64,000 nt of DNA from Lentimicrobium saccharophilum (GTDB taxonomy: Bacteria > Bacteroidota > Bacteroidia > Bacteroidales > Lentimicrobiaceae): contig NZ_DF968182.1 of the NCBI RefSeq assembly GCF_001192835.1, forward strand, positions 1,180,968 through 1,244,967, given 5' to 3'. Both the position numbers and the translations under genes were made by a program. Of the stretch, positions 1-64,000 are shown one piece after another. Within the stretch, counting starts at the first letter, position 1, and the number at the start of each line of letters is the position of its first letter. The notes beneath the pieces are model-generated. The model was not told the DNA's origin. It searched no databases and saw nothing but the letters and a program-made list of their open reading frames with translations.

Positions 1-1
1 G

Positions 2-628
2 AATAAACCGTTCCATATAGTTAACTTCTGCAACATAAAAACAACCGCACTGACTGCGGTTTTCTTCGTTTTTATGACAGCCGCCGTCTGCCCGGCCGCC
101 GCGCAGGAAGATGCCATGTACTTCCCGCCGAAGAAAACAACATACAACGACACGCTGGTCAGGCCCCTGCATTCCGCGCACAAAGCGACCATCTATTCAC
201 TGGCATTACCCGGCCTTGGCCAGGCATACAACAGGAAATACTGGAAAATCCCGCTTATCTACGCCGGCTTCGGCTATCTCGGATATTCGATTAAAATCAA
301 TAATGACGAGGTCAGGAAATTCACCGAAGCTTACCGCTATGTCTCCAATAAGGACACATATCCGATCGACAATGAATATGTCACACGGTATCCGAATACC
401 GACGATCTCCTCCGGGGACGGGACTTTTACAGAAGGCGGGTAGAATTGAATATCATTTACAGCGCGGCCTGGTACATCCTGAATGTGATTGACGCCGCGG
501 TGGATGCGCATTTTTTCGATTATGACATTTCCGACGACCTTACCCTCAGGGTTGAACCGGCGATTATCAGCCCATACAGTCCTGGCCTTCAGGGAGCCTC
601 GGGCGTGAGACTCAGTATGAATTTCTGA
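2..628 (+). CDS. DUF5683 family protein, 5' end cut by window
   Basis: Conserved Bacteroidota membrane-associated protein resembling the DUF5683 family; function unknown. The reading frame is open from base 2 with no stop, and the residues before the first ATG (position 74) are hydrophobic and form most of a signal peptide ending near PAAAQED. Starting at 74 would leave only MTAAVCPAAAQ, too short for a signal peptide, so the real start probably lies left of the window. The body has the family's LPGLGQAYNRKYWKIP motif, followed by a hydrophobic segment and a second hydrophobic segment around YSAAWYILNVIDAAVDAHF. dapB follows after 17 nt, which suggests cotranscription. DUF5683 genes beside housekeeping genes are common in this phylum (family knowledge). 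The family call is by motif memory, not by a search. Confidence 0.72.
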   Translation, partial: NKPFHIVNFCNIKTTALTAVFFVFMTAAVCPAAAQEDAMYFPPKKTTYNDTLVRPLHSAHKATIYSLALPGLGQAYNRKYWKIPLIYAGFGYLGYSIKINNDEVRKFTEAYRYVSNKDTYPIDNEYVTRYPNTDDLLRGRDFYRRRVELNIIYSAAWYILNVIDAAVDAHFFDYDISDDLTLRVEPAIISPYSPGLQGASGVRLSMNF

Positions 629-645
629 ATTAAAATCTGACGAAA

Positions 646-1368
646 TTGAAGATAGCATTATCAGGATATGGCAAAATGGGCCATGAAGTAGAAAAAGTCG
701 CGGTTGCAAGAGGTCACGAGATCCTTATTGCCATCGACACGCCTGATGCCTGGATTTCTGCCGTAAAGTTGCTGGAGTCCTGCGATGCCGTGATTGACTT
801 CAGCACTCCGGCTGCCGCATCCATGGCTGTTAACCGCTGCTTCGACCTTGGCATTCCGGTAGTTTCGGGAACCACCGGCTGGAACGATGGGCTCTGCGCA
901 GCCATTCAGCGCTGCCTGTCCGGTAATTATTCCTTTTTTCATGCACCGAATTTCAGCATAGGCGTCAATATCTTTTTTGAAATAAACAGGCAACTGGCCC
1001 AACTGATGAGTCCATACAGCACTTATCGTGCTGCCATTCATGAAATTCATCATATTTATAAAAAAGATGCTCCGAGTGGCACGGCCATTGCATTGGCTGA
1101 CGGCATTATTGAAGCAAATCAGGCTTACCACCGGTGGGTCAGTGGCCCCGGCGCAAATCACGGTGAACTGGAAGTAAGCAGCGAGCGGACCGGCGAAATT
1201 CCGGGTACGCATATTGTCAGCTGGTCTTCGCTCACCGACGACATTGAAATAAAACATACCGCCCGCAACAGGGAGGGTTTTGCCCTGGGTGCCGTGCTTG
1301 CCGCCGAATGGTTACGCGGGCGTAAAGGGTTTTTCGGAATGGCGGATTTGCTTGGGAATAATCCTTAA
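646..1368 (+). CDS. dapB: 4-hydroxy-tetrahydrodipicolinate reductase
   Basis: Cytoplasmic enzyme of the diaminopimelate/lysine pathway; reduces 4-hydroxy-tetrahydrodipicolinate with NAD(P)H, supplying meso-DAP for peptidoglycan. The 240-residue protein starts at a TTG codon giving MKIALSGYGKMG, a clear Rossmann nucleotide-binding loop at the very N-terminus, which fixes the start. The signature EIHHIYKKDAPSGTA holds the catalytic His pair and Lys plus the substrate-binding SGTA loop. The length is shorter than the roughly 270 residues of the E. coli enzyme but usual for Bacteroidota versions (family knowledge). It lies 17 nt after the DUF5683 gene and just before lepB, so the three may form one transcription unit. 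Confidence 0.95.
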   Translation: MKIALSGYGKMGHEVEKVAVARGHEILIAIDTPDAWISAVKLLESCDAVIDFSTPAAASMAVNRCFDLGIPVVSGTTGWNDGLCAAIQRCLSGNYSFFHAPNFSIGVNIFFEINRQLAQLMSPYSTYRAAIHEIHHIYKKDAPSGTAIALADGIIEANQAYHRWVSGPGANHGELEVSSERTGEIPGTHIVSWSSLTDDIEIKHTARNREGFALGAVLAAEWLRGRKGFFGMADLLGNNP

Positions 1369-1435
1369 CTCAATAAAAAACCTTAATATTGCACCACACA
1401 CTGTCCGTTAACGGCAGGTCATCAAGAAGAAATCT

Positions 1436-2944
1436 ATGTCACCAACATTAATCCTGATCATTCTGATCATTTTCTTTCCGGTCTTATTATGGAAAACATT
1501 CGGGCACGCCGGGCATCCGGGATGGAAATCCGTTGTTCCCATATACAATTATTACATCTGGCTACAGATTATCAATAAACCGCTCTGGTGGTTTGTTTTC
1601 CTGGTTATGCCGTTCATCAACGCATTTATGGTAATGCTGATGGTGGTTGAAACCCTTAAATGTTACAAAATCCACAGTCTCGGTCAGCAGGCGCTGGCCG
1701 TTGTATTTCCGGTTGTTTATCTGCCCTGGCTGGGCCTGAAAAAGGAAAAAGACTATACCGTTCCGGCAAACCGGGTCAGGATTAAGAAGACCGCCCTCCG
1801 GGAATGGGTGGATGCCATTATCTTCGCAGTGATCGCGGCCTCCATTATCCGGATTTTCATGATTGAAGCCTATACAATTCCAACTTCTTCCATGGAAAAA
1901 TCACTGCTGGTCGGAGATTTTCTTTTTGTCAGCAAACTGAGTTACGGCCCCAAAGTACCCAACACCCCCATTGCCTTCCCGTTTGTGCACCATACCCTCC
2001 CGCTTACGGAGAGCACCAAATCTTATGTGGAATGGATCAAACTGCCCTACTACCGGTTCCCCGGCCCTTCAAAAGTCAAAAACAACGATGTGGTGGTCTT
2101 CAATTATCCCGACGGCGATACGGTAGCCCTTAAAGTTCAGAACCAGAGCTATTACGCGCTGGTGCGTGATTACACCCGCAACAGGGTATGGACTGATAAG
2201 GCTAACTTTGGTGATATCGTTGCCCGCCCGGTAGATAAAAGGGAGAATTACATCAAGCGTTGCCTGGCGATCCCCGGGGATACCCTGCAGATCATCGACC
2301 AGGTTGTGCACATCAACGGTAAACCTGCAGATGTTCCGGAACTCGCGCAGTTTAAATATATTGTACGTACCGATGGCACCCGCATCAACCCTATGGCGCT
2401 TGACAAGCTTGACATTACCGAAGAAATCGGAATGGCAGGCCCTGAGGAATATTTAATTACGCTGACAAGTGCGGCAGCGGATAAACTCAAGGGCTTTATC
2501 AATGTGAAAGAGGTAAAAAAGATCATTCAGCCGGCCGGTTTCTGGCAACCTTACATTTTCCCGTTCGATTCAGCCTATCCCTGGAATGTTGACAACTTTG
2601 GCCCGCTGGTAATCCCGAAAGCAGGCGTCACCGTTGAAATCAACCACAGAAACATCGTATTGTACGAACGGATCATTAAAAATTACGAACTTAACGACCT
2701 TGAAATACAGGGCAATACCATCCTGATCAATGGCAAACCGGCCACATCCTACACCTTTAAGATGGATTACTACTGGATGATGGGCGACAACCGCCACAAC
2801 TCGGCCGACTCCCGCTTCTGGGGCTTTGTGCCTCAGGACCATATCGTCGGGAAAGCGGTATTTGTTTGGCTTTCGCTCGACAACAGGAAACCCCTGTTCG
2901 GTGGAAAGATCAGGGTTAACAAACTTTTCAGAACCATTAACTAG
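1436..2944 (+). CDS. lepB: Signal peptidase I, long form
   Basis: Membrane-bound leader peptidase that removes Sec/Tat signal peptides on the periplasmic side. At 502 residues it is well above the classical size (about 180-325). Two or three hydrophobic helices lie in the first 100 residues (a DUF5684-like N-terminal extension), then a further helix near [19 protein letters not shown]. Catalytic Ser152 is in the box [17 protein letters not shown] and the general base is Lys274 in [12 protein letters not shown]; the C-terminal box [15 protein letters not shown] is intact. A long insertion of roughly 160 residues separates the Lys box from the MGDNRHNS box. The start is ATG with two hydrophobic turns directly after. 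The many large signal-peptide proteins in this window would be its substrates. Confidence 0.94.
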
Positions 2945-2963
2945 TAAAACAAACTTTATACCG

Positions 2964-3401
2964 ATGATAACTGCAGAAATTCACACCGCCAAAGGCCTGA
3001 TGAAGGTTAAATTCTTCGAAGAAGACGCCCCCAATACCGTTGCAAACTTTGTAAATCTTTCAAAAAGCGGATTTTACAATGGACTGACTTTTCACAGGGT
3101 AATACCGGATTTCGTGATCCAGGGCGGATGCCCGAACGGCACAGGGTCGGGCGGACCCGGTTACACCATAAATTGTGAATTGGATGGCGACAACCAATAC
3201 CACGACCGTGGTGTACTTTCCATGGCCCATGCCGGAAGAAACACCGGCGGTTCGCAGTTCTTTATCTGCCATAGCCGTCAAAACACCAGCCACCTCGACC
3301 GCAATCACACCTGTTTCGGAAAAGTGTACGAAGGTCTTGAAGTGATTGACCTGATCAGGGCCGGCGACAAAATCAACAAAATCGTTATCCTGGAGGAATA
3401 A
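2964..3401 (+). CDS. Cyclophilin-type peptidyl-prolyl isomerase
   Basis: Catalyses cis-trans isomerisation of Xaa-Pro bonds. The compact 145-residue protein has no signal peptide, so it is probably cytoplasmic. Cyclophilin hallmarks: the catalytic Arg in [13 protein letters not shown], then [11 protein letters not shown], then [10 protein letters not shown] and [12 protein letters not shown]. The frame is open upstream to 2826 inside lepB, but the ATG at 2964 ([11 protein letters not shown]) fits the canonical cyclophilin N-terminus, so that start is chosen. It follows the lepB stop by 19 nt, consistent with one operon. Confidence 0.93.
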
Positions 3402-3453
3402 TAAAGCTCCGGGGTTTTCAGACATAATGTTAACCTTTCAAAATATTGCAAGC

Positions 3454-4131
3454 ATGAACAGAAATATTTCAGCATTCCTCGCCATAACATTTGCCCTCAC
3501 GACAGGCCTTTCAGCGGCGTTTGCCCAGAAACCCGGCAGCCCCTTCAAAGGCGTGATCAATTATAAAATTACCTATCCCGATTCAAAAATGGAAGCTTCG
3601 CAACAGGCGATGATGCCCCAGAGCATGAAGGTATTGATGAACGGGAACAAAGCCCGCATCGAAATGGCTATGTCAGGCATCAACCAGGTGATCATCATGG
3701 ATGCTGATCAGCAATCGACAGTGATCCTTATCGATATGATGGGTCAGAAAGTAGCCATGAAGCCCAATAAGGGCGCCGACAGGCCTTCCGGGAAGGAGCC
3801 GGTGGTAACGGTAACATCAGAAACCAAAGAGATCGCCGGTTTTGACTGCAAGAAAGCCGAGATTCATTTCGGAGATGAAAAAAGCAAAGAAAGCCCGATG
3901 ATCGTTTATTTTACGGAGAACATCGGCAACAACAAACTGTTCTATGATAACGAATACCGCACCTTGCCCGGCATTCCGATGGAATTCTATTACAAAATGC
4001 AGGGAATGAATATGTATATGACCGCGGTGAGTGTGGAAAAGGGAAAAGTATCCGGTAAAGATTTTGAAGTTCCTTCGGACTACAAAGAGATGACCCCCGA
4101 TCAGCTCAGGCAGATGTTCGGAGGCAACTGA
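3454..4131 (+). CDS. DUF4412 family exported protein
   Basis: Exported protein of the DUF4412 type, common in Bacteroidota, without an assigned biochemical role. A clear signal peptide (MNRNISAFLAITFALTTGL, cleavage near AFAQK) sets the start at 3454 rather than the upstream in-frame ATG at 3427. The body has the family pattern of an INYKITYPDSKME strand, a Met-rich middle (MMPQSMKVLMNGNKARIEM), and AGFDCKKAEIHF, the usual 'modified by the cell' strand. The mature protein is probably periplasmic or outer-membrane associated, folding as a beta-rich half-barrel similar to LolA/LppX (family inference). Met content is unusually high. It sits alone between the cyclophilin gene and ftsK. Confidence 0.8.
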   Translation: MNRNISAFLAITFALTTGLSAAFAQKPGSPFKGVINYKITYPDSKMEASQQAMMPQSMKVLMNGNKARIEMAMSGINQVIIMDADQQSTVILIDMMGQKVAMKPNKGADRPSGKEPVVTVTSETKEIAGFDCKKAEIHFGDEKSKESPMIVYFTENIGNNKLFYDNEYRTLPGIPMEFYYKMQGMNMYMTAVSVEKGKVSGKDFEVPSDYKEMTPDQLRQMFGGN

Positions 4132-4247
4132 TTACCGGGCACTGATAACGCAATTGTTTAAACCGGCCGACCCGGCTGTGACAGCGGATTATCCTGAGAG
4201 TACCATACAAATCAGGGATTTCGCTTCATCAGGTCTTCCGGTTTTTG

Positions 4248-4255
4248 TAAATTTG
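4248..4255 (+). promoter_or_regulatory. Putative Bacteroidota -7 promoter box before ftsK
   Basis: TAAATTTG matches the Bacteroidota primary-sigma -7 consensus TAnnTTTG and ends 28 nt before the ftsK ATG, leaving room for a short leader. No good -33 TTTG was found at the expected spacing, so this is a motif match only. Confidence 0.4.
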
Positions 4256-4283
4256 CCCACTTCACAAAACCAAAGACCCCCAA

Positions 4284-6800
4284 ATGGCAAGAAAGGGAAA
4301 TACCCTGAAAAAAAGCGCCCTCCGGAAGGACGAATTTAACGAGGACCAGCCTAAAAGCGGGAAGAAATCCGGGAAAAAGCCGGTATTACCTTCCTGGCTC
4401 ACCGATGGTCGTGCCGTTAAGATAACGGGGGTTTTCTTCATTCTGCTTGCCCTTTACCTGCTTTTTGCATTTTCGTCATACCTCTTTCTTTATTTCAACT
4501 GGGGATCTGACGATCTGTTTACCACTTACTCTTTCCGCAGGGTACTTTTTGACACCACTATCGAGGCCGGTAACTGGGCAGGGAGACTCGGCGCTGCACT
4601 TTCGCTGCTGCTGATAAAAAAGGGATTCGGCATCGCCGCCTACCTGATTATTCTGATGTTGTTAGTTGCCGGGGTGCGCATGGCGGTGGGGGCAGCCATA
4701 CTGCCTGCCGGTAAAACTTTCCGCAATTCATTGCTGGGGCTGTTATGGCTGCCGGTAGCGCTTGGCTTCCTGCTGCAACAATCTGCCTATGCCATACTCG
4801 GAGGAATTACCGGTTACCAAAGCGCCAGATGGCTCGAAGGCCTGCTCGGTAAACCCGGAACCGCGATCTTTCTGTTGTTTTCGCTGGTAGCCATCCTTGT
4901 ATTTGCCTTTAATATGCCGCTTGAATTGCCCAAAAGGCCCGCCGGCAAAGATGAGGCGGAAGAATCTGAAGAGGCGGATGATAATTTACAGGTAAATCAG
5001 AAAACCGGTCAGAATCGCTTCAACACAGCGGTATTGCCTGAGGACAAATACAATACGGTTGAATTCGCCGTAAAGGATGAAGATTCCCATCCGGAAACAA
5101 AAAACGCCCCCTTTGCTTCCGTTCCTGAAGAGAACGGGTTTGAGCCGGTTGAGCCCAGGCCCGCTGAGCCCAAAGCGACCCCTGAAATTGAGCTGACCAT
5201 CGAGAATATTGATACCCTGACTGAAAATCAGGAGATCAGGGAAACTCCGGACAGGTTTACCATTGATACAGAATTTGATCCGACCCTGGAGTTGCCGCAT
5301 TATCAGTTTCCAACCCTTGAACTGCTGGATGATTACGGGAGCACGGCCAGCATCTCCGTTCAAAAAGAGGAGCTCGAAGCCAACAAGAACCGTATTGTAG
5401 AAACACTGGCGAATTACAGCATACAGATTGACAAAATAAAAGCCACCATCGGCCCTACCGTTACCCTGTATGAGATCATTCCTGCGCCTGGCGTAAGGAT
5501 TTCGAAGATCAAGAACCTGGAGGACGACATCGCGCTGAGCCTGGCGGCCATGGGCATCCGGATTATCGCGCCGATTCCGGGAAAAGGTACCATAGGAATT
5601 GAAGTTCCGAACCTGAAGCCGGAAATTGTTTCGATGAAATCCATCATGGGAAATGAGCGCTTCCAGAATTCCAAATTTGAGCTTCCGTTCGGCATGGGCA
5701 AAACCATACAGAATGAGCCATATATTGCCGACCTTACGCGTATGCCCCATATTCTGATGGCAGGCGCTACCGGGCAGGGTAAATCCGTGGGACTGAACGC
5801 AATCATTGCTTCCATTCTCTACAAGAAGCATCCATCCCAGGTGAAATTTGTGATGATTGACCCCAAAAAGGTAGAGCTGACTTTGTTTTCTAAAATAGAA
5901 CGGCATTTTCTGGCCAAACTTCCCGACTCGGAAGAGGCCATTATCACGGATACGCGAAAGGTAGTCAGGACACTTAATTCGCTCAATATCGAAATGGATA
6001 ACCGTTATGACCTGCTGAAAGATGCACAGGTTCGTAACATCAAGGAATACAATGTTAAATTTGTTGACCGCCGGCTGAATCCCCTTCACGGACATCGCTT
6101 CCTGCCTTACATCATTGTGGTCATCGATGAATTTGCCGACCTGATTATGACCGCCGGCAAGGAAATAGAGACTCCGCTTACCCGGCTTGCCCAGCTTGCC
6201 CGCGCCATCGGCATTCACCTGGTAATCGCCACCCAGCGGCCATCGGTGAATATCATCACCGGAACCATCAAAGCCAACTTTCCGGCCCGCATCGCTTTCA
6301 GGGTGATCTCGAAAATTGATTCACGCACCATTCTCGACACGGGGGGCGCCGATCAGTTGGTTGGCCGGGGCGATATGCTGCTTTCCACAGGCAGCGACCT
6401 TATCCGGTTGCAATGCGCATTTGTGGATACCCCCGAAGTCGAACGCATTACCGAATTCATCGGCTCGCAACGGGCATATCCCGACGCTTACCACCTGCCT
6501 GAATATGCCGACGAACAGGATGAAAAAGAGGTGGAATTTGATCCGGCGCAGCGGGATGAGCTCTTCGAAGATGCCGCCAGGATTATCGTGCAAACCCAGC
6601 AGGGAAGCACTTCGCTGCTGCAACGAAAGCTAAAGCTCGGCTATAACCGGGCCGGCCGCATTATCGATCAGCTGGAGGCCGCCGGGATTGTAGGTCCTTT
6701 TGAAGGAAGCAAGGCCCGCGAAGTAAAAGTTGCCAATGAAATGGCTTTGGAACAATATTTGAAGGACCTCAGACCGGAAGCCAATCCAAACGACTATTAA
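4284..6800 (+). CDS. ftsK: DNA translocase FtsK
   Basis: Hexameric, membrane-anchored dsDNA translocase acting at the division septum to clear and resolve chromosome termini. The 838-residue protein begins with a basic cytoplasmic stretch, then four hydrophobic helices between about residues 48 and 215 (integral membrane domain). An acidic linker follows (about 215-330), shorter than in E. coli, then the alpha/beta motor: Walker A GATGQGKS with Lys500 and Walker B IIVVIDEFADL. The C-terminal gamma winged helix (after about 760, with LQRKLKLGYNRAGRIIDQLE) normally reads polar KOPS-like sites. The ATG at 4284 is preceded by a possible promoter box, and the lolA-like gene follows after 11 nt. 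Confidence 0.96.
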   Translation: MARKGNTLKKSALRKDEFNEDQPKSGKKSGKKPVLPSWLTDGRAVKITGVFFILLALYLLFAFSSYLFLYFNWGSDDLFTTYSFRRVLFDTTIEAGNWAGRLGAALSLLLIKKGFGIAAYLIILMLLVAGVRMAVGAAILPAGKTFRNSLLGLLWLPVALGFLLQQSAYAILGGITGYQSARWLEGLLGKPGTAIFLLFSLVAILVFAFNMPLELPKRPAGKDEAEESEEADDNLQVNQKTGQNRFNTAVLPEDKYNTVEFAVKDEDSHPETKNAPFASVPEENGFEPVEPRPAEPKATPEIELTIENIDTLTENQEIRETPDRFTIDTEFDPTLELPHYQFPTLELLDDYGSTASISVQKEELEANKNRIVETLANYSIQIDKIKATIGPTVTLYEIIPAPGVRISKIKNLEDDIALSLAAMGIRIIAPIPGKGTIGIEVPNLKPEIVSMKSIMGNERFQNSKFELPFGMGKTIQNEPYIADLTRMPHILMAGATGQGKSVGLNAIIASILYKKHPSQVKFVMIDPKKVELTLFSKIERHFLAKLPDSEEAIITDTRKVVRTLNSLNIEMDNRYDLLKDAQVRNIKEYNVKFVDRRLNPLHGHRFLPYIIVVIDEFADLIMTAGKEIETPLTRLAQLARAIGIHLVIATQRPSVNIITGTIKANFPARIAFRVISKIDSRTILDTGGADQLVGRGDMLLSTGSDLIRLQCAFVDTPEVERITEFIGSQRAYPDAYHLPEYADEQDEKEVEFDPAQRDELFEDAARIIVQTQQGSTSLLQRKLKLGYNRAGRIIDQLEAAGIVGPFEGSKAREVKVANEMALEQYLKDLRPEANPNDY

Positions 6801-6811
6801 AAGAAGTTAAA

Positions 6812-7438
6812 ATGAAAAATGTTTTCTTAGCCTTACTCAGCCTGCTATTCGTATTGCCGGCATTTACTCAGACCGACAGGAAGGCCCGCACCATTCTCGA
6901 CGAGGTTTCAGCCAAAACCAAGGCTTATAAAACCATCCGCATTGAATTTACCTATAAGATGGAGAACAAAGCCCAGAATATCAACGATAGCTTTAAAGGG
7001 GTACTGATCTCAAAAGGCGAATACTACAAACTGAGTTTCTCGGGACAGGAAATTTTCAGCAACGGCAAAACCGTTTGGACTTATCTGAAAGATGCCAATG
7101 AAGTGCAGATCAACAACGTAAGCAAGGAAGACGACAGTTTCACCCCGAACAATCTGCTCAGTTCGTATAATGAGAATTTCAAAGCCAGGCTGCTGGAAGA
7201 AAACAGCAAACAACAGGTCATCGAACTGATTCCCGTGCAGAAGAAAAACTTCAACAAAGTCAGGGTAACCATTGAACGTGCGCGGAAAATTGTGAGCAGT
7301 ATCACCATTTTTGATAAAAACGGCAGCACTTATACTTACACGGTCAATAAGTTTGAAACGGATCTTCCTTTTACAGACAGCATGTTTGTTTTCAAAACCA
7401 GTGAACATCCGGGCGTTGAAGAGATTGACATGCGTTAG
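6812..7438 (+). CDS. lolA: LolA-like outer-membrane lipoprotein carrier
   Basis: Predicted periplasmic chaperone carrying lipoproteins from the LolCDE transporter to the outer membrane. The 208-residue protein starts with a signal peptide (MKNVFLALLSLLFVLPAFTQ). The mature part has the LolA/LolB half-barrel pattern: an ILDEVSAKTKAYKTIRIEF helix-strand, GVLISKGEYYKLSFSGQEI, NGKTVWTYLKDANEVQINN, and the long hydrophobic-strand run near the C-terminus. Location directly after ftsK matches the ftsK-lolA order seen in many Bacteroidota and Proteobacteria (known synteny). A hairpin with a T run follows the stop. Confidence 0.88.
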   Translation: MKNVFLALLSLLFVLPAFTQTDRKARTILDEVSAKTKAYKTIRIEFTYKMENKAQNINDSFKGVLISKGEYYKLSFSGQEIFSNGKTVWTYLKDANEVQINNVSKEDDSFTPNNLLSSYNENFKARLLEENSKQQVIELIPVQKKNFNKVRVTIERARKIVSSITIFDKNGSTYTYTVNKFETDLPFTDSMFVFKTSEHPGVEEIDMR

Positions 7439-7443
7439 CCTTA

Positions 7444-7466
7444 AAGATCGCCTGATCTTCTTTTTT
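7444..7466 (+). terminator. Hairpin with T run after lolA
   Basis: AAGATC (7444-7449) pairs with GATCTT (7454-7459) over a four-base loop, followed by CTTTTTT: a short intrinsic terminator just past the lolA stop. Confidence 0.55.
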
Positions 7467-7481
7467 CAAACAATATCAGAT

Positions 7482-7515
7482 AACCCGGGATAGTCTGTTC
7501 CGGGTTTACTTTTTG
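7482..7515 (+). terminator. Second hairpin with T run after lolA
   Basis: AACCCGG (from 7482) pairs with CCGGGTT (7500-7506), followed by TACTTTTTG. It backs up the weaker hairpin at 7444 and separates the ftsK-lolA unit from the next gene. Confidence 0.5.
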
Positions 7516-7703
7516 TATTATAAAGGATAATCTTCAGTAACATACTACAGGTTAAATCCTAGAGGATACTTTGTGGTAAATCCATAGAGGTTGGACGATA
7601 AACTGTTGATTCAGCCAGGTCCTGCAATAAAAAACCAGTTGTGCTGATTTTTTATTGAACATGTTGCCGGCCGGAGTGTTTAACTGCGAAAACAACTGTA
7701 AAG

Positions 7704-8174
7704 ATGGACTCACTCTATACCTTCTCGCTTTACCTGCATTCATGGAACCGCTGGATTATCCTTATTGCCGGATTACTTTCAATTGCAATGGCCTTAAAAG
7801 GATTGCGTGAAAGGACCGCTTATTCGGGCACCAACAGAAATCTTTCCCTGCTGTTTATCAGCAGCCTGCATCTTCAACTTCTGCTGGGCCTTTTGCTCTA
7901 TTTCATTCTGAGTCCATTCACCCTGCAGGCTATGAATGACTTCGGCGCCGCCATGAAAGACAGCACCCTTCGCTACTGGGCCGTGGAGCATTCATTGTTA
8001 AACATCATCGCAGTCATACTCGCCCAGGCAGGCAGCATTCTTATCAAAAGAACCGCAGATTCCCGGGTTAAACACCGGAAAACGCTGATCTGGTCAGGAA
8101 TTGCCCTGCTTATTATTCTGCTTATGATACCGGCTGGAATTATGGGGCCCGAAAGACCGTGGTTCAGGTTTTGA
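7704..8174 (+). CDS. Small four-helix membrane protein, cytochrome b561-like
   Basis: A 156-residue integral membrane protein with four hydrophobic helices (about residues 16-32, 46-68, 90-110, 126-146). Two His residues near the start of helix 1 and in helix 2 (LYLHSWNRWIIL and SSLHLQLLLGLLLYF), and one in helix 3 (AVEHSLLNIIAV), resemble haem-ligand arrangements in cytochrome b561/CopD-like families. This is a pattern impression only. Proteins of this layout are widespread in Bacteroidota and usually annotated as hypothetical or cytochrome b-like. It is preceded by a 188-nt gap after the terminators, so it has its own promoter, and it converges on the AraC gene with 41 nt between stops. Confidence 0.65.
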   Translation: MDSLYTFSLYLHSWNRWIILIAGLLSIAMALKGLRERTAYSGTNRNLSLLFISSLHLQLLLGLLLYFILSPFTLQAMNDFGAAMKDSTLRYWAVEHSLLNIIAVILAQAGSILIKRTADSRVKHRKTLIWSGIALLIILLMIPAGIMGPERPWFRF

Positions 8175-8215
8175 AGCCGGCTTTACGGAATTGATCCTAA
8201 TTATGAAATAAGCTT

Positions 8216-9460
8216 CTAATTCTGAATCAGCTTTTTCATTGAGCCTGCAAATTCGGTGGGCGTGGAACCTGTTTGCGCCTTAAATGCTGAAATAAATACC
8301 GATTTACTGTGAAATCCGGCCTTTTGCGCAAGCCCGAGGTAAGAATATGATTCCGCCTGGTTATCCACCAGCAGCTGAATAACCTTGTTCACCCTGTAAC
8401 GGTTAAGCATCTGATTGAAGTTGCAGCCTTCAAACTCGTTGATCACCATCGAAAGGTAGCGGGTATTGGTATCCAGGTCCGAGGCCAGTTGCTTCAACGT
8501 TAGCTTGGGATTGGTATAGGCCTCACTTTCCTTCAGGTATCTCAGCAAATGTTCATAAAGGGCTTTTTTCTTACTGTCGCCAAACGGTATGCGGCCGTTC
8601 ACCTGAGCGGAGGCATCCTCTGCTTCGCCATTCACGGGAACCGGTTGTCTGGCAACTACACTTTCTTTTGCAGGAATATCGCTTTTCTTCTCAGGAACAA
8701 CAGCAGGTGATGAGGCAGGACGGCAACAGGCCGGGGCAGCAAGGCCCAGCCAGCCGGTGATGAAAGCCGCTGAAAACAGCAGCACCGGATAAACAAGCGG
8801 AAATACCTCCTGAGGAATCAGAAATGTCATCAACCAGTTATCGAGCACCAGCAGAAAAATAACAAACGACAGCAGCAGGTTTCTGATTTTGACCGGATGC
8901 CTGTCAGACTCCTGATAATACTTCTGTAACTTACCCGAGTAACGTGCATAACGTCTGAACATGCGCAGCGTATAAAATACTGTCTGCAACATCAGTACCA
9001 GATGACCCAGCAGGAAACGCAGGGTATAGCCAACCTGATTCCGGCCGATTATAACATCTGATTCCGGAAAAACTAACAGCAAGGGCGCAGAGGCAATAAA
9101 CAAGACCGGCAGGATCAGGTGTTTGATAACCATTGAAAATTGCTGTGTGGTTCCGGTAATCAGGTCGCGCAGAAACAGGAAAAACAAGGGAATAAAGGCA
9201 AGTACCAGGGGGATTTTAAACGCTCCGCCGATTTCATTGTAAGGCGAAGGAGCGCAACAATATAAACCGTAAGAGGTAAAATAAAGGGCCGAAACCAATA
9301 AGAAGACAACCAGGTACAACCTTGCCTTGTCGCCCTGACGCATCGCCTTTTCAAACGCCAGCAATGCCAGCAATAGCAATGCGCTGGTGCCGATAATCAG
9401 AAAAGCATTGATAAAACCGTTCATAGATGGTAGATTCTCTGATGCTGAATGAAAAACCAT
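8216..9460 (-). CDS. AraC-family regulator with membrane-spanning N-terminal half
   Basis: A 414-residue protein. The first about 240 residues contain seven to eight hydrophobic helices (first helix FLIIGTSALLLLALLAFEKAM), so this half is embedded in the inner membrane. A linker rich in Pro/Glu/Val follows (about 245-290), then an AraC/XylS helix-turn-helix pair at about 305-410, including LKQLASDLDTNTRYLSMVINE and the closing GFHSKSVFISAFKAQTGSTPTEF. The architecture matches membrane-bound AraC-type proteins common in Bacteroidota; the ligand is unknown. It is transcribed away from the 33 kb secreted-protein cluster, with 1.4 kb of non-coding DNA between, so a role in controlling that cluster is possible but only inferred from position. 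Start chosen as an ATG immediately upstream of the first helix. Confidence 0.85.
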   Translation of the reverse strand: MVFHSASENLPSMNGFINAFLIIGTSALLLLALLAFEKAMRQGDKARLYLVVFLLVSALYFTSYGLYCCAPSPYNEIGGAFKIPLVLAFIPLFFLFLRDLITGTTQQFSMVIKHLILPVLFIASAPLLLVFPESDVIIGRNQVGYTLRFLLGHLVLMLQTVFYTLRMFRRYARYSGKLQKYYQESDRHPVKIRNLLLSFVIFLLVLDNWLMTFLIPQEVFPLVYPVLLFSAAFITGWLGLAAPACCRPASSPAVVPEKKSDIPAKESVVARQPVPVNGEAEDASAQVNGRIPFGDSKKKALYEHLLRYLKESEAYTNPKLTLKQLASDLDTNTRYLSMVINEFEGCNFNQMLNRYRVNKVIQLLVDNQAESYSYLGLAQKAGFHSKSVFISAFKAQTGSTPTEFAGSMKKLIQN

Positions 9461-10896
9461 TGCCGTCAGGTGAAACTTAAGACATGATCATTCATTGCTT
9501 CAATACTTTAAATCATTAATAGCTAAAAACCTGATATTGTAACTTTTGTTTGGTAATTGAAGCAATCCGCATCCCCACAACCGGAAGTCTCACCGGCCGC
9601 ATATAAGTAAACAGCCAAAATCTAACCTCCTGAAGCAGGCGGCAAACCATGCAGTTCACCGGAAACTGTCCGGTCAAAGATCTATTTTTCATATCTGCGA
9701 ATCAGCAGATTGCTTGGTATTCTTTGGAAAACGCGCCCGGATATTCAGTTCAGTATGGCGTGCGGGCAGAGTGAAACGAGTGAGTCAGGATTCAGTTATA
9801 AAGAATGCAATTGAATGACTGCTGAACCAAGCGATTAAATATTCGGATTTTAACATTATATCAACGGTAAAGTCCTGCTTGCAAAGGTTGAAATACCAGC
9901 GATATGAAAACAAAGGTACGAAATAATAAATCGGAAATCAAGGTACGGATTTATAAATTCAAACTTTAAATAGAAAAAATTCAATATTAAGGACTTATTC
10001 ATCTGTAAATTTGTATTATCCTGATATATAAATATTTAAACCGACACTTTATCATTTATCCCGAAACAGAGTAAAATATTTTTACGATCAAAAAAAATAT
10101 TACCAGCCTGAGTTGTGAGCAGACAGGAAAAGAAAGCACAAATAGCTGATTCGCATGCTGCTGATTTAATGATATTTAAAATATGATATATCCGTTTTCG
10201 TCTTGTCCCGGAGATTCCGCAGCAAAATCAGTGTAAAAAAATAATCTTCCGGGAATTCAGGTCTGCAGAAATATCTGAATGCATAACTAATTTTTTTTAA
10301 GAAGTTTTAAAATGTTGCTTCCCTGAGCTAAAATATCCTGAAGAACCTCCATTGTTTATGTATTCATGCAATGAAATCATCCTGATTTCCGGGATAAGCA
10401 GCAAGTCACAATTTCTTGAAATAATATGTATAACACAGTATATCTGCATGTTAAAAAGATGGAATTAATCTGGTTACCGGGAACCAAAAGATCTTCCTCA
10501 TGGCTTAAAAAAGATTATCACTGTGAAAACCGGTAATGATTCCTTAAAAAATTACCGGAAAGTTTCAGGGATTTTCAAACTCCCCTCCCGAAAACAGCAG
10601 AATGGGTTTGAAATCATAAATCCGCAACTCTATGGCCGGATTTATAAATCTGAACCAATCCCGTTTGCATGCCGCTTTCCCGCGCTGTACTTTGGTTCTG
10701 CTATAAAAACGATCACCGTGCCGTCCGCGATCTCTCGTAACATCTTGAAATACAGCATTATTATCATTTCCCTATCATTTTAATCACGGCCGGTTTTTCT
10801 CCCATCCTCGCAGATTTTTGATGAATTCAGGTTATTTAATTGATTTTCAGTAGGATAATGCCAATAAACATAATTTATTAACCAAAAAACCGTGTT
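9461..10896. other. Long AT-rich intergenic region upstream of the secreted-protein cluster
   Basis: About 1.4 kb without a convincing gene. The only frame of note (10523-10783, GTG start, 86 codons) has no recognisable domain and covers the conserved element at 10604-10667, so it is probably not coding. The segment is markedly AT-rich between about 9900 and 10350. No tRNA, known riboswitch or terminator was recognised. It separates the AraC regulator from the first large secreted protein and may hold long-range regulatory sequence. Confidence 0.6.
10604..10667 (+). repeat. Conserved upstream element, copy 1
   Basis: A 64-nt block beginning GGTTTGAAATCA and containing GGCCGGATTTATAAATC then GAACCAAT. 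It recurs at 27008-27070 in front of another dockerin-tailed gene. The core starts 263 nt before the ATG at 10897, against 258 nt in the other copy. Shared spacing suggests a cis-regulatory element or a co-duplicated upstream region. Confidence 0.6.
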
Positions 10897-13800
10897 ATGA
10901 GAAAACTTTTTACATTGCTAATTCTGCTGTTCCTATGGGCCGGAAGCTCTTGGGGGCAGGGGCAGGTGAATGCCTACACATTCGTGAGTTCATCTGGCAC
11001 TTATACCGAAATTACCGGAGGAACCCAACTGGGCTCAGGTACAACTATGGATGATGTCAGCTACAATGCCAACAATATCGGATTTACATTTAACTTTAAT
11101 GAAACTAATTTCACACAGTTCAGTGTAAATGCCAACGGCTTTCTTGCTTTTGGTGCAAGTGTCTCCAGCAGTTATGCGGCATTAAGCACCGGATCCTCCA
11201 ACAATGTTATTGCCGCATTTAACGCAGACCTCCAGGGAAATACCGGAGCAACCCTGCGCTATGAGCTTTCCGGAACCACTCCAAACCAGGTGCTGACCAT
11301 TCAATGGAAAGACTTCAGGCATTATGCTGCTGCATCCGAAAGCTACAACTTTCAGGTAAAACTTTATGAAACTACAAATGTAGTTGAGGTAATTTATGGA
11401 ACCATAGTTAAGAACTCCACAGCCAGAACAAAGCAGGTAGGTTTAAGAGGATCCTCCAGTTCTGTGTTCAACAACAGGACGACAACTACAGATTGGGCGG
11501 CGACTACAGCAGGAGCATCCAATTCTGCAAACTGCACATTAACCAGCTCCATCTTTCCCGCAAGTGGTCTGACATTCACATGGACCCCACCGGCAATAGC
11601 CACCCCTCCCAACTGCGCAACCCTGGTCTCCCCTGCCGATGCAGCAACCAATGTACCTGTAAGTACCTCATTAAACTGGGCTTCCGGGGGCGGTGCGCCA
11701 ACTGGGTACAATCTTTACTTTGGAGCCGACGAGTTGCCTGAAGATCCAATCGACCTTGGTCTCGTAACCACTTACGATCCTGCGGGAGATATGGATTACT
11801 CCACTACTTATTATTGGAAAGTTGTTCCCTATAACGCTTTTGGAGATGCTACCGGTTGTCCTACATGGACATTTACCACAGGACCCGACCCGACAGTCAC
11901 TGTATTTCCATTTACCGAAGGGTTTGAAGGCGCGGCATTTCCGCCTTATGGATGGTCACAAATTACAGTTAGTGGTACTAGTCCCTGGATAATGTCCACA
12001 ATAAACCCACATTCCGGATTACAATGTGCCAGGGCTCCATGGGCCTCCGCAGGTGGTGAGCATCTATTGATTACTCCACCCCTTGATTTGAATTCTGTCG
12101 ATTATCGATTGAAATTCTGGTTAATTGGGAGTTCATTGGCCGGAACAGATCTGGAAGTTCAAATTGCTACGAGCAATTCATCTGCCTCCAATTTTTCGAC
12201 AACTCTCGCAACATATATTGCAGGCACAAATATGCCAACAGTTTGGACAGAACAGATAATTGACTTGTCAGCCTACGAGGACATTCAATATATTGCATTC
12301 AGATTGATTGATGATGATGGATATGCTTTTTACATTGATGATGTCACCATTGAAGAAATTCCTGCAACACCCGTATTTTCAGTCAGCCCGTTAACCAAAG
12401 ACTACGGATCAGTAGCTGTCGGTGGGTCATCATCACAGGTATTTACCATTTCCAATACAGGTGGTGGAACATTAGTTATTAACCCTGCCATTTCAGTTAC
12501 AGGCACCGATGCTGACCAGTTTGTACTAACTGATGCCAATTCTTATCCGTTGAGTCTTACCGCTGGCCAGACAGCTACTGTCAGTGTTGCATTTACCCCA
12601 ACTTCCGAAGGCGCAAAAAGTGCCAGCCTTGTTATTGTTGATAACCTGGGGTCGAAGGCTACCAACACTGTTCCACTTACAGGAACCGGCTTTGTTCCTC
12701 CTCCAGGCTCAACCTGCGATAATCCATATCCCACTACGCTTCCACTTGTAGATTTTTCCGGTAATACTTCAACCATGGGAGATGATTATTCAAGCACCTG
12801 GATTACTCCAAGTTCATTATATATGAATGGTGATGATATGGTGTTTGAATTTACCCTGACCGAAGCAGGATATCTTGACGGTTCAATGACAACCACGGAC
12901 TCGTACCTCGGATTGTTTATCCTTGAAGATTGCCCTGATCCTGTATCGCCTGCAGCGGTTATAAGGTCAGCTACCTCCTCCGGGTCTTCTGTTTCGTTTG
13001 CAGATCAGCTAATGCAACCAGGTACATACTTTGCCATCGTTTCCAGCTGGCCAGATCCTCAGTCAATCGAATTCATCCTGAATCTGTCGTTTGAACCCTT
13101 ACCCGACTGCCTTCCCCCGACCGGGCTCTCTGCATCAGTAACATCGACTTCAGCAAACCTTTCATGGACTGAAGCAGGTACAGCCACAGCATGGGAATAT
13201 GTTTACGGAGAAGCGCCGCTGGCAGAGCCAACCGGTTCGGGCACAGCTACTACGTCCAACACTGACAACCCGATTACTTCCCTTGAACCTGGTACAAACT
13301 ATCAGTTTTATGTAAGGGCAAATTGCGGTGATACATACAGTACATGGACCGGACCGGCATCATTCAGCACAACCCAAATTCCTGCCACTTTACCTCTTAC
13401 AGAAGGCTTTGAAAGTGGATTCGGATCATGGGCAGTTGTTAATGGAACGCAGCCAAATACATGGTTTGCCGGCACTGCCGCTGTACCCCACTCCGGAACT
13501 AATTCCGCTTTTATAACCAATGACGGAGGCACTTCATATTCTTATACAATAGATGCAGCAAGTGTTGTGCATCTGTATAGGGACATTGCCTTTACAGGAG
13601 GTGAAGCTGCAGGTTATTCTCTGAAATTCTGGTATAAAGGATTGGCAGAATCCTGCTGTGACTATATGAAGGTATTTATTGTAGATCCATCTACTTTGCC
13701 TGTTGCAGGCACACAGCTGACTACTGGTCAAATCGGAGTCAATTATAATCAACAGGCAGATTATGTTGAAGTCACATTAGCAATACCTAACACTGTAGCA

Positions 13801-16539
13801 GGAACAAAACGTCTGGTATTCAGCTGGAGAAATGACGGTTCTATTGGTCCAAATCCGCCAGTCTCTCTGGATGATATAAGCCTGCAGGTCATAACAACGG
13901 GAGCAGTCAGAGGCGAGGTAACCGATTGTTATACAGGCGCTTTACTGGAAGGTGTTACCGTATCAATTGCCGGTTCCACAACAACGACCGATGCCAACGG
14001 TTATTATGAGTTCCCCGCAATTGCAACAGGCACCTATGACCTGACAGCCAGTCTGTCTGGTTACTTTAACAAAACCATTACCGGTGTAGTTGTTTCAGAA
14101 GGTGCAACAACCACCCAGGATCTCTGCCTGAATATTTATGTTGACCCGCCGCTGAACCTCCAGGCAAGTGTTGAGAATCAGGATGTGCATCTAACATGGA
14201 ATGCACCGGGTGTTGTTCCGGAAAGTTTCACCGATGGCTTTGAAAGCTATACAGATTTCTCGCTTAGCTTTCCCCCATGGTTAAATACTGATATTGACCT
14301 TTCATCAACCTATTCTATCAGTGGCGTAACCTTTACAAATCAAGGTTACACAGGCGCATTTATCACATTTAATCCCGGCACTACTGTGCCTGCGCTGACT
14401 GATGCCGCCTGGCTGGCACATAGCGGCAGTAAATATGCCGCATGTTTCGCTGCTATTACTTTTCCAAATAACGATTGGTTGATCAGTCCTCAGGTTGCTG
14501 TAGTAACCGGATCTCAGCTTAAATTCTGGGCGAAAAGTGTTACTGATGCATACGGGCTTGAGCGCTTCAGGGTAGGAATTTCCACTACTGGCACCGCAAC
14601 GACTGATTTTACAATTATCAGCGCAGAACCATACATAGAAGCACCTTTAGATTGGACAGAATACACCTTTGATCTTTCGGCTTATGTAGGGCAAAATATC
14701 TATGTAGCCATTAATTGTGTTTCAAGTGATGCATTTGTCCTGATGATTGATGACTTCAGTATAGGTGTACCAGGCAAGAATGCTGAGCCAATTATTGCCA
14801 ATCGTCCATCTGACCGGCAATTAGTGAACCTACAGCCACCTACACGGAGTATTGTTAAGGGCTCCAATATAATTTCTGAAAAAGCCAATGTTGCTTTAAT
14901 TGATAATGCAACAGAAAACAACCGTGCACCAATGGCTACTTTAACCGGTTACAATATCTATAAAGATGAAGCATTTCTTGCTTATACCACATTAACAGAG
15001 TATGATGACCTTAACCTCCCGGCCGGCACATACAGCTATACTGTTACGGCTGTTTACACGGAAAGTGAATCAGAACCTGCAGGCCCTGTAACTGTTGAAA
15101 TCATTACATGTAATGTTCCGATCAATGTTCAGGTAGCCGATATTACTCCGACATCCGCCACCATTTCATGGACAGCACCCGATCCTGCCCCTGCCAACGG
15201 CTATGAATATGAAGTCAGAACCGACGGAGATCCGGGCAGCGGGGCAACCGGACTGGCAGCTTTTGGAACTACGGCTGCAGGGGTGACCACCGCCGATATC
15301 ACCGGGCTGGATGATGGAACCGCTTATATGGTTTATGTACGTTCAGTATGCGGGACAGATAATTACAGCAATTGGACAGGCGGAGTGGAGTTCGCCACCT
15401 CCTGCTTTGCACTGAATCTTCCATTCGCTGAAGACTTTGAAGAAACTTCAGCCAATTTAAATTGCTGGGTTATATACAACATTGACCTTGCCGGTACTTC
15501 GTGGGGACTTTCATCCTCTTACAACCATACAGAGGGTGGAACCCTGTCAGCAGCTCATGTTTATGGTCCTTCATCCAATACGGAGGATGGTTACCTTGTC
15601 AGCCCCGGATTGATTATCCCGGCTTCAGGATACATCGAACTCAGCTTCTGGTCATACAACGTATACCCAGGCGATTATGTTAAAAACAGTGTATTGATTT
15701 CTGCAGGCTCACCTGATCCTACTGATGGTGATTATGTTGAAATCTGGTCACCTGCTTCCGTAACTGCCAGTTGGGAACAGACACTGCTGGACCTCAGCGC
15801 CTATCACGGACAAACCATTTACATCGCATTCCGTTATGAAGGCAGTTTTGCGCACACCTGGCATCTTGACGATGTAAGTGTTTCCATCCAGACGCCTCCG
15901 ATTAAAACCCTCAATCTTAAAGCTTACATTGAAGGTTTCTGGAACGGCGTTTCAGCCATGAACCAGGCTCAGGATGTGGATCAGGATGAGAATATCTTCA
16001 ACAAGTTCAGCGGAACCACGGTGGATACCCTCAGTGTTTACCTGGCCGAAGCCGATGCCCCCTGGGCATATCTCTTTGCCGCACATGAAGTCAACATCAA
16101 CACCGACGGCTCCATGATTGTATCGGTTCCTGCAGCCTTCTCGGGCAGCTATTATATTGTAATTGACCACCACAGCAGTGTAGAAACCTGGAGTGCCCTG
16201 CCCGTTGATTTCAGCGGCACCACCATCGATTACGACTTTACCACTGCTGCCGGACAGGCTTACGGATCCAACCAGAAATCAATGGGTACGGTGTGGGCGC
16301 TCTATTCAGGCGATGTAGGCAATGATGAATACATTGAATTCCTTGATGTGGTTCCTGTTTACAACCTGAGTGTTGCCGGCTTCTTCGGATATTCACTCTT
16401 CGACCTTGACGGCAGCGGCTACATTGAATTCCTTGACTATATCATTGCATACAACAACAGTGTAAACGGTGTAGGCATGAACACGCCGCCCAACCCGGCC
16501 AAACGGCCCGGTTTGTTAAAGTTGAAACTGACTGATTAA
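10897..16539 (+). CDS. Giant modular secreted adhesin-like protein with dockerin-like C-terminus
   Basis: 1880 residues, exported by an N-terminal signal peptide (MRKLFTLLILLFLWAGSSWG). Modules read by eye: N-terminal beta domain (24-230), Ig/FN3-like (about 235-330), choice-of-anchor J/cleaved-adhesin (338-487), choice-of-anchor D (491-600, PVFSVSPLTKDYGSVAVGG), a prepeptidase-like beta domain (605-732), FN3 (737-828), a second adhesin module (830-1000), a carboxypeptidase-regulatory-like fold (1001-1080), adhesin (1110-1290), FN3 (1406-1500) and adhesin (1505-1665). The end is a beta-sandwich 'X' module (1669-1805), two calcium-loop repeats from Asp1806 (second loop DLDGSGYIEFLD) and the tail GMNTPPNPAKRPG. 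No enzyme motif and no T9SS tail were seen. Probably a surface structural or binding protein docked to a scaffold (inference). First gene of the cluster. Confidence 0.85.
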   Translation: MRKLFTLLILLFLWAGSSWGQGQVNAYTFVSSSGTYTEITGGTQLGSGTTMDDVSYNANNIGFTFNFNETNFTQFSVNANGFLAFGASVSSSYAALSTGSSNNVIAAFNADLQGNTGATLRYELSGTTPNQVLTIQWKDFRHYAAASESYNFQVKLYETTNVVEVIYGTIVKNSTARTKQVGLRGSSSSVFNNRTTTTDWAATTAGASNSANCTLTSSIFPASGLTFTWTPPAIATPPNCATLVSPADAATNVPVSTSLNWASGGGAPTGYNLYFGADELPEDPIDLGLVTTYDPAGDMDYSTTYYWKVVPYNAFGDATGCPTWTFTTGPDPTVTVFPFTEGFEGAAFPPYGWSQITVSGTSPWIMSTINPHSGLQCARAPWASAGGEHLLITPPLDLNSVDYRLKFWLIGSSLAGTDLEVQIATSNSSASNFSTTLATYIAGTNMPTVWTEQIIDLSAYEDIQYIAFRLIDDDGYAFYIDDVTIEEIPATPVFSVSPLTKDYGSVAVGGSSSQVFTISNTGGGTLVINPAISVTGTDADQFVLTDANSYPLSLTAGQTATVSVAFTPTSEGAKSASLVIVDNLGSKATNTVPLTGTGFVPPPGSTCDNPYPTTLPLVDFSGNTSTMGDDYSSTWITPSSLYMNGDDMVFEFTLTEAGYLDGSMTTTDSYLGLFILEDCPDPVSPAAVIRSATSSGSSVSFADQLMQPGTYFAIVSSWPDPQSIEFILNLSFEPLPDCLPPTGLSASVTSTSANLSWTEAGTATAWEYVYGEAPLAEPTGSGTATTSNTDNPITSLEPGTNYQFYVRANCGDTYSTWTGPASFSTTQIPATLPLTEGFESGFGSWAVVNGTQPNTWFAGTAAVPHSGTNSAFITNDGGTSYSYTIDAASVVHLYRDIAFTGGEAAGYSLKFWYKGLAESCCDYMKVFIVDPSTLPVAGTQLTTGQIGVNYNQQADYVEVTLAIPNTVAGTKRLVFSWRNDGSIGPNPPVSLDDISLQVITTGAVRGEVTDCYTGALLEGVTVSIAGSTTTTDANGYYEFPAIATGTYDLTASLSGYFNKTITGVVVSEGATTTQDLCLNIYVDPPLNLQASVENQDVHLTWNAPGVVPESFTDGFESYTDFSLSFPPWLNTDIDLSSTYSISGVTFTNQGYTGAFITFNPGTTVPALTDAAWLAHSGSKYAACFAAITFPNNDWLISPQVAVVTGSQLKFWAKSVTDAYGLERFRVGISTTGTATTDFTIISAEPYIEAPLDWTEYTFDLSAYVGQNIYVAINCVSSDAFVLMIDDFSIGVPGKNAEPIIANRPSDRQLVNLQPPTRSIVKGSNIISEKANVALIDNATENNRAPMATLTGYNIYKDEAFLAYTTLTEYDDLNLPAGTYSYTVTAVYTESESEPAGPVTVEIITCNVPINVQVADITPTSATISWTAPDPAPANGYEYEVRTDGDPGSGATGLAAFGTTAAGVTTADITGLDDGTAYMVYVRSVCGTDNYSNWTGGVEFATSCFALNLPFAEDFEETSANLNCWVIYNIDLAGTSWGLSSSYNHTEGGTLSAAHVYGPSSNTEDGYLVSPGLIIPASGYIELSFWSYNVYPGDYVKNSVLISAGSPDPTDGDYVEIWSPASVTASWEQTLLDLSAYHGQTIYIAFRYEGSFAHTWHLDDVSVSIQTPPIKTLNLKAYIEGFWNGVSAMNQAQDVDQDENIFNKFSGTTVDTLSVYLAEADAPWAYLFAAHEVNINTDGSMIVSVPAAFSGSYYIVIDHHSSVETWSALPVDFSGTTIDYDFTTAAGQAYGSNQKSMGTVWALYSGDVGNDEYIEFLDVVPVYNLSVAGFFGYSLFDLDGSGYIEFLDYIIAYNNSVNGVGMNTPPNPAKRPGLLKLKLTD
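15905..16520 (+). repeat. X-dockerin-tail coding cassette, copy 1
   Basis: Stretch encoding the beta-sandwich, two calcium loops and GMNTPPNPAKRPG tail. From about 15905 to 16340 it is almost identical at nucleotide level to 30374-30810 in the gene at 27295, with only scattered, mostly silent differences, although the upstream parts of the two genes are unrelated or highly diverged. More diverged cassettes lie at about 25468-26080 and 43345-43960. Confidence 0.85.
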
Positions 16540-16548
16540 TATCATCGG

Positions 16549-16592
16549 ACACACAGCGCCGGAACAAATTCCGGCACTGTGTGTTCCTTTTT
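16549..16592 (+). terminator. Strong intrinsic terminator after the first giant gene
   Basis: ACACACAG and GCCGGAA (16549-16564) pair with TTCCGGC and CTGTGTGT (16569-16584) around a CAAA loop with one mismatch, followed by TCCTTTTTG. It ends the first transcript just before the gene at 16630. Confidence 0.85.
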
Positions 16593-16629
16593 GAGGATCA
16601 CACAAAACCTTGCATATAAAATCAGAGAT

Positions 16630-17877
16630 ATGAAAGAGCAATTTATAAGAAGTATGAAAATAATGCTGACGGGTATCATCCTGATATCAGCCGGCACACT
16701 CCATGCGCAGTTACCTGCATACACGGCCTTTCTGAAAAACGACCTGATGACTGCAAATGATACTTATGAGTTTGACCTCTACCTGACCCGCACCGGCACC
16801 ATACCGCTGGAACTGGCCAATTTTCAGGCGGCCATCCTGGTTGATCCGGCGTTTGTAAACGGGGGGACCATTACACCCGCGATTATAGGGGGCGGCTCAG
16901 AATTAAACACATTGCAGCAACCGGCCTCCATTGGTTTTTCTGCAAGTGAGTCGTGTATAAAAATTGCTCCGGAAATTCCTCCAAGGACCCTTTTTCCCGA
17001 AACCCAGACCTCCTCAACCGACGGAACCATTATTTCGACTGAAGGAACCAGGGTTTGCCGGATCAGGTTATCCAATACCGTGCCTTTTGGCAATACTCAG
17101 ATCAATCCCATCTGGAATTTCACCATCCAGCCCTACCGTACAGCGGTAACCGCTTATACAGGCCCTGAAGATCAGCGTATTAACACATTTATCACGTTGG
17201 CCGAATCTCACAGTAAAACCCTTAATCTTACCTTACTTACCGAGGGGCTTTACAATCCGACAACCGGTCTGCTGAACAAAACACAGGATGTTGATGATGA
17301 TTACAATAGCTGGGATAATTTCCCGGGATTGGTAGCAGATACGCTCTCCATACTGCTGGCGCAGACAAGTTCACCCTGGAATATCCTTTGGGCTGTTCAC
17401 GGCGTGAGCCTCAATCAGACCGGCCATTGCAGGATTCCGGTGCCCGGGAATATGAACGGCACCTATTACATAGTTGCAAAACACCGCAACAGCGTTGAAA
17501 CCTGGTCAAAGGCCGGCGGCGAATCTTTTGCTTCGGGCATTACCTCATTCGACCTGAGCAGTGCTTCTTCACAGGCATTCGGGCAGAACCTGAAACCGGT
17601 GACGGGCGGCAAATATGTAATTTTTTCGGGTGATGTAAGTTCTTCGACCCCATCAGTTCAGGACGGCTATATTGATTTCTTCGACCTGACACAGATATAC
17701 AACCTCAATGTTAACAGTGCTTACGGATATCAGGCATCTGACCTTACCGGAGAGGGCTTTGTAGATATTGTCGACCTGATCATGGTTTACAACAACAATA
17801 TTAACGGTGTAGGCATGAACACGCCGCCCAACCCGGCCAAAAGGCCCGGAACCTCAAACGTACAGCTCACTGAGTAA
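16630..17877 (+). CDS. Secreted cohesin-like plus dockerin-like protein (possible adaptor)
   Basis: 415 residues. ATG at 16630 (MKEQFIRSMKIMLTGIIL, cleavage near LHAQ) is preferred; an in-frame GTG at 16579 lies inside the terminator stem. After the signal peptide, a domain at about 30-190 (KNDLMTANDTYEFDLYL, then AAILVDPAFVNGG) resembles both cohesin-type beta sandwiches and the N-terminal domain of the large scaffolds at 17936 and 31067. Next come the X module (about 196-325), a divergent dockerin-like repeat from Asp335 (the first loop interrupted by an insertion, the second DLTGEGFVDIVD) and the tail GMNTPPNPAKRPG. A protein with both halves of the proposed interaction could bridge scaffold and clients. 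The cohesin assignment is by eye and uncertain; secretion and the shared C-terminus are clear. Confidence 0.78.
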   Translation: MKEQFIRSMKIMLTGIILISAGTLHAQLPAYTAFLKNDLMTANDTYEFDLYLTRTGTIPLELANFQAAILVDPAFVNGGTITPAIIGGGSELNTLQQPASIGFSASESCIKIAPEIPPRTLFPETQTSSTDGTIISTEGTRVCRIRLSNTVPFGNTQINPIWNFTIQPYRTAVTAYTGPEDQRINTFITLAESHSKTLNLTLLTEGLYNPTTGLLNKTQDVDDDYNSWDNFPGLVADTLSILLAQTSSPWNILWAVHGVSLNQTGHCRIPVPGNMNGTYYIVAKHRNSVETWSKAGGESFASGITSFDLSSASSQAFGQNLKPVTGGKYVIFSGDVSSSTPSVQDGYIDFFDLTQIYNLNVNSAYGYQASDLTGEGFVDIVDLIMVYNNNINGVGMNTPPNPAKRPGTSNVQLTE

Positions 17878-17935
17878 CAGCAGGGCATTAACATATTTTC
17901 AACAATAATCCCAAGTCAATTTAAAACCAAACATT

Positions 17936-20900
17936 ATGAAAAAATCAAAACTCTTCCTAAGCATGAAAGTGCTTCTGACCTTGTTGGCTCTTTTTGCCTT
18001 GGCCGGGGCACAGGCTCAGCCTGTTGCTTCCTCCGAGGTGATTCTTGCCAATGATGAGATAATCAGCCCCAATGTGATTGAATTTGACCTGTATGTCAAG
18101 TCAACCAACAATGTCGATTTTCCTGACGGCTTCCCCTATGGCGGGGGGCAGTACAGGATTAACTTCAACCCGGCCATCCGCAACGGGGCCAATACCCAGA
18201 TCTTTTTCGAAATGATCCCGGGCACTACCGGGTTAACGAACACGGCACAGGCTCCGCCTTCTGTTACCAATCCCTCTCTGGCCCAGAGTTTTGTCAGGCT
18301 TACCGGGCCTTTACCGGTGGCCTACGGCGCAGCTTCAATTATTTCACCAACCGGTAACGGTACCAGGATCATCAGGTTAAGGATGACCAGCAGGGATAAC
18401 ACAAACCAGACTCCGGTTCCATTTACTCCAGGTATCGCACCATCCCTTGTCCTTTCAACCTCGGCTCCCGGGGCTACAACAACCTCCTATGTTATTCCCG
18501 CGGGAACCGTATTGTTCTGCAGCCCACAGGTATTGACTACCTTACTGAACAATCTCCCGCCCAACCCGGCAGGAAGCCCGCCCCTGGCCTTTAACGTGAC
18601 AGGCGGAGGCTCATACTGCCAGGGCCTCGCAGGATTACCTGTCGGACTGGAAGATTCAGAACTTGAGGTCAATTATGAACTGCTGCTTGGCGGAGCCCCC
18701 ATGGTTCCTCCCGTTATTGTTGGTGGAACCGGTGAGGCCATCACTTTTGGCGATCAGCTGGCAGGAGTCTATACGGTCACCGGAACCAATGCTTTCGGAT
18801 CAACACCGATGACCGGTGAGGCAGTCATTACTGAAATGCCGCTGGTAACGTCTACCGTAGCGATTGCTGCAGATCCGGCCGGACCTGTCTGCCAAGGAAC
18901 TACGGTAACCTTTACCGCAACCCCGGTGAACGGCGGCGACCAGCCGGCCTATGAGTGGTTTGTTGGCGGCGTTTCCCAGGGCATCGATTTTTCAGGTTCA
19001 TTCTCCTATGTCCCTGTTGACGGAGATGCCGTTTATGTTGTAATGATCCCCGACATCCTGTGCTCGGCAGGAAATGCCACTTCTAATACCATAGATATGG
19101 TGGTTGAAGAACCGCTCCCGGTCAGCGTAAGCATTGAAGCCGACGATACCGAGGTATGCGCAGGCACCAGCGTTACATTCACCGCCACACCGATGAACGG
19201 GGGAACCCCTGACTACCAGTGGTACCTGAATGGCAACACGGTCGGCAACAACAGCGCCATCTATAGTGTCATTCCGGAAAACGGAGACCAGGTCTACGTA
19301 GTGATGAACTCAAGCCTGGGATGCACCACCGGCAACCCCGCCACTTCTAATACCATAGCAATAACTGTCAATCCGCTGCTGACACCATCAGTAAGCATTG
19401 TAGCTGATCCCGCCGGCGCCGTTACAACAGGAACAACCGTAACATTTACAGCTACTCCTGTATACGGAGGTGTACCCACCTATGAATGGTTTGTTAACGG
19501 AAGCTCTGTAGCCACAGGAAATCCCTATGCTTACATTCCGCTAAATGGCGATGAGGTATATGTTATAATGACCAGCACTGAAGCATGCGTCACCACAGCT
19601 ACTGCCGTTTCTGATATTATCACCATGGTGGTTGAAGACGTGATACTGCCTCCTGTTGCCTTTGAAATGACAGGCGGAGGCTCATACTGTGAAGGAGAGG
19701 ATGGCGTTGTGGTCGGACTATCGGGATCTGAGATCGGGGTAACTTACACCCTCTATCAGGATGCCGTAGCAGTGGCTTCGACACCCGGGACAGGCGCTGC
19801 CCTTGACTTTGGGCTCAGACTCGAAGGCGTTTATACCGCCAGCGGAACCAATTCGGGAGGGACTACAGATATGACCGGAAGCGCCATTGTGATCGAAAAT
19901 GCACTGCCGGATGTTACCTGTCCCACCGATATGGATGTTTGTATCAATGCAGGCGGTCAGACGCTTGCCGGCGGCAGCCCCACAGGCGGGGTGTATTCAG
20001 GCACAGGTGTAACTGACGGTATTTTCTATCCCGCAGTTGCAGGTGTTGGAGCACATACCATAACCTATACCTATGAAGATATGGAAACCGGATGCTCCGA
20101 TTTCTGCACCTTTACAATTACCGTTCTTGACATACCTGCCGCTGCCGGACTTATTGCTGGCCCGGCCACGGTTACCGAAGGAGATATGGGCGTAGCCTAT
20201 AATGTCGGCGTGATAGCCAATGCCACTTCTTATGTCTGGGTTTACTCAGGAACCGGAGTTACCATCTTCGGAACCGGCAACATGATTACCCTCGACTTTG
20301 CCATCGGGGCAAGCAGCGGAGTATTATCCGTTTACGGTGTAAACAGCTGCGGAATGGGTGTTGAATCATTCTTTGACATTACCGTTGAACCCCAGGTTAT
20401 CTCCTGCACGGAAACTACCTGGACCGGACTTATTGATGAAGGCTGGTTTAATATCGGCAACTGGGATCCCTGCGTACCAACCGCAGAAACGGATGTAACC
20501 ATCCCCGGCGGGGTACCCAATTTCCCGACACTTACCGTACCTGCCGAATGCGCCAGCATCCTGATTCTTGACGGTGGTTCATTTATTGGTGCCGAGAACC
20601 TGACTGTGGCCGAAGCCGAAGTACAGCGCTATTTTGCCAACTCCGACTTCCACTTCCTGTCATCGCCGGTCACCAACATTAACTTTGGCACCGTATTCCC
20701 GCTGAACCAGGATGCCGTATGGGCACGCGAATATGACGAGCCTTCAGGCGACTGGGTCAATCTGTTTGTGTATGACTTTATGGAAGTGGGTCTTGGTTAT
20801 TCCATCGAAATGACCGAGCCTCAGATGGCCCTCTTCCCGGGCGTATTCAACAGCGCTGATGTTACCAAAACCCTTTCGTACCAGAATATGGGCGGTGATC

Positions 20901-21838
20901 CCGACCGTGTTGGCTGGAACCTGCTGGGCAACCCCTTCCAGAGCGCTATCTCCTGGAATGCCATGGTGGGTATTATGCCGACAGCCGTAGCAGAAGCTGC
21001 CGTTTACGTATGGGACGGCGTACAGTATGTTTCATGGAACGGATATACCGGTGCACTTACCGACGGAATCATTCCGGCCCAGAATGGATTCTTTGTCAAG
21101 GCAATGGCTGACCAGGAGATATTCAATATTCCTCTGACAGCCCGTGTTCACAGCAACATTCCGTTCTACAAGAGCAACCTTGCAAACCTGCTCAAACTGA
21201 GTGCTAACGGAAACAACTTCTCTGATGCGGCCTTTATCCGGTTCAACGAAGCTGCCACCCCCTTGTTCGATGGTCAGCACGATGCTTATAAACTGTGGGG
21301 ACTCAGCAATGCACCCCAGCTTTACAGCATTGTTCCCGGCGATGTATTGAGCATCAACGAACTGCCCTTCGAAGGTAATGAGGTGGTCAACCTCGGATTT
21401 AAGTGCGGCATTGGCGGAACATACAGCATTACTGCTTCCGGCATGGAAAGTTTCAGCGCTAACACCCCCGTTATGCTCGAAGACCTGAAACTCAATACCA
21501 TCCAGGATCTGCGCCAGAACCCGGTTTACAATTTCACTTACAATACCAGTGACAATGAAAACCGCTTCAGGGTGCACTTCAAGGCTGCTACCGGAATCAA
21601 CGATCCTTCATTGGGCGGAATCTCCGTTTACAGCTATAACCATACCGTGGTGATTACCAATACCACCGGCCTTGCAGGAGATGTCCGCATCTATGACCTG
21701 GCCGGACGCGAACTGATCAACACCAACATGGGAAGCCAGATGACCACCCGCATTCCTATGCAGGCTGTTATCGGCACCTACATCGTGAAGGTGATTACCG
21801 AAAAAGGCACTGTCAACCATAAAGTGTTTATCCGCTAA
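17936..21838 (+). CDS. T9SS type A-sorted surface protein with cohesin-like N-terminus (scaffold A)
   Basis: 1300 residues: signal peptide (MKKSKLFLSMKVLLTLLALF, cleavage near AQAQ). The first domain (about 29-200, with EFDLYVKSTNNVDFPDG and GGGQYRINFNPAI) looks like a cohesin/CBM-type beta sandwich. Then come a GGGSYC module (about 221-300), three Ig/PKD-like repeats beginning SVSIEADDTEVCAGTSVTF or similar (about 305-565), a second GGGSYC module (575-660), a Cys-containing repeat, another Ig-like unit, a WTG...NW...P...VTIPGG module near 820, and a long region to 1225. Residues 1226-1300 are a T9SS type A sorting domain (VRIYDLAGRELI, then GTYIVKVITEKGTVNHKVFIR-type ending). It would be carried by T9SS to the cell surface. 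A paralogue lies at 31067, and a 77-residue protein gene follows. Scaffold role is inference; T9SS sorting is well supported. Confidence 0.85.
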   Translation: MKKSKLFLSMKVLLTLLALFALAGAQAQPVASSEVILANDEIISPNVIEFDLYVKSTNNVDFPDGFPYGGGQYRINFNPAIRNGANTQIFFEMIPGTTGLTNTAQAPPSVTNPSLAQSFVRLTGPLPVAYGAASIISPTGNGTRIIRLRMTSRDNTNQTPVPFTPGIAPSLVLSTSAPGATTTSYVIPAGTVLFCSPQVLTTLLNNLPPNPAGSPPLAFNVTGGGSYCQGLAGLPVGLEDSELEVNYELLLGGAPMVPPVIVGGTGEAITFGDQLAGVYTVTGTNAFGSTPMTGEAVITEMPLVTSTVAIAADPAGPVCQGTTVTFTATPVNGGDQPAYEWFVGGVSQGIDFSGSFSYVPVDGDAVYVVMIPDILCSAGNATSNTIDMVVEEPLPVSVSIEADDTEVCAGTSVTFTATPMNGGTPDYQWYLNGNTVGNNSAIYSVIPENGDQVYVVMNSSLGCTTGNPATSNTIAITVNPLLTPSVSIVADPAGAVTTGTTVTFTATPVYGGVPTYEWFVNGSSVATGNPYAYIPLNGDEVYVIMTSTEACVTTATAVSDIITMVVEDVILPPVAFEMTGGGSYCEGEDGVVVGLSGSEIGVTYTLYQDAVAVASTPGTGAALDFGLRLEGVYTASGTNSGGTTDMTGSAIVIENALPDVTCPTDMDVCINAGGQTLAGGSPTGGVYSGTGVTDGIFYPAVAGVGAHTITYTYEDMETGCSDFCTFTITVLDIPAAAGLIAGPATVTEGDMGVAYNVGVIANATSYVWVYSGTGVTIFGTGNMITLDFAIGASSGVLSVYGVNSCGMGVESFFDITVEPQVISCTETTWTGLIDEGWFNIGNWDPCVPTAETDVTIPGGVPNFPTLTVPAECASILILDGGSFIGAENLTVAEAEVQRYFANSDFHFLSSPVTNINFGTVFPLNQDAVWAREYDEPSGDWVNLFVYDFMEVGLGYSIEMTEPQMALFPGVFNSADVTKTLSYQNMGGDPDRVGWNLLGNPFQSAISWNAMVGIMPTAVAEAAVYVWDGVQYVSWNGYTGALTDGIIPAQNGFFVKAMADQEIFNIPLTARVHSNIPFYKSNLANLLKLSANGNNFSDAAFIRFNEAATPLFDGQHDAYKLWGLSNAPQLYSIVPGDVLSINELPFEGNEVVNLGFKCGIGGTYSITASGMESFSANTPVMLEDLKLNTIQDLRQNPVYNFTYNTSDNENRFRVHFKAATGINDPSLGGISVYSYNHTVVITNTTGLAGDVRIYDLAGRELINTNMGSQMTTRIPMQAVIGTYIVKVITEKGTVNHKVFIR

Positions 21839-21852
21839 CCAATTTTAACCAA

Positions 21853-21875
21853 GCTCCCCGGCCTGGCCGGGGAGC
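21853..21875 (+). terminator. GC hairpin between scaffold A and the small protein gene
   Basis: GCTCCCCGGCC and GGCCGGGGAGC form a near-perfect 11-bp inverted repeat, followed by AAATATT rather than a T run. It is conserved in the second copy (34988-35010). It may be an attenuator or mRNA-processing/stability hairpin setting different levels of the two products. Confidence 0.55.
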
Positions 21876-21903
21876 AAATATTAACCACTAAAATCTGCTG
21901 AAT

Positions 21904-22137
21904 ATGAAAAAAATCATGAAATACTTAGCCGCATTCACCGTGTTGATGGTTCTGAGTTTATCTGCCAGTGTGCTTGCCCAGCCCAGTCCGGGCTCAAACT
22001 CAGGAGGTGACCCTGTCGGCGGCCCTCCCATCGGCGGAGGCACCGCTCCCATCGGCGGCGGAATCGTCCTGCTGATCACCATGGCAGCCGGCTACGGTAT
22101 CAAGAAAGCCTTCGATGCCAGGAATAAATTCGAATAA
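21904..22137 (+). CDS. Small exported Gly/Pro-rich protein with C-terminal membrane helix (copy A)
   Basis: 77 residues. Signal peptide MKKIMKYLAAFTVLMVLSLS with cleavage near VLAQ, then a Gly/Pro/Ser linker with repeated PPIGGG/APIGGG, a single hydrophobic segment (GIVLLITMAAGYGIKKAF) and a basic end. This tripartite form (short motif, helix, basic tail) resembles protein-sorting C-termini such as the PID-CTERM type of Bacteroidota; the resemblance is from memory and is not exact. It lies 65 nt after scaffold A, is co-duplicated with it, and is almost identical to the product at 35039. Probably exported and membrane-held; a partner role for the scaffold is inference. Confidence 0.8.
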   Translation: MKKIMKYLAAFTVLMVLSLSASVLAQPSPGSNSGGDPVGGPPIGGGTAPIGGGIVLLITMAAGYGIKKAFDARNKFE

Positions 22138-22158
22138 CCACAACACCCGATTTTTCGA

Positions 22159-22186
22159 AAGCCCGGACATTAGTCCGGGCTTTTTC
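22159..22186 (+). terminator. Intrinsic terminator after repeat unit A
   Basis: AAGCCCGGAC (22159-22168) pairs with GTCCGGGCTT (22173-22182) over a four-base loop, followed by a T run. It closes the scaffold A/small protein transcript. No equivalent was found after copy B. Confidence 0.88.
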
Positions 22187-22363
22187 AAATCAATAAACAC
22201 AACACTTTTCTAAACATTAATCATTAATTCATATTTACTTATTTATACTGAAACTGTGTAGTAAGAATATATGAATAATGATTCTCCGGAATTCAATGCC
22301 GCTTCAGGAATTAAATCTGAAGCTGAAATCAATCCAATTATAAACCCCTAAATACCTTTCACC

Positions 22364-25300
22364 ATGGAAACAATAAACCCTTCAGGGTGCAGAATAATTC
22401 TCCGGTTCCTATTTATAACTGCTATATTTGGCCTGTCTTCCGGCTGGTTTTTACCGGACAAGGGAGCTGCTCAAGTCATCAAAAGGGGGGAACGCCCTCC
22501 TATTGACATAATGTCCGTTCCCGATGACGCAATGGAACAGGGCATCATCAGGATAAAATTCAGCCGGTCAGCAGAGGCCCTGCTTGACAATCATCTGCCA
22601 TCAACAGACCCCCGGGGCATCGTTCAGTTTGGGTTGCCCGAAACAGACCAGCTAAACCGGCAGTTCGGCGTAACTGAAGTGAGAAAAACCTTTGCCGCCG
22701 CGATGCAGAATACCAGGTTTGCCGACCGGCACCGGGCATGGGGCTTTCATCTGTGGTACGACCTGACTGTATCTGAAAGTACCGACCTGCGCGCCATGGT
22801 TTCCGCCTACACTTTGCTGGGTGAAATCGAGCTGTCGGAACCGGTTTACCGGAAACATCTGATCGGAAACGTTATGAATCCCATGCAGCTTCCGCCTGAA
22901 ACCGGGCTGAATTACACCCCCAATGACCCGCAATACCCTGCTCAATGGCACTATCACAATACAGGACAGCAGGGAGGGACCTCGGATGCGGATATAGATC
23001 TGCCTGAAGCATGGAACATCAACCGGGGCGATTCCGAAGTGATTGTTGCCATCGTTGATCAGGGTATTCAATACACTCACCCTGACCTTGCCGGTAATAT
23101 GTGGAGTGGCATCGGATACAACTTTGTTGACGATTCGCCAACAATTGTTCCCGGAGACCATGGTACCCATGTTGCAGGAACCGTGGCAGCCAATACGAAC
23201 AACGGAACCGGAGTAAGCGGCATTGCCGGAGGTGATGGCAGCGGGAACGGGGTCAGGCTTATGTCGTGTCAGGTGTTTATCGGCTCCTCAGGAGGCAGTG
23301 GATTTGAGAATGCCCCTGTTTACGCGGCCGACAATGGCGCAGCGATATCTCAGAACAGCTGGGGATACAACTCATCAGGGTATTATGAACAGGCGGTACT
23401 GGATGCCATTGACTATTTCAATGCAAACGGAGGCGGATCCTTGCTGAATGGCGGAATAACCATCTATGCAGCCGGGAACAGCGGCTCTCCGGGGCAATGG
23501 TATCCGGCATATTACAGCGGGGCGTTTTCAGTTGCCGCAACCAACAATCAGGATCAGAAAGCATGGTATTCAAACTATGACACATGGATTGATATTGCAG
23601 CTCCGGGCGGTGAAACAGATTATGTTAATGAAAGAGGCGTGCTGAGCTGCCTTACGGGCAGCAGTTACGGATTCTACCAGGGCACTTCCATGGCCTGTCC
23701 TCATGTTTCAGGGGTTGCCGCGCTGATTCTTTCGGTTGCTCCGGGTCAGTTGTACCCTCAGGATATCAAAGATATTCTCACCTCGACGGCAGACGACATA
23801 GATGCGCTCAATCCTGACTATACCGGAATGCTCGGCAGCGGCCGCATGAATGCCTATGAGGCGCTGCTGGCGACACAAGGCTATATCAACCCTCTTTTAC
23901 CGGCTGCCCCGCAGAGTTTTTCGGCGGATGCTGTAAGCCATAATCAGATTGACCTGAACTGGCAACCCAATGCCGCCAATGATATAGTAATGCTTGCCTG
24001 GAATTCAACCAATAGTTTCGGTGTCCCATCAGGAGATTATCTGCCGGGTCAATCGATTTCAGGGGGCGGAACTGTACTCTATGAAGGAAGCCTCACAGAA
24101 TTTGAACATACCGGTCTTGATCCTTCTACTACCTATTATTATGCATTGTGGTCGAAAAATGGCGGCTATTATTCCGCAGTTTCAAGAAAAGCCAATGCCA
24201 CCACTTTTTGCGGAGTGCTGAATTTACCATTTAGTCAATCATTTTCAGGCCCTGCCCTTCCAAACTGCTGGACCCAGCAGAATCCCGGGGCAAGTGCTGA
24301 TCATTGGTCATTTTCTGCGACGAACCTGGCAGCCGGAGCTGTTCAGGGCGAAGCAAAATGTTACTGGCAGGGAGGAGGCAGTGCAACCCGCCTTGTGACT
24401 CCTCAGATCAACACCCTGGGAGTAAATTCGATTGACCTGACTTTCAGTCATCTGCTTGACGATTACGGGACAGGGGCTACGCTCCGGGTGCAGAGCAGTA
24501 CCGACGGCATAAACTGGACGAATGAAGCCTGGTCGATGATTTCGGTAAATAATACGAATAAGGGACCTTTTATCACACAGACAACAGTCAATAGCAACCT
24601 TAATTCACCCGTCACATACATCGCTTTTACCGTCGAAGGAAACCTTTCTGCCATTGACAACTGGTATATTGATGATATAACTGTTGAAGCAGCCAATACT
24701 GACCTACCCGTGGTTATAACATCCCCGGTAACGGACATAACCGATATTACTGCAATCAGCGGTGGCGAGGTGGTGTTTGGAGGAACCTCCGCGGTCACTG
24801 CCAGAGGAGTATGCTATGGCACCAGCCCGGACCCTGCCCTTTCCGACAACTTTACAATCAATGGTCAGGGTACCGGCGCCTTTATCAGCCAGATGATCAA
24901 CCTTTCGCCGATAACAACCTATTATGTCCGGGCTTATGCCACAAACAGCAGCGGAACCGCCTATGGCAGCAACATTGAATTTTCAACAAACTGCGGAATC
25001 GTCTCACTTCCATTAAATGAGAACTTTAATAATTCAACTTTCCCGGAGTGCTGGAGCCAGACATCAACCATCAGCGACCGGTGGACGGTATCAAACAGTG
25101 CCAATGCCGGAGGAGCTCCAAACGAGATGGTGGCCATCTGGACAGAAGGAACCGGAATTTCCAGGCTGATTACACCTCCGTTGAATACCAGCGGAATGAG
25201 TGAGCTTACTTTGACTTTCAGGCACTTCTACGACGACTGGGCATCCGGACTGTCCTATAAAATCCAGTCAAGTGCGGACGGGATCACCTGGACGGATGAA

Positions 25301-26101
25301 TCATGGGTCAACGCATCCGGTAATGGAAATGACGAAGGCCTTGTTTCAACACCCATCGTAAACAATCTCGGCTCCGTCACTTACATTGCCTGGGTGCTGG
25401 AAGGAGATCATTATAACTTTGATGCCTGGTATATTGATGGCATATCTATTGAAGGTACATCTTCAGATAAGACATTAAATCTGAGTCTTTTCATCGAAGG
25501 ATTCTGGAATGGCTCAGGCATGAATCAGGCACAGGATGTAGATCAGGATGAAAATAGCTTCAATAAGTTCAGCGGAACCACCGTTGATACACTCAGTGTT
25601 TACCTTGCTGAAGCCAATGCCCCGTGGGCAATTGTTTATGCTGCTCATGCAGTCAGCATCAACACTGACGGATCCATGATCATTCCGGTACCCGCAGCCT
25701 TCACTGGAAGTTATTATATAGTAATTGATCACCACAGCAGTGTTGAAACCTGGAGTGCCATGCCCGTTGATTTCAGCGGCACAACCATCGATTTTGACTT
25801 CACCACTGCCGCAGGCCAGGCTTACGGATCCAACCAGAAATCAATGGGGTCAGATTGGGCGATCTATTCAGGGGATGCAGGCGGTGATGAATACATCGAA
25901 TTTCTGGATGTAGTAGCCATCTATAACCTTAGTGTAGCCGGGTTCTTCGGATATACACTCTTCGACCTCGACGGCAATGGTTACGTTGAATTTCTTGACT
26001 ACATCATCGCGCATAACAACAATGTTAACGGTGTAGGCATGAACACCCCGGCAAATCCGGTCAAACGACCAGGATATTTTTCAGGTAAACAAATTGAATA
26101 A
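22364..26101 (+). CDS. Secreted subtilisin-like (S8) serine protease with dockerin-like C-terminus
   Basis: 1245 residues. The N-terminal hydrophobic signal segment is about residues 10-37. A fervidolysin-type propeptide region follows (about 40-165). The S8 catalytic domain (190-505) has the full triad: Asp232 in AIVDQGIQYTHPD, His266 in GDHGTHVAGT, Ser442 in GTSMACPHVSG, with the oxyanion Asn in AAGNSGSPG. After it come FN3 (about 519-610), a MAM/choice-of-anchor J-like module (613-770), an Ig-like unit, a second MAM-like module (875-1025), the X module (from about 1035), two calcium loops (second DLDGNGYVEFLD) and the tail GMNTPANPVKRPG, the most diverged of the tails. It is the only clear enzyme of the cluster. 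It could degrade external protein or process the other giants; which of these is not decided by sequence. Confidence 0.93.
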   Translation: METINPSGCRIILRFLFITAIFGLSSGWFLPDKGAAQVIKRGERPPIDIMSVPDDAMEQGIIRIKFSRSAEALLDNHLPSTDPRGIVQFGLPETDQLNRQFGVTEVRKTFAAAMQNTRFADRHRAWGFHLWYDLTVSESTDLRAMVSAYTLLGEIELSEPVYRKHLIGNVMNPMQLPPETGLNYTPNDPQYPAQWHYHNTGQQGGTSDADIDLPEAWNINRGDSEVIVAIVDQGIQYTHPDLAGNMWSGIGYNFVDDSPTIVPGDHGTHVAGTVAANTNNGTGVSGIAGGDGSGNGVRLMSCQVFIGSSGGSGFENAPVYAADNGAAISQNSWGYNSSGYYEQAVLDAIDYFNANGGGSLLNGGITIYAAGNSGSPGQWYPAYYSGAFSVAATNNQDQKAWYSNYDTWIDIAAPGGETDYVNERGVLSCLTGSSYGFYQGTSMACPHVSGVAALILSVAPGQLYPQDIKDILTSTADDIDALNPDYTGMLGSGRMNAYEALLATQGYINPLLPAAPQSFSADAVSHNQIDLNWQPNAANDIVMLAWNSTNSFGVPSGDYLPGQSISGGGTVLYEGSLTEFEHTGLDPSTTYYYALWSKNGGYYSAVSRKANATTFCGVLNLPFSQSFSGPALPNCWTQQNPGASADHWSFSATNLAAGAVQGEAKCYWQGGGSATRLVTPQINTLGVNSIDLTFSHLLDDYGTGATLRVQSSTDGINWTNEAWSMISVNNTNKGPFITQTTVNSNLNSPVTYIAFTVEGNLSAIDNWYIDDITVEAANTDLPVVITSPVTDITDITAISGGEVVFGGTSAVTARGVCYGTSPDPALSDNFTINGQGTGAFISQMINLSPITTYYVRAYATNSSGTAYGSNIEFSTNCGIVSLPLNENFNNSTFPECWSQTSTISDRWTVSNSANAGGAPNEMVAIWTEGTGISRLITPPLNTSGMSELTLTFRHFYDDWASGLSYKIQSSADGITWTDESWVNASGNGNDEGLVSTPIVNNLGSVTYIAWVLEGDHYNFDAWYIDGISIEGTSSDKTLNLSLFIEGFWNGSGMNQAQDVDQDENSFNKFSGTTVDTLSVYLAEANAPWAIVYAAHAVSINTDGSMIIPVPAAFTGSYYIVIDHHSSVETWSAMPVDFSGTTIDFDFTTAAGQAYGSNQKSMGSDWAIYSGDAGGDEYIEFLDVVAIYNLSVAGFFGYTLFDLDGNGYVEFLDYIIAHNNNVNGVGMNTPANPVKRPGYFSGKQIE

Positions 26102-26131
26102 TTGACTGGAAATTTTTCTGAATCCAGCTGA

Positions 26132-26167
26132 ACACCCGGAAGCAAGCGCTGCTTCCGGGTGTATCTT
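26132..26167 (+). terminator. Hairpin terminator after the subtilase gene
   Basis: ACACCCGGAAGCA (26132-26144) pairs exactly with TGCTTCCGGGTGT (26150-26162) over a five-base loop, followed by ATCTTTAT. Very stable stem with a weak T run. Confidence 0.8.
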
Positions 26168-26260
26168 TATGAGCCGGAATTTGTATATTAGCAAAATAGT
26201 ACGTTGAATTCATCAACCATAGCCGCATACATTGATTTCACATAATAAACTTCATCTGCC

Positions 26261-26902
26261 ATGAAAGCAAACTTTCACATATTTCCGCCTTTAACCCTTT
26301 TACTCTTTTTTGTATCAATGGTCATGGGTACTTCAGCTTATGCGCAGACTGCATCCTGCGAAGTTTATCTGACCAACGACGCGCAGACAGCCCCTGATCA
26401 GATTGAATTTGATATCTGTGTAAGATCGACAAACCATGATGATTTTCCTGCCGGATTTTTATACGGGCACGGACAGTACAGAATTGAATTTAATCCATCC
26501 ATTATAAACCATGAACGCGATCTGATTGAGGTTGAAGTATTAAAAGGGTCTTCAGAATTAAGTTGTGTTGATCAGCAGCCACTCCACTGTAGTTTTTTGC
26601 CTGATACTATCAGTGCTTATCTGGTCAGGGCAAGGTTTCCGGTAAAACCGGAGCTTGCATCACTGATCCCTGCCGGAAATACCGGGATCAGAATAGCCCG
26701 GATCAGCATGAAAGTTGTAAGTATCTCCGAAAAAACGCCATCCTTTTTCAATCAAGGCACCACAGCCGATCTCCGCTTATCAGATCAGAATCCGGGAACT
26801 ACAGCTGTATCATTTATGGAGAAATCCGGAACAGTGGCTGTTTGCAAGCCGATTGAACTATCAGGCGCTTCCTTATCCAACAAACCATTGCTCGGGCAAT
26901 GA
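26261..26902 (+). CDS. Stand-alone cohesin-like domain protein
   Basis: 213 residues: a signal peptide (MKANFHIFPPLTLLLFFVSM, cleavage near AYAQ) followed by a single domain. That domain aligns by eye with the N-terminal domain of the scaffolds at 17936 and 31067: NDxxxxPxxIEFD, STNxxDFPxGFxYGxGQYRIxFNPSI, and a closing GTVAVCKPIEL against GTVLFCSPQVL. It has no Ig repeats, T9SS tail, dockerin-like loops or GMNTPP tail. It may be a free competitor/regulator of the proposed interaction, or a remnant of a degraded scaffold copy. The frame is intact, and a terminator and its own leader precede it, so I call it a gene rather than a pseudogene. Confidence 0.75.
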   Translation: MKANFHIFPPLTLLLFFVSMVMGTSAYAQTASCEVYLTNDAQTAPDQIEFDICVRSTNHDDFPAGFLYGHGQYRIEFNPSIINHERDLIEVEVLKGSSELSCVDQQPLHCSFLPDTISAYLVRARFPVKPELASLIPAGNTGIRIARISMKVVSISEKTPSFFNQGTTADLRLSDQNPGTTAVSFMEKSGTVAVCKPIELSGASLSNKPLLGQ

Positions 26903-27007
26903 GCCTTACCTAAACAACATTAAGTCAATGACATGCTAATTTCTTGATTTACTCAGAAGCGACAGGTCTGGTTGACTTTCAGACGCATACACCTCAATTG
27001 TATATAT

Positions 27008-27070
27008 GGTTTGAAATCAGGAAACCAATGATTTGGGGCCGGATTTATAAATCAGAACCAATTCCTTTTG
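27008..27070 (+). repeat. Conserved upstream element, copy 2
   Basis: Counterpart of 10604-10667: GGTTTGAAATCA, then GGCCGGATTTATAAATC and GAACCAAT at nearly the same internal spacing. Its core is 258 nt before the ATG at 27295. Weaker similarity continues downstream (an ATTTGGTT stretch, then CATTATCATTT). Confidence 0.6.
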
Positions 27071-27294
27071 GAGGGCATTGCAGGCTGAAGTAATTTGGTT
27101 TTCTCAACAAAATCAAGCGCTTCAACATCTCTCCCCATCTCAACTACTTCATTATCATTTAATTAAGCCGGACAACCAGTTACTATTGATTAAAAATAGT
27201 AACCAAAATACTGCAGGCAATTTTTACCTTAAACTTAATATACTGAATATCTGCTTATTAACCCAGTAGTTTTAATCCCAAAACCAAGCAAAAA

Positions 27295-30200
27295 ATGGAG
27301 AAATTTTACAAACTGCTAAGCCCGCTGTTGCTTATATGGTGGGTTGGAGGCTTTGCCCAGCAACAGGCTTCCATTTATTCAGATCAGACAGATGGCAGGT
27401 ATCAGCTTGAGGCCTGCCAAAACAGTCACCGGAGCATTTTTAACTCCACACGTGCCACCATGATTTTTTCTGAAGAGTTCAACGGATCACTTCCTGCCGG
27501 ATGGCAGAACAATGTAATTGCCGGACCAACGGGTTTTCCCGGTTGGGAATGGACCTTAACCGGTGGTAATTACGGAGGTCAGTTAAACTCTACCACAGCA
27601 TCAAACGGTTACATGATCCTTGATTCGGACGGTTATGGTACCGGGGATCCTGAGGAAGCTGATTTAATAAGCCCACCCATAGATTGCAGCGGGGCAACCA
27701 CTGCGATTTTTCTGTCATTGGAACATTATGCCAGGACATTCGGCGCTGCGGACATCAGTATTTTCATTTCCAATGATGATTTTGTAACCCAAACCCTGCT
27801 TTATAACTGGTCGGGCGCTCCGGTAAACGCCGGTAACGGCACTAATCCGGTTTTTTCTCAGTTTGACATCACATCTGTTGCCAACGGCCAGACAAATGTG
27901 AAACTTAAATTCAAGTGGATCGGCGCATACGATTATTGGTGGCTGATTGATGATATCAAGGTCTTTGCTGCTTCCACCTACAACCTGACCATGCTTAACC
28001 CTTCCGGAAACGGCACGGTCATTCCAGCACCGGGTGTTACACAACAACTTGAAGGATCATTTGCCAATATTTCGGCCCTCCCTGATTTTGGCAATACGTT
28101 TCAATCATGGAGCGGCGAAGCTACGGATCCGTCGGCATCCCGGACAACGGTTGAAATGACCAAAGACCAGACCGTTCAGGCAAATTTTACAGCCTATACC
28201 GATGATTTGCTCTGGCATCAGTTCACCTACGGTACTTCTGCGAACAACAGTGCGTATATTGATGATGTCACCGAATATGAGGTTGCAGATAACTTCTCAA
28301 GTTCAGGCATAGAAGATATCAGAAAGATCGTGGTTGAAGGCCTGCCCTTAGGTTACAGCATAGGAGCCACTCAGCAATTCATTGTCAGATTTTACGATGA
28401 GCCTGCCACCTCAGAGCCAGACTGGGCAAATCCGGTTGTTGTTCAGACGATCGATGCCATACCCTATTATGTTGAAGTACTCTCATGGAACAGCGGGTAC
28501 CTGGTTTACAGATATGAACTGAATCTCACCTCACCGGTTACACTGCAAACGGGCTGGGTATCCGTACAAAATGGTTCAGGCACCTTTTTCTGGCTCAGGT
28601 CAACCGAAGGCAATGGCAACGGAAATGCCTGGCAAAGGGTATTGGGTGAACCAAGTAATCAACTTGAATACGACATGATGCTCGAATTATGGGGAACGCA
28701 GGCACTGGCACCCCCATCCTGTGTTGATCTGGTATTTCCGGCCGACGGAGCCATTGATGTGCCGGCCAATACCGACCTTAGCTGGAATGCAGATGCCAAC
28801 GCAACCGGGTATATTTTATTTTATGGAGAAACATTGCCTGCCACCGGGACAGATGTTGGAAATGTATCATCCTTTCCCGTATCTCTGGACTACACCACCA
28901 CCTACCAATGGAAGGTTGTACCTTACAACGGAAGCGGAGAAGCCACAGGATGCCCGGTATGGTCTTTTACCACCCAGGCCGACCCTACCATTACTACTTT
29001 CCCCTGGACCGAAACCTTTGAGGATGACTCTCCTTCGAGAGCTTCATGGATCCAGATACAGGAAACCGGCAGCGGGCTGTGGAGTTATGCCAGCGGTTCA
29101 TCCGGCGGGTTAATCCTTACTGCCTATGCCGGCGACTTAAATGCAAGGTTTGTATCAACAAGCGGCACCAACACTCCGGTAGCTAAACTTGTCTCGCCCC
29201 CGCTGGATTTAACTTCTATCACAAATCCAAGACTGGTATTTTATTACGGGCAGGAATCGTGGGTTGGCGACCAGAACACGCTTAAAGTTTATTATCGTAC
29301 GGATGGAATCTCGCCATGGACTGAACTTATTCACCTTACTGAAGATATTACTGCATGGACCGAGTACATAATCACCCTCCCTGACAAATCAGCAACTTAC
29401 CAGATCGCATTTGAGGGGATCAATAATTACGGCCGGGCCAATGTGGTTGACCAGGTAACCGTTCAGGAGACCCCGCTATCCGTGCTTTCATGGTATAATC
29501 TTCAATGGCCTCCAACCGCGACCATTACATTGACTGAAAACGTATCAGTATACGCCCAATGTTGGGAACCCGGAGTAACCCCGGGAGCAGGTCCGGGCGT
29601 TGGCATTGAATGCTGGATTGGAATCAGTTCATCTGATACTGACCCAAGTACCTGGGATTATTGGGTACCTGCAGCATACAACACTGGTTTTGACCCGGGA
29701 AGCAATAACGATGAATATTTTGCTGAAATCGGAAACGCACAGGGCATCCCTCCCGGTACTTATTATTATGCCAGCCGGTTCAGGTACCTTGGCGGACCAT
29801 TCACCTATGGCGGTATCGGAGGCCCCTGGGATGGCACAACAAATGTTTCAGGGATTCTCACTGTTACCCCGTGCAATGCTTACACGGTTCCTTTCAGCGA
29901 AGATTTTGAAGAATCATCACCCAACCTAGGGTGCTGGCTGACATATAATGCTGATGAAGGCGGAACTGCCTGGACATTATCAAATATATACAACAATACT
30001 CCCGGCGGTCAAAGAAGTGCCCTGCACAGTTACGGAGACATTGGCTATGATGAAGATGGCTGGCTTGTCAGCCCGCCCGTAAGCATACCATCGTCCGGTC
30101 AGATTGATCTTGCTTTTTGGTCATATAATGAGTTCCCTGATGATTATGGCAAAAACAGCGTACTAATTTCCACAGGATCGGGAAATCCCGATGATGGCGA

Positions 30201-31008
30201 ATTTGTTGAAATCTGGTCACCTGCTAGTGTTACAGATGCCTGGACAGAAACAATTCTGAGCCTCGTAGCTTATGCCGGGCAAGATATTTTTATTGCCTTC
30301 AGATACGAGGGAAATTATGCACACGAATGGTATCTGGACGATGTGTTTGTCGGCACCCTTGCCCCTCCTGTTAAAACCCTCAACCTGAAAGCGTACATTG
30401 AAGGTTTCTGGAACGGCGTTTCAGCCATGAACCAGGCTCAGGATGTGGATCAGGATGAGAATATCTTCAACAAGTTCAGCGGAACCACGGTTGACACCCT
30501 CAGTGTTTACCTGGCCGAAGCCGATGCCCCCTGGGCATATCTCTTTGCCGCACATGAAGTCAACATCAACACCGACGGCTCCATGATTGTATCGGTTCCT
30601 GCAGCCTTCTCGGGCAGCTATTATATTGTAATTGACCACCACAGCAGTGTAGAAACCTGGAGTGCCCTGCCCGTTGATTTCAGCGGTACTACCATTGACT
30701 ATGACTTTACCACTGCTGCCGGACAGGCTTACGGTTCCAACCAGAAATCAATGGGTACGGTGTGGGCGCTCTATTCAGGCGATGTAGGAAATGATGAATA
30801 CATTGAATTCCTTGATGTGATTGCCATCTACAACCTGGGTGTAACCGGATTCTTCGGATACACGCTCTACGACCTTGACGGTAATGGCTACATCGAGTTC
30901 CTCGACTACATCATTGCATACAACAACAGTGTAAACAGTATAGGCATGAACACGCCGCCCAACCCGGCCAAAAGGCCCGGAACGTCAAATGTACAGCTCA
31001 CTGAATAA
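27295..31008 (+). CDS. Large modular secreted protein with InlB-type repeat and dockerin-like C-terminus
   Basis: 1237 residues with signal peptide MEKFYKLLSPLLLIWWVGGF (cleavage near AQ). Modules by eye: choice-of-anchor J/adhesin (about 53-222), a divergent InlB B-type repeat (225-295, YNLTMLNPSGNGTV to VQANFT), a beta region (300-480), Ig-like (483-560), adhesin-like (565-720), an unassigned beta region (to 860), MAM-like (860-1020, FSEDFEESSPNLGCW), then X module, calcium loops (second DLDGNGYIEFLD) and tail GMNTPPNPAKRPG. No catalytic motif seen. Its C-terminal cassette is almost identical in DNA to that of the gene at 10897, and its last 67 nt belong to repeat unit B. Likely a surface binding component (inference). 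Confidence 0.84.
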   Translation: MEKFYKLLSPLLLIWWVGGFAQQQASIYSDQTDGRYQLEACQNSHRSIFNSTRATMIFSEEFNGSLPAGWQNNVIAGPTGFPGWEWTLTGGNYGGQLNSTTASNGYMILDSDGYGTGDPEEADLISPPIDCSGATTAIFLSLEHYARTFGAADISIFISNDDFVTQTLLYNWSGAPVNAGNGTNPVFSQFDITSVANGQTNVKLKFKWIGAYDYWWLIDDIKVFAASTYNLTMLNPSGNGTVIPAPGVTQQLEGSFANISALPDFGNTFQSWSGEATDPSASRTTVEMTKDQTVQANFTAYTDDLLWHQFTYGTSANNSAYIDDVTEYEVADNFSSSGIEDIRKIVVEGLPLGYSIGATQQFIVRFYDEPATSEPDWANPVVVQTIDAIPYYVEVLSWNSGYLVYRYELNLTSPVTLQTGWVSVQNGSGTFFWLRSTEGNGNGNAWQRVLGEPSNQLEYDMMLELWGTQALAPPSCVDLVFPADGAIDVPANTDLSWNADANATGYILFYGETLPATGTDVGNVSSFPVSLDYTTTYQWKVVPYNGSGEATGCPVWSFTTQADPTITTFPWTETFEDDSPSRASWIQIQETGSGLWSYASGSSGGLILTAYAGDLNARFVSTSGTNTPVAKLVSPPLDLTSITNPRLVFYYGQESWVGDQNTLKVYYRTDGISPWTELIHLTEDITAWTEYIITLPDKSATYQIAFEGINNYGRANVVDQVTVQETPLSVLSWYNLQWPPTATITLTENVSVYAQCWEPGVTPGAGPGVGIECWIGISSSDTDPSTWDYWVPAAYNTGFDPGSNNDEYFAEIGNAQGIPPGTYYYASRFRYLGGPFTYGGIGGPWDGTTNVSGILTVTPCNAYTVPFSEDFEESSPNLGCWLTYNADEGGTAWTLSNIYNNTPGGQRSALHSYGDIGYDEDGWLVSPPVSIPSSGQIDLAFWSYNEFPDDYGKNSVLISTGSGNPDDGEFVEIWSPASVTDAWTETILSLVAYAGQDIFIAFRYEGNYAHEWYLDDVFVGTLAPPVKTLNLKAYIEGFWNGVSAMNQAQDVDQDENIFNKFSGTTVDTLSVYLAEADAPWAYLFAAHEVNINTDGSMIVSVPAAFSGSYYIVIDHHSSVETWSALPVDFSGTTIDYDFTTAAGQAYGSNQKSMGTVWALYSGDVGNDEYIEFLDVIAIYNLGVTGFFGYTLYDLDGNGYIEFLDYIIAYNNSVNSIGMNTPPNPAKRPGTSNVQLTE
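30374..30990 (+). repeat. X-dockerin-tail coding cassette, copy 2
   Basis: Counterpart of 15905-16520. Long runs are identical to that copy (for example the codons for QDVDQDENIFNKF and SGSYYIVIDHHSSVETW), with isolated mostly silent changes. Divergence rises after about 30810. Recent copying or gene conversion of just this module is the simplest reading. Confidence 0.85.
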
Positions 31009-31066
31009 CAACAGGGCATTAACATATTTTCAACAATAATCCCAAGTCAATTTAAAACCAAACATT

Positions 31067-34000
31067 ATGAAAAAATCAAAACTCTTCCTAAGCATGAAAG
31101 TGCTTCTGACCTTGTTGGCTCTTTTTGCCTTGGCCGGGGCACAGGCTCAGCCTGTTGCTTCCTCCGAGGTGATTCTTGCCAATGATGAGATAATCAGCCC
31201 CAATGTGATTGAATTTGACCTGTATGTCAAGTCAACCAACAATGTCGATTTTCCTGACGGCTTCCCCTATGGCGGGGGGCAGTACAGGATTAACTTCAAC
31301 CCGGCCATCCGCAACGGGGCCAATACCCAGATCTTTTTCGAAATGATCCCGGGCACTACCGGGTTAACGAACACGGCACAGGCTCCGCCTTCTGTTACCA
31401 ATCCCTCTCTGGCCCAGAGTTTTGTCAGGCTTACCGGGCCTTTACCGGTGGCCTACGGCGCAGCTTCAATTATTTCACCAACCGGTAACGGTACCAGGAT
31501 CATCAGGTTAAGGATGACCAGCAGGGATAACACAAACCAGACTCCGGTTCCATTTACTCCAGGTATCGCACCATCCCTTGTCCTTTCAACCTCGGCTCCC
31601 GGGGCTACAACAACCTCCTATGTTATTCCCGCGGGAACCGTATTGTTCTGCAGCCCACAGGTATTGACTACCTTACTGAACAATCTCCCGCCCAACCCGG
31701 CAGGAAGCCCGCCCCTGGCCTTTAACGTGACAGGCGGAGGCTCATACTGCCAGGGCCTCGCAGGATTACCTGTCGGACTGGAGGATTCAGAACTTGAGGT
31801 CAATTATGAACTGCTGCTTGGCGGAGCCCCCATGGTTCCTCCCGTTATTGTTGGCGGAACCGGTGAGGCCATCACTTTTGGCGATCAGCTGGCAGGAGTC
31901 TATACGGTCACCGGAACCAATGCTTTCGGATCAACACCGATGACCGGTGAGGCAGTCATTACTGAAATGCCGCTGGTAACGTCTACCGTAGCGATTGCTG
32001 CAGATCCGGCCGGACCTGTCTGCCAAGGAACTACGGTAACCTTTACCGCAACCCCGGTAAACGGCGGCGACCAGCCGGCCTATGAATGGTTTGCAGGCGG
32101 CGTTTCCCAGGGCATCGATTTTTCAGGTTCATTCTCTTATGTTCCGGTTGACGGCGATGCCGTTTATGTTGTAATGACACCCGACATTCTTTGCTCGGCA
32201 GGCGATGCCACTTCAAATACCATAGATATGGTGGTTGAAGAACCGCTCCCGGTCAGCGTAAGCATTGAAGCCGACGATACCGAGGTATGCGCAGGCACCA
32301 GCGTTACATTCACCGCCACACCGATGAACGGGGGAACCCCAGACTACCAGTGGTACCTGAATGGAAACACGGTCGGCAACAACAGCGCCATCTATAGTGT
32401 TACCCCGGCAAACGGAGATCAGGTTTATGTGGTAATGAATTCAAGCCTGGGATGCACTACCGGTAATCCAGCCACTTCAAATACAGTTGCAATTACCGTG
32501 AACCCGGTGCTTACACCTTCGGTAAGCATTGTAGCCGATCCCGCCGGCGCCGTTACACCGGGAACAAGCGTTACATTTACAGCTACCCCGTTAAACGGAG
32601 GTGTACCTACCTATACCTGGTTTGTTAATAATGGTTCGGTAGGCAGCGGGAATCCCTATACCTACATCCCTGAAAACGGCGATTTAGTTTATGTTGAAAT
32701 GATCTCCTCTGAAGAGTGCGTTGACTCCCCGTTTGTTTTTTCAAATCAGATCACCATGGTGGTTGAAGAAATCATTCAGCCGCCCGTTGCTTTTGAAATG
32801 ACAGGCGGAGGCTCATACTGCGAAGGAGAGGATGGCGTTGTGGTCGGACTATCGGGATCTGAAATCGGGGTAACTTACACCCTCTATCAGGATGCCGTAG
32901 CAGTGGCTTCGACACCCGGGACAGGCGCTGCCCTTGACTTTGGGCTCAGACTCGAAGGCGTTTATACCGCCAGCGGAACCAATTCGGGAGGGACTACAGA
33001 TATGACCGGAAGCGCCATTGTGATCGAAAATGCACTGCCGGATGTTACCTGTCCCACCGATATGGATGTTTGTATCAATGCAGGCGGTCAGACGCTTGCC
33101 GGCGGCAGCCCCACAGGCGGGGTGTATTCAGGCACAGGTGTAACTGACGGTATTTTCTATCCCGCAGTTGCAGGTGTTGGAGCACATACCATAACCTATA
33201 CCTATGAAGATATGGAAACCGGATGCTCCGATTTCTGCACCTTTACAATTACCGTTCTTGACATACCTGCCGCTGCCGGACTTATTGCTGGCCCGGCCAC
33301 GGTTACCGAAGGAGATATGGGCGTAGCCTATAATGTCGGCGTCATAGCCAATGCTACTTCCTATAGCTGGGCTTACTCAGGAACCGGAGTTACCATCAAC
33401 GGAACCGGCAACATGGTTACCCTCGACTTTGCCATCGGGGCAAGCAGCGGAGTATTATCCGTTTACGGTGTAAACGGGTGCGGAACGGGCGCCGGGTCAT
33501 TCTTTGATATCGTCGTTGATCAGACTGGAACAGGCTGTGCAGCTACAACATGGACCGGTGCAGAAGACAGAAACTGGTTTAACCCGGCCAACTGGAATCC
33601 GTGCCTTCCTACAGCAATAACAGCTGTAACCATCCCTGGGGGAGTGCCTAATTTTCCAACACTGTTTTTTGATGCAGCGTGCGCAAGCATTGTGATTCAG
33701 GACGGAGGTTCCTTTATTGGTGCGGAACATCTCACTGTAGCTCAGGCAGAAGTACAACGTAATATTGACAATGCAGCGTTCCATTTGCTGTCCTCACCAG
33801 TTACCAGTATTAATTTCGGCACTGTATTTCCACTGAACCAGAATGCGGTATGGGCCCGTCAATACGATGAACCCTCAGGTGACTGGATAAACCTGTTCAT
33901 CAATGATTTTATGGAACCAGGTATTGGCTACTCCATTGAAATGGATGAACCACAAATGGCTTTATTCCCCGGCATCTTTAATACAGATGATGTTACACAC

Positions 34001-34972
34001 AACTTATCTTATGCCAATACCAGTGGCGATCCTGACCGTGTAGGATGGAACCTGCTTGGCAACCCATTCCAGAGCGCAATAGACTGGGATATCGTCCTGA
34101 ACGGGCCAGGCTCCACACCTGTTGTGGATGCAGCAGTTTATGTATGGGATGGTGCGCAGTATGTTTCTTACAATGGTTACGCCGGAAGCCTGACAGATGG
34201 TATTATTCCGCCTCAGAACGGTTTCTTTGTCAAGGCAATTGGTGACGGATTGTCACTTACCATTCCGCTTTACGCCCGGGTTCACAGCAACATTGAATTC
34301 TACAAGGCAAGCCAGGCTAATCTGCTGTCGCTGCGTGCAAATGGTAATGGCTATAAAGATGAAACCTTTATCCGCTTCAACAGCGCTGCAACCCCCTTGT
34401 TCGATGGTCAGCACGATGCTTATAAACTGTGGGGGCTCAGCAATGCACCCCAGCTGTACAGCATTGTTCCCGGCGATGTATTGAGCATCAACGAACTGCC
34501 CTTCGAAGGCAATGAGGTGGTCAATATCGGATTCAGGTGCGGCGTTGGCGGGACATACAGCATTACCGCTTCCGGAATGGAAAGCTTCAACGCCAACACC
34601 CCGGTTATGCTCGAAGACCTGAAACTCAATACCATCCAGGATCTGCGCCAGAACCCGGTTTACAATTTCACTTACAATACCAGTGACAATGAAAACCGCT
34701 TCAGGGTGCACTTCAAGGCTGCTACCGGAATCAACGATCCTTCATTGGGCGGAATCTCCGTTTACAGCTATAACCATACCGTGGTGATTACCAATACCAC
34801 CGGCCTTGCAGGAGATGTCCGCATCTATGACCTGGCCGGACGCGAACTGATCAACACCAGCATCGGAAGCCGGATGACCACCCACATTCCTATGCAGGCT
34901 GTTATCGGCACCTACATCGTGAAGGTGATTACCGAAAAAGGCACTGTCAACCATAAAGTGTTTATCCGCTAA
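31067..34972 (+). CDS. T9SS type A-sorted surface protein with cohesin-like N-terminus (scaffold B)
   Basis: 1301 residues, paralogue of the protein at 17936 with the same order: signal peptide, cohesin-like domain, GGGSYC modules, Ig/PKD-like repeats, WTG...NW module, T9SS type A tail. The first about 350 residues are identical to copy A apart from the odd change. The fourth Ig-like repeat differs strongly (PTYTWFVNNGSVGSG and EECVDSPFVFSNQ replace the A versions). The region about 765-1100 is diverged, and the last about 200 residues are again nearly identical. The sorting tail (from LGGISVYSYNHTVVI) is intact. Both copies are full-length and free of stops, so both are probably functional surface proteins with partly different middle surfaces. 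Confidence 0.85.
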   Translation: MKKSKLFLSMKVLLTLLALFALAGAQAQPVASSEVILANDEIISPNVIEFDLYVKSTNNVDFPDGFPYGGGQYRINFNPAIRNGANTQIFFEMIPGTTGLTNTAQAPPSVTNPSLAQSFVRLTGPLPVAYGAASIISPTGNGTRIIRLRMTSRDNTNQTPVPFTPGIAPSLVLSTSAPGATTTSYVIPAGTVLFCSPQVLTTLLNNLPPNPAGSPPLAFNVTGGGSYCQGLAGLPVGLEDSELEVNYELLLGGAPMVPPVIVGGTGEAITFGDQLAGVYTVTGTNAFGSTPMTGEAVITEMPLVTSTVAIAADPAGPVCQGTTVTFTATPVNGGDQPAYEWFAGGVSQGIDFSGSFSYVPVDGDAVYVVMTPDILCSAGDATSNTIDMVVEEPLPVSVSIEADDTEVCAGTSVTFTATPMNGGTPDYQWYLNGNTVGNNSAIYSVTPANGDQVYVVMNSSLGCTTGNPATSNTVAITVNPVLTPSVSIVADPAGAVTPGTSVTFTATPLNGGVPTYTWFVNNGSVGSGNPYTYIPENGDLVYVEMISSEECVDSPFVFSNQITMVVEEIIQPPVAFEMTGGGSYCEGEDGVVVGLSGSEIGVTYTLYQDAVAVASTPGTGAALDFGLRLEGVYTASGTNSGGTTDMTGSAIVIENALPDVTCPTDMDVCINAGGQTLAGGSPTGGVYSGTGVTDGIFYPAVAGVGAHTITYTYEDMETGCSDFCTFTITVLDIPAAAGLIAGPATVTEGDMGVAYNVGVIANATSYSWAYSGTGVTINGTGNMVTLDFAIGASSGVLSVYGVNGCGTGAGSFFDIVVDQTGTGCAATTWTGAEDRNWFNPANWNPCLPTAITAVTIPGGVPNFPTLFFDAACASIVIQDGGSFIGAEHLTVAQAEVQRNIDNAAFHLLSSPVTSINFGTVFPLNQNAVWARQYDEPSGDWINLFINDFMEPGIGYSIEMDEPQMALFPGIFNTDDVTHNLSYANTSGDPDRVGWNLLGNPFQSAIDWDIVLNGPGSTPVVDAAVYVWDGAQYVSYNGYAGSLTDGIIPPQNGFFVKAIGDGLSLTIPLYARVHSNIEFYKASQANLLSLRANGNGYKDETFIRFNSAATPLFDGQHDAYKLWGLSNAPQLYSIVPGDVLSINELPFEGNEVVNIGFRCGVGGTYSITASGMESFNANTPVMLEDLKLNTIQDLRQNPVYNFTYNTSDNENRFRVHFKAATGINDPSLGGISVYSYNHTVVITNTTGLAGDVRIYDLAGRELINTSIGSRMTTHIPMQAVIGTYIVKVITEKGTVNHKVFIR

Positions 34973-34987
34973 TCAATTTTCAACGAA

Positions 34988-35010
34988 GCTCCCCGGCCTG
35001 GCCGGGGAGC
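34988..35010 (+). terminator. GC hairpin between scaffold B and the small protein gene
   Basis: Same 11-bp inverted repeat (GCTCCCCGGCC/GGCCGGGGAGC) as at 21853-21875, again without a T run. Its conservation while neighbouring bases differ (CAACGAAG against TAACCAAG) supports a function. Confidence 0.55.
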
Positions 35011-35038
35011 AAATATTAACCACTATAATCTGCTGAAT

Positions 35039-35272
35039 ATGAAAAAAATCATGAAATACATAGCCGCATTCACCGTGTTGATGGTTCTGAGTTTCTCTGC
35101 CAGTGTGCTTGCCCAGCCCAGTCCGGGCTCAAACTCCGGAGGTGACCCGGTAGGCGGCCCTCCCATCGGCGGGGGTACCGCTCCCATCGGCGGCGGAATC
35201 GTCCTGCTGATCACCATGGCAGCCGGCTACGGTATCAAGAAAGCCTTCGATGCGAGGAATAAATTCGAATAA
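35039..35272 (+). CDS. Small exported Gly/Pro-rich protein with C-terminal membrane helix (copy B)
   Basis: 77 residues, differing from the protein at 21904 at only two positions in the signal peptide (I for L in MKKIMKYIAAF, F for L in LSFSAS). The mature part is identical: Gly/Pro linker with APIGGG, hydrophobic helix, basic end. At DNA level the mature region carries several silent differences, indicating purifying selection on the protein. It lies 66 nt after scaffold B and probably shares its transcript. Confidence 0.8.
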   Translation: MKKIMKYIAAFTVLMVLSFSASVLAQPSPGSNSGGDPVGGPPIGGGTAPIGGGIVLLITMAAGYGIKKAFDARNKFE

Positions 35273-35378
35273 CCTGAACAAACCCGGGCCAGATCTGAAA
35301 AGCAAGATTTCTTCGCTTCCAGCCGGGAGAATTCAATTTGCCGTACTGTTTGAAAACAGTAAGACGTATCAGTTTCAG

Positions 35379-35408
35379 CGCTGGTTATCGAACAAAAGAT
35401 AACCAGCG
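35379..35408 (+). terminator. Inverted repeat after repeat unit B
   Basis: CGCTGGTTATC (35379-35389) pairs exactly with GATAACCAGCG (35398-35408) over an eight-base loop. No T run follows (TTGACTG), so it may be a factor-dependent terminator or a regulatory hairpin ahead of the gene at 35541. Confidence 0.45.
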
Positions 35409-35540
35409 TTGACTGCTGATTAAGTAACAATCGCGGGAAGCTGGTGACATCAGCAAAGATTAATATTTCAACGTGTCATTTATTCAAAAAGGCAGTTAAT
35501 GCAACAACCTGTCCGGAATTCCTAAATCCACCATCTGATA

Positions 35541-38500
35541 ATGAAAAAACTTCAATCTGCTTCATTAACAATTTTTCTGTCAATATTCTCACTGACTCTG
35601 ACTGCGCAACAGGAAAGCATAATAAATCCTACCGGATCGCAAAAGCCAACACTGATTACATCATCAGAACAAGTTGTTTCGGTGCCTTCCATTGCGGCGC
35701 AAATAGCAAACGGCACCTTCAGGCCGGCAGAAGACGAAAAGAAAGAATTTAATCCCAAGCGCTGGGGCTCGAACAATTCCGTTCCGGGCAAAGGCCTTCC
35801 CGCCGGAAATGACCCGCTTTGGGAAATGCAAACTAAGTCTCCTTTAAGGTCAGGTAAGGCGCCCATCCTGACTTTTGAAGCAGCCAGCGCATCGTCCACA
35901 CCTACAGATCCTACAGGTGCAGTCGGGCCGAATCATTTTGTAAACTCCTGGAATACCGCATTCAGAATCTGGGACAAGAACGGCAACCCGTTAACGGCCG
36001 CTGCTTCTTTAGGAACGATATTCCCGGGAACTTTGGGAGATCCGATCGTTGTATACGATCGTTACGCCGACAGATTTATGCTGACCGAATTTTTCTCCAA
36101 CGGTTTTGATGTAGCCATCAGCCAGGGACCTGATCCGGTAAACGACGGATGGTATGTTTACAGGTTTAATACCAATACCTTCCCTGATTATCCTAAGTTC
36201 TCCGTATGGTCTGACGGATACTATATCACAGCCAATAAGGACCAGAACACAGCAGGCAGCAGCCAGGTGGTTTTTGTCCTTAACCGGGATCAGATGATTG
36301 CCGGAAGTGCATCGGTACAAATGCTGGGCTTTCCGCTGACCGGAATCGTTACCAGCGGATTTTACAGCCCTCTTGGCTTTAACTGCAATGGCCCTTCGCT
36401 GCCACCGCCGGGCAACGCACCCATCGTATACATGCAGGATGATGCCTGGTCGGGGGTATCAACCGACCATCTGAAAATATGGACGATCAATGTCAACTGG
36501 TCGGTACCTGCCAATTCAACCATTTCCAGTCCACAGATCATTAACACACAGGCATTCGATGGTCTTTTCGACGGCGGGTCCTTCTCCAACCTGCCCCAAC
36601 CATCGGGCGGCGACATTGATGCATTGCAGGCCACAATTATGTATATGGCCCAATACCGGAGATTCCCAACCTACAATTCTGTAGTTTTCAATTTTGTGGT
36701 TGATCTTAACGGAGCCGACAACTATTCAGGCATCCGTTGGTATGAACTCAGGCAAAGCACCGATGGTGCGCCCTGGACCATTCATCAGGAAGGCACCTAT
36801 GCCCAGCCCGGCGGACACAGCGCCTTTTGCGGCAATATGTGCATGGATGCCAGCGGCAATATAGGTCTGGCTTATACAATCGTCAGCGCATCCCAATTCC
36901 CCTCCCTGCGTTTTACAGGACGTTACGCTTCTGATCCTCCGGGGCAGATGACCCTTGCTGAGGAGATCATCGCTACAGGCACCCAATCCGACCCTTCAAC
37001 CCGCTACGGAGACTACGCCCAAATGACCATTGATCCCACAGACGATGCAACCTTCTGGACCATCTCCGAATATTTTAACGGGGGACGGAAAAACCATGTG
37101 GGGGTATTTCAGATAGCTCCACCGGCGCTTACAGCAGATTTTTCCGCTTCTCCCACAACCCTCTGCAATTCAGCATCCGTTACTTTTACTGACCAGTCCT
37201 TGTCATCCCCGACCTCATGGAACTGGATTTTTCCGGGTGGCATCCCTTCCGTTTTCAGCGGACAGACCCCACCCCCGGTCGCGTATCCGGCATCAGGCGA
37301 TTATGATGTTACCCTGACAGTTTCTGACGGTACCAATACCAGTATTGAAACAAAGACAGCATACATACATGTCAGAGACCTGATTCCCGATTTTACAGCA
37401 AATTCCACAAACCTGATTGTCGGCAACAGTGTAATTTTCACCGACAATTCGGAATGTAACCCGACAGGATGGGAATGGCTGTTCCCGGGAGGAAATCCAT
37501 CCTCCTGGTCGGGCCAGGTTCCTCCTCCTGTTACCTATAACAGCACCGGTACCTATGACATCACATTAACCATTACCAAATCCGGTTTGACAGAAACGAT
37601 TACAAAAACCGGTTATATCAATGTTATCCCCCCGGTATACTACATGACCAACGGCAACATAACTGCCTGCAGCGGTGATTTTTACGACTCAGGCGGGCCG
37701 GGTGAAAATTATCAGAATAATGAAGATTTCACACTGACCTTTTTACCATCCACCCAAGGGGCAATGATTACTGTTTCATTCAGCTCTTTCAACCTCGAAT
37801 CAGGTTATGATTATCTGAGCATATACAACGGTAGCAGTTCAGCCGCTCCACTGCTGGGAACATTCAGCGGAACCAGCCTGCCCGGGTCATTCACCGCAAG
37901 TAATCCCGACGGAGCGCTGACATTCAATTTTTCTTCTGACAATACGGTGGTCAGGGCCGGATGGGCAGCCACCATCGGCTGCTTCAGCTTAACAGATCCG
38001 CCCGTTGCGGAATTTTCGGCATCTACCACAACCACCCTTGTAAATACAGGCATCACGCTTAACGACCTCTCAGAGAACATACCAACTTCATGGCTCTGGA
38101 GCATTTCACCGGATACGTTTACATTCATCAACGGGACCAATGCCAACAGCCAGAATCCTGAAGTTGAATTTGACGCAACAGGAGCCTATACTGTTTCTCT
38201 CACCGCATCCAACGACTACGGATCAGACACAGAGACAAAAACCAATTATATTAATGTAATCCTTTACGAGTATTGTATTCCCACCTATACATCAGGCTCA
38301 GGGGCAGGTGATTACATTTCGCTTGTACAACTCGGTGATATCAATAACGCCAGTGGTGCATCGGCTAGTCCATATTACACCTACTACAGCAATCTTACCA
38401 CCGACCTGAATCCCGGCTCAGATTATACAATCACGTTAAGCCCGGGCACATACAGCAACGGGAATAATATCTCGGTATGGATTGATTATAATCAGAACGG

Positions 38501-39284
38501 AGTTTTTGATACTGCGGAAAAACTGGGTAATATCAATATCCCACCGACACCAGCCACCGGCTCTATCAACTTTACTGTTCCGGAAAATGCAGCTCCGGGA
38601 ACCACCCGTATGCGTGTGCGGGAAGTATGGAACAACAGCAACTTTGATCCATGCTCTGCATATGGATATGGTGAAACCGAAGACTACAATGTGTATATTT
38701 TAAGCACAGAGAAAATACTCAATTTCACGGTTTACCTCGAAGGATTGTATGCCGGCAACGGCACAATGAATCAGGCCTTTAACACTACAGGGCCGCAGTT
38801 CAGCGCGGGGATCGCCGATCAGGTCTCCTTAGAATTGCATAATGCAACGGATTATAACATTCTGGAATATGTGATTCAAGAAATCAATCTTGGCACCAAT
38901 GGTTCAGCTTCAGTTACATTTCCGGCGCAGTATGCCGGAAGTTATTATCTCACTGTGAGGCACCGTAATTCGCTTGAAACCACATCAGCCATTCCTGTTT
39001 CCCTGAGTGGCCCGGTAACTGACTATGCATTTAACCAGCCATCGGCCATTTTCGGAAACAACCTGAAACAAATGCCTGACGGACAGCATGCAATTTTCGG
39101 CGGCGACGTTAACCAGGACGGCCTCATCAACCAGGTTGACATTGATGATGTAAACACCAATGCCTCCATGTTCATTTCGGGTTATGTAGTCTCTGACGTT
39201 AATGGCGACGGCCTCGTTGACATTCAGGATTTCCAGATTATTGACAACAACCAGTTTAATTTCACCGGCTCTGCATTGCCTTAA
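35541..39284 (+). CDS. Secreted PKD/CUB/GEVED multidomain protein with canonical dockerin-like repeats
   Basis: 1247 residues. Signal peptide MKKLQSASLTIFLSIFSLTL with cleavage near TAQ. A large N-terminal domain (about 90-530, DPTGAVGPNHFVNSWNTAF) is probably beta-propeller-like; function unknown. Then PKD (535-615), PKD (620-700), CUB (703-812, CSGDFYDSGGPGENY to NPDGALTFNF), PKD (815-910), GEVED (912-1055, ISVWIDYNQNGVFD), the X module (about 1059-1195) and two textbook calcium loops, DVNQDGLINQVD and DVNGDGLVDIQD. Unlike the other dockerin-like proteins here it lacks the GMNTPPNPAKRPG tail and ends in NFTGSALP. It may dock to a different partner or represent the ancestral form of the module. 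Confidence 0.88.
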   Translation: MKKLQSASLTIFLSIFSLTLTAQQESIINPTGSQKPTLITSSEQVVSVPSIAAQIANGTFRPAEDEKKEFNPKRWGSNNSVPGKGLPAGNDPLWEMQTKSPLRSGKAPILTFEAASASSTPTDPTGAVGPNHFVNSWNTAFRIWDKNGNPLTAAASLGTIFPGTLGDPIVVYDRYADRFMLTEFFSNGFDVAISQGPDPVNDGWYVYRFNTNTFPDYPKFSVWSDGYYITANKDQNTAGSSQVVFVLNRDQMIAGSASVQMLGFPLTGIVTSGFYSPLGFNCNGPSLPPPGNAPIVYMQDDAWSGVSTDHLKIWTINVNWSVPANSTISSPQIINTQAFDGLFDGGSFSNLPQPSGGDIDALQATIMYMAQYRRFPTYNSVVFNFVVDLNGADNYSGIRWYELRQSTDGAPWTIHQEGTYAQPGGHSAFCGNMCMDASGNIGLAYTIVSASQFPSLRFTGRYASDPPGQMTLAEEIIATGTQSDPSTRYGDYAQMTIDPTDDATFWTISEYFNGGRKNHVGVFQIAPPALTADFSASPTTLCNSASVTFTDQSLSSPTSWNWIFPGGIPSVFSGQTPPPVAYPASGDYDVTLTVSDGTNTSIETKTAYIHVRDLIPDFTANSTNLIVGNSVIFTDNSECNPTGWEWLFPGGNPSSWSGQVPPPVTYNSTGTYDITLTITKSGLTETITKTGYINVIPPVYYMTNGNITACSGDFYDSGGPGENYQNNEDFTLTFLPSTQGAMITVSFSSFNLESGYDYLSIYNGSSSAAPLLGTFSGTSLPGSFTASNPDGALTFNFSSDNTVVRAGWAATIGCFSLTDPPVAEFSASTTTTLVNTGITLNDLSENIPTSWLWSISPDTFTFINGTNANSQNPEVEFDATGAYTVSLTASNDYGSDTETKTNYINVILYEYCIPTYTSGSGAGDYISLVQLGDINNASGASASPYYTYYSNLTTDLNPGSDYTITLSPGTYSNGNNISVWIDYNQNGVFDTAEKLGNINIPPTPATGSINFTVPENAAPGTTRMRVREVWNNSNFDPCSAYGYGETEDYNVYILSTEKILNFTVYLEGLYAGNGTMNQAFNTTGPQFSAGIADQVSLELHNATDYNILEYVIQEINLGTNGSASVTFPAQYAGSYYLTVRHRNSLETTSAIPVSLSGPVTDYAFNQPSAIFGNNLKQMPDGQHAIFGGDVNQDGLINQVDIDDVNTNASMFISGYVVSDVNGDGLVDIQDFQIIDNNQFNFTGSALP

Positions 39285-39395
39285 TGCAGGATACGGATTA
39301 AAAGAATCCGGCATGCTTGAGTTCAAAATCCTGATTATGCGGTAATAATCCGAATAAACCCAATGAAATTATTAACAACTCAAATACTTCAGACA

Positions 39396-42300
39396 ATGAA
39401 AAAAATCAAACACGTTTTATTACTGTTCTCAATTATGTTTGTGATTACCACAAACTTATCTGGGCAAGTAGTTATCAGCCAGGTATATGGAGGCGGAGGA
39501 AATACCGGTGCACCATATACACATGATTTTATTGAGCTGTTTAACAAAGGGACAAACGCAGTTGACCTGAACGGTTGGTCGGTTCAATATGCGTCTGCCA
39601 CAGGATCCACCTGGAGTGTAACGAGCCTTACATCGGTCACACTTCAACCCGGGCAGTATTACCTGATCCAGCAAGCTCAGGGATCCGGAGGCACCAGTCC
39701 ACTTCCAACTCCGGATGCCATTGGTACAATCGCGATGTCCGGCACAAACTGCAAAGTTGCTTTGACAAACACCACCACAGCCTTATCAGGCGCCTGCCCC
39801 ACCGGAACCGAAATTGTTGATTTTGTTGGGATTGGAACAGCAAACTGTTATGAAGGAACAGGAGCTAGTCCCGCAATGAGCAATACAACGTCCGTTTCAC
39901 GGGCTTCTTCAGGATGTACAGATAACAATGATAATTCAGCAGATTTCACGGCAGGAGCACCTAATCCAAGAAATACCTCTTCCCCGTTAAATGTCTGTTC
40001 TGCCAATGCTGCAGCAACACCTGTATTCTCGCCGGGCAGCGGTAATTATTTCAATCCGGTTTCGGTAAGCATTACCTGCCTGACTCCGGATGCCATAATT
40101 TATTACACATCCGATGGCAGTGACCCTGACAATACCAGCACAGAATACACCGTACCGGTAAATGTCAGTACCACTACCACCCTGAAAGCCATTGCCTATG
40201 CCGACGGATTTGACCCAAGTGCGATAGCCACTGCGATATACACTTTCCCGCCAGTCACCGAGGTAGCGGATATTGCAAGCCTGAGAACAGGGCTGACAGA
40301 CGGAACAATCTACCGCCTGACAGGAGAAGCCGTGCTTACGTATCAGACAACCGAACGACATGTTAAGTATATTCAGGATGCAACCGGCGCCATTTTAATT
40401 GATGACTTTGCCGGAATTATTTCCACCACATACAATCTGTACGATGGCATCACGGGAATAACCGGCGCCCTTGGCTCATTTAACGGCATGCTGCAGTTTA
40501 CCCCGGTTACCGACCCCGGTGCAGCCAGCAGTTCAGGAAACACGGTTACCCCGGAAGATGTTACGCTGACTGAACTGACTGCCGGTTATCAGGCCCGGCT
40601 TGTAAGGGTACTAAATACAACCATTACAGGCAGCAGTCCGTTTGCTGCCAATACGAGTTATGCGCTTTCCGATGCAAGTGGCAGCGGAGTTTTGCGCACA
40701 CAGTATGACGATCTGGACTATATCGGAACAGCAGTTCCAACGCTCCCGCAAAACCTGACCGGGGTAGTTCTCGAGTTTAATACTAACATGCAACTGGTTC
40801 CGCGCGGACTTGCAGATTTCGAGGAAATAATCCCCGAAGATCCGACCATATTTGTCAGTCCTTCGGCGCTCAGCGGTTTCAATTATGTGCAGGGCAATGG
40901 TCCTTCGGCAGAGCAAACCTTTATTGTTTCGGGAGAAAACCTCACCGCCGGCATTAACATTGCCGCATCCGCAGATTATGAAATTTCCCTTACTTCCGGT
41001 ACGGGATATTCATCCCCGCTTACCCTGACACCAACTACCGGATCGGTTGGTGAAACTACCATTTTTGTGAGGTTAAAAGCCGGATTAACGGCAGGAGATT
41101 ATAATGATGAAATCATCAGCCTCACTTCAACGGGAGCTACCGATCAATCCGTAACATGCAGCGGCTCCGTAAGCCTGCCTCCTCCACCGGATGCACCTGT
41201 TGCGCTGGCCGCAACCGATGTCACAACAACTGGTTTTACGGCCAACTGGCAGGCTGTATCAGGTGCTTCATCTTACCGGCTTGATGTTTATGCCACCACC
41301 ATAACTCCGGCTACCGATCTGTTTTTCTCCGAATACATTGAAGGAAGCAGCAACAACAAAGCACTGGAAATTTTTAATGGCACAGGCAGTGCCGCCGACC
41401 TCTCCGATTACACCGTTTACACATACTCTAACGGGGCTGTTGACCCATCTTATACATTAGAATTATCCGGCACATTAGACAACGGGGATGTATATATTAT
41501 AGCAAATGCGTCAGCCAATGCAGCAATCCTGGCGCTGGCAGATGTTACATCCAACGTTACTTTCTATAATGGTGACGATGCTGTCGTTTTATACAAAGAA
41601 TCAACAGCATCCAATGTTGATATCATCGGCCGGATTGGCGAGGATCCCGGTTCTGCCTGGGGCACACCTCCCCTTACAACCCTCAATCAGACCCTTGTCA
41701 GGAAAAGTTCCGTTATCTCAGGGGTGACTGTAAATCCTGCAAGCGGATTCCCGACCCTGGAAACAGAATGGGATGCTTATGATATAGATGTGATCACCTA
41801 CCTGGGTAGTCATTCGCTGGCCGGAGATATCATTTATGTAACCGGTTTCCAGGACCTTAACGTAGGGGATGTCACGAGTTACCCGGTTACGGGACTTGCA
41901 CCCGGCACAACGTATTATTATGTAGTACGGGCTGTGAATGACAATGGCGCCAGTGCAAATTCGAATGTAATCGAAGTAACTACCGGAGGAATTATTCTCA
42001 CCCCCCCTGTGATTATCTCCCCGACGGCTACCGGAATAACTGTAAATTCAGCCATACTGGGAGGAAATATCACCTCTGATGGCGGCAGCCCGGTGACTGA
42101 AAGAGGAACGGTATGGAACACGACCGGAAGCGTTACCATTGATGACAACAAACTGGCTGAAGGGGGCACCACAACGGGAATTTTCACCCATCTCAGAAGC
42201 GGCCTGCCTGAAGGCACACAGATATTTTACTGTGCCTATGCCACCAATGCCGAAGGAACAACACTGACCAATGAAGCGAGCTTCTACACCCTGTTCAGCG

Positions 42301-43976
42301 AGCCGGACAACCATGTTACCAACTTCACTGCCGGCACAGCCACCGTTACCTCCATCCCGCTTACGTGGACCGATGCGACCGGAACAGTATTGCCCGAAGC
42401 ATACCTGATCAAAGGGAGTTCAGTAAGTTTTGATGATATTGCCGATCCGGCCGACGGCGTACCTGAATCCAACGGAGCGCTGGTCAGAAATGTAATCCAG
42501 GGGACACAGGCCTATACTTTTGAAAACCTGACTCCTGAAACACCGTACTTCTTCAAAATCTATCCCTACACCAATTCAGGTACCGCCATTGACTACAAAA
42601 CCGATCCGGTGGTTCCTACTGCAACAGCTGTAACACTTGAAATACCTGCCGGTGCATTGGTGTACGAGCCTTTTGATTACCCCGCAGGAGAAACATTACC
42701 GTCACAGACAAACTGGACCGGTATTAATACTGGGGATGACAATATTCTTATCAGCGAAGGTAACCTGACATACAGCGGCTTGCAGGTATCAGCCGGTAAT
42801 AAAGTTTCATTTGCCGGAGGCGGAATTGATGCATACAGAACCTTCGTCAGTCAGACTGCCAATATTGTCTACTATTCATTTATCATGAATGTAACCGACC
42901 TGAATCTGTTAAACGCCACCGGAGGCTATTTCACCGGAATTGCAAGCAATTCAACCAATTTTGGCGCTACAGTATGGACCGGGCTTGACGGAGATGGCTA
43001 CAGGATTGGTATCAATCCAAGGAGTACCACGGCAAATACCGTTTGGGCCACAGGCACGCAAACTATAGGGAATGCTGTCCTGGTTGTTGTTTCATACGAA
43101 TTTGTCGAAGGTACAGGCAACGACGTGGTTAATATCTGGGTGAATCCGGCAGCGGCCTCCCTGGGAGCAGCAATACCCCCGGCAGCAACAGCCACGGCTA
43201 CCAATACCGACGGCACAGACCTCGGCAGTATATCACAATTTTTTATCCGGCAGGACAGTGATTCGGAAACCCCGTTCATCGATATGGATGAATGCAGGGT
43301 CGGCACCTCATGGGCGGATGTCACACCGGCAGGTTCAGCCGGAAAAACGCTTAATTTAAAAGCATATATTGAAGGTTTCTGGAATGGATCAGGCATGAAC
43401 CAGGCCCAGGATGTGGATCAGGATGAGAATATCTTCAACAAGTTCAGCGGAACCACGGTTGACACCCTCAGTGTTTACCTGGCCGAAGCCGATGCCCCCT
43501 GGGCATATCTCTATGCCGCGCATGAAGTCAACATCAACACCGACGGCTCTATGGTCATTTCAGTACCTGCAGCCTTCTCCGGCAATTATTATATTGTAAT
43601 TGACCACCACAGCAGTATTGAAACCTGGAGTGCCCTGCCCGTTGATTTCAGCGGCACCACCATTGATTATGACTTTACCACTGCCGCTGAGCAGGCCTAC
43701 GGCTCCAACCAGAAATCGATGGGAACGGTATGGGCGCTCTTTTCAGGGGATGTTGGCAATGATGAATACATCGAATTCCCGGATGTGGTTGCCGTCTACA
43801 ACCTGAGCGTAGCTTCTTTCTTCGGATATACGCTTTACGACCTTGACGGCAGCGGATACATAGAATTCCTTGACTACATCATTGCTTACAACAACAGTGT
43901 AAACAGCGTTGGCATGAACACCCCGCCCAATCCGGCCAAGCGGCCAGGCTATTCAAACACTAAGCCAACAAACTGA
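39396..43976 (+). CDS. Giant secreted lamin-tail-domain protein with dockerin-like C-terminus
   Basis: 1526 residues from the ATG at 39396 (MKKIKHVLLLFSIMFVITTN, cleavage near LSGQ); the in-frame ATG at 39363 would add 11 residues before a good signal peptide, so it is not preferred. Modules: lamin-tail domain 1 (about 24-165, VVISQVYGGGGNTGAPYTHD), a chitobiase/HEX C-terminal-like domain (206-285, TPDAIIYYTSDGSDPDN), a DUF5689-like OB domain (288-480), a beta domain (485-580), FN3, lamin-tail domain 2 (about 640-760, LFFSEYIEGSSNNKALEI), FN3-like units, a lectin-like region, then X module (from about 1317), calcium loops and tail GMNTPPNPAKRPG. Lamin-tail and DUF5689 modules often accompany extracellular nucleases or phosphatases in this phylum (family knowledge), but no catalytic domain was seen. 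The first calcium loop carries a Leu-to-Pro change (YIEFPD). Confidence 0.85.
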   Translation: MKKIKHVLLLFSIMFVITTNLSGQVVISQVYGGGGNTGAPYTHDFIELFNKGTNAVDLNGWSVQYASATGSTWSVTSLTSVTLQPGQYYLIQQAQGSGGTSPLPTPDAIGTIAMSGTNCKVALTNTTTALSGACPTGTEIVDFVGIGTANCYEGTGASPAMSNTTSVSRASSGCTDNNDNSADFTAGAPNPRNTSSPLNVCSANAAATPVFSPGSGNYFNPVSVSITCLTPDAIIYYTSDGSDPDNTSTEYTVPVNVSTTTTLKAIAYADGFDPSAIATAIYTFPPVTEVADIASLRTGLTDGTIYRLTGEAVLTYQTTERHVKYIQDATGAILIDDFAGIISTTYNLYDGITGITGALGSFNGMLQFTPVTDPGAASSSGNTVTPEDVTLTELTAGYQARLVRVLNTTITGSSPFAANTSYALSDASGSGVLRTQYDDLDYIGTAVPTLPQNLTGVVLEFNTNMQLVPRGLADFEEIIPEDPTIFVSPSALSGFNYVQGNGPSAEQTFIVSGENLTAGINIAASADYEISLTSGTGYSSPLTLTPTTGSVGETTIFVRLKAGLTAGDYNDEIISLTSTGATDQSVTCSGSVSLPPPPDAPVALAATDVTTTGFTANWQAVSGASSYRLDVYATTITPATDLFFSEYIEGSSNNKALEIFNGTGSAADLSDYTVYTYSNGAVDPSYTLELSGTLDNGDVYIIANASANAAILALADVTSNVTFYNGDDAVVLYKESTASNVDIIGRIGEDPGSAWGTPPLTTLNQTLVRKSSVISGVTVNPASGFPTLETEWDAYDIDVITYLGSHSLAGDIIYVTGFQDLNVGDVTSYPVTGLAPGTTYYYVVRAVNDNGASANSNVIEVTTGGIILTPPVIISPTATGITVNSAILGGNITSDGGSPVTERGTVWNTTGSVTIDDNKLAEGGTTTGIFTHLRSGLPEGTQIFYCAYATNAEGTTLTNEASFYTLFSEPDNHVTNFTAGTATVTSIPLTWTDATGTVLPEAYLIKGSSVSFDDIADPADGVPESNGALVRNVIQGTQAYTFENLTPETPYFFKIYPYTNSGTAIDYKTDPVVPTATAVTLEIPAGALVYEPFDYPAGETLPSQTNWTGINTGDDNILISEGNLTYSGLQVSAGNKVSFAGGGIDAYRTFVSQTANIVYYSFIMNVTDLNLLNATGGYFTGIASNSTNFGATVWTGLDGDGYRIGINPRSTTANTVWATGTQTIGNAVLVVVSYEFVEGTGNDVVNIWVNPAAASLGAAIPPAATATATNTDGTDLGSISQFFIRQDSDSETPFIDMDECRVGTSWADVTPAGSAGKTLNLKAYIEGFWNGSGMNQAQDVDQDENIFNKFSGTTVDTLSVYLAEADAPWAYLYAAHEVNINTDGSMVISVPAAFSGNYYIVIDHHSSIETWSALPVDFSGTTIDYDFTTAAEQAYGSNQKSMGTVWALFSGDVGNDEYIEFPDVVAVYNLSVASFFGYTLYDLDGSGYIEFLDYIIAYNNSVNSVGMNTPPNPAKRPGYSNTKPTN

Positions 43977-44011
43977 AATGATTATTTCATAAGCCTGCTA
44001 TAACAATCACC

Positions 44012-44049
44012 CGGACCTGACAGTAATTCACAGCTGTCAGGTCCGTTTT
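44012..44049 (+). terminator. Intrinsic terminator closing the secreted-protein cluster
   Basis: CGGACCTGACAG (44012-44023) pairs exactly with CTGTCAGGTCCG (44034-44045), followed by TTTTACC. A 12-bp stem that ends the last giant gene. Confidence 0.88.
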
Positions 44050-44250
44050 ACCTCTGCTGAATTATTGACCGGTCCGACATGCCCTTTTCAATCCATAAAC
44101 AGGCATTAATTGAATTTTCCAAACATAATATTATCCTGCCAAATGGTTAAAAACACAATGGAACTTGTACAGGGCAATTTTTGCCGTATATTTACCGATC
44201 ATTTCCTGTGTATCCAATTCCTACACTAACCCTTGTTAAACGCTTTGTTC

Positions 44251-45000
44251 ATGTTGCAAGAAGCCCCTGTTTCAGGATTAAACCTTCATGTTTCCGTCGA
44301 TTGTGTGGTATTTGGATTTGAATTCGGAAAACTGAATGTCCTTTTACTTGAAAGAAAGATGATGTTTCAGGGACAGGAGTACAAAGACCTGAAATTACCC
44401 GGCGACCTGGTGCGCAAGGATGAAGATCTGGATACTGCTGCGGCAAGAGTGCTTAAAGAGTTGACGGGTCTTGAGAACATCTATCTTAAACAATATGCCG
44501 CCATCGGCACTCCTAACCGTCTGACGCGCCTGGAACGTGATATGGAATGGCTCAGGCAGATCGGGCACCCTGAAGAAGTGGTGGTAACCGTGGCTTATTA
44601 TTCCCTGCTCAACATCGACCAGGAAAGAATCAATAAATTTCAGCTGCAGGAAGATGTAAAATGGCACCCGGTTTCCCAGATCAAAGAACTGGCTTTTGAC
44701 CACATGGAGATTCTTGCTGATGGACTTGAAGCACTCAGGACAGAACTCCGGTCAAACCCTATCGGATTTGAACTGCTCCCTTCAAAATTCACCCTCAGCC
44801 AACTGCAAAAACTTTATGAGGTAATCCTTGGGGTAAACCTGGATAAAAGAAATTTCAGAAAAAAGGTCACCAATATGCCCTATGTGATCCCGATCAATGA
44901 AAAGGAGCGCGGTGTCTCACACAAACCGGCGAGGTTTTACATCTTTAATAAAAAAATTTACGAGAAAACCAGGAAAAACTCTCTGGACTTCTCCGTTTAA
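44251..45000 (+). CDS. Nudix-related transcriptional regulator (NrtR/AraR type)
   Basis: About 249 residues. The N-terminal part (about 10-150) has a Nudix fold (VSVDCVVFGFEFGKLNVLLLER) in which the catalytic Nudix box is degraded (AAARVLKELTGLENI lacks the REUXEE core). The C-terminal part (about 155-235) is a winged helix (FTLSQLQKLYEVILGVNLDKRNFRKKV), the combination of NrtR-family regulators. In Bacteroidota such proteins control sugar use (AraR for arabinose) or NAD metabolism (family knowledge); no matching operon lies beside it here. ATG at 44251 is preferred over an in-frame TTG at 44233. Separated from the secreted cluster by a strong terminator. Confidence 0.87.
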   Translation: MLQEAPVSGLNLHVSVDCVVFGFEFGKLNVLLLERKMMFQGQEYKDLKLPGDLVRKDEDLDTAAARVLKELTGLENIYLKQYAAIGTPNRLTRLERDMEWLRQIGHPEEVVVTVAYYSLLNIDQERINKFQLQEDVKWHPVSQIKELAFDHMEILADGLEALRTELRSNPIGFELLPSKFTLSQLQKLYEVILGVNLDKRNFRKKVTNMPYVIPINEKERGVSHKPARFYIFNKKIYEKTRKNSLDFSV

Positions 45001-45084
45001 ACTTCGCAGATATTCATAACCCTGAAGTGAAACAAATTTCAGTACATTCCGTTAATTCACCGGATAACATACGCTTTTAGTCCG

Positions 45085-45654
45085 ATGCACGACATTGAGC
45101 CGTTTTATGCCTGGCGAAACCTTTACGATGCCGCTGATGACATCCATTCTCCGTTCTATGGACGAACATACAGCGAAACCCAATGCATAAATTCTGTTTA
45201 CAATTATTTTATTCACCCGCTCTGGGATGAAATGGGCTCAGCAACCCTTTACATAAAAATACTCTATGCTGACTACAGGGCAGGTTTTTGTGTGATAGAG
45301 TGCCTTGGTGAATGGAACGATACTCTTTACAATGACATCATGTACCTGTACCGGAATGTAGCAGAAATCCTGATGGATGCCGGTATCCGGAAATTCATAC
45401 TTATCGGTGAGAATGTGCTTAACTTTCACGCCGATGATGATTCCTATTATCAGGAGTGGTTTGACGGCATTGAAGACGGGTGGATTGCCTGTATAAACTT
45501 CCGGGACCATGTGCTGGATGAAATTCACCGGGGGCGACTTGATTATTATCTTGCCATTGGCGGTAAACTTGACCATATCAATTGGCGCACACTCAATCCT
45601 AAACAGCTTTTTACTCTGATCGACAGCCTGATTATGAAACGTTTAACAGCCTGA
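45085..45654 (+). CDS. Conserved hypothetical cytoplasmic protein
   Basis: 189 residues, rich in Tyr, Trp and Asp, without a signal peptide or membrane segment. I do not recognise a named domain. The N-terminal MHDIEPFYAWRNLYDAADD, the central LYIKILYADYRAGFCVIE strands and the NWRTLNPKQLFTLID ending resemble proteins conserved across Bacteroidales without known function. A mixed alpha/beta fold seems likely. It lies 11 nt before the acylphosphatase gene, so the two are probably cotranscribed; this gives no specific functional clue. Confidence 0.75.
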   Translation: MHDIEPFYAWRNLYDAADDIHSPFYGRTYSETQCINSVYNYFIHPLWDEMGSATLYIKILYADYRAGFCVIECLGEWNDTLYNDIMYLYRNVAEILMDAGIRKFILIGENVLNFHADDDSYYQEWFDGIEDGWIACINFRDHVLDEIHRGRLDYYLAIGGKLDHINWRTLNPKQLFTLIDSLIMKRLTA

Positions 45655-45665
45655 ACCGGTCTGCC

Positions 45666-45935
45666 ATGACAAAAAACATCATTATCCGGGTATATGGAAG
45701 GGTTCAGGGCGTGGGATTCCGCTATTATACGAGGGAAATGGCAATTAAGAGCGGGATCACAGGTTATGTGAGCAATGAAGCCGACGGATCCGTTTATATT
45801 GAAGCCGAGGGAGCGCAGGAACAGCTTGATGTATTTATCCGTTTATGCAAAGAGGGCCCTGCCAGGGCCATTGTTACTGACTTCAGGAAGTTTGAAGGCA
45901 CACTGATGAATTATTCTTCATTCAGAATCAAATAA
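45666..45935 (+). CDS. acyP: Acylphosphatase
   Basis: 89-residue cytosolic enzyme hydrolysing carboxyl-phosphate bonds such as those of acetyl, carbamoyl or 1,3-bisphosphoglycerate mixed anhydrides. Full family signature: VYGRVQGVGFRYYTR with phosphate-binding loop and catalytic Arg19, and GYVSNEADGSV with Asn37. Length is standard. Its last 18 bases overlap the 3' end of the convergent Nudix gene, a tight tail-to-tail arrangement. Confidence 0.95.
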   Translation: MTKNIIIRVYGRVQGVGFRYYTREMAIKSGITGYVSNEADGSVYIEAEGAQEQLDVFIRLCKEGPARAIVTDFRKFEGTLMNYSSFRIK

Positions 45936-46385
45936 CCACCCCGGATTTTCACGGATCATCCCTGCAACTACCCTGTCGACCGGCAATGTAAAAAGCTCAG
46001 GTTCAATTTTATAAGGATCGATCCACCGGAATGCCTGTGCTCCTTCCACTGCATCAATTTCAAATGATTTCTCCGCGGCAGGAAAAACCGGGTTACCCTG
46101 TAAACCTGCCAGATAATAAACATTAATGATCTGACTGACTTCGGGCAGAAAATGCGAAGGCTGAAAATAATCAGTTGTGTAGAAATGCCTGCGGATTAGC
46201 ACCTCCTGATTTAATTCCTCCCTGCATTCCCGTTTCAGGCAATCAAGCGTTCCTTCCCCGAAATGAAGGCCGCCACCCGGGAATTTGGTCATAAACATGC
46301 CTAGCCTGTATTCGTCGGTAACCAGTAACCGGTTTTCGAAAACGATCAGTCCGTAAACACGGATATTAAACCTGCACTTTTCCAT
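45918..46385 (-). CDS. Nudix hydrolase
   Basis: 155-residue pyrophosphohydrolase of nucleoside-diphosphate derivatives; the substrate is not predictable. The Nudix box is present as GGLHFGEGTLDCLKRECREE, with the REx-EE metal-binding core; the usual Gly after the EE is replaced (ELNQEV). The N-terminal strands CRFNIRVYGLIVFENRLLVTDE are typical. It begins 3 nt after the stop of the methyltransferase gene, so it is the last gene of a three-gene minus-strand operon. Confidence 0.88.
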   Translation of the reverse strand: MEKCRFNIRVYGLIVFENRLLVTDEYRLGMFMTKFPGGGLHFGEGTLDCLKRECREELNQEVLIRRHFYTTDYFQPSHFLPEVSQIINVYYLAGLQGNPVFPAAEKSFEIDAVEGAQAFRWIDPYKIEPELFTLPVDRVVAGMIRENPGWLFDSE

Positions 46386-46388
46386 TGG

Positions 46389-47075
46389 TTATAATTTATT
46401 AGCTGTTGCCCGGAGCATTTCCCGTTTGCCCGGCGGGCCCGGCAGTCGCTCCGTCGAAAAGCCTGCCTCCTGCAATGTTCTTCGCACCCTCCCCTTGGCA
46501 CAATATGTGACCAAAATGCCTCCCTGATCCATACTCATGCGTAGTTTGCGGAAAATCTCCGGCTCCCATAGTTCCGGAGCCGTTTCGGGCGAAAATGCAT
46601 CAAAATAAACCAGGTTATATTTTCCAGATCCCGGATAAGTGTCTTCTAACCGGCTTCTGCTCAGGCAAAAGGTGAAATTTTCGCGCAAATGGATTTCTGT
46701 ATCAGGCACAGCATGATGCATTTTCCGGAAATCGTCAGTAAAACCCTCCAACCCGCCAAGGCTGCAATAATTGATCGTTTCAATAACTGACCAGTCAGGG
46801 AGGAATGGCTCAAGGGCATGATAGCGCGTGTTCACACCGGTTTTATCAGACGCATCAAGGGTCAGCAACGCGTTAAGACCGGTTCCGAAGCCAACCTCTA
46901 AAATACTGATGTCCCTTAATTTATTACAGATGTATCTGTATCCGGCTTCCAGAAAGACATGACGTGACTCCTGAACCGCTCCGTGAATGGAATGATAATG
47001 CTCTCCCAATTTACGGTTTAACAATGTATAAGATCCATCTTCTGTTAACACAAACTCTGTGCTGTCATCCATCAT
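46389..47075 (-). CDS. mnmD: MnmD-like tRNA U34 methyltransferase
   Basis: 228-residue SAM-dependent methyltransferase of the DUF752/MnmC2 type, acting on 5-aminomethyl(-2-thio)uridine at tRNA position 34 as the stand-alone counterpart of the MnmC methylation domain. The SAM loop is EVGFGTGLNALLTL; the family strand NLVYFDAFSPETAPELWEPE and the closing GILVTYCAKGRVRRTLQEAGF with PGPPGKREMLRA are characteristic. It overlaps the upstream lipoprotein gene by one base (TAATG), indicating translational coupling. An adjacent second ATG is possible. Confidence 0.88.
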   Translation of the reverse strand: MMDDSTEFVLTEDGSYTLLNRKLGEHYHSIHGAVQESRHVFLEAGYRYICNKLRDISILEVGFGTGLNALLTLDASDKTGVNTRYHALEPFLPDWSVIETINYCSLGGLEGFTDDFRKMHHAVPDTEIHLRENFTFCLSRSRLEDTYPGSGKYNLVYFDAFSPETAPELWEPEIFRKLRMSMDQGGILVTYCAKGRVRRTLQEAGFSTERLPGPPGKREMLRATANKL

Positions 47076-48382
47076 TATCGGTTGTATAATAACAATAAAT
47101 CTGCTGTTTCACCCTGCACAGCCACAGTCGCAATGCTGACCTGATCCGGAATCCGGTACGTTTCTATGTTGTTTCCCGCGGCAACAAATACCCTGCCCGA
47201 CAATGCATCATACTGTACTGCATGAATTTCATCAAAGGTAAGATACCTTACCGTACTTCCTGTTGCCGGACGGTACCACCACAATTCGTTGCCGGAAGCA
47301 ATAAAACAGTTCCCTTCTGATGGCCCGGTCACCATGCTGATGTCAGGAAATGGAAATATCCTGAGCTTAACCATCGTGTTCTCTGTGACAGAAAAACGGA
47401 ACACGGCCGATGCCGCATCACTATTTACAAAAATCATCACCCCTTCATCGTCATCCGGGTCAAGGTGCACAGCTTTCCCCTGAAACTGGAATTGCCTGAA
47501 TACGGTTCCGCCGGGATAATTAAAAACAACCAGTTCACTCAACACACCATTAAAAGGCTCAAAAACGGCAATCAGCCAGTTACTGAGCCTTACAAACCGG
47601 GTAAATTTTCCATTCGGGAAAGCCTGACTTTTGAAGGATACAAGTCCTTCGGCAGTATAACCCCTGATATAGCCGTCGCGGTCCGATACAAAAACTTCAT
47701 TTTCATCGGAGCAGAGATGATAAAAATACTCCAAAGGAGGATTTACAATGGCCTGGACAGTCCAGTCGGCCCTCTTCTCCGCAAGGTTCCAGGCCTGAAG
47801 ATTGCCGTTAATCCTGCCTGCAGTATATAACTGCCGGTTCGCTGAACTCACCGCCGCCCCGGAATAGTCTCCCTGAAGCCTGAAAAGTTCAGAGAGCTGG
47901 CCAGCCAACGGTAACTCAGAGACAACATATTCTGAAGATGCCAGTTTGCTGACTGACAAAACAGACACCAAATCCCTTTCCAGGGCTGAATACTGCACCT
48001 TAACGGATTCAGCACTTTCCGACTCTCCGTCACCCGCCCTTACCTGCACATAATATGTGCCGTCGTCCATTTGCGGATCATTCAACGGAATGGATGCAGT
48101 GAGCAGATAATTGTATTCATTCACATTAAAATTCAGCGCAGGCAAGACCAGCACATTATTTGCGCTGATCAACGATACCCTGGCATACTGTATGGCCTTG
48201 TAATGACTCAGTTCTGCCTGCAGATGGATGGTATCACCATAACCGCAGGCCCGGCCATCATAAGGCAGCCGGATTCTGATTTCAGGCGGAGTCACATAAT
48301 CATCTCCATTGCTGCATGCAACAATGATTGACGACATCAGCAGGATTAACAATCCGGAAAAAAGATTAACCGCGCTTTTCAT
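47075..48382 (-). CDS. Beta-propeller-like lipoprotein
   Basis: 435 residues. Signal sequence with lipobox LMSSIIVAC giving lipid attachment at Cys23. An N-terminal Ig-like segment follows (about 30-130, PEIRIRLPYDGRACGYGDTI), then repeated short beta blades with VFVSDRDGYIRGYTAEGL, WNLAEKRADWTVQ and VFVAAGNNIETYRIPDQVS, which suggest a YncE/WD40-type propeller. Location would be the outer membrane or periplasm; ligand unknown. It heads a minus-strand unit with mnmD and the Nudix gene, a mixed set without an obvious shared pathway. No close family name recognised. Confidence 0.75.
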   Translation of the reverse strand: MKSAVNLFSGLLILLMSSIIVACSNGDDYVTPPEIRIRLPYDGRACGYGDTIHLQAELSHYKAIQYARVSLISANNVLVLPALNFNVNEYNYLLTASIPLNDPQMDDGTYYVQVRAGDGESESAESVKVQYSALERDLVSVLSVSKLASSEYVVSELPLAGQLSELFRLQGDYSGAAVSSANRQLYTAGRINGNLQAWNLAEKRADWTVQAIVNPPLEYFYHLCSDENEVFVSDRDGYIRGYTAEGLVSFKSQAFPNGKFTRFVRLSNWLIAVFEPFNGVLSELVVFNYPGGTVFRQFQFQGKAVHLDPDDDEGVMIFVNSDAASAVFRFSVTENTMVKLRIFPFPDISMVTGPSEGNCFIASGNELWWYRPATGSTVRYLTFDEIHAVQYDALSGRVFVAAGNNIETYRIPDQVSIATVAVQGETADLLLLYNR

Positions 48383-48775
48383 ACCTCAAACCTAATTCAA
48401 AAAACAAGATCAAATCGGAAAAGTTCCGTTTTTTTCGTCATTCTTGTTACCCGGATCAATTCAGGGTTTGCTACCGGCAGGCAATAAGTTTGCGCTGACA
48501 AATCTTTCCGAAACAACAACATCACGACAAATGCTTCCTGCAAAAGTTCTGAATCCGTTCAGTTAAACAACCCGTTCTTATCATATATAGCGGTTGTCAA
48601 AAGGTAAAAACACAACTTTTACATATTCGGGAACCCCTTAATCTGCAATTTAATTTTGACTGTTGGCGTGATTTTAATACCTTTAGCATCGGAAAACGTA
48701 TTATCAGGATATGTAATTATTTATCATCGGTAGCCTGTAAAAAAATAGTTTTGTCGGTTATTAAAAAACACATTT
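48383..48775. other. Divergent intergenic region between the lipoprotein and exonuclease genes
   Basis: About 390 nt of non-coding sequence between divergently transcribed genes. A TAGTTTTG box at 48746-48753 fits the TAnnTTTG -7 consensus for the plus-strand exonuclease gene, ending 22 nt before its ATG. No convincing box was seen for the minus-strand gene, and no RNA gene was recognised. Confidence 0.45.
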
Positions 48776-49486
48776 ATGCTTGACCAGGTTAACATTGAGA
48801 AGGTATTGTTTCTTGACATTGAAACAGTTTCCCAGTACCCGGAATATGAGATGCTTCCGGAAGAAATAAAGAAGCTATGGGATCACAAGGCGCAACGGAT
48901 TGTCGCTGCTGATCAGGGAGAAACGGCCGGCAATCAGTACGAACGGGCCGGTATTTATGCCGAATTCGGCAGAATCATCTGCATTTCCGTTGGATTCATC
49001 AGGAATGGTAAGCTCAGGATCAAATCCTTTTACGGGGATGATGAAGCATTGTTGCTGAATGATTTTGCGGATTTATTGAATCAAAGTTTCAGTAAGCCCG
49101 ATATTCTTTTATGTGCCCACAACGGTAAAGAGTTTGATTTTCCTTACATAGCCCGGCGTATGCTGATCAACGGTATCAGGCTACCCGCCCTGCTGGATAT
49201 AGCCGGCCGCAAGCCCTGGGAAGTGCAGCACCTTGACACTATGGAGCTGTGGAAATTCGGAGATTATAAAAGCTATACATCCCTGGCATTACTTACAATG
49301 GTATTCAATATTCCTACGCCTAAGGATGATATTGACGGAAGCCAGGTTGGAAGTGTTTACTGGAAAGAAAAAAATCTTCCCAGGATAGTGGAATATTGTC
49401 AGAAGGATGTGGTAGCTGTTGTGCAACTTCTGCTCAGGTATAAAGGAAAGCCGCTTATAGAGGCTGCTGACATAGTTTTTACCTGA
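48776..49486 (+). CDS. Predicted 3'-5' exonuclease, PolB-like DEDD family
   Basis: 236-residue stand-alone exonuclease related to the proofreading domain of family B DNA polymerases. Motif Exo I is LFLDIETVS with Asp14 and Glu16; Exo II is LLCAHNGKEFDFPYIARRML; Exo III is YCQKDVVAVVQLLLRY with the final Asp. Two-metal hydrolysis of single-stranded 3' ends is the family activity; the cellular role (repair) is not established for these stand-alone forms. The protein has no polymerase domain and is of normal size for this group. Confidence 0.9.
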   Translation: MLDQVNIEKVLFLDIETVSQYPEYEMLPEEIKKLWDHKAQRIVAADQGETAGNQYERAGIYAEFGRIICISVGFIRNGKLRIKSFYGDDEALLLNDFADLLNQSFSKPDILLCAHNGKEFDFPYIARRMLINGIRLPALLDIAGRKPWEVQHLDTMELWKFGDYKSYTSLALLTMVFNIPTPKDDIDGSQVGSVYWKEKNLPRIVEYCQKDVVAVVQLLLRYKGKPLIEAADIVFT

Positions 49487-49544
49487 AAACCGTTAAAAAT
49501 TGATAATTATTGATGTCAGCACACAACCGAGACAGATGAATCTT

Positions 49545-49552
49545 TACTTTTG
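49545..49552 (+). promoter_or_regulatory. Putative -7 promoter box before the FKBP gene
   Basis: TACTTTTG fits TAnnTTTG and lies 24 nt before the ATG at 49577. No clear -33 element was found. Confidence 0.4.
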
Positions 49553-49576
49553 TTTGCTAATTTTAAAACCAATCCG

Positions 49577-50323
49577 ATGAAAACATTCTACGGAGCAATC
49601 TCCATGCTCCTTATTTCCGCGCTATTATCAGGTTTACCGGCATCAGCCCAGAAAGCCGGTAAAAAAAACAAAAACGACAAAAATGCCGGTGAGCAGGCGC
49701 TTATAATGAAATCAAGACAGGATTCAATCAGTTACATTATAGGCAGGGACATTGGCAAGAATATGGTGACCAATGATATCAACGTGAATGAAGCACTGCT
49801 CTATCAGGGATTGAAAGATGGGCTGAAGGGAATAGACAGTATCATCAATGAGGAGGCAACAGAAAAAATCATGATGGCTTTTCAGCAGGAAATGATGATG
49901 AAACAACAGCAAAAAAGCCAGGCTGCCGCTTCGGAGACCCGTACCGCAGGCGAGGCTTTTCTGGCCTCGAACAAAAGCCAGCCGGGCGTTATTGCCCTGC
50001 CCAGCGGCCTGCAGTATAAAGTAATTACCGAAGGTGAAGGCGAACATCCCAGGCCGGAAGATGTTGTTGAAGTGCACTACACCGGATCACTGATTGACGG
50101 AACCGTTTTCGATTCATCAATAGAACGGGGAGAAACTATAAAGTTCCCTCTGAACGGCGTTATACCCGGCTGGACCGAAGGTGTTCAGCTAATGAAACCC
50201 GGCTCAAAATACATGTTCTACATTCCGTCAAATCTTGGTTATGGCGACAGAGGAACTGGTCCTATCCCGGGAGGATCCGTGCTTATTTTTGAAGTAGAAC
50301 TGATTTCCATTGAAAAACAATAA
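49577..50323 (+). CDS. FKBP-type peptidyl-prolyl isomerase, exported (FkpA/Mip-like)
   Basis: 248 residues from the ATG at 49577, which gives a good signal peptide (MKTFYGAISMLLISALLSGL, cleavage near ASAQ); the upstream TTG at 49550 does not. After a Lys-rich stretch comes an FKBP_N helical dimerisation domain (about 40-130, SYIIGRDIGKNMVTNDINV, with a MMMKQQQKSQ-rich helix), then the FKBP catalytic domain (about 140-248, VEVHYTGSLIDGTVFDSS, IPGWTEGVQLMKPG, FYIPSNLGYGDRG). Acts as a periplasmic folding helper. A DUF2779 nuclease gene follows after 5 nt. Confidence 0.93.
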   Translation: MKTFYGAISMLLISALLSGLPASAQKAGKKNKNDKNAGEQALIMKSRQDSISYIIGRDIGKNMVTNDINVNEALLYQGLKDGLKGIDSIINEEATEKIMMAFQQEMMMKQQQKSQAAASETRTAGEAFLASNKSQPGVIALPSGLQYKVITEGEGEHPRPEDVVEVHYTGSLIDGTVFDSSIERGETIKFPLNGVIPGWTEGVQLMKPGSKYMFYIPSNLGYGDRGTGPIPGGSVLIFEVELISIEKQ

Positions 50324-50328
50324 AGGTT

Positions 50329-51762
50329 TTGGCTGAAAAGGGGCATACACTTTCCAAATCCACGTTTATCCGTGGTGTACAGTGTCTGAAATCCCTTTAC
50401 CTGAACAAGCACAGGCCATTCCTCCGCGACAGGCTTTCTCCCGAACAACTGGCAAAGTTCAGGAGAGGGCATGAAGTTGGTAAGCTCGCCTGGCAATTGT
50501 TTCCCGGGGGCATAAACTGTGCGCCCGGACACCCGTCACAATACACGGCAGCGCTTGAAAAAACCCGTAATCTTATTGTTGAAAAGACACCGGTAATTTA
50601 CGAGGCGGCTTTCAGTCATCATAGCGTGCTTGTCCTGCTCGATATCCTCGTTAAAAACGAACAGGGCTGGCATGCTTACGAAGTAAAAAGTTCAGCCTCC
50701 ATCTCAGAAACCTATATCACCGATGCCGCGCTGCAGTATCATGTTATAACCGGCTCGGGTCTGAGCCTGCAGTCATTCAATATCATCCACCTGAATCCTG
50801 ACTTTATACGGGCCGGAATCCCCGACGTTCATAAATTGTTTTGCATTCAGGTGGTAACGGACCAGGTTCGGGGATTGGGATCATTTATCTCCGCCCAGAT
50901 CGAAAAATCGAGAGAGACCCTGTCGCTGAAGCACTCCCCTTCCATACCAACGGGTCAGCATTGCTACAAACCCTACCCCTGTGATTTTATCGGCCATTGC
51001 TGGAAAAAGACAGACAAGGATTCCGTGTATTCCCTTACCGGAATTCCCTTCGAAACAAGAGCGCGTTTGGCTGCAGCCGGACATCTGACTATTCCGGATA
51101 TCCCCGACGGCCTGCTTGAAGAAAATGATGCCGCCATCCTGGCATCACACCTTTCAGGAAAAGATATTGCCGACAAGGATAGGATCAGAAAGATGATCGA
51201 CGGAAACGTGACACCGGTTTTTATCGCATTTCTGGTCGTTCGGCCGGCGGTACCGGTCGTCGATGGATTCAGACCTTTCGGCCCCATGATTGTTGGTCTC
51301 AACCGGGTTGACATTCAGGGCAAAGGAGAATCCTTTATTGTTGAGCCGGGCGAAAATCCTGTTTATCAGATAAGAAATAAACTCGGGCAATGGGCTTCTG
51401 AAAGCGGCATGATCGTGCATTCGGGCGGCGAATGGGTTAAGGACACGCTCAGCCAGCATTATCCGGATCTGACGGAGAAATTTATCTTCCTTGACCTGGA
51501 AGAGGTTTTCTTATCCGGATATTTTTACCGTCCCGGGCTTATACCGGATGCCGGAATCAATGATATTGCAGCATTTCTGAATCTAACCGGCCCGGATCAG
51601 ATAAATATTTCACAGGTAATGGCCGGAGTGAAATATATGGAAGTAAAAAAGGAGAACATGAAGGAAACGCTGAAAGAACTCGGTGCTGCCATATCTGCAG
51701 AGGCGGATTCATGCCGGTCAGTTTACAATTTTCTAAAAAGTATCATCTATAATGAAGCCTGA
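50329..51762 (+). CDS. DUF2779 protein with Fe-S PD-(D/E)XK nuclease domain
   Basis: 477 residues from a TTG start 5 nt after the FKBP stop; no suitable ATG exists nearby and the N-terminus LSKSTFIRGVQCLKSLYL is the expected family beginning. Nuclease motifs: Asp105 in LLDILV and Glu118-Val-Lys120. Four cysteines (Cys19 near the N-terminus; Cys212, Cys218, Cys224 in CYKPYPCDFIGHC) have the layout of the Cas4/AddB-type [4Fe-4S] clamp. The C-terminal half (about 280-470) corresponds to DUF2779, here with FIAFLVVRPAVPVVDGF and FIFLDLEEVFLSGYF; it looks like a degenerate RNase H/exonuclease fold. Cellular role unknown; DNA processing is likely. There are no cas genes nearby. Confidence 0.85.
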   Translation: MAEKGHTLSKSTFIRGVQCLKSLYLNKHRPFLRDRLSPEQLAKFRRGHEVGKLAWQLFPGGINCAPGHPSQYTAALEKTRNLIVEKTPVIYEAAFSHHSVLVLLDILVKNEQGWHAYEVKSSASISETYITDAALQYHVITGSGLSLQSFNIIHLNPDFIRAGIPDVHKLFCIQVVTDQVRGLGSFISAQIEKSRETLSLKHSPSIPTGQHCYKPYPCDFIGHCWKKTDKDSVYSLTGIPFETRARLAAAGHLTIPDIPDGLLEENDAAILASHLSGKDIADKDRIRKMIDGNVTPVFIAFLVVRPAVPVVDGFRPFGPMIVGLNRVDIQGKGESFIVEPGENPVYQIRNKLGQWASESGMIVHSGGEWVKDTLSQHYPDLTEKFIFLDLEEVFLSGYFYRPGLIPDAGINDIAAFLNLTGPDQINISQVMAGVKYMEVKKENMKETLKELGAAISAEADSCRSVYNFLKSIIYNEA

Positions 51763-51801
51763 GTCTGCAAGCTCAGAAGAAACCTGATCACCCGGCATCA
51801 A

Positions 51802-52917
51802 TTATTTGCCGAAGATCTCTTCTAATTTGCGCTCGAGCGCTTTTCCACGCAGGCGGCGCGCGATAATTTTTCCATCCTGGTCAATCAGTACCGTGTGGGG
51901 GATCGATTTCACCCCATAAACCTGAGCGGCCTGGCTCTGCCAGTACTTCAGATCACTCACCTGAGTCCAGACGAGGCCGTCTTTTGCAATCGCATTCAAC
52001 CATGCATCCCGGTCCCGGTCGAGCGAAACACCAAACACTTCAAATCCATTATCCCTGAAACGGTTATAGATTCTGACAACCTCCGGGTTTTCCCTCCGGC
52101 AGGGACCGCACCAGGATGCCCAGAAATCGATCAGTACGACCTTTCCCCTGAGGGATGAAAGTTTTGTTTCCATGCCATCAGGGGCTGGCAGTGATATTTC
52201 AGGGGCGGGATTTCCCGCTGCCAGTTTACGCTCAAGGGTGACTTTTTGCTTCAGATCCGCAGCAGGTTTAAAAGACGGATACTTTCTGCTAGTAGCATTG
52301 GCTACACTGTCATAAACATCGAAATCAGCGGTGATATCCAGTTTCTCAATCAGCAGCAAAGCGGCAGGCGAGTCAGCATTGGCCATCAACAGATTGCGCA
52401 TCTCATCGCGCTTGCCCTGCTCCAGCTTATTATATTCCTGCTCGATTGAGGGGATTATTTCCGCAAAATCCGGCCGTCCCTGCGAGGCTGTATAAAGTCT
52501 GGTAAGGCTGTCCATCTTCTTTTCAAAGATGGCAGATTTTTCAGCCATCTCATAAAGAATCCTGGTATCCGGGGAACCTTCCACCACGGGTTGCCTGCCA
52601 AGCCTCTCCCTGTTCAGTTCCAGACTGACCTGGTCATCAGGCCTGACAAATAAAAAAATGTAATTGTCAGCCGTAATTGCAAGTTTAAACAAAGTCAGCT
52701 CTTTTACCTGCAAATCAAAAGCGAATACCCCATCAGAAGCTGTGGTCGCTGAAACAGGCGCTGATGCCATCACAAGGGGATTGGTCATATTTAAAACAAT
52801 ACCTGCAATTCCTTCCCCTTTAAGCATCCCGCTGATCCTTGCCGGATTTTGCCCGCTTGCAATTGAGAACGGGATTATCACAAAAATTATAAGAAGCAAT
52901 CTGATTATCCTGAGCAT
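51802..52917 (-). CDS. TlpA-like thioredoxin-fold protein with DUF4369 domain
   Basis: 371 residues. Signal peptide MLRIIRLLLIIFVIIPFSIA with cleavage near SGQ. A DUF4369-like beta domain (about 27-120, ARISGMLKGEGIAGIVLNM) is followed by a helical linker, then an AhpC/TlpA thioredoxin domain (about 230-371) with active site WASWCGPCRREN (Cys270 and Cys273) and the cis-Pro loop SIPHTVLID. Periplasmic thiol-disulfide oxidoreductase typical of Bacteroidota. It is transcribed divergently from dnaB with about 195 nt between. Confidence 0.92.
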   Translation of the reverse strand: MLRIIRLLLIIFVIIPFSIASGQNPARISGMLKGEGIAGIVLNMTNPLVMASAPVSATTASDGVFAFDLQVKELTLFKLAITADNYIFLFVRPDDQVSLELNRERLGRQPVVEGSPDTRILYEMAEKSAIFEKKMDSLTRLYTASQGRPDFAEIIPSIEQEYNKLEQGKRDEMRNLLMANADSPAALLLIEKLDITADFDVYDSVANATSRKYPSFKPAADLKQKVTLERKLAAGNPAPEISLPAPDGMETKLSSLRGKVVLIDFWASWCGPCRRENPEVVRIYNRFRDNGFEVFGVSLDRDRDAWLNAIAKDGLVWTQVSDLKYWQSQAAQVYGVKSIPHTVLIDQDGKIIARRLRGKALERKLEEIFGK

Positions 52918-53112
52918 CGTTTCACATCGATTAATGCAGGCAAATATATCAATATATTCCTTAGGGATGATTGCTGTTTTTCCGGCCGGTCACAACCTGA
53001 AATTCAAGTGCATATAATTGATTATCTTTTACTTAAATAATTTACTTCTTTGTTAATAACTAAATAATACAAAGGGGTCTGCAGGCTGAACAGTATTTTA
53101 TAATTTTGGATT

Positions 53113-54645
53113 ATGGAAGAGAACGACAAAATGGTGGGAGACACCAGAAAAAAAAAGCAATACAAACCCAAAGCGCTGAGTGAAATCTTTGAACATGGCA
53201 AGGTTCCGCCACAGGCTACAGATCTTGAAGAGGCGGTTCTTGGCGCTATTATGCTTGAAAAAGATGCCCTTGCCTCCATCATTGACGTTATCAGGCCGGA
53301 TGCATTTTACAAGGAGGCGCATCAGATTATTTTCATGGCCATCACCCGGCTTTTTGCCAAAGGAGAGCCGATTGACATACTAACTGTCACCAATGAACTG
53401 AAATTTACCGGTGAGCTTGAAACTGCCGGAGGACCATTTTATATTGCCCAGCTTACAAACCGTGTAGCTTCCGCCTCAAACACTGAATTCCATGCACGCA
53501 TCATTCTGCAGAAATTCATACAGCGCGAACTGATCAGGATTTCTTCCGAGATCATCCACGATGCCTATGAAGACACTACGGACGTTTTCCAGCTACTGGA
53601 CAAGGCTGAGAATCAGTTGTTCAGTGTCGGAGAAACCAACATGAGACGAAATTACCTCGACATGCAATCGCTGGTGCGCGATGCCGTAAAGCGCATTGAA
53701 GCCGCCAAAAACCAGACCGGGCAATTCAGCGGAGTACCATCGGGATTCACCGAACTTGACCGGGTTACTGCCGGATGGCAGCCCTCGGATCTGATCATTG
53801 TTGCTGCCCGTCCAGGTATGGGCAAGACTGCATTTGTGCTTACCATGGCCCGCAATGTTGCAGTGGAATTCAAAAAAGCGGTAGCAGTTTTCTCCCTTGA
53901 AATGTCGTCAGTTCAGCTGGTAACCAGGCTTATCTCCGCCGAAGCGCAATTACCGGGAGATAAACTGAGAAAGGGCAATCTCGAAAACTATGAATGGGAG
54001 CAATTGAATGCCAAAATCAGCACGCTGATTGATGCACCGCTTTACATTGACGACACCCCTTCCCTGTCGGTTTTTGAACTCCGGGCGAAGTGCCGCAGGT
54101 TGAAAGCCCAGCATGATATACAAATGGTAGTCATCGACTACATACAGCTCATGTCTGCCGGCATCGACCGCAGCAGCGGGAACCGCGAGCAGGAAATCAG
54201 CACCATCTCAAGATCATTGAAGAGCCTTGCCAAAGAACTTAATATTCCGGTTATTGCACTTTCACAGCTAAACCGTTCAGTCGAACAAAGGCCCAACAAA
54301 AAGCCGCTGTTGTCCGATCTCCGTGAATCCGGAGCTATTGAGCAGGATGCGGATATGGTTGTATTTATCTACAGGCCTGAATACTACAATCAGAGTGTGG
54401 ATGAGGGCGGTGCCAGCCTGGTGGGACATGCTGAAATCAGCATTGCCAAACACCGTAACGGTGCACTGAAAGATGTGCCACTGAGGTTTATCAGCAAATA
54501 TGCAAAGTTTACCGACCCGGAACCCGGCGACTTCGACATCTCAGGAGCGCTTGCGCCCAACGGCAAATTCGAAAATGGCATCAACACGCTGACCGTTCAA
54601 TCCAAAATGAATGATATGCATGAAGACCATGATGTTCCATATTAA
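53113..54645 (+). CDS. dnaB: Replicative DNA helicase DnaB
   Basis: 510-residue hexameric 5'-3' helicase of the replisome. The N-terminal primase-binding helical domain starts at about residue 30 (KVPPQATDLEEAVLGAIML); the RecA-like motor has Walker A ARPGMGKTAF with Lys238, Walker B MVVIDYIQLMS, and the DnaB signature LSQLNRSVEQRPNKKPLLSDLRESG. The arginine-finger/C-terminal region (AEISIAKHRNGALKDV) is intact. No intein interrupts it. Normal length for the phylum. Confidence 0.97.
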   Translation: MEENDKMVGDTRKKKQYKPKALSEIFEHGKVPPQATDLEEAVLGAIMLEKDALASIIDVIRPDAFYKEAHQIIFMAITRLFAKGEPIDILTVTNELKFTGELETAGGPFYIAQLTNRVASASNTEFHARIILQKFIQRELIRISSEIIHDAYEDTTDVFQLLDKAENQLFSVGETNMRRNYLDMQSLVRDAVKRIEAAKNQTGQFSGVPSGFTELDRVTAGWQPSDLIIVAARPGMGKTAFVLTMARNVAVEFKKAVAVFSLEMSSVQLVTRLISAEAQLPGDKLRKGNLENYEWEQLNAKISTLIDAPLYIDDTPSLSVFELRAKCRRLKAQHDIQMVVIDYIQLMSAGIDRSSGNREQEISTISRSLKSLAKELNIPVIALSQLNRSVEQRPNKKPLLSDLRESGAIEQDADMVVFIYRPEYYNQSVDEGGASLVGHAEISIAKHRNGALKDVPLRFISKYAKFTDPEPGDFDISGALAPNGKFENGINTLTVQSKMNDMHEDHDVPY

Positions 54646-54740
54646 AGTTTAAGCATAATTACCACTTCTGCGTTCATTATTAAAATTAAAAGCCGGATAA
54701 CAAAACCGGCCCATATTGCGTTTAACATGCAGAATTATTC

Positions 54741-56012
54741 ATGGCTCAACCGATGAGAAAAGCTTTATTTTCGATTACCATGATGCTGTTCCTGAGTCTG
54801 ACTGTTCAGGCAGCTTACCTGCTGCTCCCGATGGACAATACTCAGAAAAACCATCTGAAAGCATACGGCATTGCTTACTGGACGCTGCAGCAGGATGTTG
54901 AAGTCAGCTGGCTGCTGAATTACAGAGGGGGCAGTTTTATGTTCCGGCATCATCCACTACTGGAATCAGAATGCCTGATAAGGGGGGTAACTTTTCAGGT
55001 AATCGCGGATGTGCAGGCTGATGCTATTCTGGCTGAAATCAGCGACCCTGCTGTTAATATGGATGAGATGCGACTTCAGAAAGCGCCTAAAATTGCCGTT
55101 TACACTCCAAAAAATAAACTTCCCTGGGACGACGCCGTTACCCTTGCGCTGACCTATGCCGAGATTCCGTACGATATTGTTTACGACGACGAAGTGATTG
55201 GCGGGGTATTGCCGTTATACGACTGGCTTCACCTGCATCACGAAGATTTCACCGGACAGTATGGAAAATTCTGGGCCGCTTACCGTAACGCACCCTGGTA
55301 TCAGGAAGATGTCAGCAAAACAGAAGCTGCCGCAGCCAGGCTTGGATTCAGCAAGGTATCACATCTTAAGAGGGCCGTAGCCCATAAAATCAGGGAGTTT
55401 ACCGCGGGCGGAGGTTATTTGTTCGCGATGTGCTCCGCCCCTGACAGTTACGACGTAACCCTGGCAGCCGAGAATCTTGACATCTGTGATGTAATGTTTG
55501 ATGGCGATCCCGCCGATCCGCACGCGAATGATCATCTTGAATATCATAACTGCTTCGCATTCACCGATTTCAGCCTGGTAATGAATCCCTATGAATATGA
55601 AATTTCCAACATCGATGTAACGACAACAAGAAAAGTCACCCTGGCCAACGATTTCTTTACTTTATTTGATTTCTCGGCAAAATGGGATCCCGTCCCGTCG
55701 ATGCTTACCCAGAATCACGAAAGGGTGATTAAAGGATTTATGGGACAAACCACGGCATTCAACAAGAATTTCGTCAAGCCTAATGTCATTTTAATGGGAG
55801 AAAACAAGGCGGCCAATGAAGCCAGATATATTCACGGGACTTATGGCAAAGGGACCTGGACTTTCTACGGCGGACACGACCCTGAAGATTATCAGCATCT
55901 GGTGGGCGATCCACCCACTGATCTTAACATGTACCCCAATTCGCCCGGGTACCGCCTGATACTGAACAATGTATTATTCCCGGCAGCAAAAAAGAAAAAA
56001 CAAAAGACCTGA
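54741..56012 (+). CDS. Exported protein of unknown function (often labelled 'asparagine synthetase B')
   Basis: 423 residues with a signal peptide (MRKALFSITMMLFLSLTVQA from Met5; an ATG at 54753 is an alternative start). Its homologues in Bacteroidota databases often carry the label asparagine synthetase B, recalled from family knowledge. The sequence shows no N-terminal Cys nucleophile, no PPi loop and no AMP-binding core, so that label seems wrong. The C-terminal half has elements like glutamine-amidotransferase/ThuA-type flavodoxin folds: IREFTAGGGYLFAMCSAPDSYD and GTYGKGTWTFYGGHDPEDYQH. The beginning AYLLLPMDNTQKNHLKAYG is highly characteristic of the group. Just upstream of the TonB receptor gene, so a link to nutrient handling at the envelope is possible. 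Confidence 0.75.
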   Translation: MAQPMRKALFSITMMLFLSLTVQAAYLLLPMDNTQKNHLKAYGIAYWTLQQDVEVSWLLNYRGGSFMFRHHPLLESECLIRGVTFQVIADVQADAILAEISDPAVNMDEMRLQKAPKIAVYTPKNKLPWDDAVTLALTYAEIPYDIVYDDEVIGGVLPLYDWLHLHHEDFTGQYGKFWAAYRNAPWYQEDVSKTEAAAARLGFSKVSHLKRAVAHKIREFTAGGGYLFAMCSAPDSYDVTLAAENLDICDVMFDGDPADPHANDHLEYHNCFAFTDFSLVMNPYEYEISNIDVTTTRKVTLANDFFTLFDFSAKWDPVPSMLTQNHERVIKGFMGQTTAFNKNFVKPNVILMGENKAANEARYIHGTYGKGTWTFYGGHDPEDYQHLVGDPPTDLNMYPNSPGYRLILNNVLFPAAKKKKQKT

Positions 56013-56076
56013 TTTGCAGGTGCTGGCCTGATTTTTGACTTAACAAGCAATCCAGACACTCATCCATACGCCCTGT

Positions 56077-58449
56077 ATGCAAAAAATAATACTATTATCC
56101 CTTCTGCTCTTTATGTTGCAGGAGTGCTCCCTTTATGCCCAGCAAAAATATTCCGTGAGCGGGTATGTCCGTGAAAAGAACAGCAGAGAATTGTTGCCGG
56201 GCGTAAATATATATATTCCTGAAATCCGCAACGGTACGGTTACGAATAATTACGGTTTCTACTCTGTTACCCTGCCTGCCGGCAAATACCTGATCAGCTA
56301 TTCCTATGTCGGCTACAAATACGAATCCAGGGAAGTTAACCTGAATTCAAACCTGATGATCGATGTAGAGCTTGATCCCAGCCTAAACCTCAGCGAAGTC
56401 ATCATCACCGCCGAAAAAGCAGAAAGGGTCAGTGAGAGCAACCGCATCAGCATGATCACGCTGCCGGTGCAGCAAATACGGGATATTCCTGCCCTGCTGG
56501 GTGAAAAAGATGTTTTCAAAGCGCTTCAACTGATGCCCGGAGTTCAGAAAGGCTCCGAAGGAAGCAGTGGCCTTTATGTGCGCGGAGGCGGTCCCGATCA
56601 GAATCTTATCATCCTGGATGATGCTCCGGTATATAATGCCAGCCACCTTTTCGGATTTTTCTCCATCTTCAATGGTGATGCACTTAAAAGCGTGGAGCTC
56701 ACCAAGGGCGGATTTCCGGCCCGTTACGGCGGACGGCTTTCGTCAGTGGTTGAAATGACCATGAAGGATGGCAATAAGCAGAAATTTTCAGGAGAGGCAG
56801 GCATAGGTCTGATTTCTTCAAGGCTGGTGCTGGAAGGGCCATTGAAAAAAGACACCTCTTCATTTCTTATATCAGCCCGGAGAACCTATCTGGATGTCAT
56901 TATAAAGCCTTTCGTGCCATCCGAAAGCCAGGGCGGATATTACTTCTACGACCTGAATGCAAAACTGAATTATGACTTCGGCCCCAGAAATAAACTATAC
57001 CTGTCGGGTTACTTTGGAAGAGACAAATTCCAGTTTGTGGACAGATACAGTTATGACAACAACAGTTACAAGAACAAAGGTGGATTGTACTGGCAAAACG
57101 CGACCGGCACCCTGCGCTGGAACCATCTCTTCACCGAACGGATTTTTGCTAATACTTCCCTGATCTTCAGCCGGTACAACCTCACGATCTTCAATGAAGA
57201 AAAAGATAATTCAGGTACTTATACACTTGACTACAACTCTGGTATCCGCGACATTGCCTTCCGGCACGATCTCGAATATCATTTATCAACATCCTACAGG
57301 CTCAGGGCCGGATTACAATCCACAACCCATTTGTTCACACCTTCGGCCATCGTTGAAAAAAACAGTCAGACGCTGCTTGATTACAAACAGAAAACGAAGT
57401 ACAATTCACTTGAATCCGGTGTTTATCTTGAGAATCATTTTAACATCAACAACCGGTTTCAGGCTAATGCCGGCATACGTTTAAGCCATTTTATCGCCGA
57501 CGGCAAACATTACTTTTCTCCCGAGCCGCGCCTTTCTGCCAATTTCTTAATCAAAGAAGGGTTCTCCGTGAAAACCGCCTTTGCCGAAATGAACCAGTAC
57601 ATTCATTTGCTCAGCAATACCGGCATCGGATTGCCGACTGATCTTTGGGTACCTTCTACCGACAGGGTAAAACCACAGAACTCGAGGCAAATTTCAGGTG
57701 GTCTGGCTAAAGACATGATCAGCAAGAATCTGACAGTGACCCTTGAGGGATATTACAAATGGAGCAGGAATATATTGGGATATAAGCCCGGCGCGAGCTT
57801 TCTCCTGCTTGACGACCCTACCGAAGCCCAGAATTTCACCTGGCAGGATAATGTTACAGCCGGAGAAGGTCAGTCGTACGGCGCAGAACTGCTGATACAG
57901 CGAAAAACCGGCAAACTGAGCGGCTGGATAGGTTATACCCTGTCATGGACCCGGCTCAGGTTCGATGAAATTAATTTCGGCGAATATTTCTGGGCCAGGT
58001 ACGATCGCCGGCATGACCTTTCTTTGGTGCTGATCTACGACCTTAAGGAGAATATCACCCTGTCAGGCACCTGGGTATACGGAACCGGCAACGCCATCAC
58101 CCTGCCACTGGGAGAATATCCGGGAATCACCCACAATCCGTTTATTGATTTGATGGGAGACGAAAATCCTTACTATTATGAGTATTACAACACCATTACC
58201 GATTATGGCGAGGTAAACTCTTACAGGATGAAGGCCTATCACCGTCTCGATTTTGCGATTCAGTTCCATAAAAGTAAACCGGGGTATGAGAGGACCTGGG
58301 AACTTGGCGTGTACAACGCCTATAACCGGAAAAATCCTTTCTTCTATTTTATCGAAAATGAGTACAGTGAGTCAGGGAGCATCAGCAAGCTCAAGCAGGT
58401 CTCAATTTTCCCGCTGATTCCATCTGTTTCCTATAACATTAAGTTCTGA
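56077..58449 (+). CDS. TonB-dependent outer-membrane receptor
   Basis: 790 residues. Signal peptide MQKIILLSLLLFMLQECSLY with cleavage near AQQ. A carboxypeptidase-regulatory-like domain (27-105, VSGYVREKNSRELLPGVNIY) is followed by the plug (about 115-225, GLYVRGGGPDQNLIILDDAPVYN) and a 22-strand-type beta barrel to the aromatic C-terminus SYNIKF. Smaller than SusC-type receptors (about 1000) and without the SusC-specific segments; paired with a DUF4249 lipoprotein 5 nt downstream instead of SusD. Such pairs are frequent in Bacteroidota, with substrates mostly unknown (possibly metal or peptide uptake). Confidence 0.93.
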   Translation: MQKIILLSLLLFMLQECSLYAQQKYSVSGYVREKNSRELLPGVNIYIPEIRNGTVTNNYGFYSVTLPAGKYLISYSYVGYKYESREVNLNSNLMIDVELDPSLNLSEVIITAEKAERVSESNRISMITLPVQQIRDIPALLGEKDVFKALQLMPGVQKGSEGSSGLYVRGGGPDQNLIILDDAPVYNASHLFGFFSIFNGDALKSVELTKGGFPARYGGRLSSVVEMTMKDGNKQKFSGEAGIGLISSRLVLEGPLKKDTSSFLISARRTYLDVIIKPFVPSESQGGYYFYDLNAKLNYDFGPRNKLYLSGYFGRDKFQFVDRYSYDNNSYKNKGGLYWQNATGTLRWNHLFTERIFANTSLIFSRYNLTIFNEEKDNSGTYTLDYNSGIRDIAFRHDLEYHLSTSYRLRAGLQSTTHLFTPSAIVEKNSQTLLDYKQKTKYNSLESGVYLENHFNINNRFQANAGIRLSHFIADGKHYFSPEPRLSANFLIKEGFSVKTAFAEMNQYIHLLSNTGIGLPTDLWVPSTDRVKPQNSRQISGGLAKDMISKNLTVTLEGYYKWSRNILGYKPGASFLLLDDPTEAQNFTWQDNVTAGEGQSYGAELLIQRKTGKLSGWIGYTLSWTRLRFDEINFGEYFWARYDRRHDLSLVLIYDLKENITLSGTWVYGTGNAITLPLGEYPGITHNPFIDLMGDENPYYYEYYNTITDYGEVNSYRMKAYHRLDFAIQFHKSKPGYERTWELGVYNAYNRKNPFFYFIENEYSESGSISKLKQVSIFPLIPSVSYNIKF

Positions 58450-58454
58450 AAAAA

Positions 58455-59327
58455 ATGAAAATCAAGACAATAAGGCTGATTCTCATCTTTGCCACAGCCC
58501 TGCCCATTACAGCCTGCGAAGATATGATCTCAGAAGTGGATGTGCCCGAATCGGATCCCAAAATCGTAGTCTATTCGGTAATTTCCCCTCAGGATGAATT
58601 CATCACTGTAAAGGTATATAAAAGCCGGGCATTGTACAGCCTTACACCCCAGCACTCCTGGGAAGAATCATTCCCGGTAATTCCGGATGCAACTGTCAGG
58701 ATTTCAAACGGAGTCGATTGGTTGCAGTTACCCTACAACGCTGAAACAAGGTCATACCGGATTTCTTCGGTAAATATGCCGGTGCAGGCGTCACAAACCT
58801 ATTATCTCGACATCAAAGCTCCCGGCGGATACGCTGCAGAAGCCAACTGCACAGTTCCTGCCGGCATCCCGCCTGACATTGAAATTACGGCAACAGAATA
58901 TGTCGAAAATTATGGAGAGCAGTCTGCTATGGTTAGTTTCAGGTTTAAGGATATCCCTGGAAACGGGCACTTTTACAGAGTTTTACCAGGGACGTATTTC
59001 AGTGATGAATACTACGGAGATAATTTCTTCAGTGAAACCGGCCTCAGCAGGGGCGAAAGCGTTTTCTCGGATAAGAACCGTGAGGGTGCTTTTTTCAATT
59101 TCAGAACATCAGAAATATACAATGGGAACAACCCGGATAACAGGTTGCTGATATGGTCTTCGGTTACCGATGAAGATTATTATAATTATCACCATTCGGT
59201 GATGTCATTTCAGGGTGACAATCCTTTCTCAGAGCCTTCACCTGTTTTTACAAATATTGATGGAGGGCTGGGCATTTTTGCCGCTGTCAACGGAAGGTTG
59301 CAGGAATTCAGCCTGAATCAGCAGTAA
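58455..59327 (+). CDS. DUF4249 surface lipoprotein, TonB receptor partner
   Basis: 290 residues with lipobox LPITACED, lipid attachment at Cys21. The mature protein starts with the DUF4249 pattern (SEVDVPESDPKIVVYSVISP), then Ig-like strands (FPVIPDATVRISNG) and the typical YYLDIKAPGGYAAEANCTVP. The C-terminal region contains DEDYYNYHHSV, also typical. Predicted to sit on the outer membrane as the lid or substrate-binding partner of the upstream receptor (inference by analogy to SusCD). ATG 5 nt after the receptor stop indicates an operon. It ends 7 nt from the convergent folA stop. Confidence 0.9.
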   Translation: MKIKTIRLILIFATALPITACEDMISEVDVPESDPKIVVYSVISPQDEFITVKVYKSRALYSLTPQHSWEESFPVIPDATVRISNGVDWLQLPYNAETRSYRISSVNMPVQASQTYYLDIKAPGGYAAEANCTVPAGIPPDIEITATEYVENYGEQSAMVSFRFKDIPGNGHFYRVLPGTYFSDEYYGDNFFSETGLSRGESVFSDKNREGAFFNFRTSEIYNGNNPDNRLLIWSSVTDEDYYNYHHSVMSFQGDNPFSEPSPVFTNIDGGLGIFAAVNGRLQEFSLNQQ

Positions 59328-59334
59328 TCCCGGT

Positions 59335-59832
59335 TCAGTCCTGCTTCCGATCGTAAGTCACATAAGAGTAGCTAAATCCCAGTGATTCAACGGCATCCAC
59401 ATCGGTTCTTTCCACTTCGGCCCATTCATCGAAGTTTATTTCCGGATAGAAAGTATCCGCATCAAACTCCTTGTGCACAAGTGTGAGGTAAAGTTTATGG
59501 GCAAGGGGCATAAACTGCTTGTAAACCATGCCACCGCCAATGATGAAATTCTCACGGCCGTCTTCCATTTTCTCAATGGCATCATCAATGGAATATGCCA
59601 TCACACAACCGGGAATCTGCTCTCCCGGCACATCCGTAATCACAACGCTCCTGCGGTTAGGCAGGGGGCGCAATGGCAATGATTCGAATGTGCGTTTACC
59701 CATTACGATGGTGTGACCGGTAGTAAGGGCTTTGAAACGCTTCAGGTCTTCGGGGATATGCCAGAGCAGGCGGTTATCTTTTCCAATGGCCAGATTGTCG
59801 GCAATGGCGACTATAATTGAGATGGTTTTCAT
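59335..59832 (-). CDS. folA: Dihydrofolate reductase
   Basis: 165-residue NADPH-dependent enzyme regenerating tetrahydrofolate. Signature ISIIVAIADNLAIGKDNRLLWHIPEDLKRFK with the substrate-binding acidic residue in PEDLKRFK, and the NADPH-binding segments HTIVMGKRTFESLP and FIIGGGMVYKQFMP. Standard length. It follows thyA by about 50 nt on the same strand; the pair is functionally linked because ThyA oxidises methylene-tetrahydrofolate to dihydrofolate. Confidence 0.96.
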   Translation of the reverse strand: MKTISIIVAIADNLAIGKDNRLLWHIPEDLKRFKALTTGHTIVMGKRTFESLPLRPLPNRRSVVITDVPGEQIPGCVMAYSIDDAIEKMEDGRENFIIGGGMVYKQFMPLAHKLYLTLVHKEFDADTFYPEINFDEWAEVERTDVDAVESLGFSYSYVTYDRKQD

Positions 59833-59885
59833 AAACTTCAGCGCAGGCTATACAATAATCAGTTGACTAATCATCCGGTGCTGCA

Positions 59886-60680
59886 TCAGACAGCCACCGG
59901 AGCCTTGATATGGGGATGCGGATTATAATCAACAAGAGAAAAATCCTCAAACCTGAAATTAAAAATATCTTTCACTTCCGGGTTAATAACCATACGGGGG
60001 AGCGGCCTTAAGTCACGGCTCAGTTGCAAGGCAACCTGATCGGTGTGATTAAGATAAATATGCGCATCGCCGAATGTATGAATAAACTCCCCCGGCTTCA
60101 GCCCTGTAACCTGAGCCATCATCATTGTCAGCAATGCATAGGAGGCTATATTGAAAGGCACACCAAGGAAGATATCCGCGCTGCGCTGGTAAAGCTGACA
60201 GGATAGTTTCCCATTGGCAACATAGAACTGGAAAAGCACATGACAGGGAGGCAGCGCCATCTGTTCCACTTCGCCGGGGTTCCAGGCACTCACCATCATC
60301 CGGCGCGAATCCGGTTTTTCCCTGATCAGTTTCAGCACTTCACTGATCTGATCAATCGTTCTGCCGTCAGCAGTTGCCCATGAGCGCCATTGCCTTCCGT
60401 AAACCGGGCCGAGGTCGCCGTTCTCATCGGCCCACTCGTCCCAGATGGACACTTTGTTGTCATGCAGATACCTGATGTTGGTATCTCCTTTCAGAAACCA
60501 CAGCAACTCATAGATGATGGACCTCAGGTGCAGCTTTTTGGTCGTAAGCACAGGAAAACCCTCTTCAAGGTTAAACCGCATCTGGTAACCAAAAACACTG
60601 ATCGTACCTGTCCCGGTGCGGTCATCTTTGCGGATGCCGTTATCCATTACATGCCGGAGCAGATCATGGTATTGCTTCAT
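59886..60680 (-). CDS. thyA: Thymidylate synthase
   Basis: 264-residue enzyme converting dUMP to dTMP with methylene-tetrahydrofolate. Catalytic Cys146 lies in [13 protein letters not shown], at the same residue number as in E. coli; other hallmarks are [16 protein letters not shown], the phosphate-binding RR pair in [14 protein letters not shown], and [14 protein letters not shown] at the C-terminus. Complete and standard. Probably cotranscribed with folA. Confidence 0.97.
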
Positions 60681-60698
60681 TGCTTATTGATATTTATG

Positions 60699-60706
60699 CA
60701 AATTTA
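60699..60706 (-). promoter_or_regulatory. Putative -7 promoter box for thyA-folA
   Basis: Minus-strand TAAATTTG (plus strand CAAATTTA) matches TAnnTTTG, 18 nt upstream of the thyA ATG. The -33 region is not convincing. Confidence 0.4.
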
Positions 60707-60857
60707 AATTTTTACAGGTAAAAAATGCTGGTTCATCAAAGGTGGGCAGAATAAATCTTTTCCGTTGTCACTTTCTCTCCTTCAGAGGAACAACTGGCTG
60801 TATGGCTCCGGCTGCTTACCCGTATGACTGCAACCTGATTCAGGGTAAAGGACCGGT

Positions 60858-61937
60858 TCAGTTTCTCTCCTTAAAATGAAGTGAATCCCCCCACTGATCA
60901 TAGCCGATTTTATTCCCTGACATGTGGATCCTTGCTTCGAGGCAATTCTTGCAATCGGCAGCCTCCTCGTCGGTGCAGGGTTTATTCTCATAAAGTTTAT
61001 AATCGTCGCGGTATACACCGGGGGTTATGTTCGGCATGATGATATTGGCTCCTATCTTGAGGGCTTTTTCCCTGCCGATGGGATCAATGGCCTGCAAAGC
61101 CGTTGCCGAGGCGATATTAATTGTTTTCATCATCAGCCGCAACACTGCAATCATTTTAAGTGCCAGGTCAAATCGGGCTTCGAGGGGCAGTAACTGATCA
61201 CGGTATTCCCAAAGCGGTGTATCGGCATGTTCAATGTACGGACCCATACCGCACATATCAATGTCGAGCGCTTTCATAAAAAGAAGATCACCGGCCAGAT
61301 GATCAGTTGTTTGAAACGGAAGGCCTATCATCACGCCGGTACCTACCTGGTAGCCGGTATCCCGGAGATCATATAATGCCTGCAAACGCCTTTCAAAACT
61401 GTGATTTTTATCCCGGGGATGTATTTTGTAATACAATTCGCGGTCAGATGATTCAATGCGGAGCAAATAGCGGTGAGCACCGGCCTCATACCAACGCCGG
61501 TAAACTTCCCTGGTCTGCTCTCCGACTGAAAGTGTAATGCCCAGCCGGCCATCCGATAACTCCTTGATCCGATGCAAAAGGCGCTCAATTCTGAGGGTAA
61601 AGGCCTCGCCCTCGAGTTCACCCCCCTGAAGCACCACCGAACCATAATTGCTTTCATAGGCAAACCGGGCGGCTTCAAGGATCTCATCATCCGTCAGATT
61701 GTAACGATTCGCCCTTTTGTTTCCTTTCCGGATGCCACAATAGAAACAGTTCTTGCCACAAATATTGGAAAACTCAATCAGCCCCCTGAAATAAACGATA
61801 TTTCCCACATTTTCTTCCTTAACCTTTGCCGAACAGGCAAAGAGGGCACTTCTGTCCTCATTCTCAGAGGCAAGCAACCGGATAATTTCTTCACGGGAGA
61901 AGTTATCCTTATTAAGAATCTCGCTGATCGGAATCAT
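60858..61937 (-). CDS. hydE: [FeFe]-hydrogenase maturase HydE, radical SAM
   Basis: 359-residue radical SAM enzyme that helps build the diiron subcluster of [FeFe]-hydrogenases with HydG and HydF. The SAM cluster motif is CGKNCFYC (Cys60, Cys64, Cys67), CX3CX2C, inside FSNICGKNCFYCGIRKGN, a HydE signature. Further typical parts: VVLQGGELEGE, GITLSVGEQTREVYRRWYEAG, YLLRIESSDRELYYKIHP and MCGMGPYIEHADTPL. A C-terminal Cys pair (CTDEEAADCKNC) is also present. No hydG, hydF or hydrogenase gene lies in this window. Distinguished from BioB and HmdB by the QGGELEG and ESSDRELY segments. Confidence 0.93.
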   Translation of the reverse strand: MIPISEILNKDNFSREEIIRLLASENEDRSALFACSAKVKEENVGNIVYFRGLIEFSNICGKNCFYCGIRKGNKRANRYNLTDDEILEAARFAYESNYGSVVLQGGELEGEAFTLRIERLLHRIKELSDGRLGITLSVGEQTREVYRRWYEAGAHRYLLRIESSDRELYYKIHPRDKNHSFERRLQALYDLRDTGYQVGTGVMIGLPFQTTDHLAGDLLFMKALDIDMCGMGPYIEHADTPLWEYRDQLLPLEARFDLALKMIAVLRLMMKTINIASATALQAIDPIGREKALKIGANIIMPNITPGVYRDDYKLYENKPCTDEEAADCKNCLEARIHMSGNKIGYDQWGDSLHFKERN

Positions 61938-61958
61938 TTAAAAATTTATTACCAATGG

Positions 61959-61966
61959 CAAAGTTA
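61959..61966 (-). promoter_or_regulatory. Putative -7 promoter box for hydE
   Basis: Minus-strand TAACTTTG (plus strand CAAAGTTA) fits TAnnTTTG, 21 nt upstream of the hydE ATG. Confidence 0.4.
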
Positions 61967-61981
61967 GTCTAAAATCCCTTA

Positions 61982-63211
61982 CTACCTGCGCCAGTTTGAA
62001 ACGGCCATGTGCCATGGTGTACGGTAGGTCTCCGACCTGATCAGAAAATACTCGGACTGGTTATCCGGGAGTGTCTCAAGGTTGAACAGGAATCTTAAGG
62101 ACAGCGGATTCCCTGCTTCACCATAAGTCCACTGCTCCGACAAAGTATTGCGGTAAACAAGATTCGGCGGCCCAAAAACCATGTATATCATTCCACGGTC
62201 CGATTTCCATCCTTCACGGCTTAAACTGAAAAAACGGTTGGCCTCCTCCACCCTGCCATAGTATCTTCTTATCTGAGACAAGGCCCTTTCGGAATGCCCG
62301 GTAAGTTTAATCCAGAACTCATCAATGGCAGCCCGGGGCGGCAACTGACTCATTTCCCTGTATTCTGCATCGGTTGAGATATACCTGAGCGATTCCCGCA
62401 TCTGACCGGTTGAACCGATATCTGGAAATCCGTCGTAGAACCTGTGTATAACCATCACCGGACTTCCGCCACCATATAATAGATATCTGCCTTCTCCCGG
62501 CACTGTGCCGGAAGAGGTGACACCATCCCGGAATTTAACTCCAAAAACACTGTCAGCAGCATTTATGGCTATGTTATCCGGAAAGCCAAAAGGCGGAGTT
62601 CCCGGCAAATACTTTTCAGTAAAGTATTTAAAGTGCAGGGAATCAGAAAGCCTGTTTGACCGTATCCGAACCTTTTCATTTCTATACAGGAAGTTGCGCA
62701 TCAATGGTATCCCTGACTCATCCAGCAGCAGAAAATCATGAACATTATAGATCTGCCTCTTTTGCAAACTGAGAAATGCACCATAATTATTACCTGCATT
62801 AAGATCAAGCAACTCTATACTAAGCACATAATCATTTCCAGCCAGGGCCCGGATGGGAACTGAATCCATAAAGATGGCCCTACCCGTCAGGGAATCCATG
62901 CCGGTAAATGAAGCAGAATCAATCAAAACGCCCTTTTCAAAGCCATCAAACAACTGATAGCTAAGTCTGAACCGGGATTTGCCAGCCCCGTTATCAGGAA
63001 GGTATCTGAGGCCTTTCATCGGTATGCGGACATATAGGTTGGTGATACTGTCGTTCAGATTGAACAGGGCATAAGATAATCCGGCCAATTGCAGGTCAGG
63101 CTTGTAAAAGTTGGAAATATTTCTGTAAGAAAGCTTCGCAGGGCCTTTACAGTATGCCAGTGCCATAGCGGTCAGAAGCGTTGCAAAGAAGAACGTCAGT
63201 CGGGACTTCAT
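61982..63211 (-). CDS. GWxTD domain-containing exported protein
   Basis: 409 residues. N-terminal signal-like segment MKSRLTFFFATLLTAMALAYC, possibly a lipoprotein with the Cys of ALAYCKG. The central part is beta-rich. The C-terminal region has the GWxTD family layout: AIDEFWIKLTG, then RYYGRVEEANRFFSLSREGWKSDRGMIYMVFGPPN, in which GWKSD stands at the name-giving motif, and a final WTYGEAG...LRFLF strand pair. Function unknown; the family is common in Bacteroidota and related phyla. It lies about 45 nt upstream of hydE on the same strand, but a separate hydE promoter box suggests they may be independent. Confidence 0.87.
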   Translation of the reverse strand: MKSRLTFFFATLLTAMALAYCKGPAKLSYRNISNFYKPDLQLAGLSYALFNLNDSITNLYVRIPMKGLRYLPDNGAGKSRFRLSYQLFDGFEKGVLIDSASFTGMDSLTGRAIFMDSVPIRALAGNDYVLSIELLDLNAGNNYGAFLSLQKRQIYNVHDFLLLDESGIPLMRNFLYRNEKVRIRSNRLSDSLHFKYFTEKYLPGTPPFGFPDNIAINAADSVFGVKFRDGVTSSGTVPGEGRYLLYGGGSPVMVIHRFYDGFPDIGSTGQMRESLRYISTDAEYREMSQLPPRAAIDEFWIKLTGHSERALSQIRRYYGRVEEANRFFSLSREGWKSDRGMIYMVFGPPNLVYRNTLSEQWTYGEAGNPLSLRFLFNLETLPDNQSEYFLIRSETYRTPWHMAVSNWRR

Positions 63212-63397
63212 CCGTGTATATTAAAAAGTTCGGCAATTAAACAGATTTTCTAACGATGCATGGTTTGCAATCCAACAACCGTATTAACCGGAAAATCAAA
63301 AAATCTGACTAACCTTAATGAATGGTAAATTTAATACATTTTGAGCAGTAGACCAGGCTGGTTCTGCAGATCAGGAAACAATTAATGCAGGAAATGA

Positions 63398-64000
63398 TTA
63401 CGCAACCCTGATTCGTGAGCCGATTCTGAGCACTTTGGTTGGTTTGATGCCGTTAATTCTGCACAATTGGTTTACCGTTGTGCCGTATCGTCTGGCTATT
63501 TTCGAGAGGGTGTCTCCCGACCTTATCGTATGATATTTACTTCCGGATGAAGCCGTTCCATCATTTGCCAAAGATGAAGCACTCCGCCCTAAGCTCCAGA
63601 ATTCTTTGGATATCAGCAATGTATCCACCCGAAGGGTGTAATTCTCAAAATCGATAATCTTGCCGGGATTAAAATGCTCACCGCGAAAACGGGTTTCGAA
63701 ATGCAGGTGGGTGGTGCTCGCCCTGCCTGTTCTGCCACCCAATCCGACCGGCTCTCCTGCTTTGACTTCCTGATTGATATTTACCAGAATTTTTGACAAG
63801 TGGCTGTAAACCGTCTCCAGACCGTTATGATGCCTGATCACCACCATTTTTCCGTATCCGCTCATCACCCTGGCAATCCTCACCTTCCCGTCAAAAGCGC
63901 TCACTACGGTGTCACCTGTCTCAAGCTTTATATCCATACCGGCATGAAACCGGCTTCCCCGCTGCCCATACTTAGAAATAAGCTTTCCTTTATGCGGAAA
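63398..64000 (-). CDS. M23 metallopeptidase with C-terminal LysM, 5' end cut by window
   Basis: The frame is open to the right window edge. The visible part begins FPHKGKLISKYGQRGSRFHAGMD, so the ATG giving MDIKLETGD is internal and not the start. The M23 (lysostaphin/NlpD-type) zinc site is complete: His and Asp in FHAGMD and the HLHFE motif. After a linker, a single LysM domain (YHTIRSGDTLSKIARRYGTTVNQLCRINGI) binds peptidoglycan near the C-terminus. Likely an endopeptidase cutting peptide cross-links, or a regulator of amidases. Order M23 then LysM is the reverse of NlpD-type proteins but common in Bacteroidota. The signal peptide should lie outside the window. Confidence 0.92.
   Translation of the reverse strand, partial: FPHKGKLISKYGQRGSRFHAGMDIKLETGDTVVSAFDGKVRIARVMSGYGKMVVIRHHNGLETVYSHLSKILVNINQEVKAGEPVGLGGRTGRASTTHLHFETRFRGEHFNPGKIIDFENYTLRVDTLLISKEFWSLGRSASSLANDGTASSGSKYHTIRSGDTLSKIARRYGTTVNQLCRINGIKPTKVLRIGSRIRVA

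Follow-up and report, generated by a model that had tools for sequence, protein, structure and literature searches.

Cohesins and dockerins reportedly occur outside cellulosomes as well, as a study from 2009 is said to have described. Single-cohesin anchors exist in cellulosomal systems, such as those of Clostridium thermocellum and Ruminococcus flavefaciens.

Two systems described in other phyla are of particular relevance here. In Ca. Stygibacter (Cloacimonadota), a complex inferred from MAGs was described with one scaffoldin of 3,755 aa, in which tandem cohesins and CBMs were found by InterProScan and whose conserved C-terminal domain for cell-surface attachment is discussed with citation of a T9SS review (PMC8542988). 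The dockerin clients named in the parts of that paper drawn on here include S8/S53 and C25 peptidases, and also GH18 and GH57 (PMC8542988). The 'Planctosome' of Nemodlikiaceae (Planctomycetes) is a hypothetical peptide-degrading cohesin/dockerin complex, as presented in the parts of its source drawn on here (PMC6461901).

The locus analysed here lies in a 64,000-nucleotide stretch of Lentimicrobium saccharophilum DNA (the window). It very probably encodes a divergent cohesin-dockerin system, in which X-dockerin cargo devoid of a C-terminal sorting domain (CTD) is held at the cell surface by T9SS-sorted single-cohesin anchors.

Organization of the locus

Every feature was found at the position that an earlier, sequence-only reading had given it (Table 1). 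A hydrophobic signal-like N-terminal stretch, judged by hydropathy only, is present in all nine proteins. The putative adaptor gene has an ATG at 16630 and a reading frame open from a GTG at 16579, and the two positions denote one gene. The products of 17936 and 31067 share 1164 of 1300 residues, the first 615 bases of their genes are identical, and the two are recent duplicates. A partial ExeM-like nuclease match in the 39363 product (89.7 bits) is far below the cut-off of 1300.

Table 1. Proteins of the locus with their putative roles; coordinates are window positions unless residues are indicated.
Protein	Coordinates	Strand	Parts
Client 1, 1880-aa exported multidomain protein	10897..16539	+	choice-of-anchor J, choice-of-anchor D and fn3 matches; X-dockerin tail 15904-16536
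Putative adaptor (16630 product)	16630..17877	+	signal-like N-terminus; cohesin-like domain ~16711-17214; X + dockerin-like module 17215-17874
Anchor 1	17936..21838	+	cohesin-like domain 18020-18550; Ig/PKD-like repeats; T9SS type A sorting domain at residues 1237-1299
Client 2, S8 subtilase	22364..26101	+	PF00082 (E 1.3e-39); X-dockerin tail 25469-26098
Stand-alone exported cohesin-like protein, 213 aa	26261..26902	+	without detected sorting domain
Client 3, MAM / choice-of-anchor J protein	27295..31008	+	X-dockerin tail 30373-31005
Anchor 2, paralogue of 17936	31067..34972	+	cohesin-like domain identical to that of 17936; T9SS sorting domain
Client 4, PKD/CUB/GEVED protein	35541..39284	+	generic-type tail 38712-39281, both loops regular
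Client 5, lamin-tail domain + DUF5689 protein	39363..43976	+	X-dockerin tail 43344-43973

Distribution of sorting domains

The two 1300-residue proteins had been described as T9SS-sorted, and TIGR04183 agrees, with 30.1 bits for 17936 and 27.9 for 31067 against a cut-off of 23 bits; PF18962 remained below its cut-off of 27 for both (15.2 and 13.6, respectively). SprA of the T9SS is encoded in the genome (2697.6 bits), where TIGR04183 lies above its cut-off in at least 150 places (150 of the 150 scored, from 191 candidates). Both 17936 and 31067 therefore combine the two marks of a T9SS type A substrate, a TIGR04183 C-terminal domain and a T9SS in the genome.

The dockerin-like proteins do lack T9SS tails, as had been proposed: at E ≤ 1, T9SS sorting models match none of the six X-dockerin proteins of the window. 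On the cohesin-like side, a T9SS sorting model is passed by 15 of the 17 unfused proteins scanned. A model scan found no sorting domain in the 26261 product, and its stand-alone form does not fit an anchor role.

The cohesin-like domain

Pfam and NCBIfam models did not identify the cohesin-like and X modules, and own profiles were therefore built for both. The N-terminal domain had been read as common to 17936 and 31067, free-standing in 26261 and more diverged in the 16630 fusion; a profile of these four matches no other place in the genome. The domains of 17936 and 31067 are identical at 180 of 180 residues, and that of 26261 shares 73 of 177 residues with them and that of the adaptor 44 of 165. 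At E ≤ 1, the four window proteins matched no cohesin model of Pfam or NCBIfam, and the cohesin-like profile matched no cohesin among PDB sequences.

The structure of residues 29-208 of the 17936 product was predicted with a pLDDT of 89.7 and a pTM of 0.87. A structure search set beforehand as a refutation test left the proposal standing: of 19 PDB chains matched at E ≤ 0.001, 18 are cohesins, and these are the best 18. The match to 5lxv_A has an E-value of 1.5e-5 and TM-scores of 0.57/0.60. As modelled, the domain has the cohesin fold, a jelly-roll beta-sandwich.

For the cohesin-X-dockerin model of the 16630 product, the four PDB matches at E ≤ 0.001 are scaffoldin chains of C. thermocellum (3kcp_A and 4fl4 I, C and L), followed by many weaker beta-sandwich chains. 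The whole-chain TM to the scaffoldin chains is about 0.2, and the match thus concerns local folds and their order only, not the domain arrangement; in this model, most of the dockerin lies below pLDDT 50.

The T9SS-sorted pair had also been called anchored scaffolds. A T9SS-anchored cohesin with a dockerin client fits the order of the genes, their co-occurrence and the allocation of sorting domains in several families of the phylum. With one cohesin-like domain each, the window proteins look like anchors and not like multi-enzyme scaffolds, and the multi-cohesin scaffoldin of a cellulosome was not found among them. Two cohesin-like domains in one protein or reading frame occur among relatives (L079, G433, G416 and L111).

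The X-dockerin tail

All six exported proteins for which a common beta-sandwich (X) and a two-loop dockerin-like C-terminus had been noted (10897, 16579/16630, 22364, 27295, 35541 and 39363) have this arrangement. Between any two of the tails, 63-195 residues are identical in an alignment of 186-211. A genome search with a profile of these tails recovered 15 places, the six themselves among them (E 2.3e-121 to 1.0e-45).

The two dockerin repeats of a protein agree at 12.6 of 23 positions on average, compared with 8.6 after random re-pairing (47 distinct tails from the window and relatives; 0 of 5000 shuffles reach the observed value). When the re-pairing was made inside genomes (43 tails), the values were 12.56 observed and 11.71 re-paired, again with 0 of 5000 shuffles reaching the former, and the repeat pattern exceeds chance. 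Against PDB sequences, the tail profile gave 35 matches at E ≤ 1, of which 26 bear the name of a dockerin, a cellulosomal enzyme or a scaffoldin; the best is 2b59_B, cellulosomal scaffolding protein A (E 0.0024). By repeat symmetry and these matches, the tails carry the two duplicated calcium loop-helix repeats of a type I dockerin.

None of the six window tails reaches the gathering score of PF00404 (35541 has 13.9 bits against a cut-off of 22.9, and the other five are unlisted at E ≤ 1); three other tails of the genome pass it. The first loop is irregular in five of the six, and calcium binding by these five is uncertain because of a Gly at position 3 (10897, 22364, 27295 and 39363) or a six-residue insertion within the loop (16579). 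A 26-row tail alignment has an invariant Pro near the tail end.

Putative clients

Among the 15 X-dockerin proteins of the genome are four peptidases, namely an S8 enzyme, two gingipain-family C25 enzymes and an M14 enzyme, and in several no catalytic domain was matched. Glycoside-hydrolase catalytic domains were not listed for any of the 15 (C1:724991 was scanned over the first 1302 of its 2138 residues), and accessory-type matches comprise GH85_C, sialidase N-terminal and CHB_HEX_C_1. These results support the earlier suggestion of a machine not centred on polysaccharide enzymes. A polysaccharide-degrading cellulosome was rejected, as no glycoside-hydrolase catalytic domain was found among the X-dockerin proteins.

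Gene pairing and co-occurrence

Loci of relatives were searched with a nine-row cohesin alignment. Of 41 cohesin-like genes examined, 13 are fused to an X-dockerin and 28 are unfused; an X-dockerin gene stands directly upstream on the same strand in 22 of the latter. Within the host genus, tails occur in 9 of 9 cohesin-positive genomes and 1 of 10 others (Fisher p 1e-4). The corresponding numbers are 15 of 17 and 11 of 55 in family f36 (p 6e-7), and 6 of 7 and 36 of 385 in a phylum sample with at most nine candidates scored per genome (p 7e-6); none of the three p-values is corrected for phylogeny. Distant families of the phylum have the pair too, in strongly diverged sequence, and the sorting domains remain on the cohesin-like partner.

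The association has exceptions. In f36, a tail lies directly upstream of only 10 of 35 cohesin-like matches, and two genomes have a cohesin-like match and no tail. Tail-positive genomes without a detected cohesin include one in the genus (G016), 11 of 26 in f36 and 36 of 42 in the phylum sample. At 20 tail loci from 15 genomes of this type, one tail is directly followed by a contig edge; a partner-like gene lies downstream in 12 of the remaining 19 and is absent in seven. Among the downstream genes, hhalign gave 95.7% for a group of two (cohesin-like), 62.1% for a group of six (equivocal) and 8.1% for a group of two (not cohesin-like), with two controls at 0.1 and 0.2%.

Between-genome distances of cohesin and dockerin correlate (r 0.718), a value reached by 0 of 2000 full and 36 of 2000 within-genome permutations; the corresponding within-genome counts are 276 of 2000 for X and 168 of 2000 for the whole tail. 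Apparent cohesin-tail co-variation is weak evidence, because within-genome permutations reach the observed correlation. Inheritance of gene pairs as units accounts for some of the signal in both pairing and distance.

Proposed mechanism and alternative explanations

In the favoured anchoring model, large exported proteins (peptidases, other hydrolases and adhesin-like proteins) would end in an X-dockerin in place of a T9SS sorting domain, and a partner with an N-terminal cohesin and a C-terminal sorting domain would hold them on the surface. The 16630 product may act as an adaptor or chain extender, and the 26261 product as a free cohesin. The model is based on computation, that is, on the cohesin and X folds, dockerin sequence features, gene pairing, co-occurrence, sorting-domain distribution and presence of a T9SS; from these we infer cohesin-tail binding, its calcium dependence, surface location and outer-membrane crossing of the CTD-less clients. 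A bolder and doubtful version is piggy-back type IX secretion, in which CTD-less proteins, gingipain-family proteases among them, might bind in the periplasm, through their X-dockerin, to the cohesin of a carrier that has a CTD, the complex of the two then crossing the T9SS translocon. In that case the dockerin would stand in for the CTD, and which cargo goes with which carrier would be set by a rapidly diverging cohesin-dockerin code, inherited as client-carrier gene pairs in Bacteroidota.

The tail could itself be an alternative export or surface-sorting signal (another T9SS tail type or another route), the adjoining cohesin-like proteins not being partners. It does occupy the C-terminus, the usual place of a CTD, with its invariant Pro near the end, it is present on two C25 peptidases, and many tail-bearing genomes have no detected cohesin. 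Such a role is nevertheless quite improbable: the tail is dockerin-like by profile and its neighbour has a predicted cohesin fold, pairing and co-occurrence go far beyond chance, and a partner-like gene follows the tail at most of the loci in genomes without a detected cohesin, seven loci being without one. Head-to-tail binding between the cohesin and dockerin of fused proteins, which would polymerise into surface fibres or a matrix with enzyme anchoring secondary, is unlikely. The frequent fusions and the X-dockerin proteins without a catalytic match speak for it, but most cohesin-like genes are unfused and the majority of these adjoin a separate client, and four X-dockerin proteins are peptidases. 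Least credible, indeed very improbable, is that the cohesin-like and X modules are structural beads co-inherited through tandem duplications and without a binding role; the recent duplication of 17936 and 31067 and the large share of common history in the distance correlation are in keeping with this, yet the pair recurs in other families despite great divergence and the sorting domains stay with the cohesin-like partner.

If the pairing is true, the anchoring model describes a protease-linked surface-assembly system unrecognised so far in several families of the phylum. Because Pfam and NCBIfam miss the cohesin family described here, published statements that depend on its recognition may need revision. 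How T9SS bacteria bring large exported proteins that lack a sorting domain to their surface becomes a testable question, and protein engineers gain new candidate pairs of cohesin and dockerin, which gene adjacency suggests in each case.

Comparison with known systems

The locus resembles the cellulosomal type II cohesin/X-dockerin pair of C. thermocellum and R. flavefaciens in its cohesin fold, in an X module that precedes a two-repeat dockerin at the C-terminus, in a protein that has both cohesin and X-dockerin, and in a separate anchor protein. It differs in a cohesin unrecognisable by sequence, a T9SS sorting domain as the anchor, and X-dockerin proteins that include peptidases and show no glycoside-hydrolase catalytic domain. 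The Planctosome likewise comprises an anchor with a cohesin, an adaptor that joins dockerin and cohesin, and peptidases, M14 among them, as clients; in the model of its authors a lamin-tail domain tethers the anchor, and T9SS is not mentioned in the parts of the paper drawn on here (PMC6461901). For Ca. Stygibacter, of another phylum, there is an earlier proposal of a cohesin/dockerin complex in which the scaffold bears a CTD and proteases are clients; as far as the corresponding parts of that paper go, it shares with this genome a CTD-bearing cohesin protein and S8 and C25 peptidases as dockerin clients (PMC8542988). On the same basis, the present system stands apart by its phylum, by anchors with a single cohesin, by a cohesin family that Pfam and NCBIfam miss, and by client and anchor genes that lie side by side. 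The novelty lies in a cohesin family that is cryptic, in a layout of paired genes and in the breadth of both.

Modular composition of the gene cluster

Six of the nine proteins encoded by the cluster, which lies in a 4.5 Mb genome, share a C-terminal pair of modules, an X beta-sandwich of ~130 residues followed by a dockerin-like module of ~60 residues (X-dockerin, or tail; genes 10897, 16630, 22364, 27295, 35541 and 39363, named by their start in the window). A second domain of ~170 residues was found in four proteins: it is N-terminal in both 17936 and 31067, stands by itself in 26261 and precedes the X-dockerin in 16630. Both the common C-terminus of six exported proteins and the recurrence of the N-terminal domain, alone and fused to a tail, had been noticed in the sequence-only reading and are confirmed here. 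Genes 17936 and 31067 do not differ over their first 615 bases (17936-18550 and 31067-31681), and from base 700 on identity is 83-100% per 100 bases, which suggests a recent duplication, or a gene conversion by which the cohesin-like N-terminal domain stays uniform. Beyond the dockerin, a conserved extension (GMNTPPNPAKRPG type) was observed in tails 10897, 16579 (the frame of 16630), 22364, 27295 and 39363. A lone tail of contig C2 (locus L027:7128-8690) has it too, and it is absent from the generic tails of the same genome.

Features of the cluster, its flanks and enzymes with X-dockerin (C1, contig of the genome G000 that holds the window; L025, a fetched locus)
Feature	Position	Strand	Basis
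Nine consecutive genes, products with signal-like N-termini	10897-43976	+	
AraC-type regulator, hydrophobic N-terminal half (flank)	8216-9460	-	
NUDIX/NrtR-like regulator (flank)	44233-45000	+	
S8 subtilase with X-dockerin	22364		domain scan
C25 peptidase with C25 propeptide and X-dockerin	C1:733895		domain scan
C25 peptidase with C25 propeptide and X-dockerin	C1:738869		domain scan
M14 carboxypeptidase with X-dockerin	C1:2652398		domain scan
PETase-like alpha/beta hydrolase, X-dockerin tail at end	L025:15010-16839 = G000:C1:723009-724838		PF12740, 81.6 bits

Predicted folds and dockerin repeats

The N-terminal domain of 17936 was modelled with AlphaFold2 (17 rows; pLDDT 89.7, pTM 0.87). By searching 350,542 PDB chains with Foldseek, 19 matches were found at E<=0.001, the top 18 of which are cohesins (5lxv_A, E 1.5e-5, TM 0.57/0.60) and the last a mu-homology domain. 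Thus, the proposed resemblance to cohesins, which this comparison could have contradicted, was upheld for the predicted fold. At the sequence level, the profile of the cohesin-like domain matched no cohesin in the PDB. The tail profile matched 35 distinct PDB sequences at E<=1, including 26 dockerins, cellulosomal enzymes or scaffoldins, 5 EF-hand proteins and 4 others (sorted by name). In the model of the 16630 product (388 residues, 31 rows; pLDDT 73.6), the cohesin and X parts are good and the dockerin part is mostly <50. Its four matches at E<=0.001, 3kcp_A and chains I, C and L of 4fl4, all come from C. thermocellum, and we take them to be cohesin-X-dockerin fragments of CipA; 3kcp_A is named cellulosomal scaffolding protein A, and the tail profile matches its residues 232-300. 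Because TM scores are only ~0.2, the likeness concerns the folds and their order, not the overall arrangement.

The two dockerin repeats of a protein have residues in common that are specific to it. Among 47 distinct tails, 12.64 of 23 positions are identical between them, compared with 8.61 after random re-pairing (0/5000), and re-pairing inside genomes gave 11.71 against 12.56 observed (43 tails; 0/5000). Dockerins with two equivalent binding faces typically show such repeat symmetry. The first loop lacks the regular position-3 residue in four window tails, and that of 16630 carries an insertion.

Linkage and co-occurrence of the two modules

With the cohesin profile of the window, relatives were found in 9 of 19 genomes of the genus, including that of the window. 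Linkage was examined for 41 cohesin-like genes from 32 sources (the window and fetched loci L076 and L078-L107), picked via cohesin profiles and not via the tail; L069-L075 (identical records to loci already in the set), L077 (a fragment, cohesin-like, at the end of a contig) and one later-found place in genome G003 were excluded. Thirteen genes are fused to an X-dockerin, and 22 of the 28 unfused ones are immediately preceded by a same-strand X-dockerin gene (gap 12-306 bases), the exceptions being L080, L086, L093 (near a contig start), L105, L106 and L107. Based on hit coordinates, with fused genes included, the tail lies upstream of 20 of 32 cohesin-like hits in the genus, downstream of 11 and at neither side of 2. 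For f36, a distant family with 72 genomes, it is upstream of 10 of 35 hits, and in four genomes of the phylum sample (G190, G254, G285 and G312) the cohesin-like gene comes straight after a tail gene. Two cohesin-like domains per protein or reading frame, i.e. a multivalent form, were observed in relatives (L079:236-3754, G433:C105, G416:C7 and L111:1236-3302).

With relatedness uncorrected, the tail was present in 9/9 cohesin-positive genomes of the genus vs 1/10 others (Fisher p 1e-4), in 15/17 vs 11/55 in f36 (p 6e-7), and in 6/7 vs 36/385 in the phylum sample (p 7e-6; at most nine candidates scored per genome). The main result against a cohesin-dockerin reading is the tails without a detected cohesin, found in 36 of 42 tail-positive genomes of the phylum sample, 11 of 26 in f36, and 1 of the 10 cohesin-negative genomes of the genus. 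Twenty such tail loci were inspected in 15 hand-picked genomes (14 of the 36 and G438 from f36). One stops at a contig edge straight after the tail; 12 of the other 19 have a partner-like gene directly downstream on the same strand and 7 do not. Among the 12, the partner at L111 is cohesin-like and fused, and 11 loci show a T9SS-like end by eye (at L120 only behind the final tail gene); 8 of 10 downstream proteins scanned pass the type A sorting model TIGR04183, and two fail at 20.0 and 13.7 bits (cut-off 23). By hhalign, one N-terminal group of these proteins is cohesin-like (95.7%), one equivocal (62.1%) and one not (8.1%), with controls at 0.1 and 0.2%. Because of these downstream genes and groups, the pairing seems wider than the cohesin profile detects; some tails have no adjoining partner, and cohesin identity is not established for every partner. 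At L113, L114, L117, L118, L119, L125 and L127, CTD-bearing proteins encoded directly downstream of X-dockerin genes have N-terminal domains with a weak match to the cohesin profile or none.

Cohesin and dockerin distances between genomes are correlated (r 0.718 across 22 pairs), a value reached by 0/2000 full permutations; within-genome partner shuffles reached the observed value in 36/2000 cases for the dockerin, 276/2000 for X and 168/2000 for the whole tail. This co-variation weakly supports the pairing and partly reflects inheritance of whole pairs.

Sorting domains and proposed clients

Among the 17 of 28 unfused cohesin-like proteins scanned for sorting domains, 14 pass TIGR04183, L076 is over the cut-off of TIGR04131, the type B model, L086 is just below the TIGR04183 cut-off (21.5 bits), and no sorting domain was found in the stand-alone 26261. 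Of the 11 outside the scan, three are truncated at the end of a contig or stretch and five are short stand-alone proteins (198-221 residues, like 26261), which, judged by length and ends, probably lack a sorting domain. No T9SS sorting model matches any of the six X-dockerin proteins of the window, so the earlier remark that they lack T9SS tails holds. SprA is encoded in the genome, where 150 of 191 candidate places were scored with TIGR04183 and all those listed exceed the cut-off.

The genome encodes 15 X-dockerin proteins, several of them adhesin-like. Four are peptidases, and no glycoside-hydrolase catalytic domain was listed for the 15 (C1:724991 scanned over its first 1302 residues), in line with the proposal of a cellulosome-like machine, with an S8 protease among its clients, that is not built around polysaccharide enzymes. 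Accessory-type matches comprise GH85_C (21 residues, C1:724991), a sialidase N-terminal domain (C1:25903) and CHB_HEX_C_1 (39363). C25 peptidases are classic T9SS cargo; here, the X-dockerin tail occupies the usual place of the sorting domain.

Proposed arrangement and comparison with known systems

The folds of the cohesin-like and X domains, the dockerin features, the gene pairing, the co-occurrence and the split of sorting domains between partners were all obtained by computation. Clients would attach via their dockerins to the cohesins of T9SS-sorted anchors, and the 16630 product would join one further client, so that proteolysis and adhesion may be held at the cell surface. Piggy-back transport of clients across the outer membrane on the anchor is a possible route. 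The modular layout first read from sequence is real, and its interpretation has survived the test of the predicted fold. Of the anchored scaffolds proposed for 17936 and 31067, the T9SS sorting domain stands; with one cohesin each, they therefore resemble an anchor rather than a multi-enzyme scaffold.

Among the literature matches listed (titles and abstract starts, most subscription journals lying outside the search), no description of the cohesin-like family in Bacteroidota was found. Melioribacter cellulases are reported without such modules (PMC3534657), two soil Bacteroidetes without dockerin or scaffoldin proteins (PMC6247017), and cellulosomes as not found in rodent gut (PMC8810776), and PF00404 dockerins are noted in some Bacteroidota single-cell genomes (PMC10266427). 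A complex inferred for Cloacimonadota combines a cohesin scaffoldin that bears a CTD with dockerin clients of the S8/S53 and C25 types (PMC8542988), and the planctosome of PMC6461901 is described as having an anchor with a cohesin, an adaptor with both dockerin and cohesin, and clients that are peptidases.
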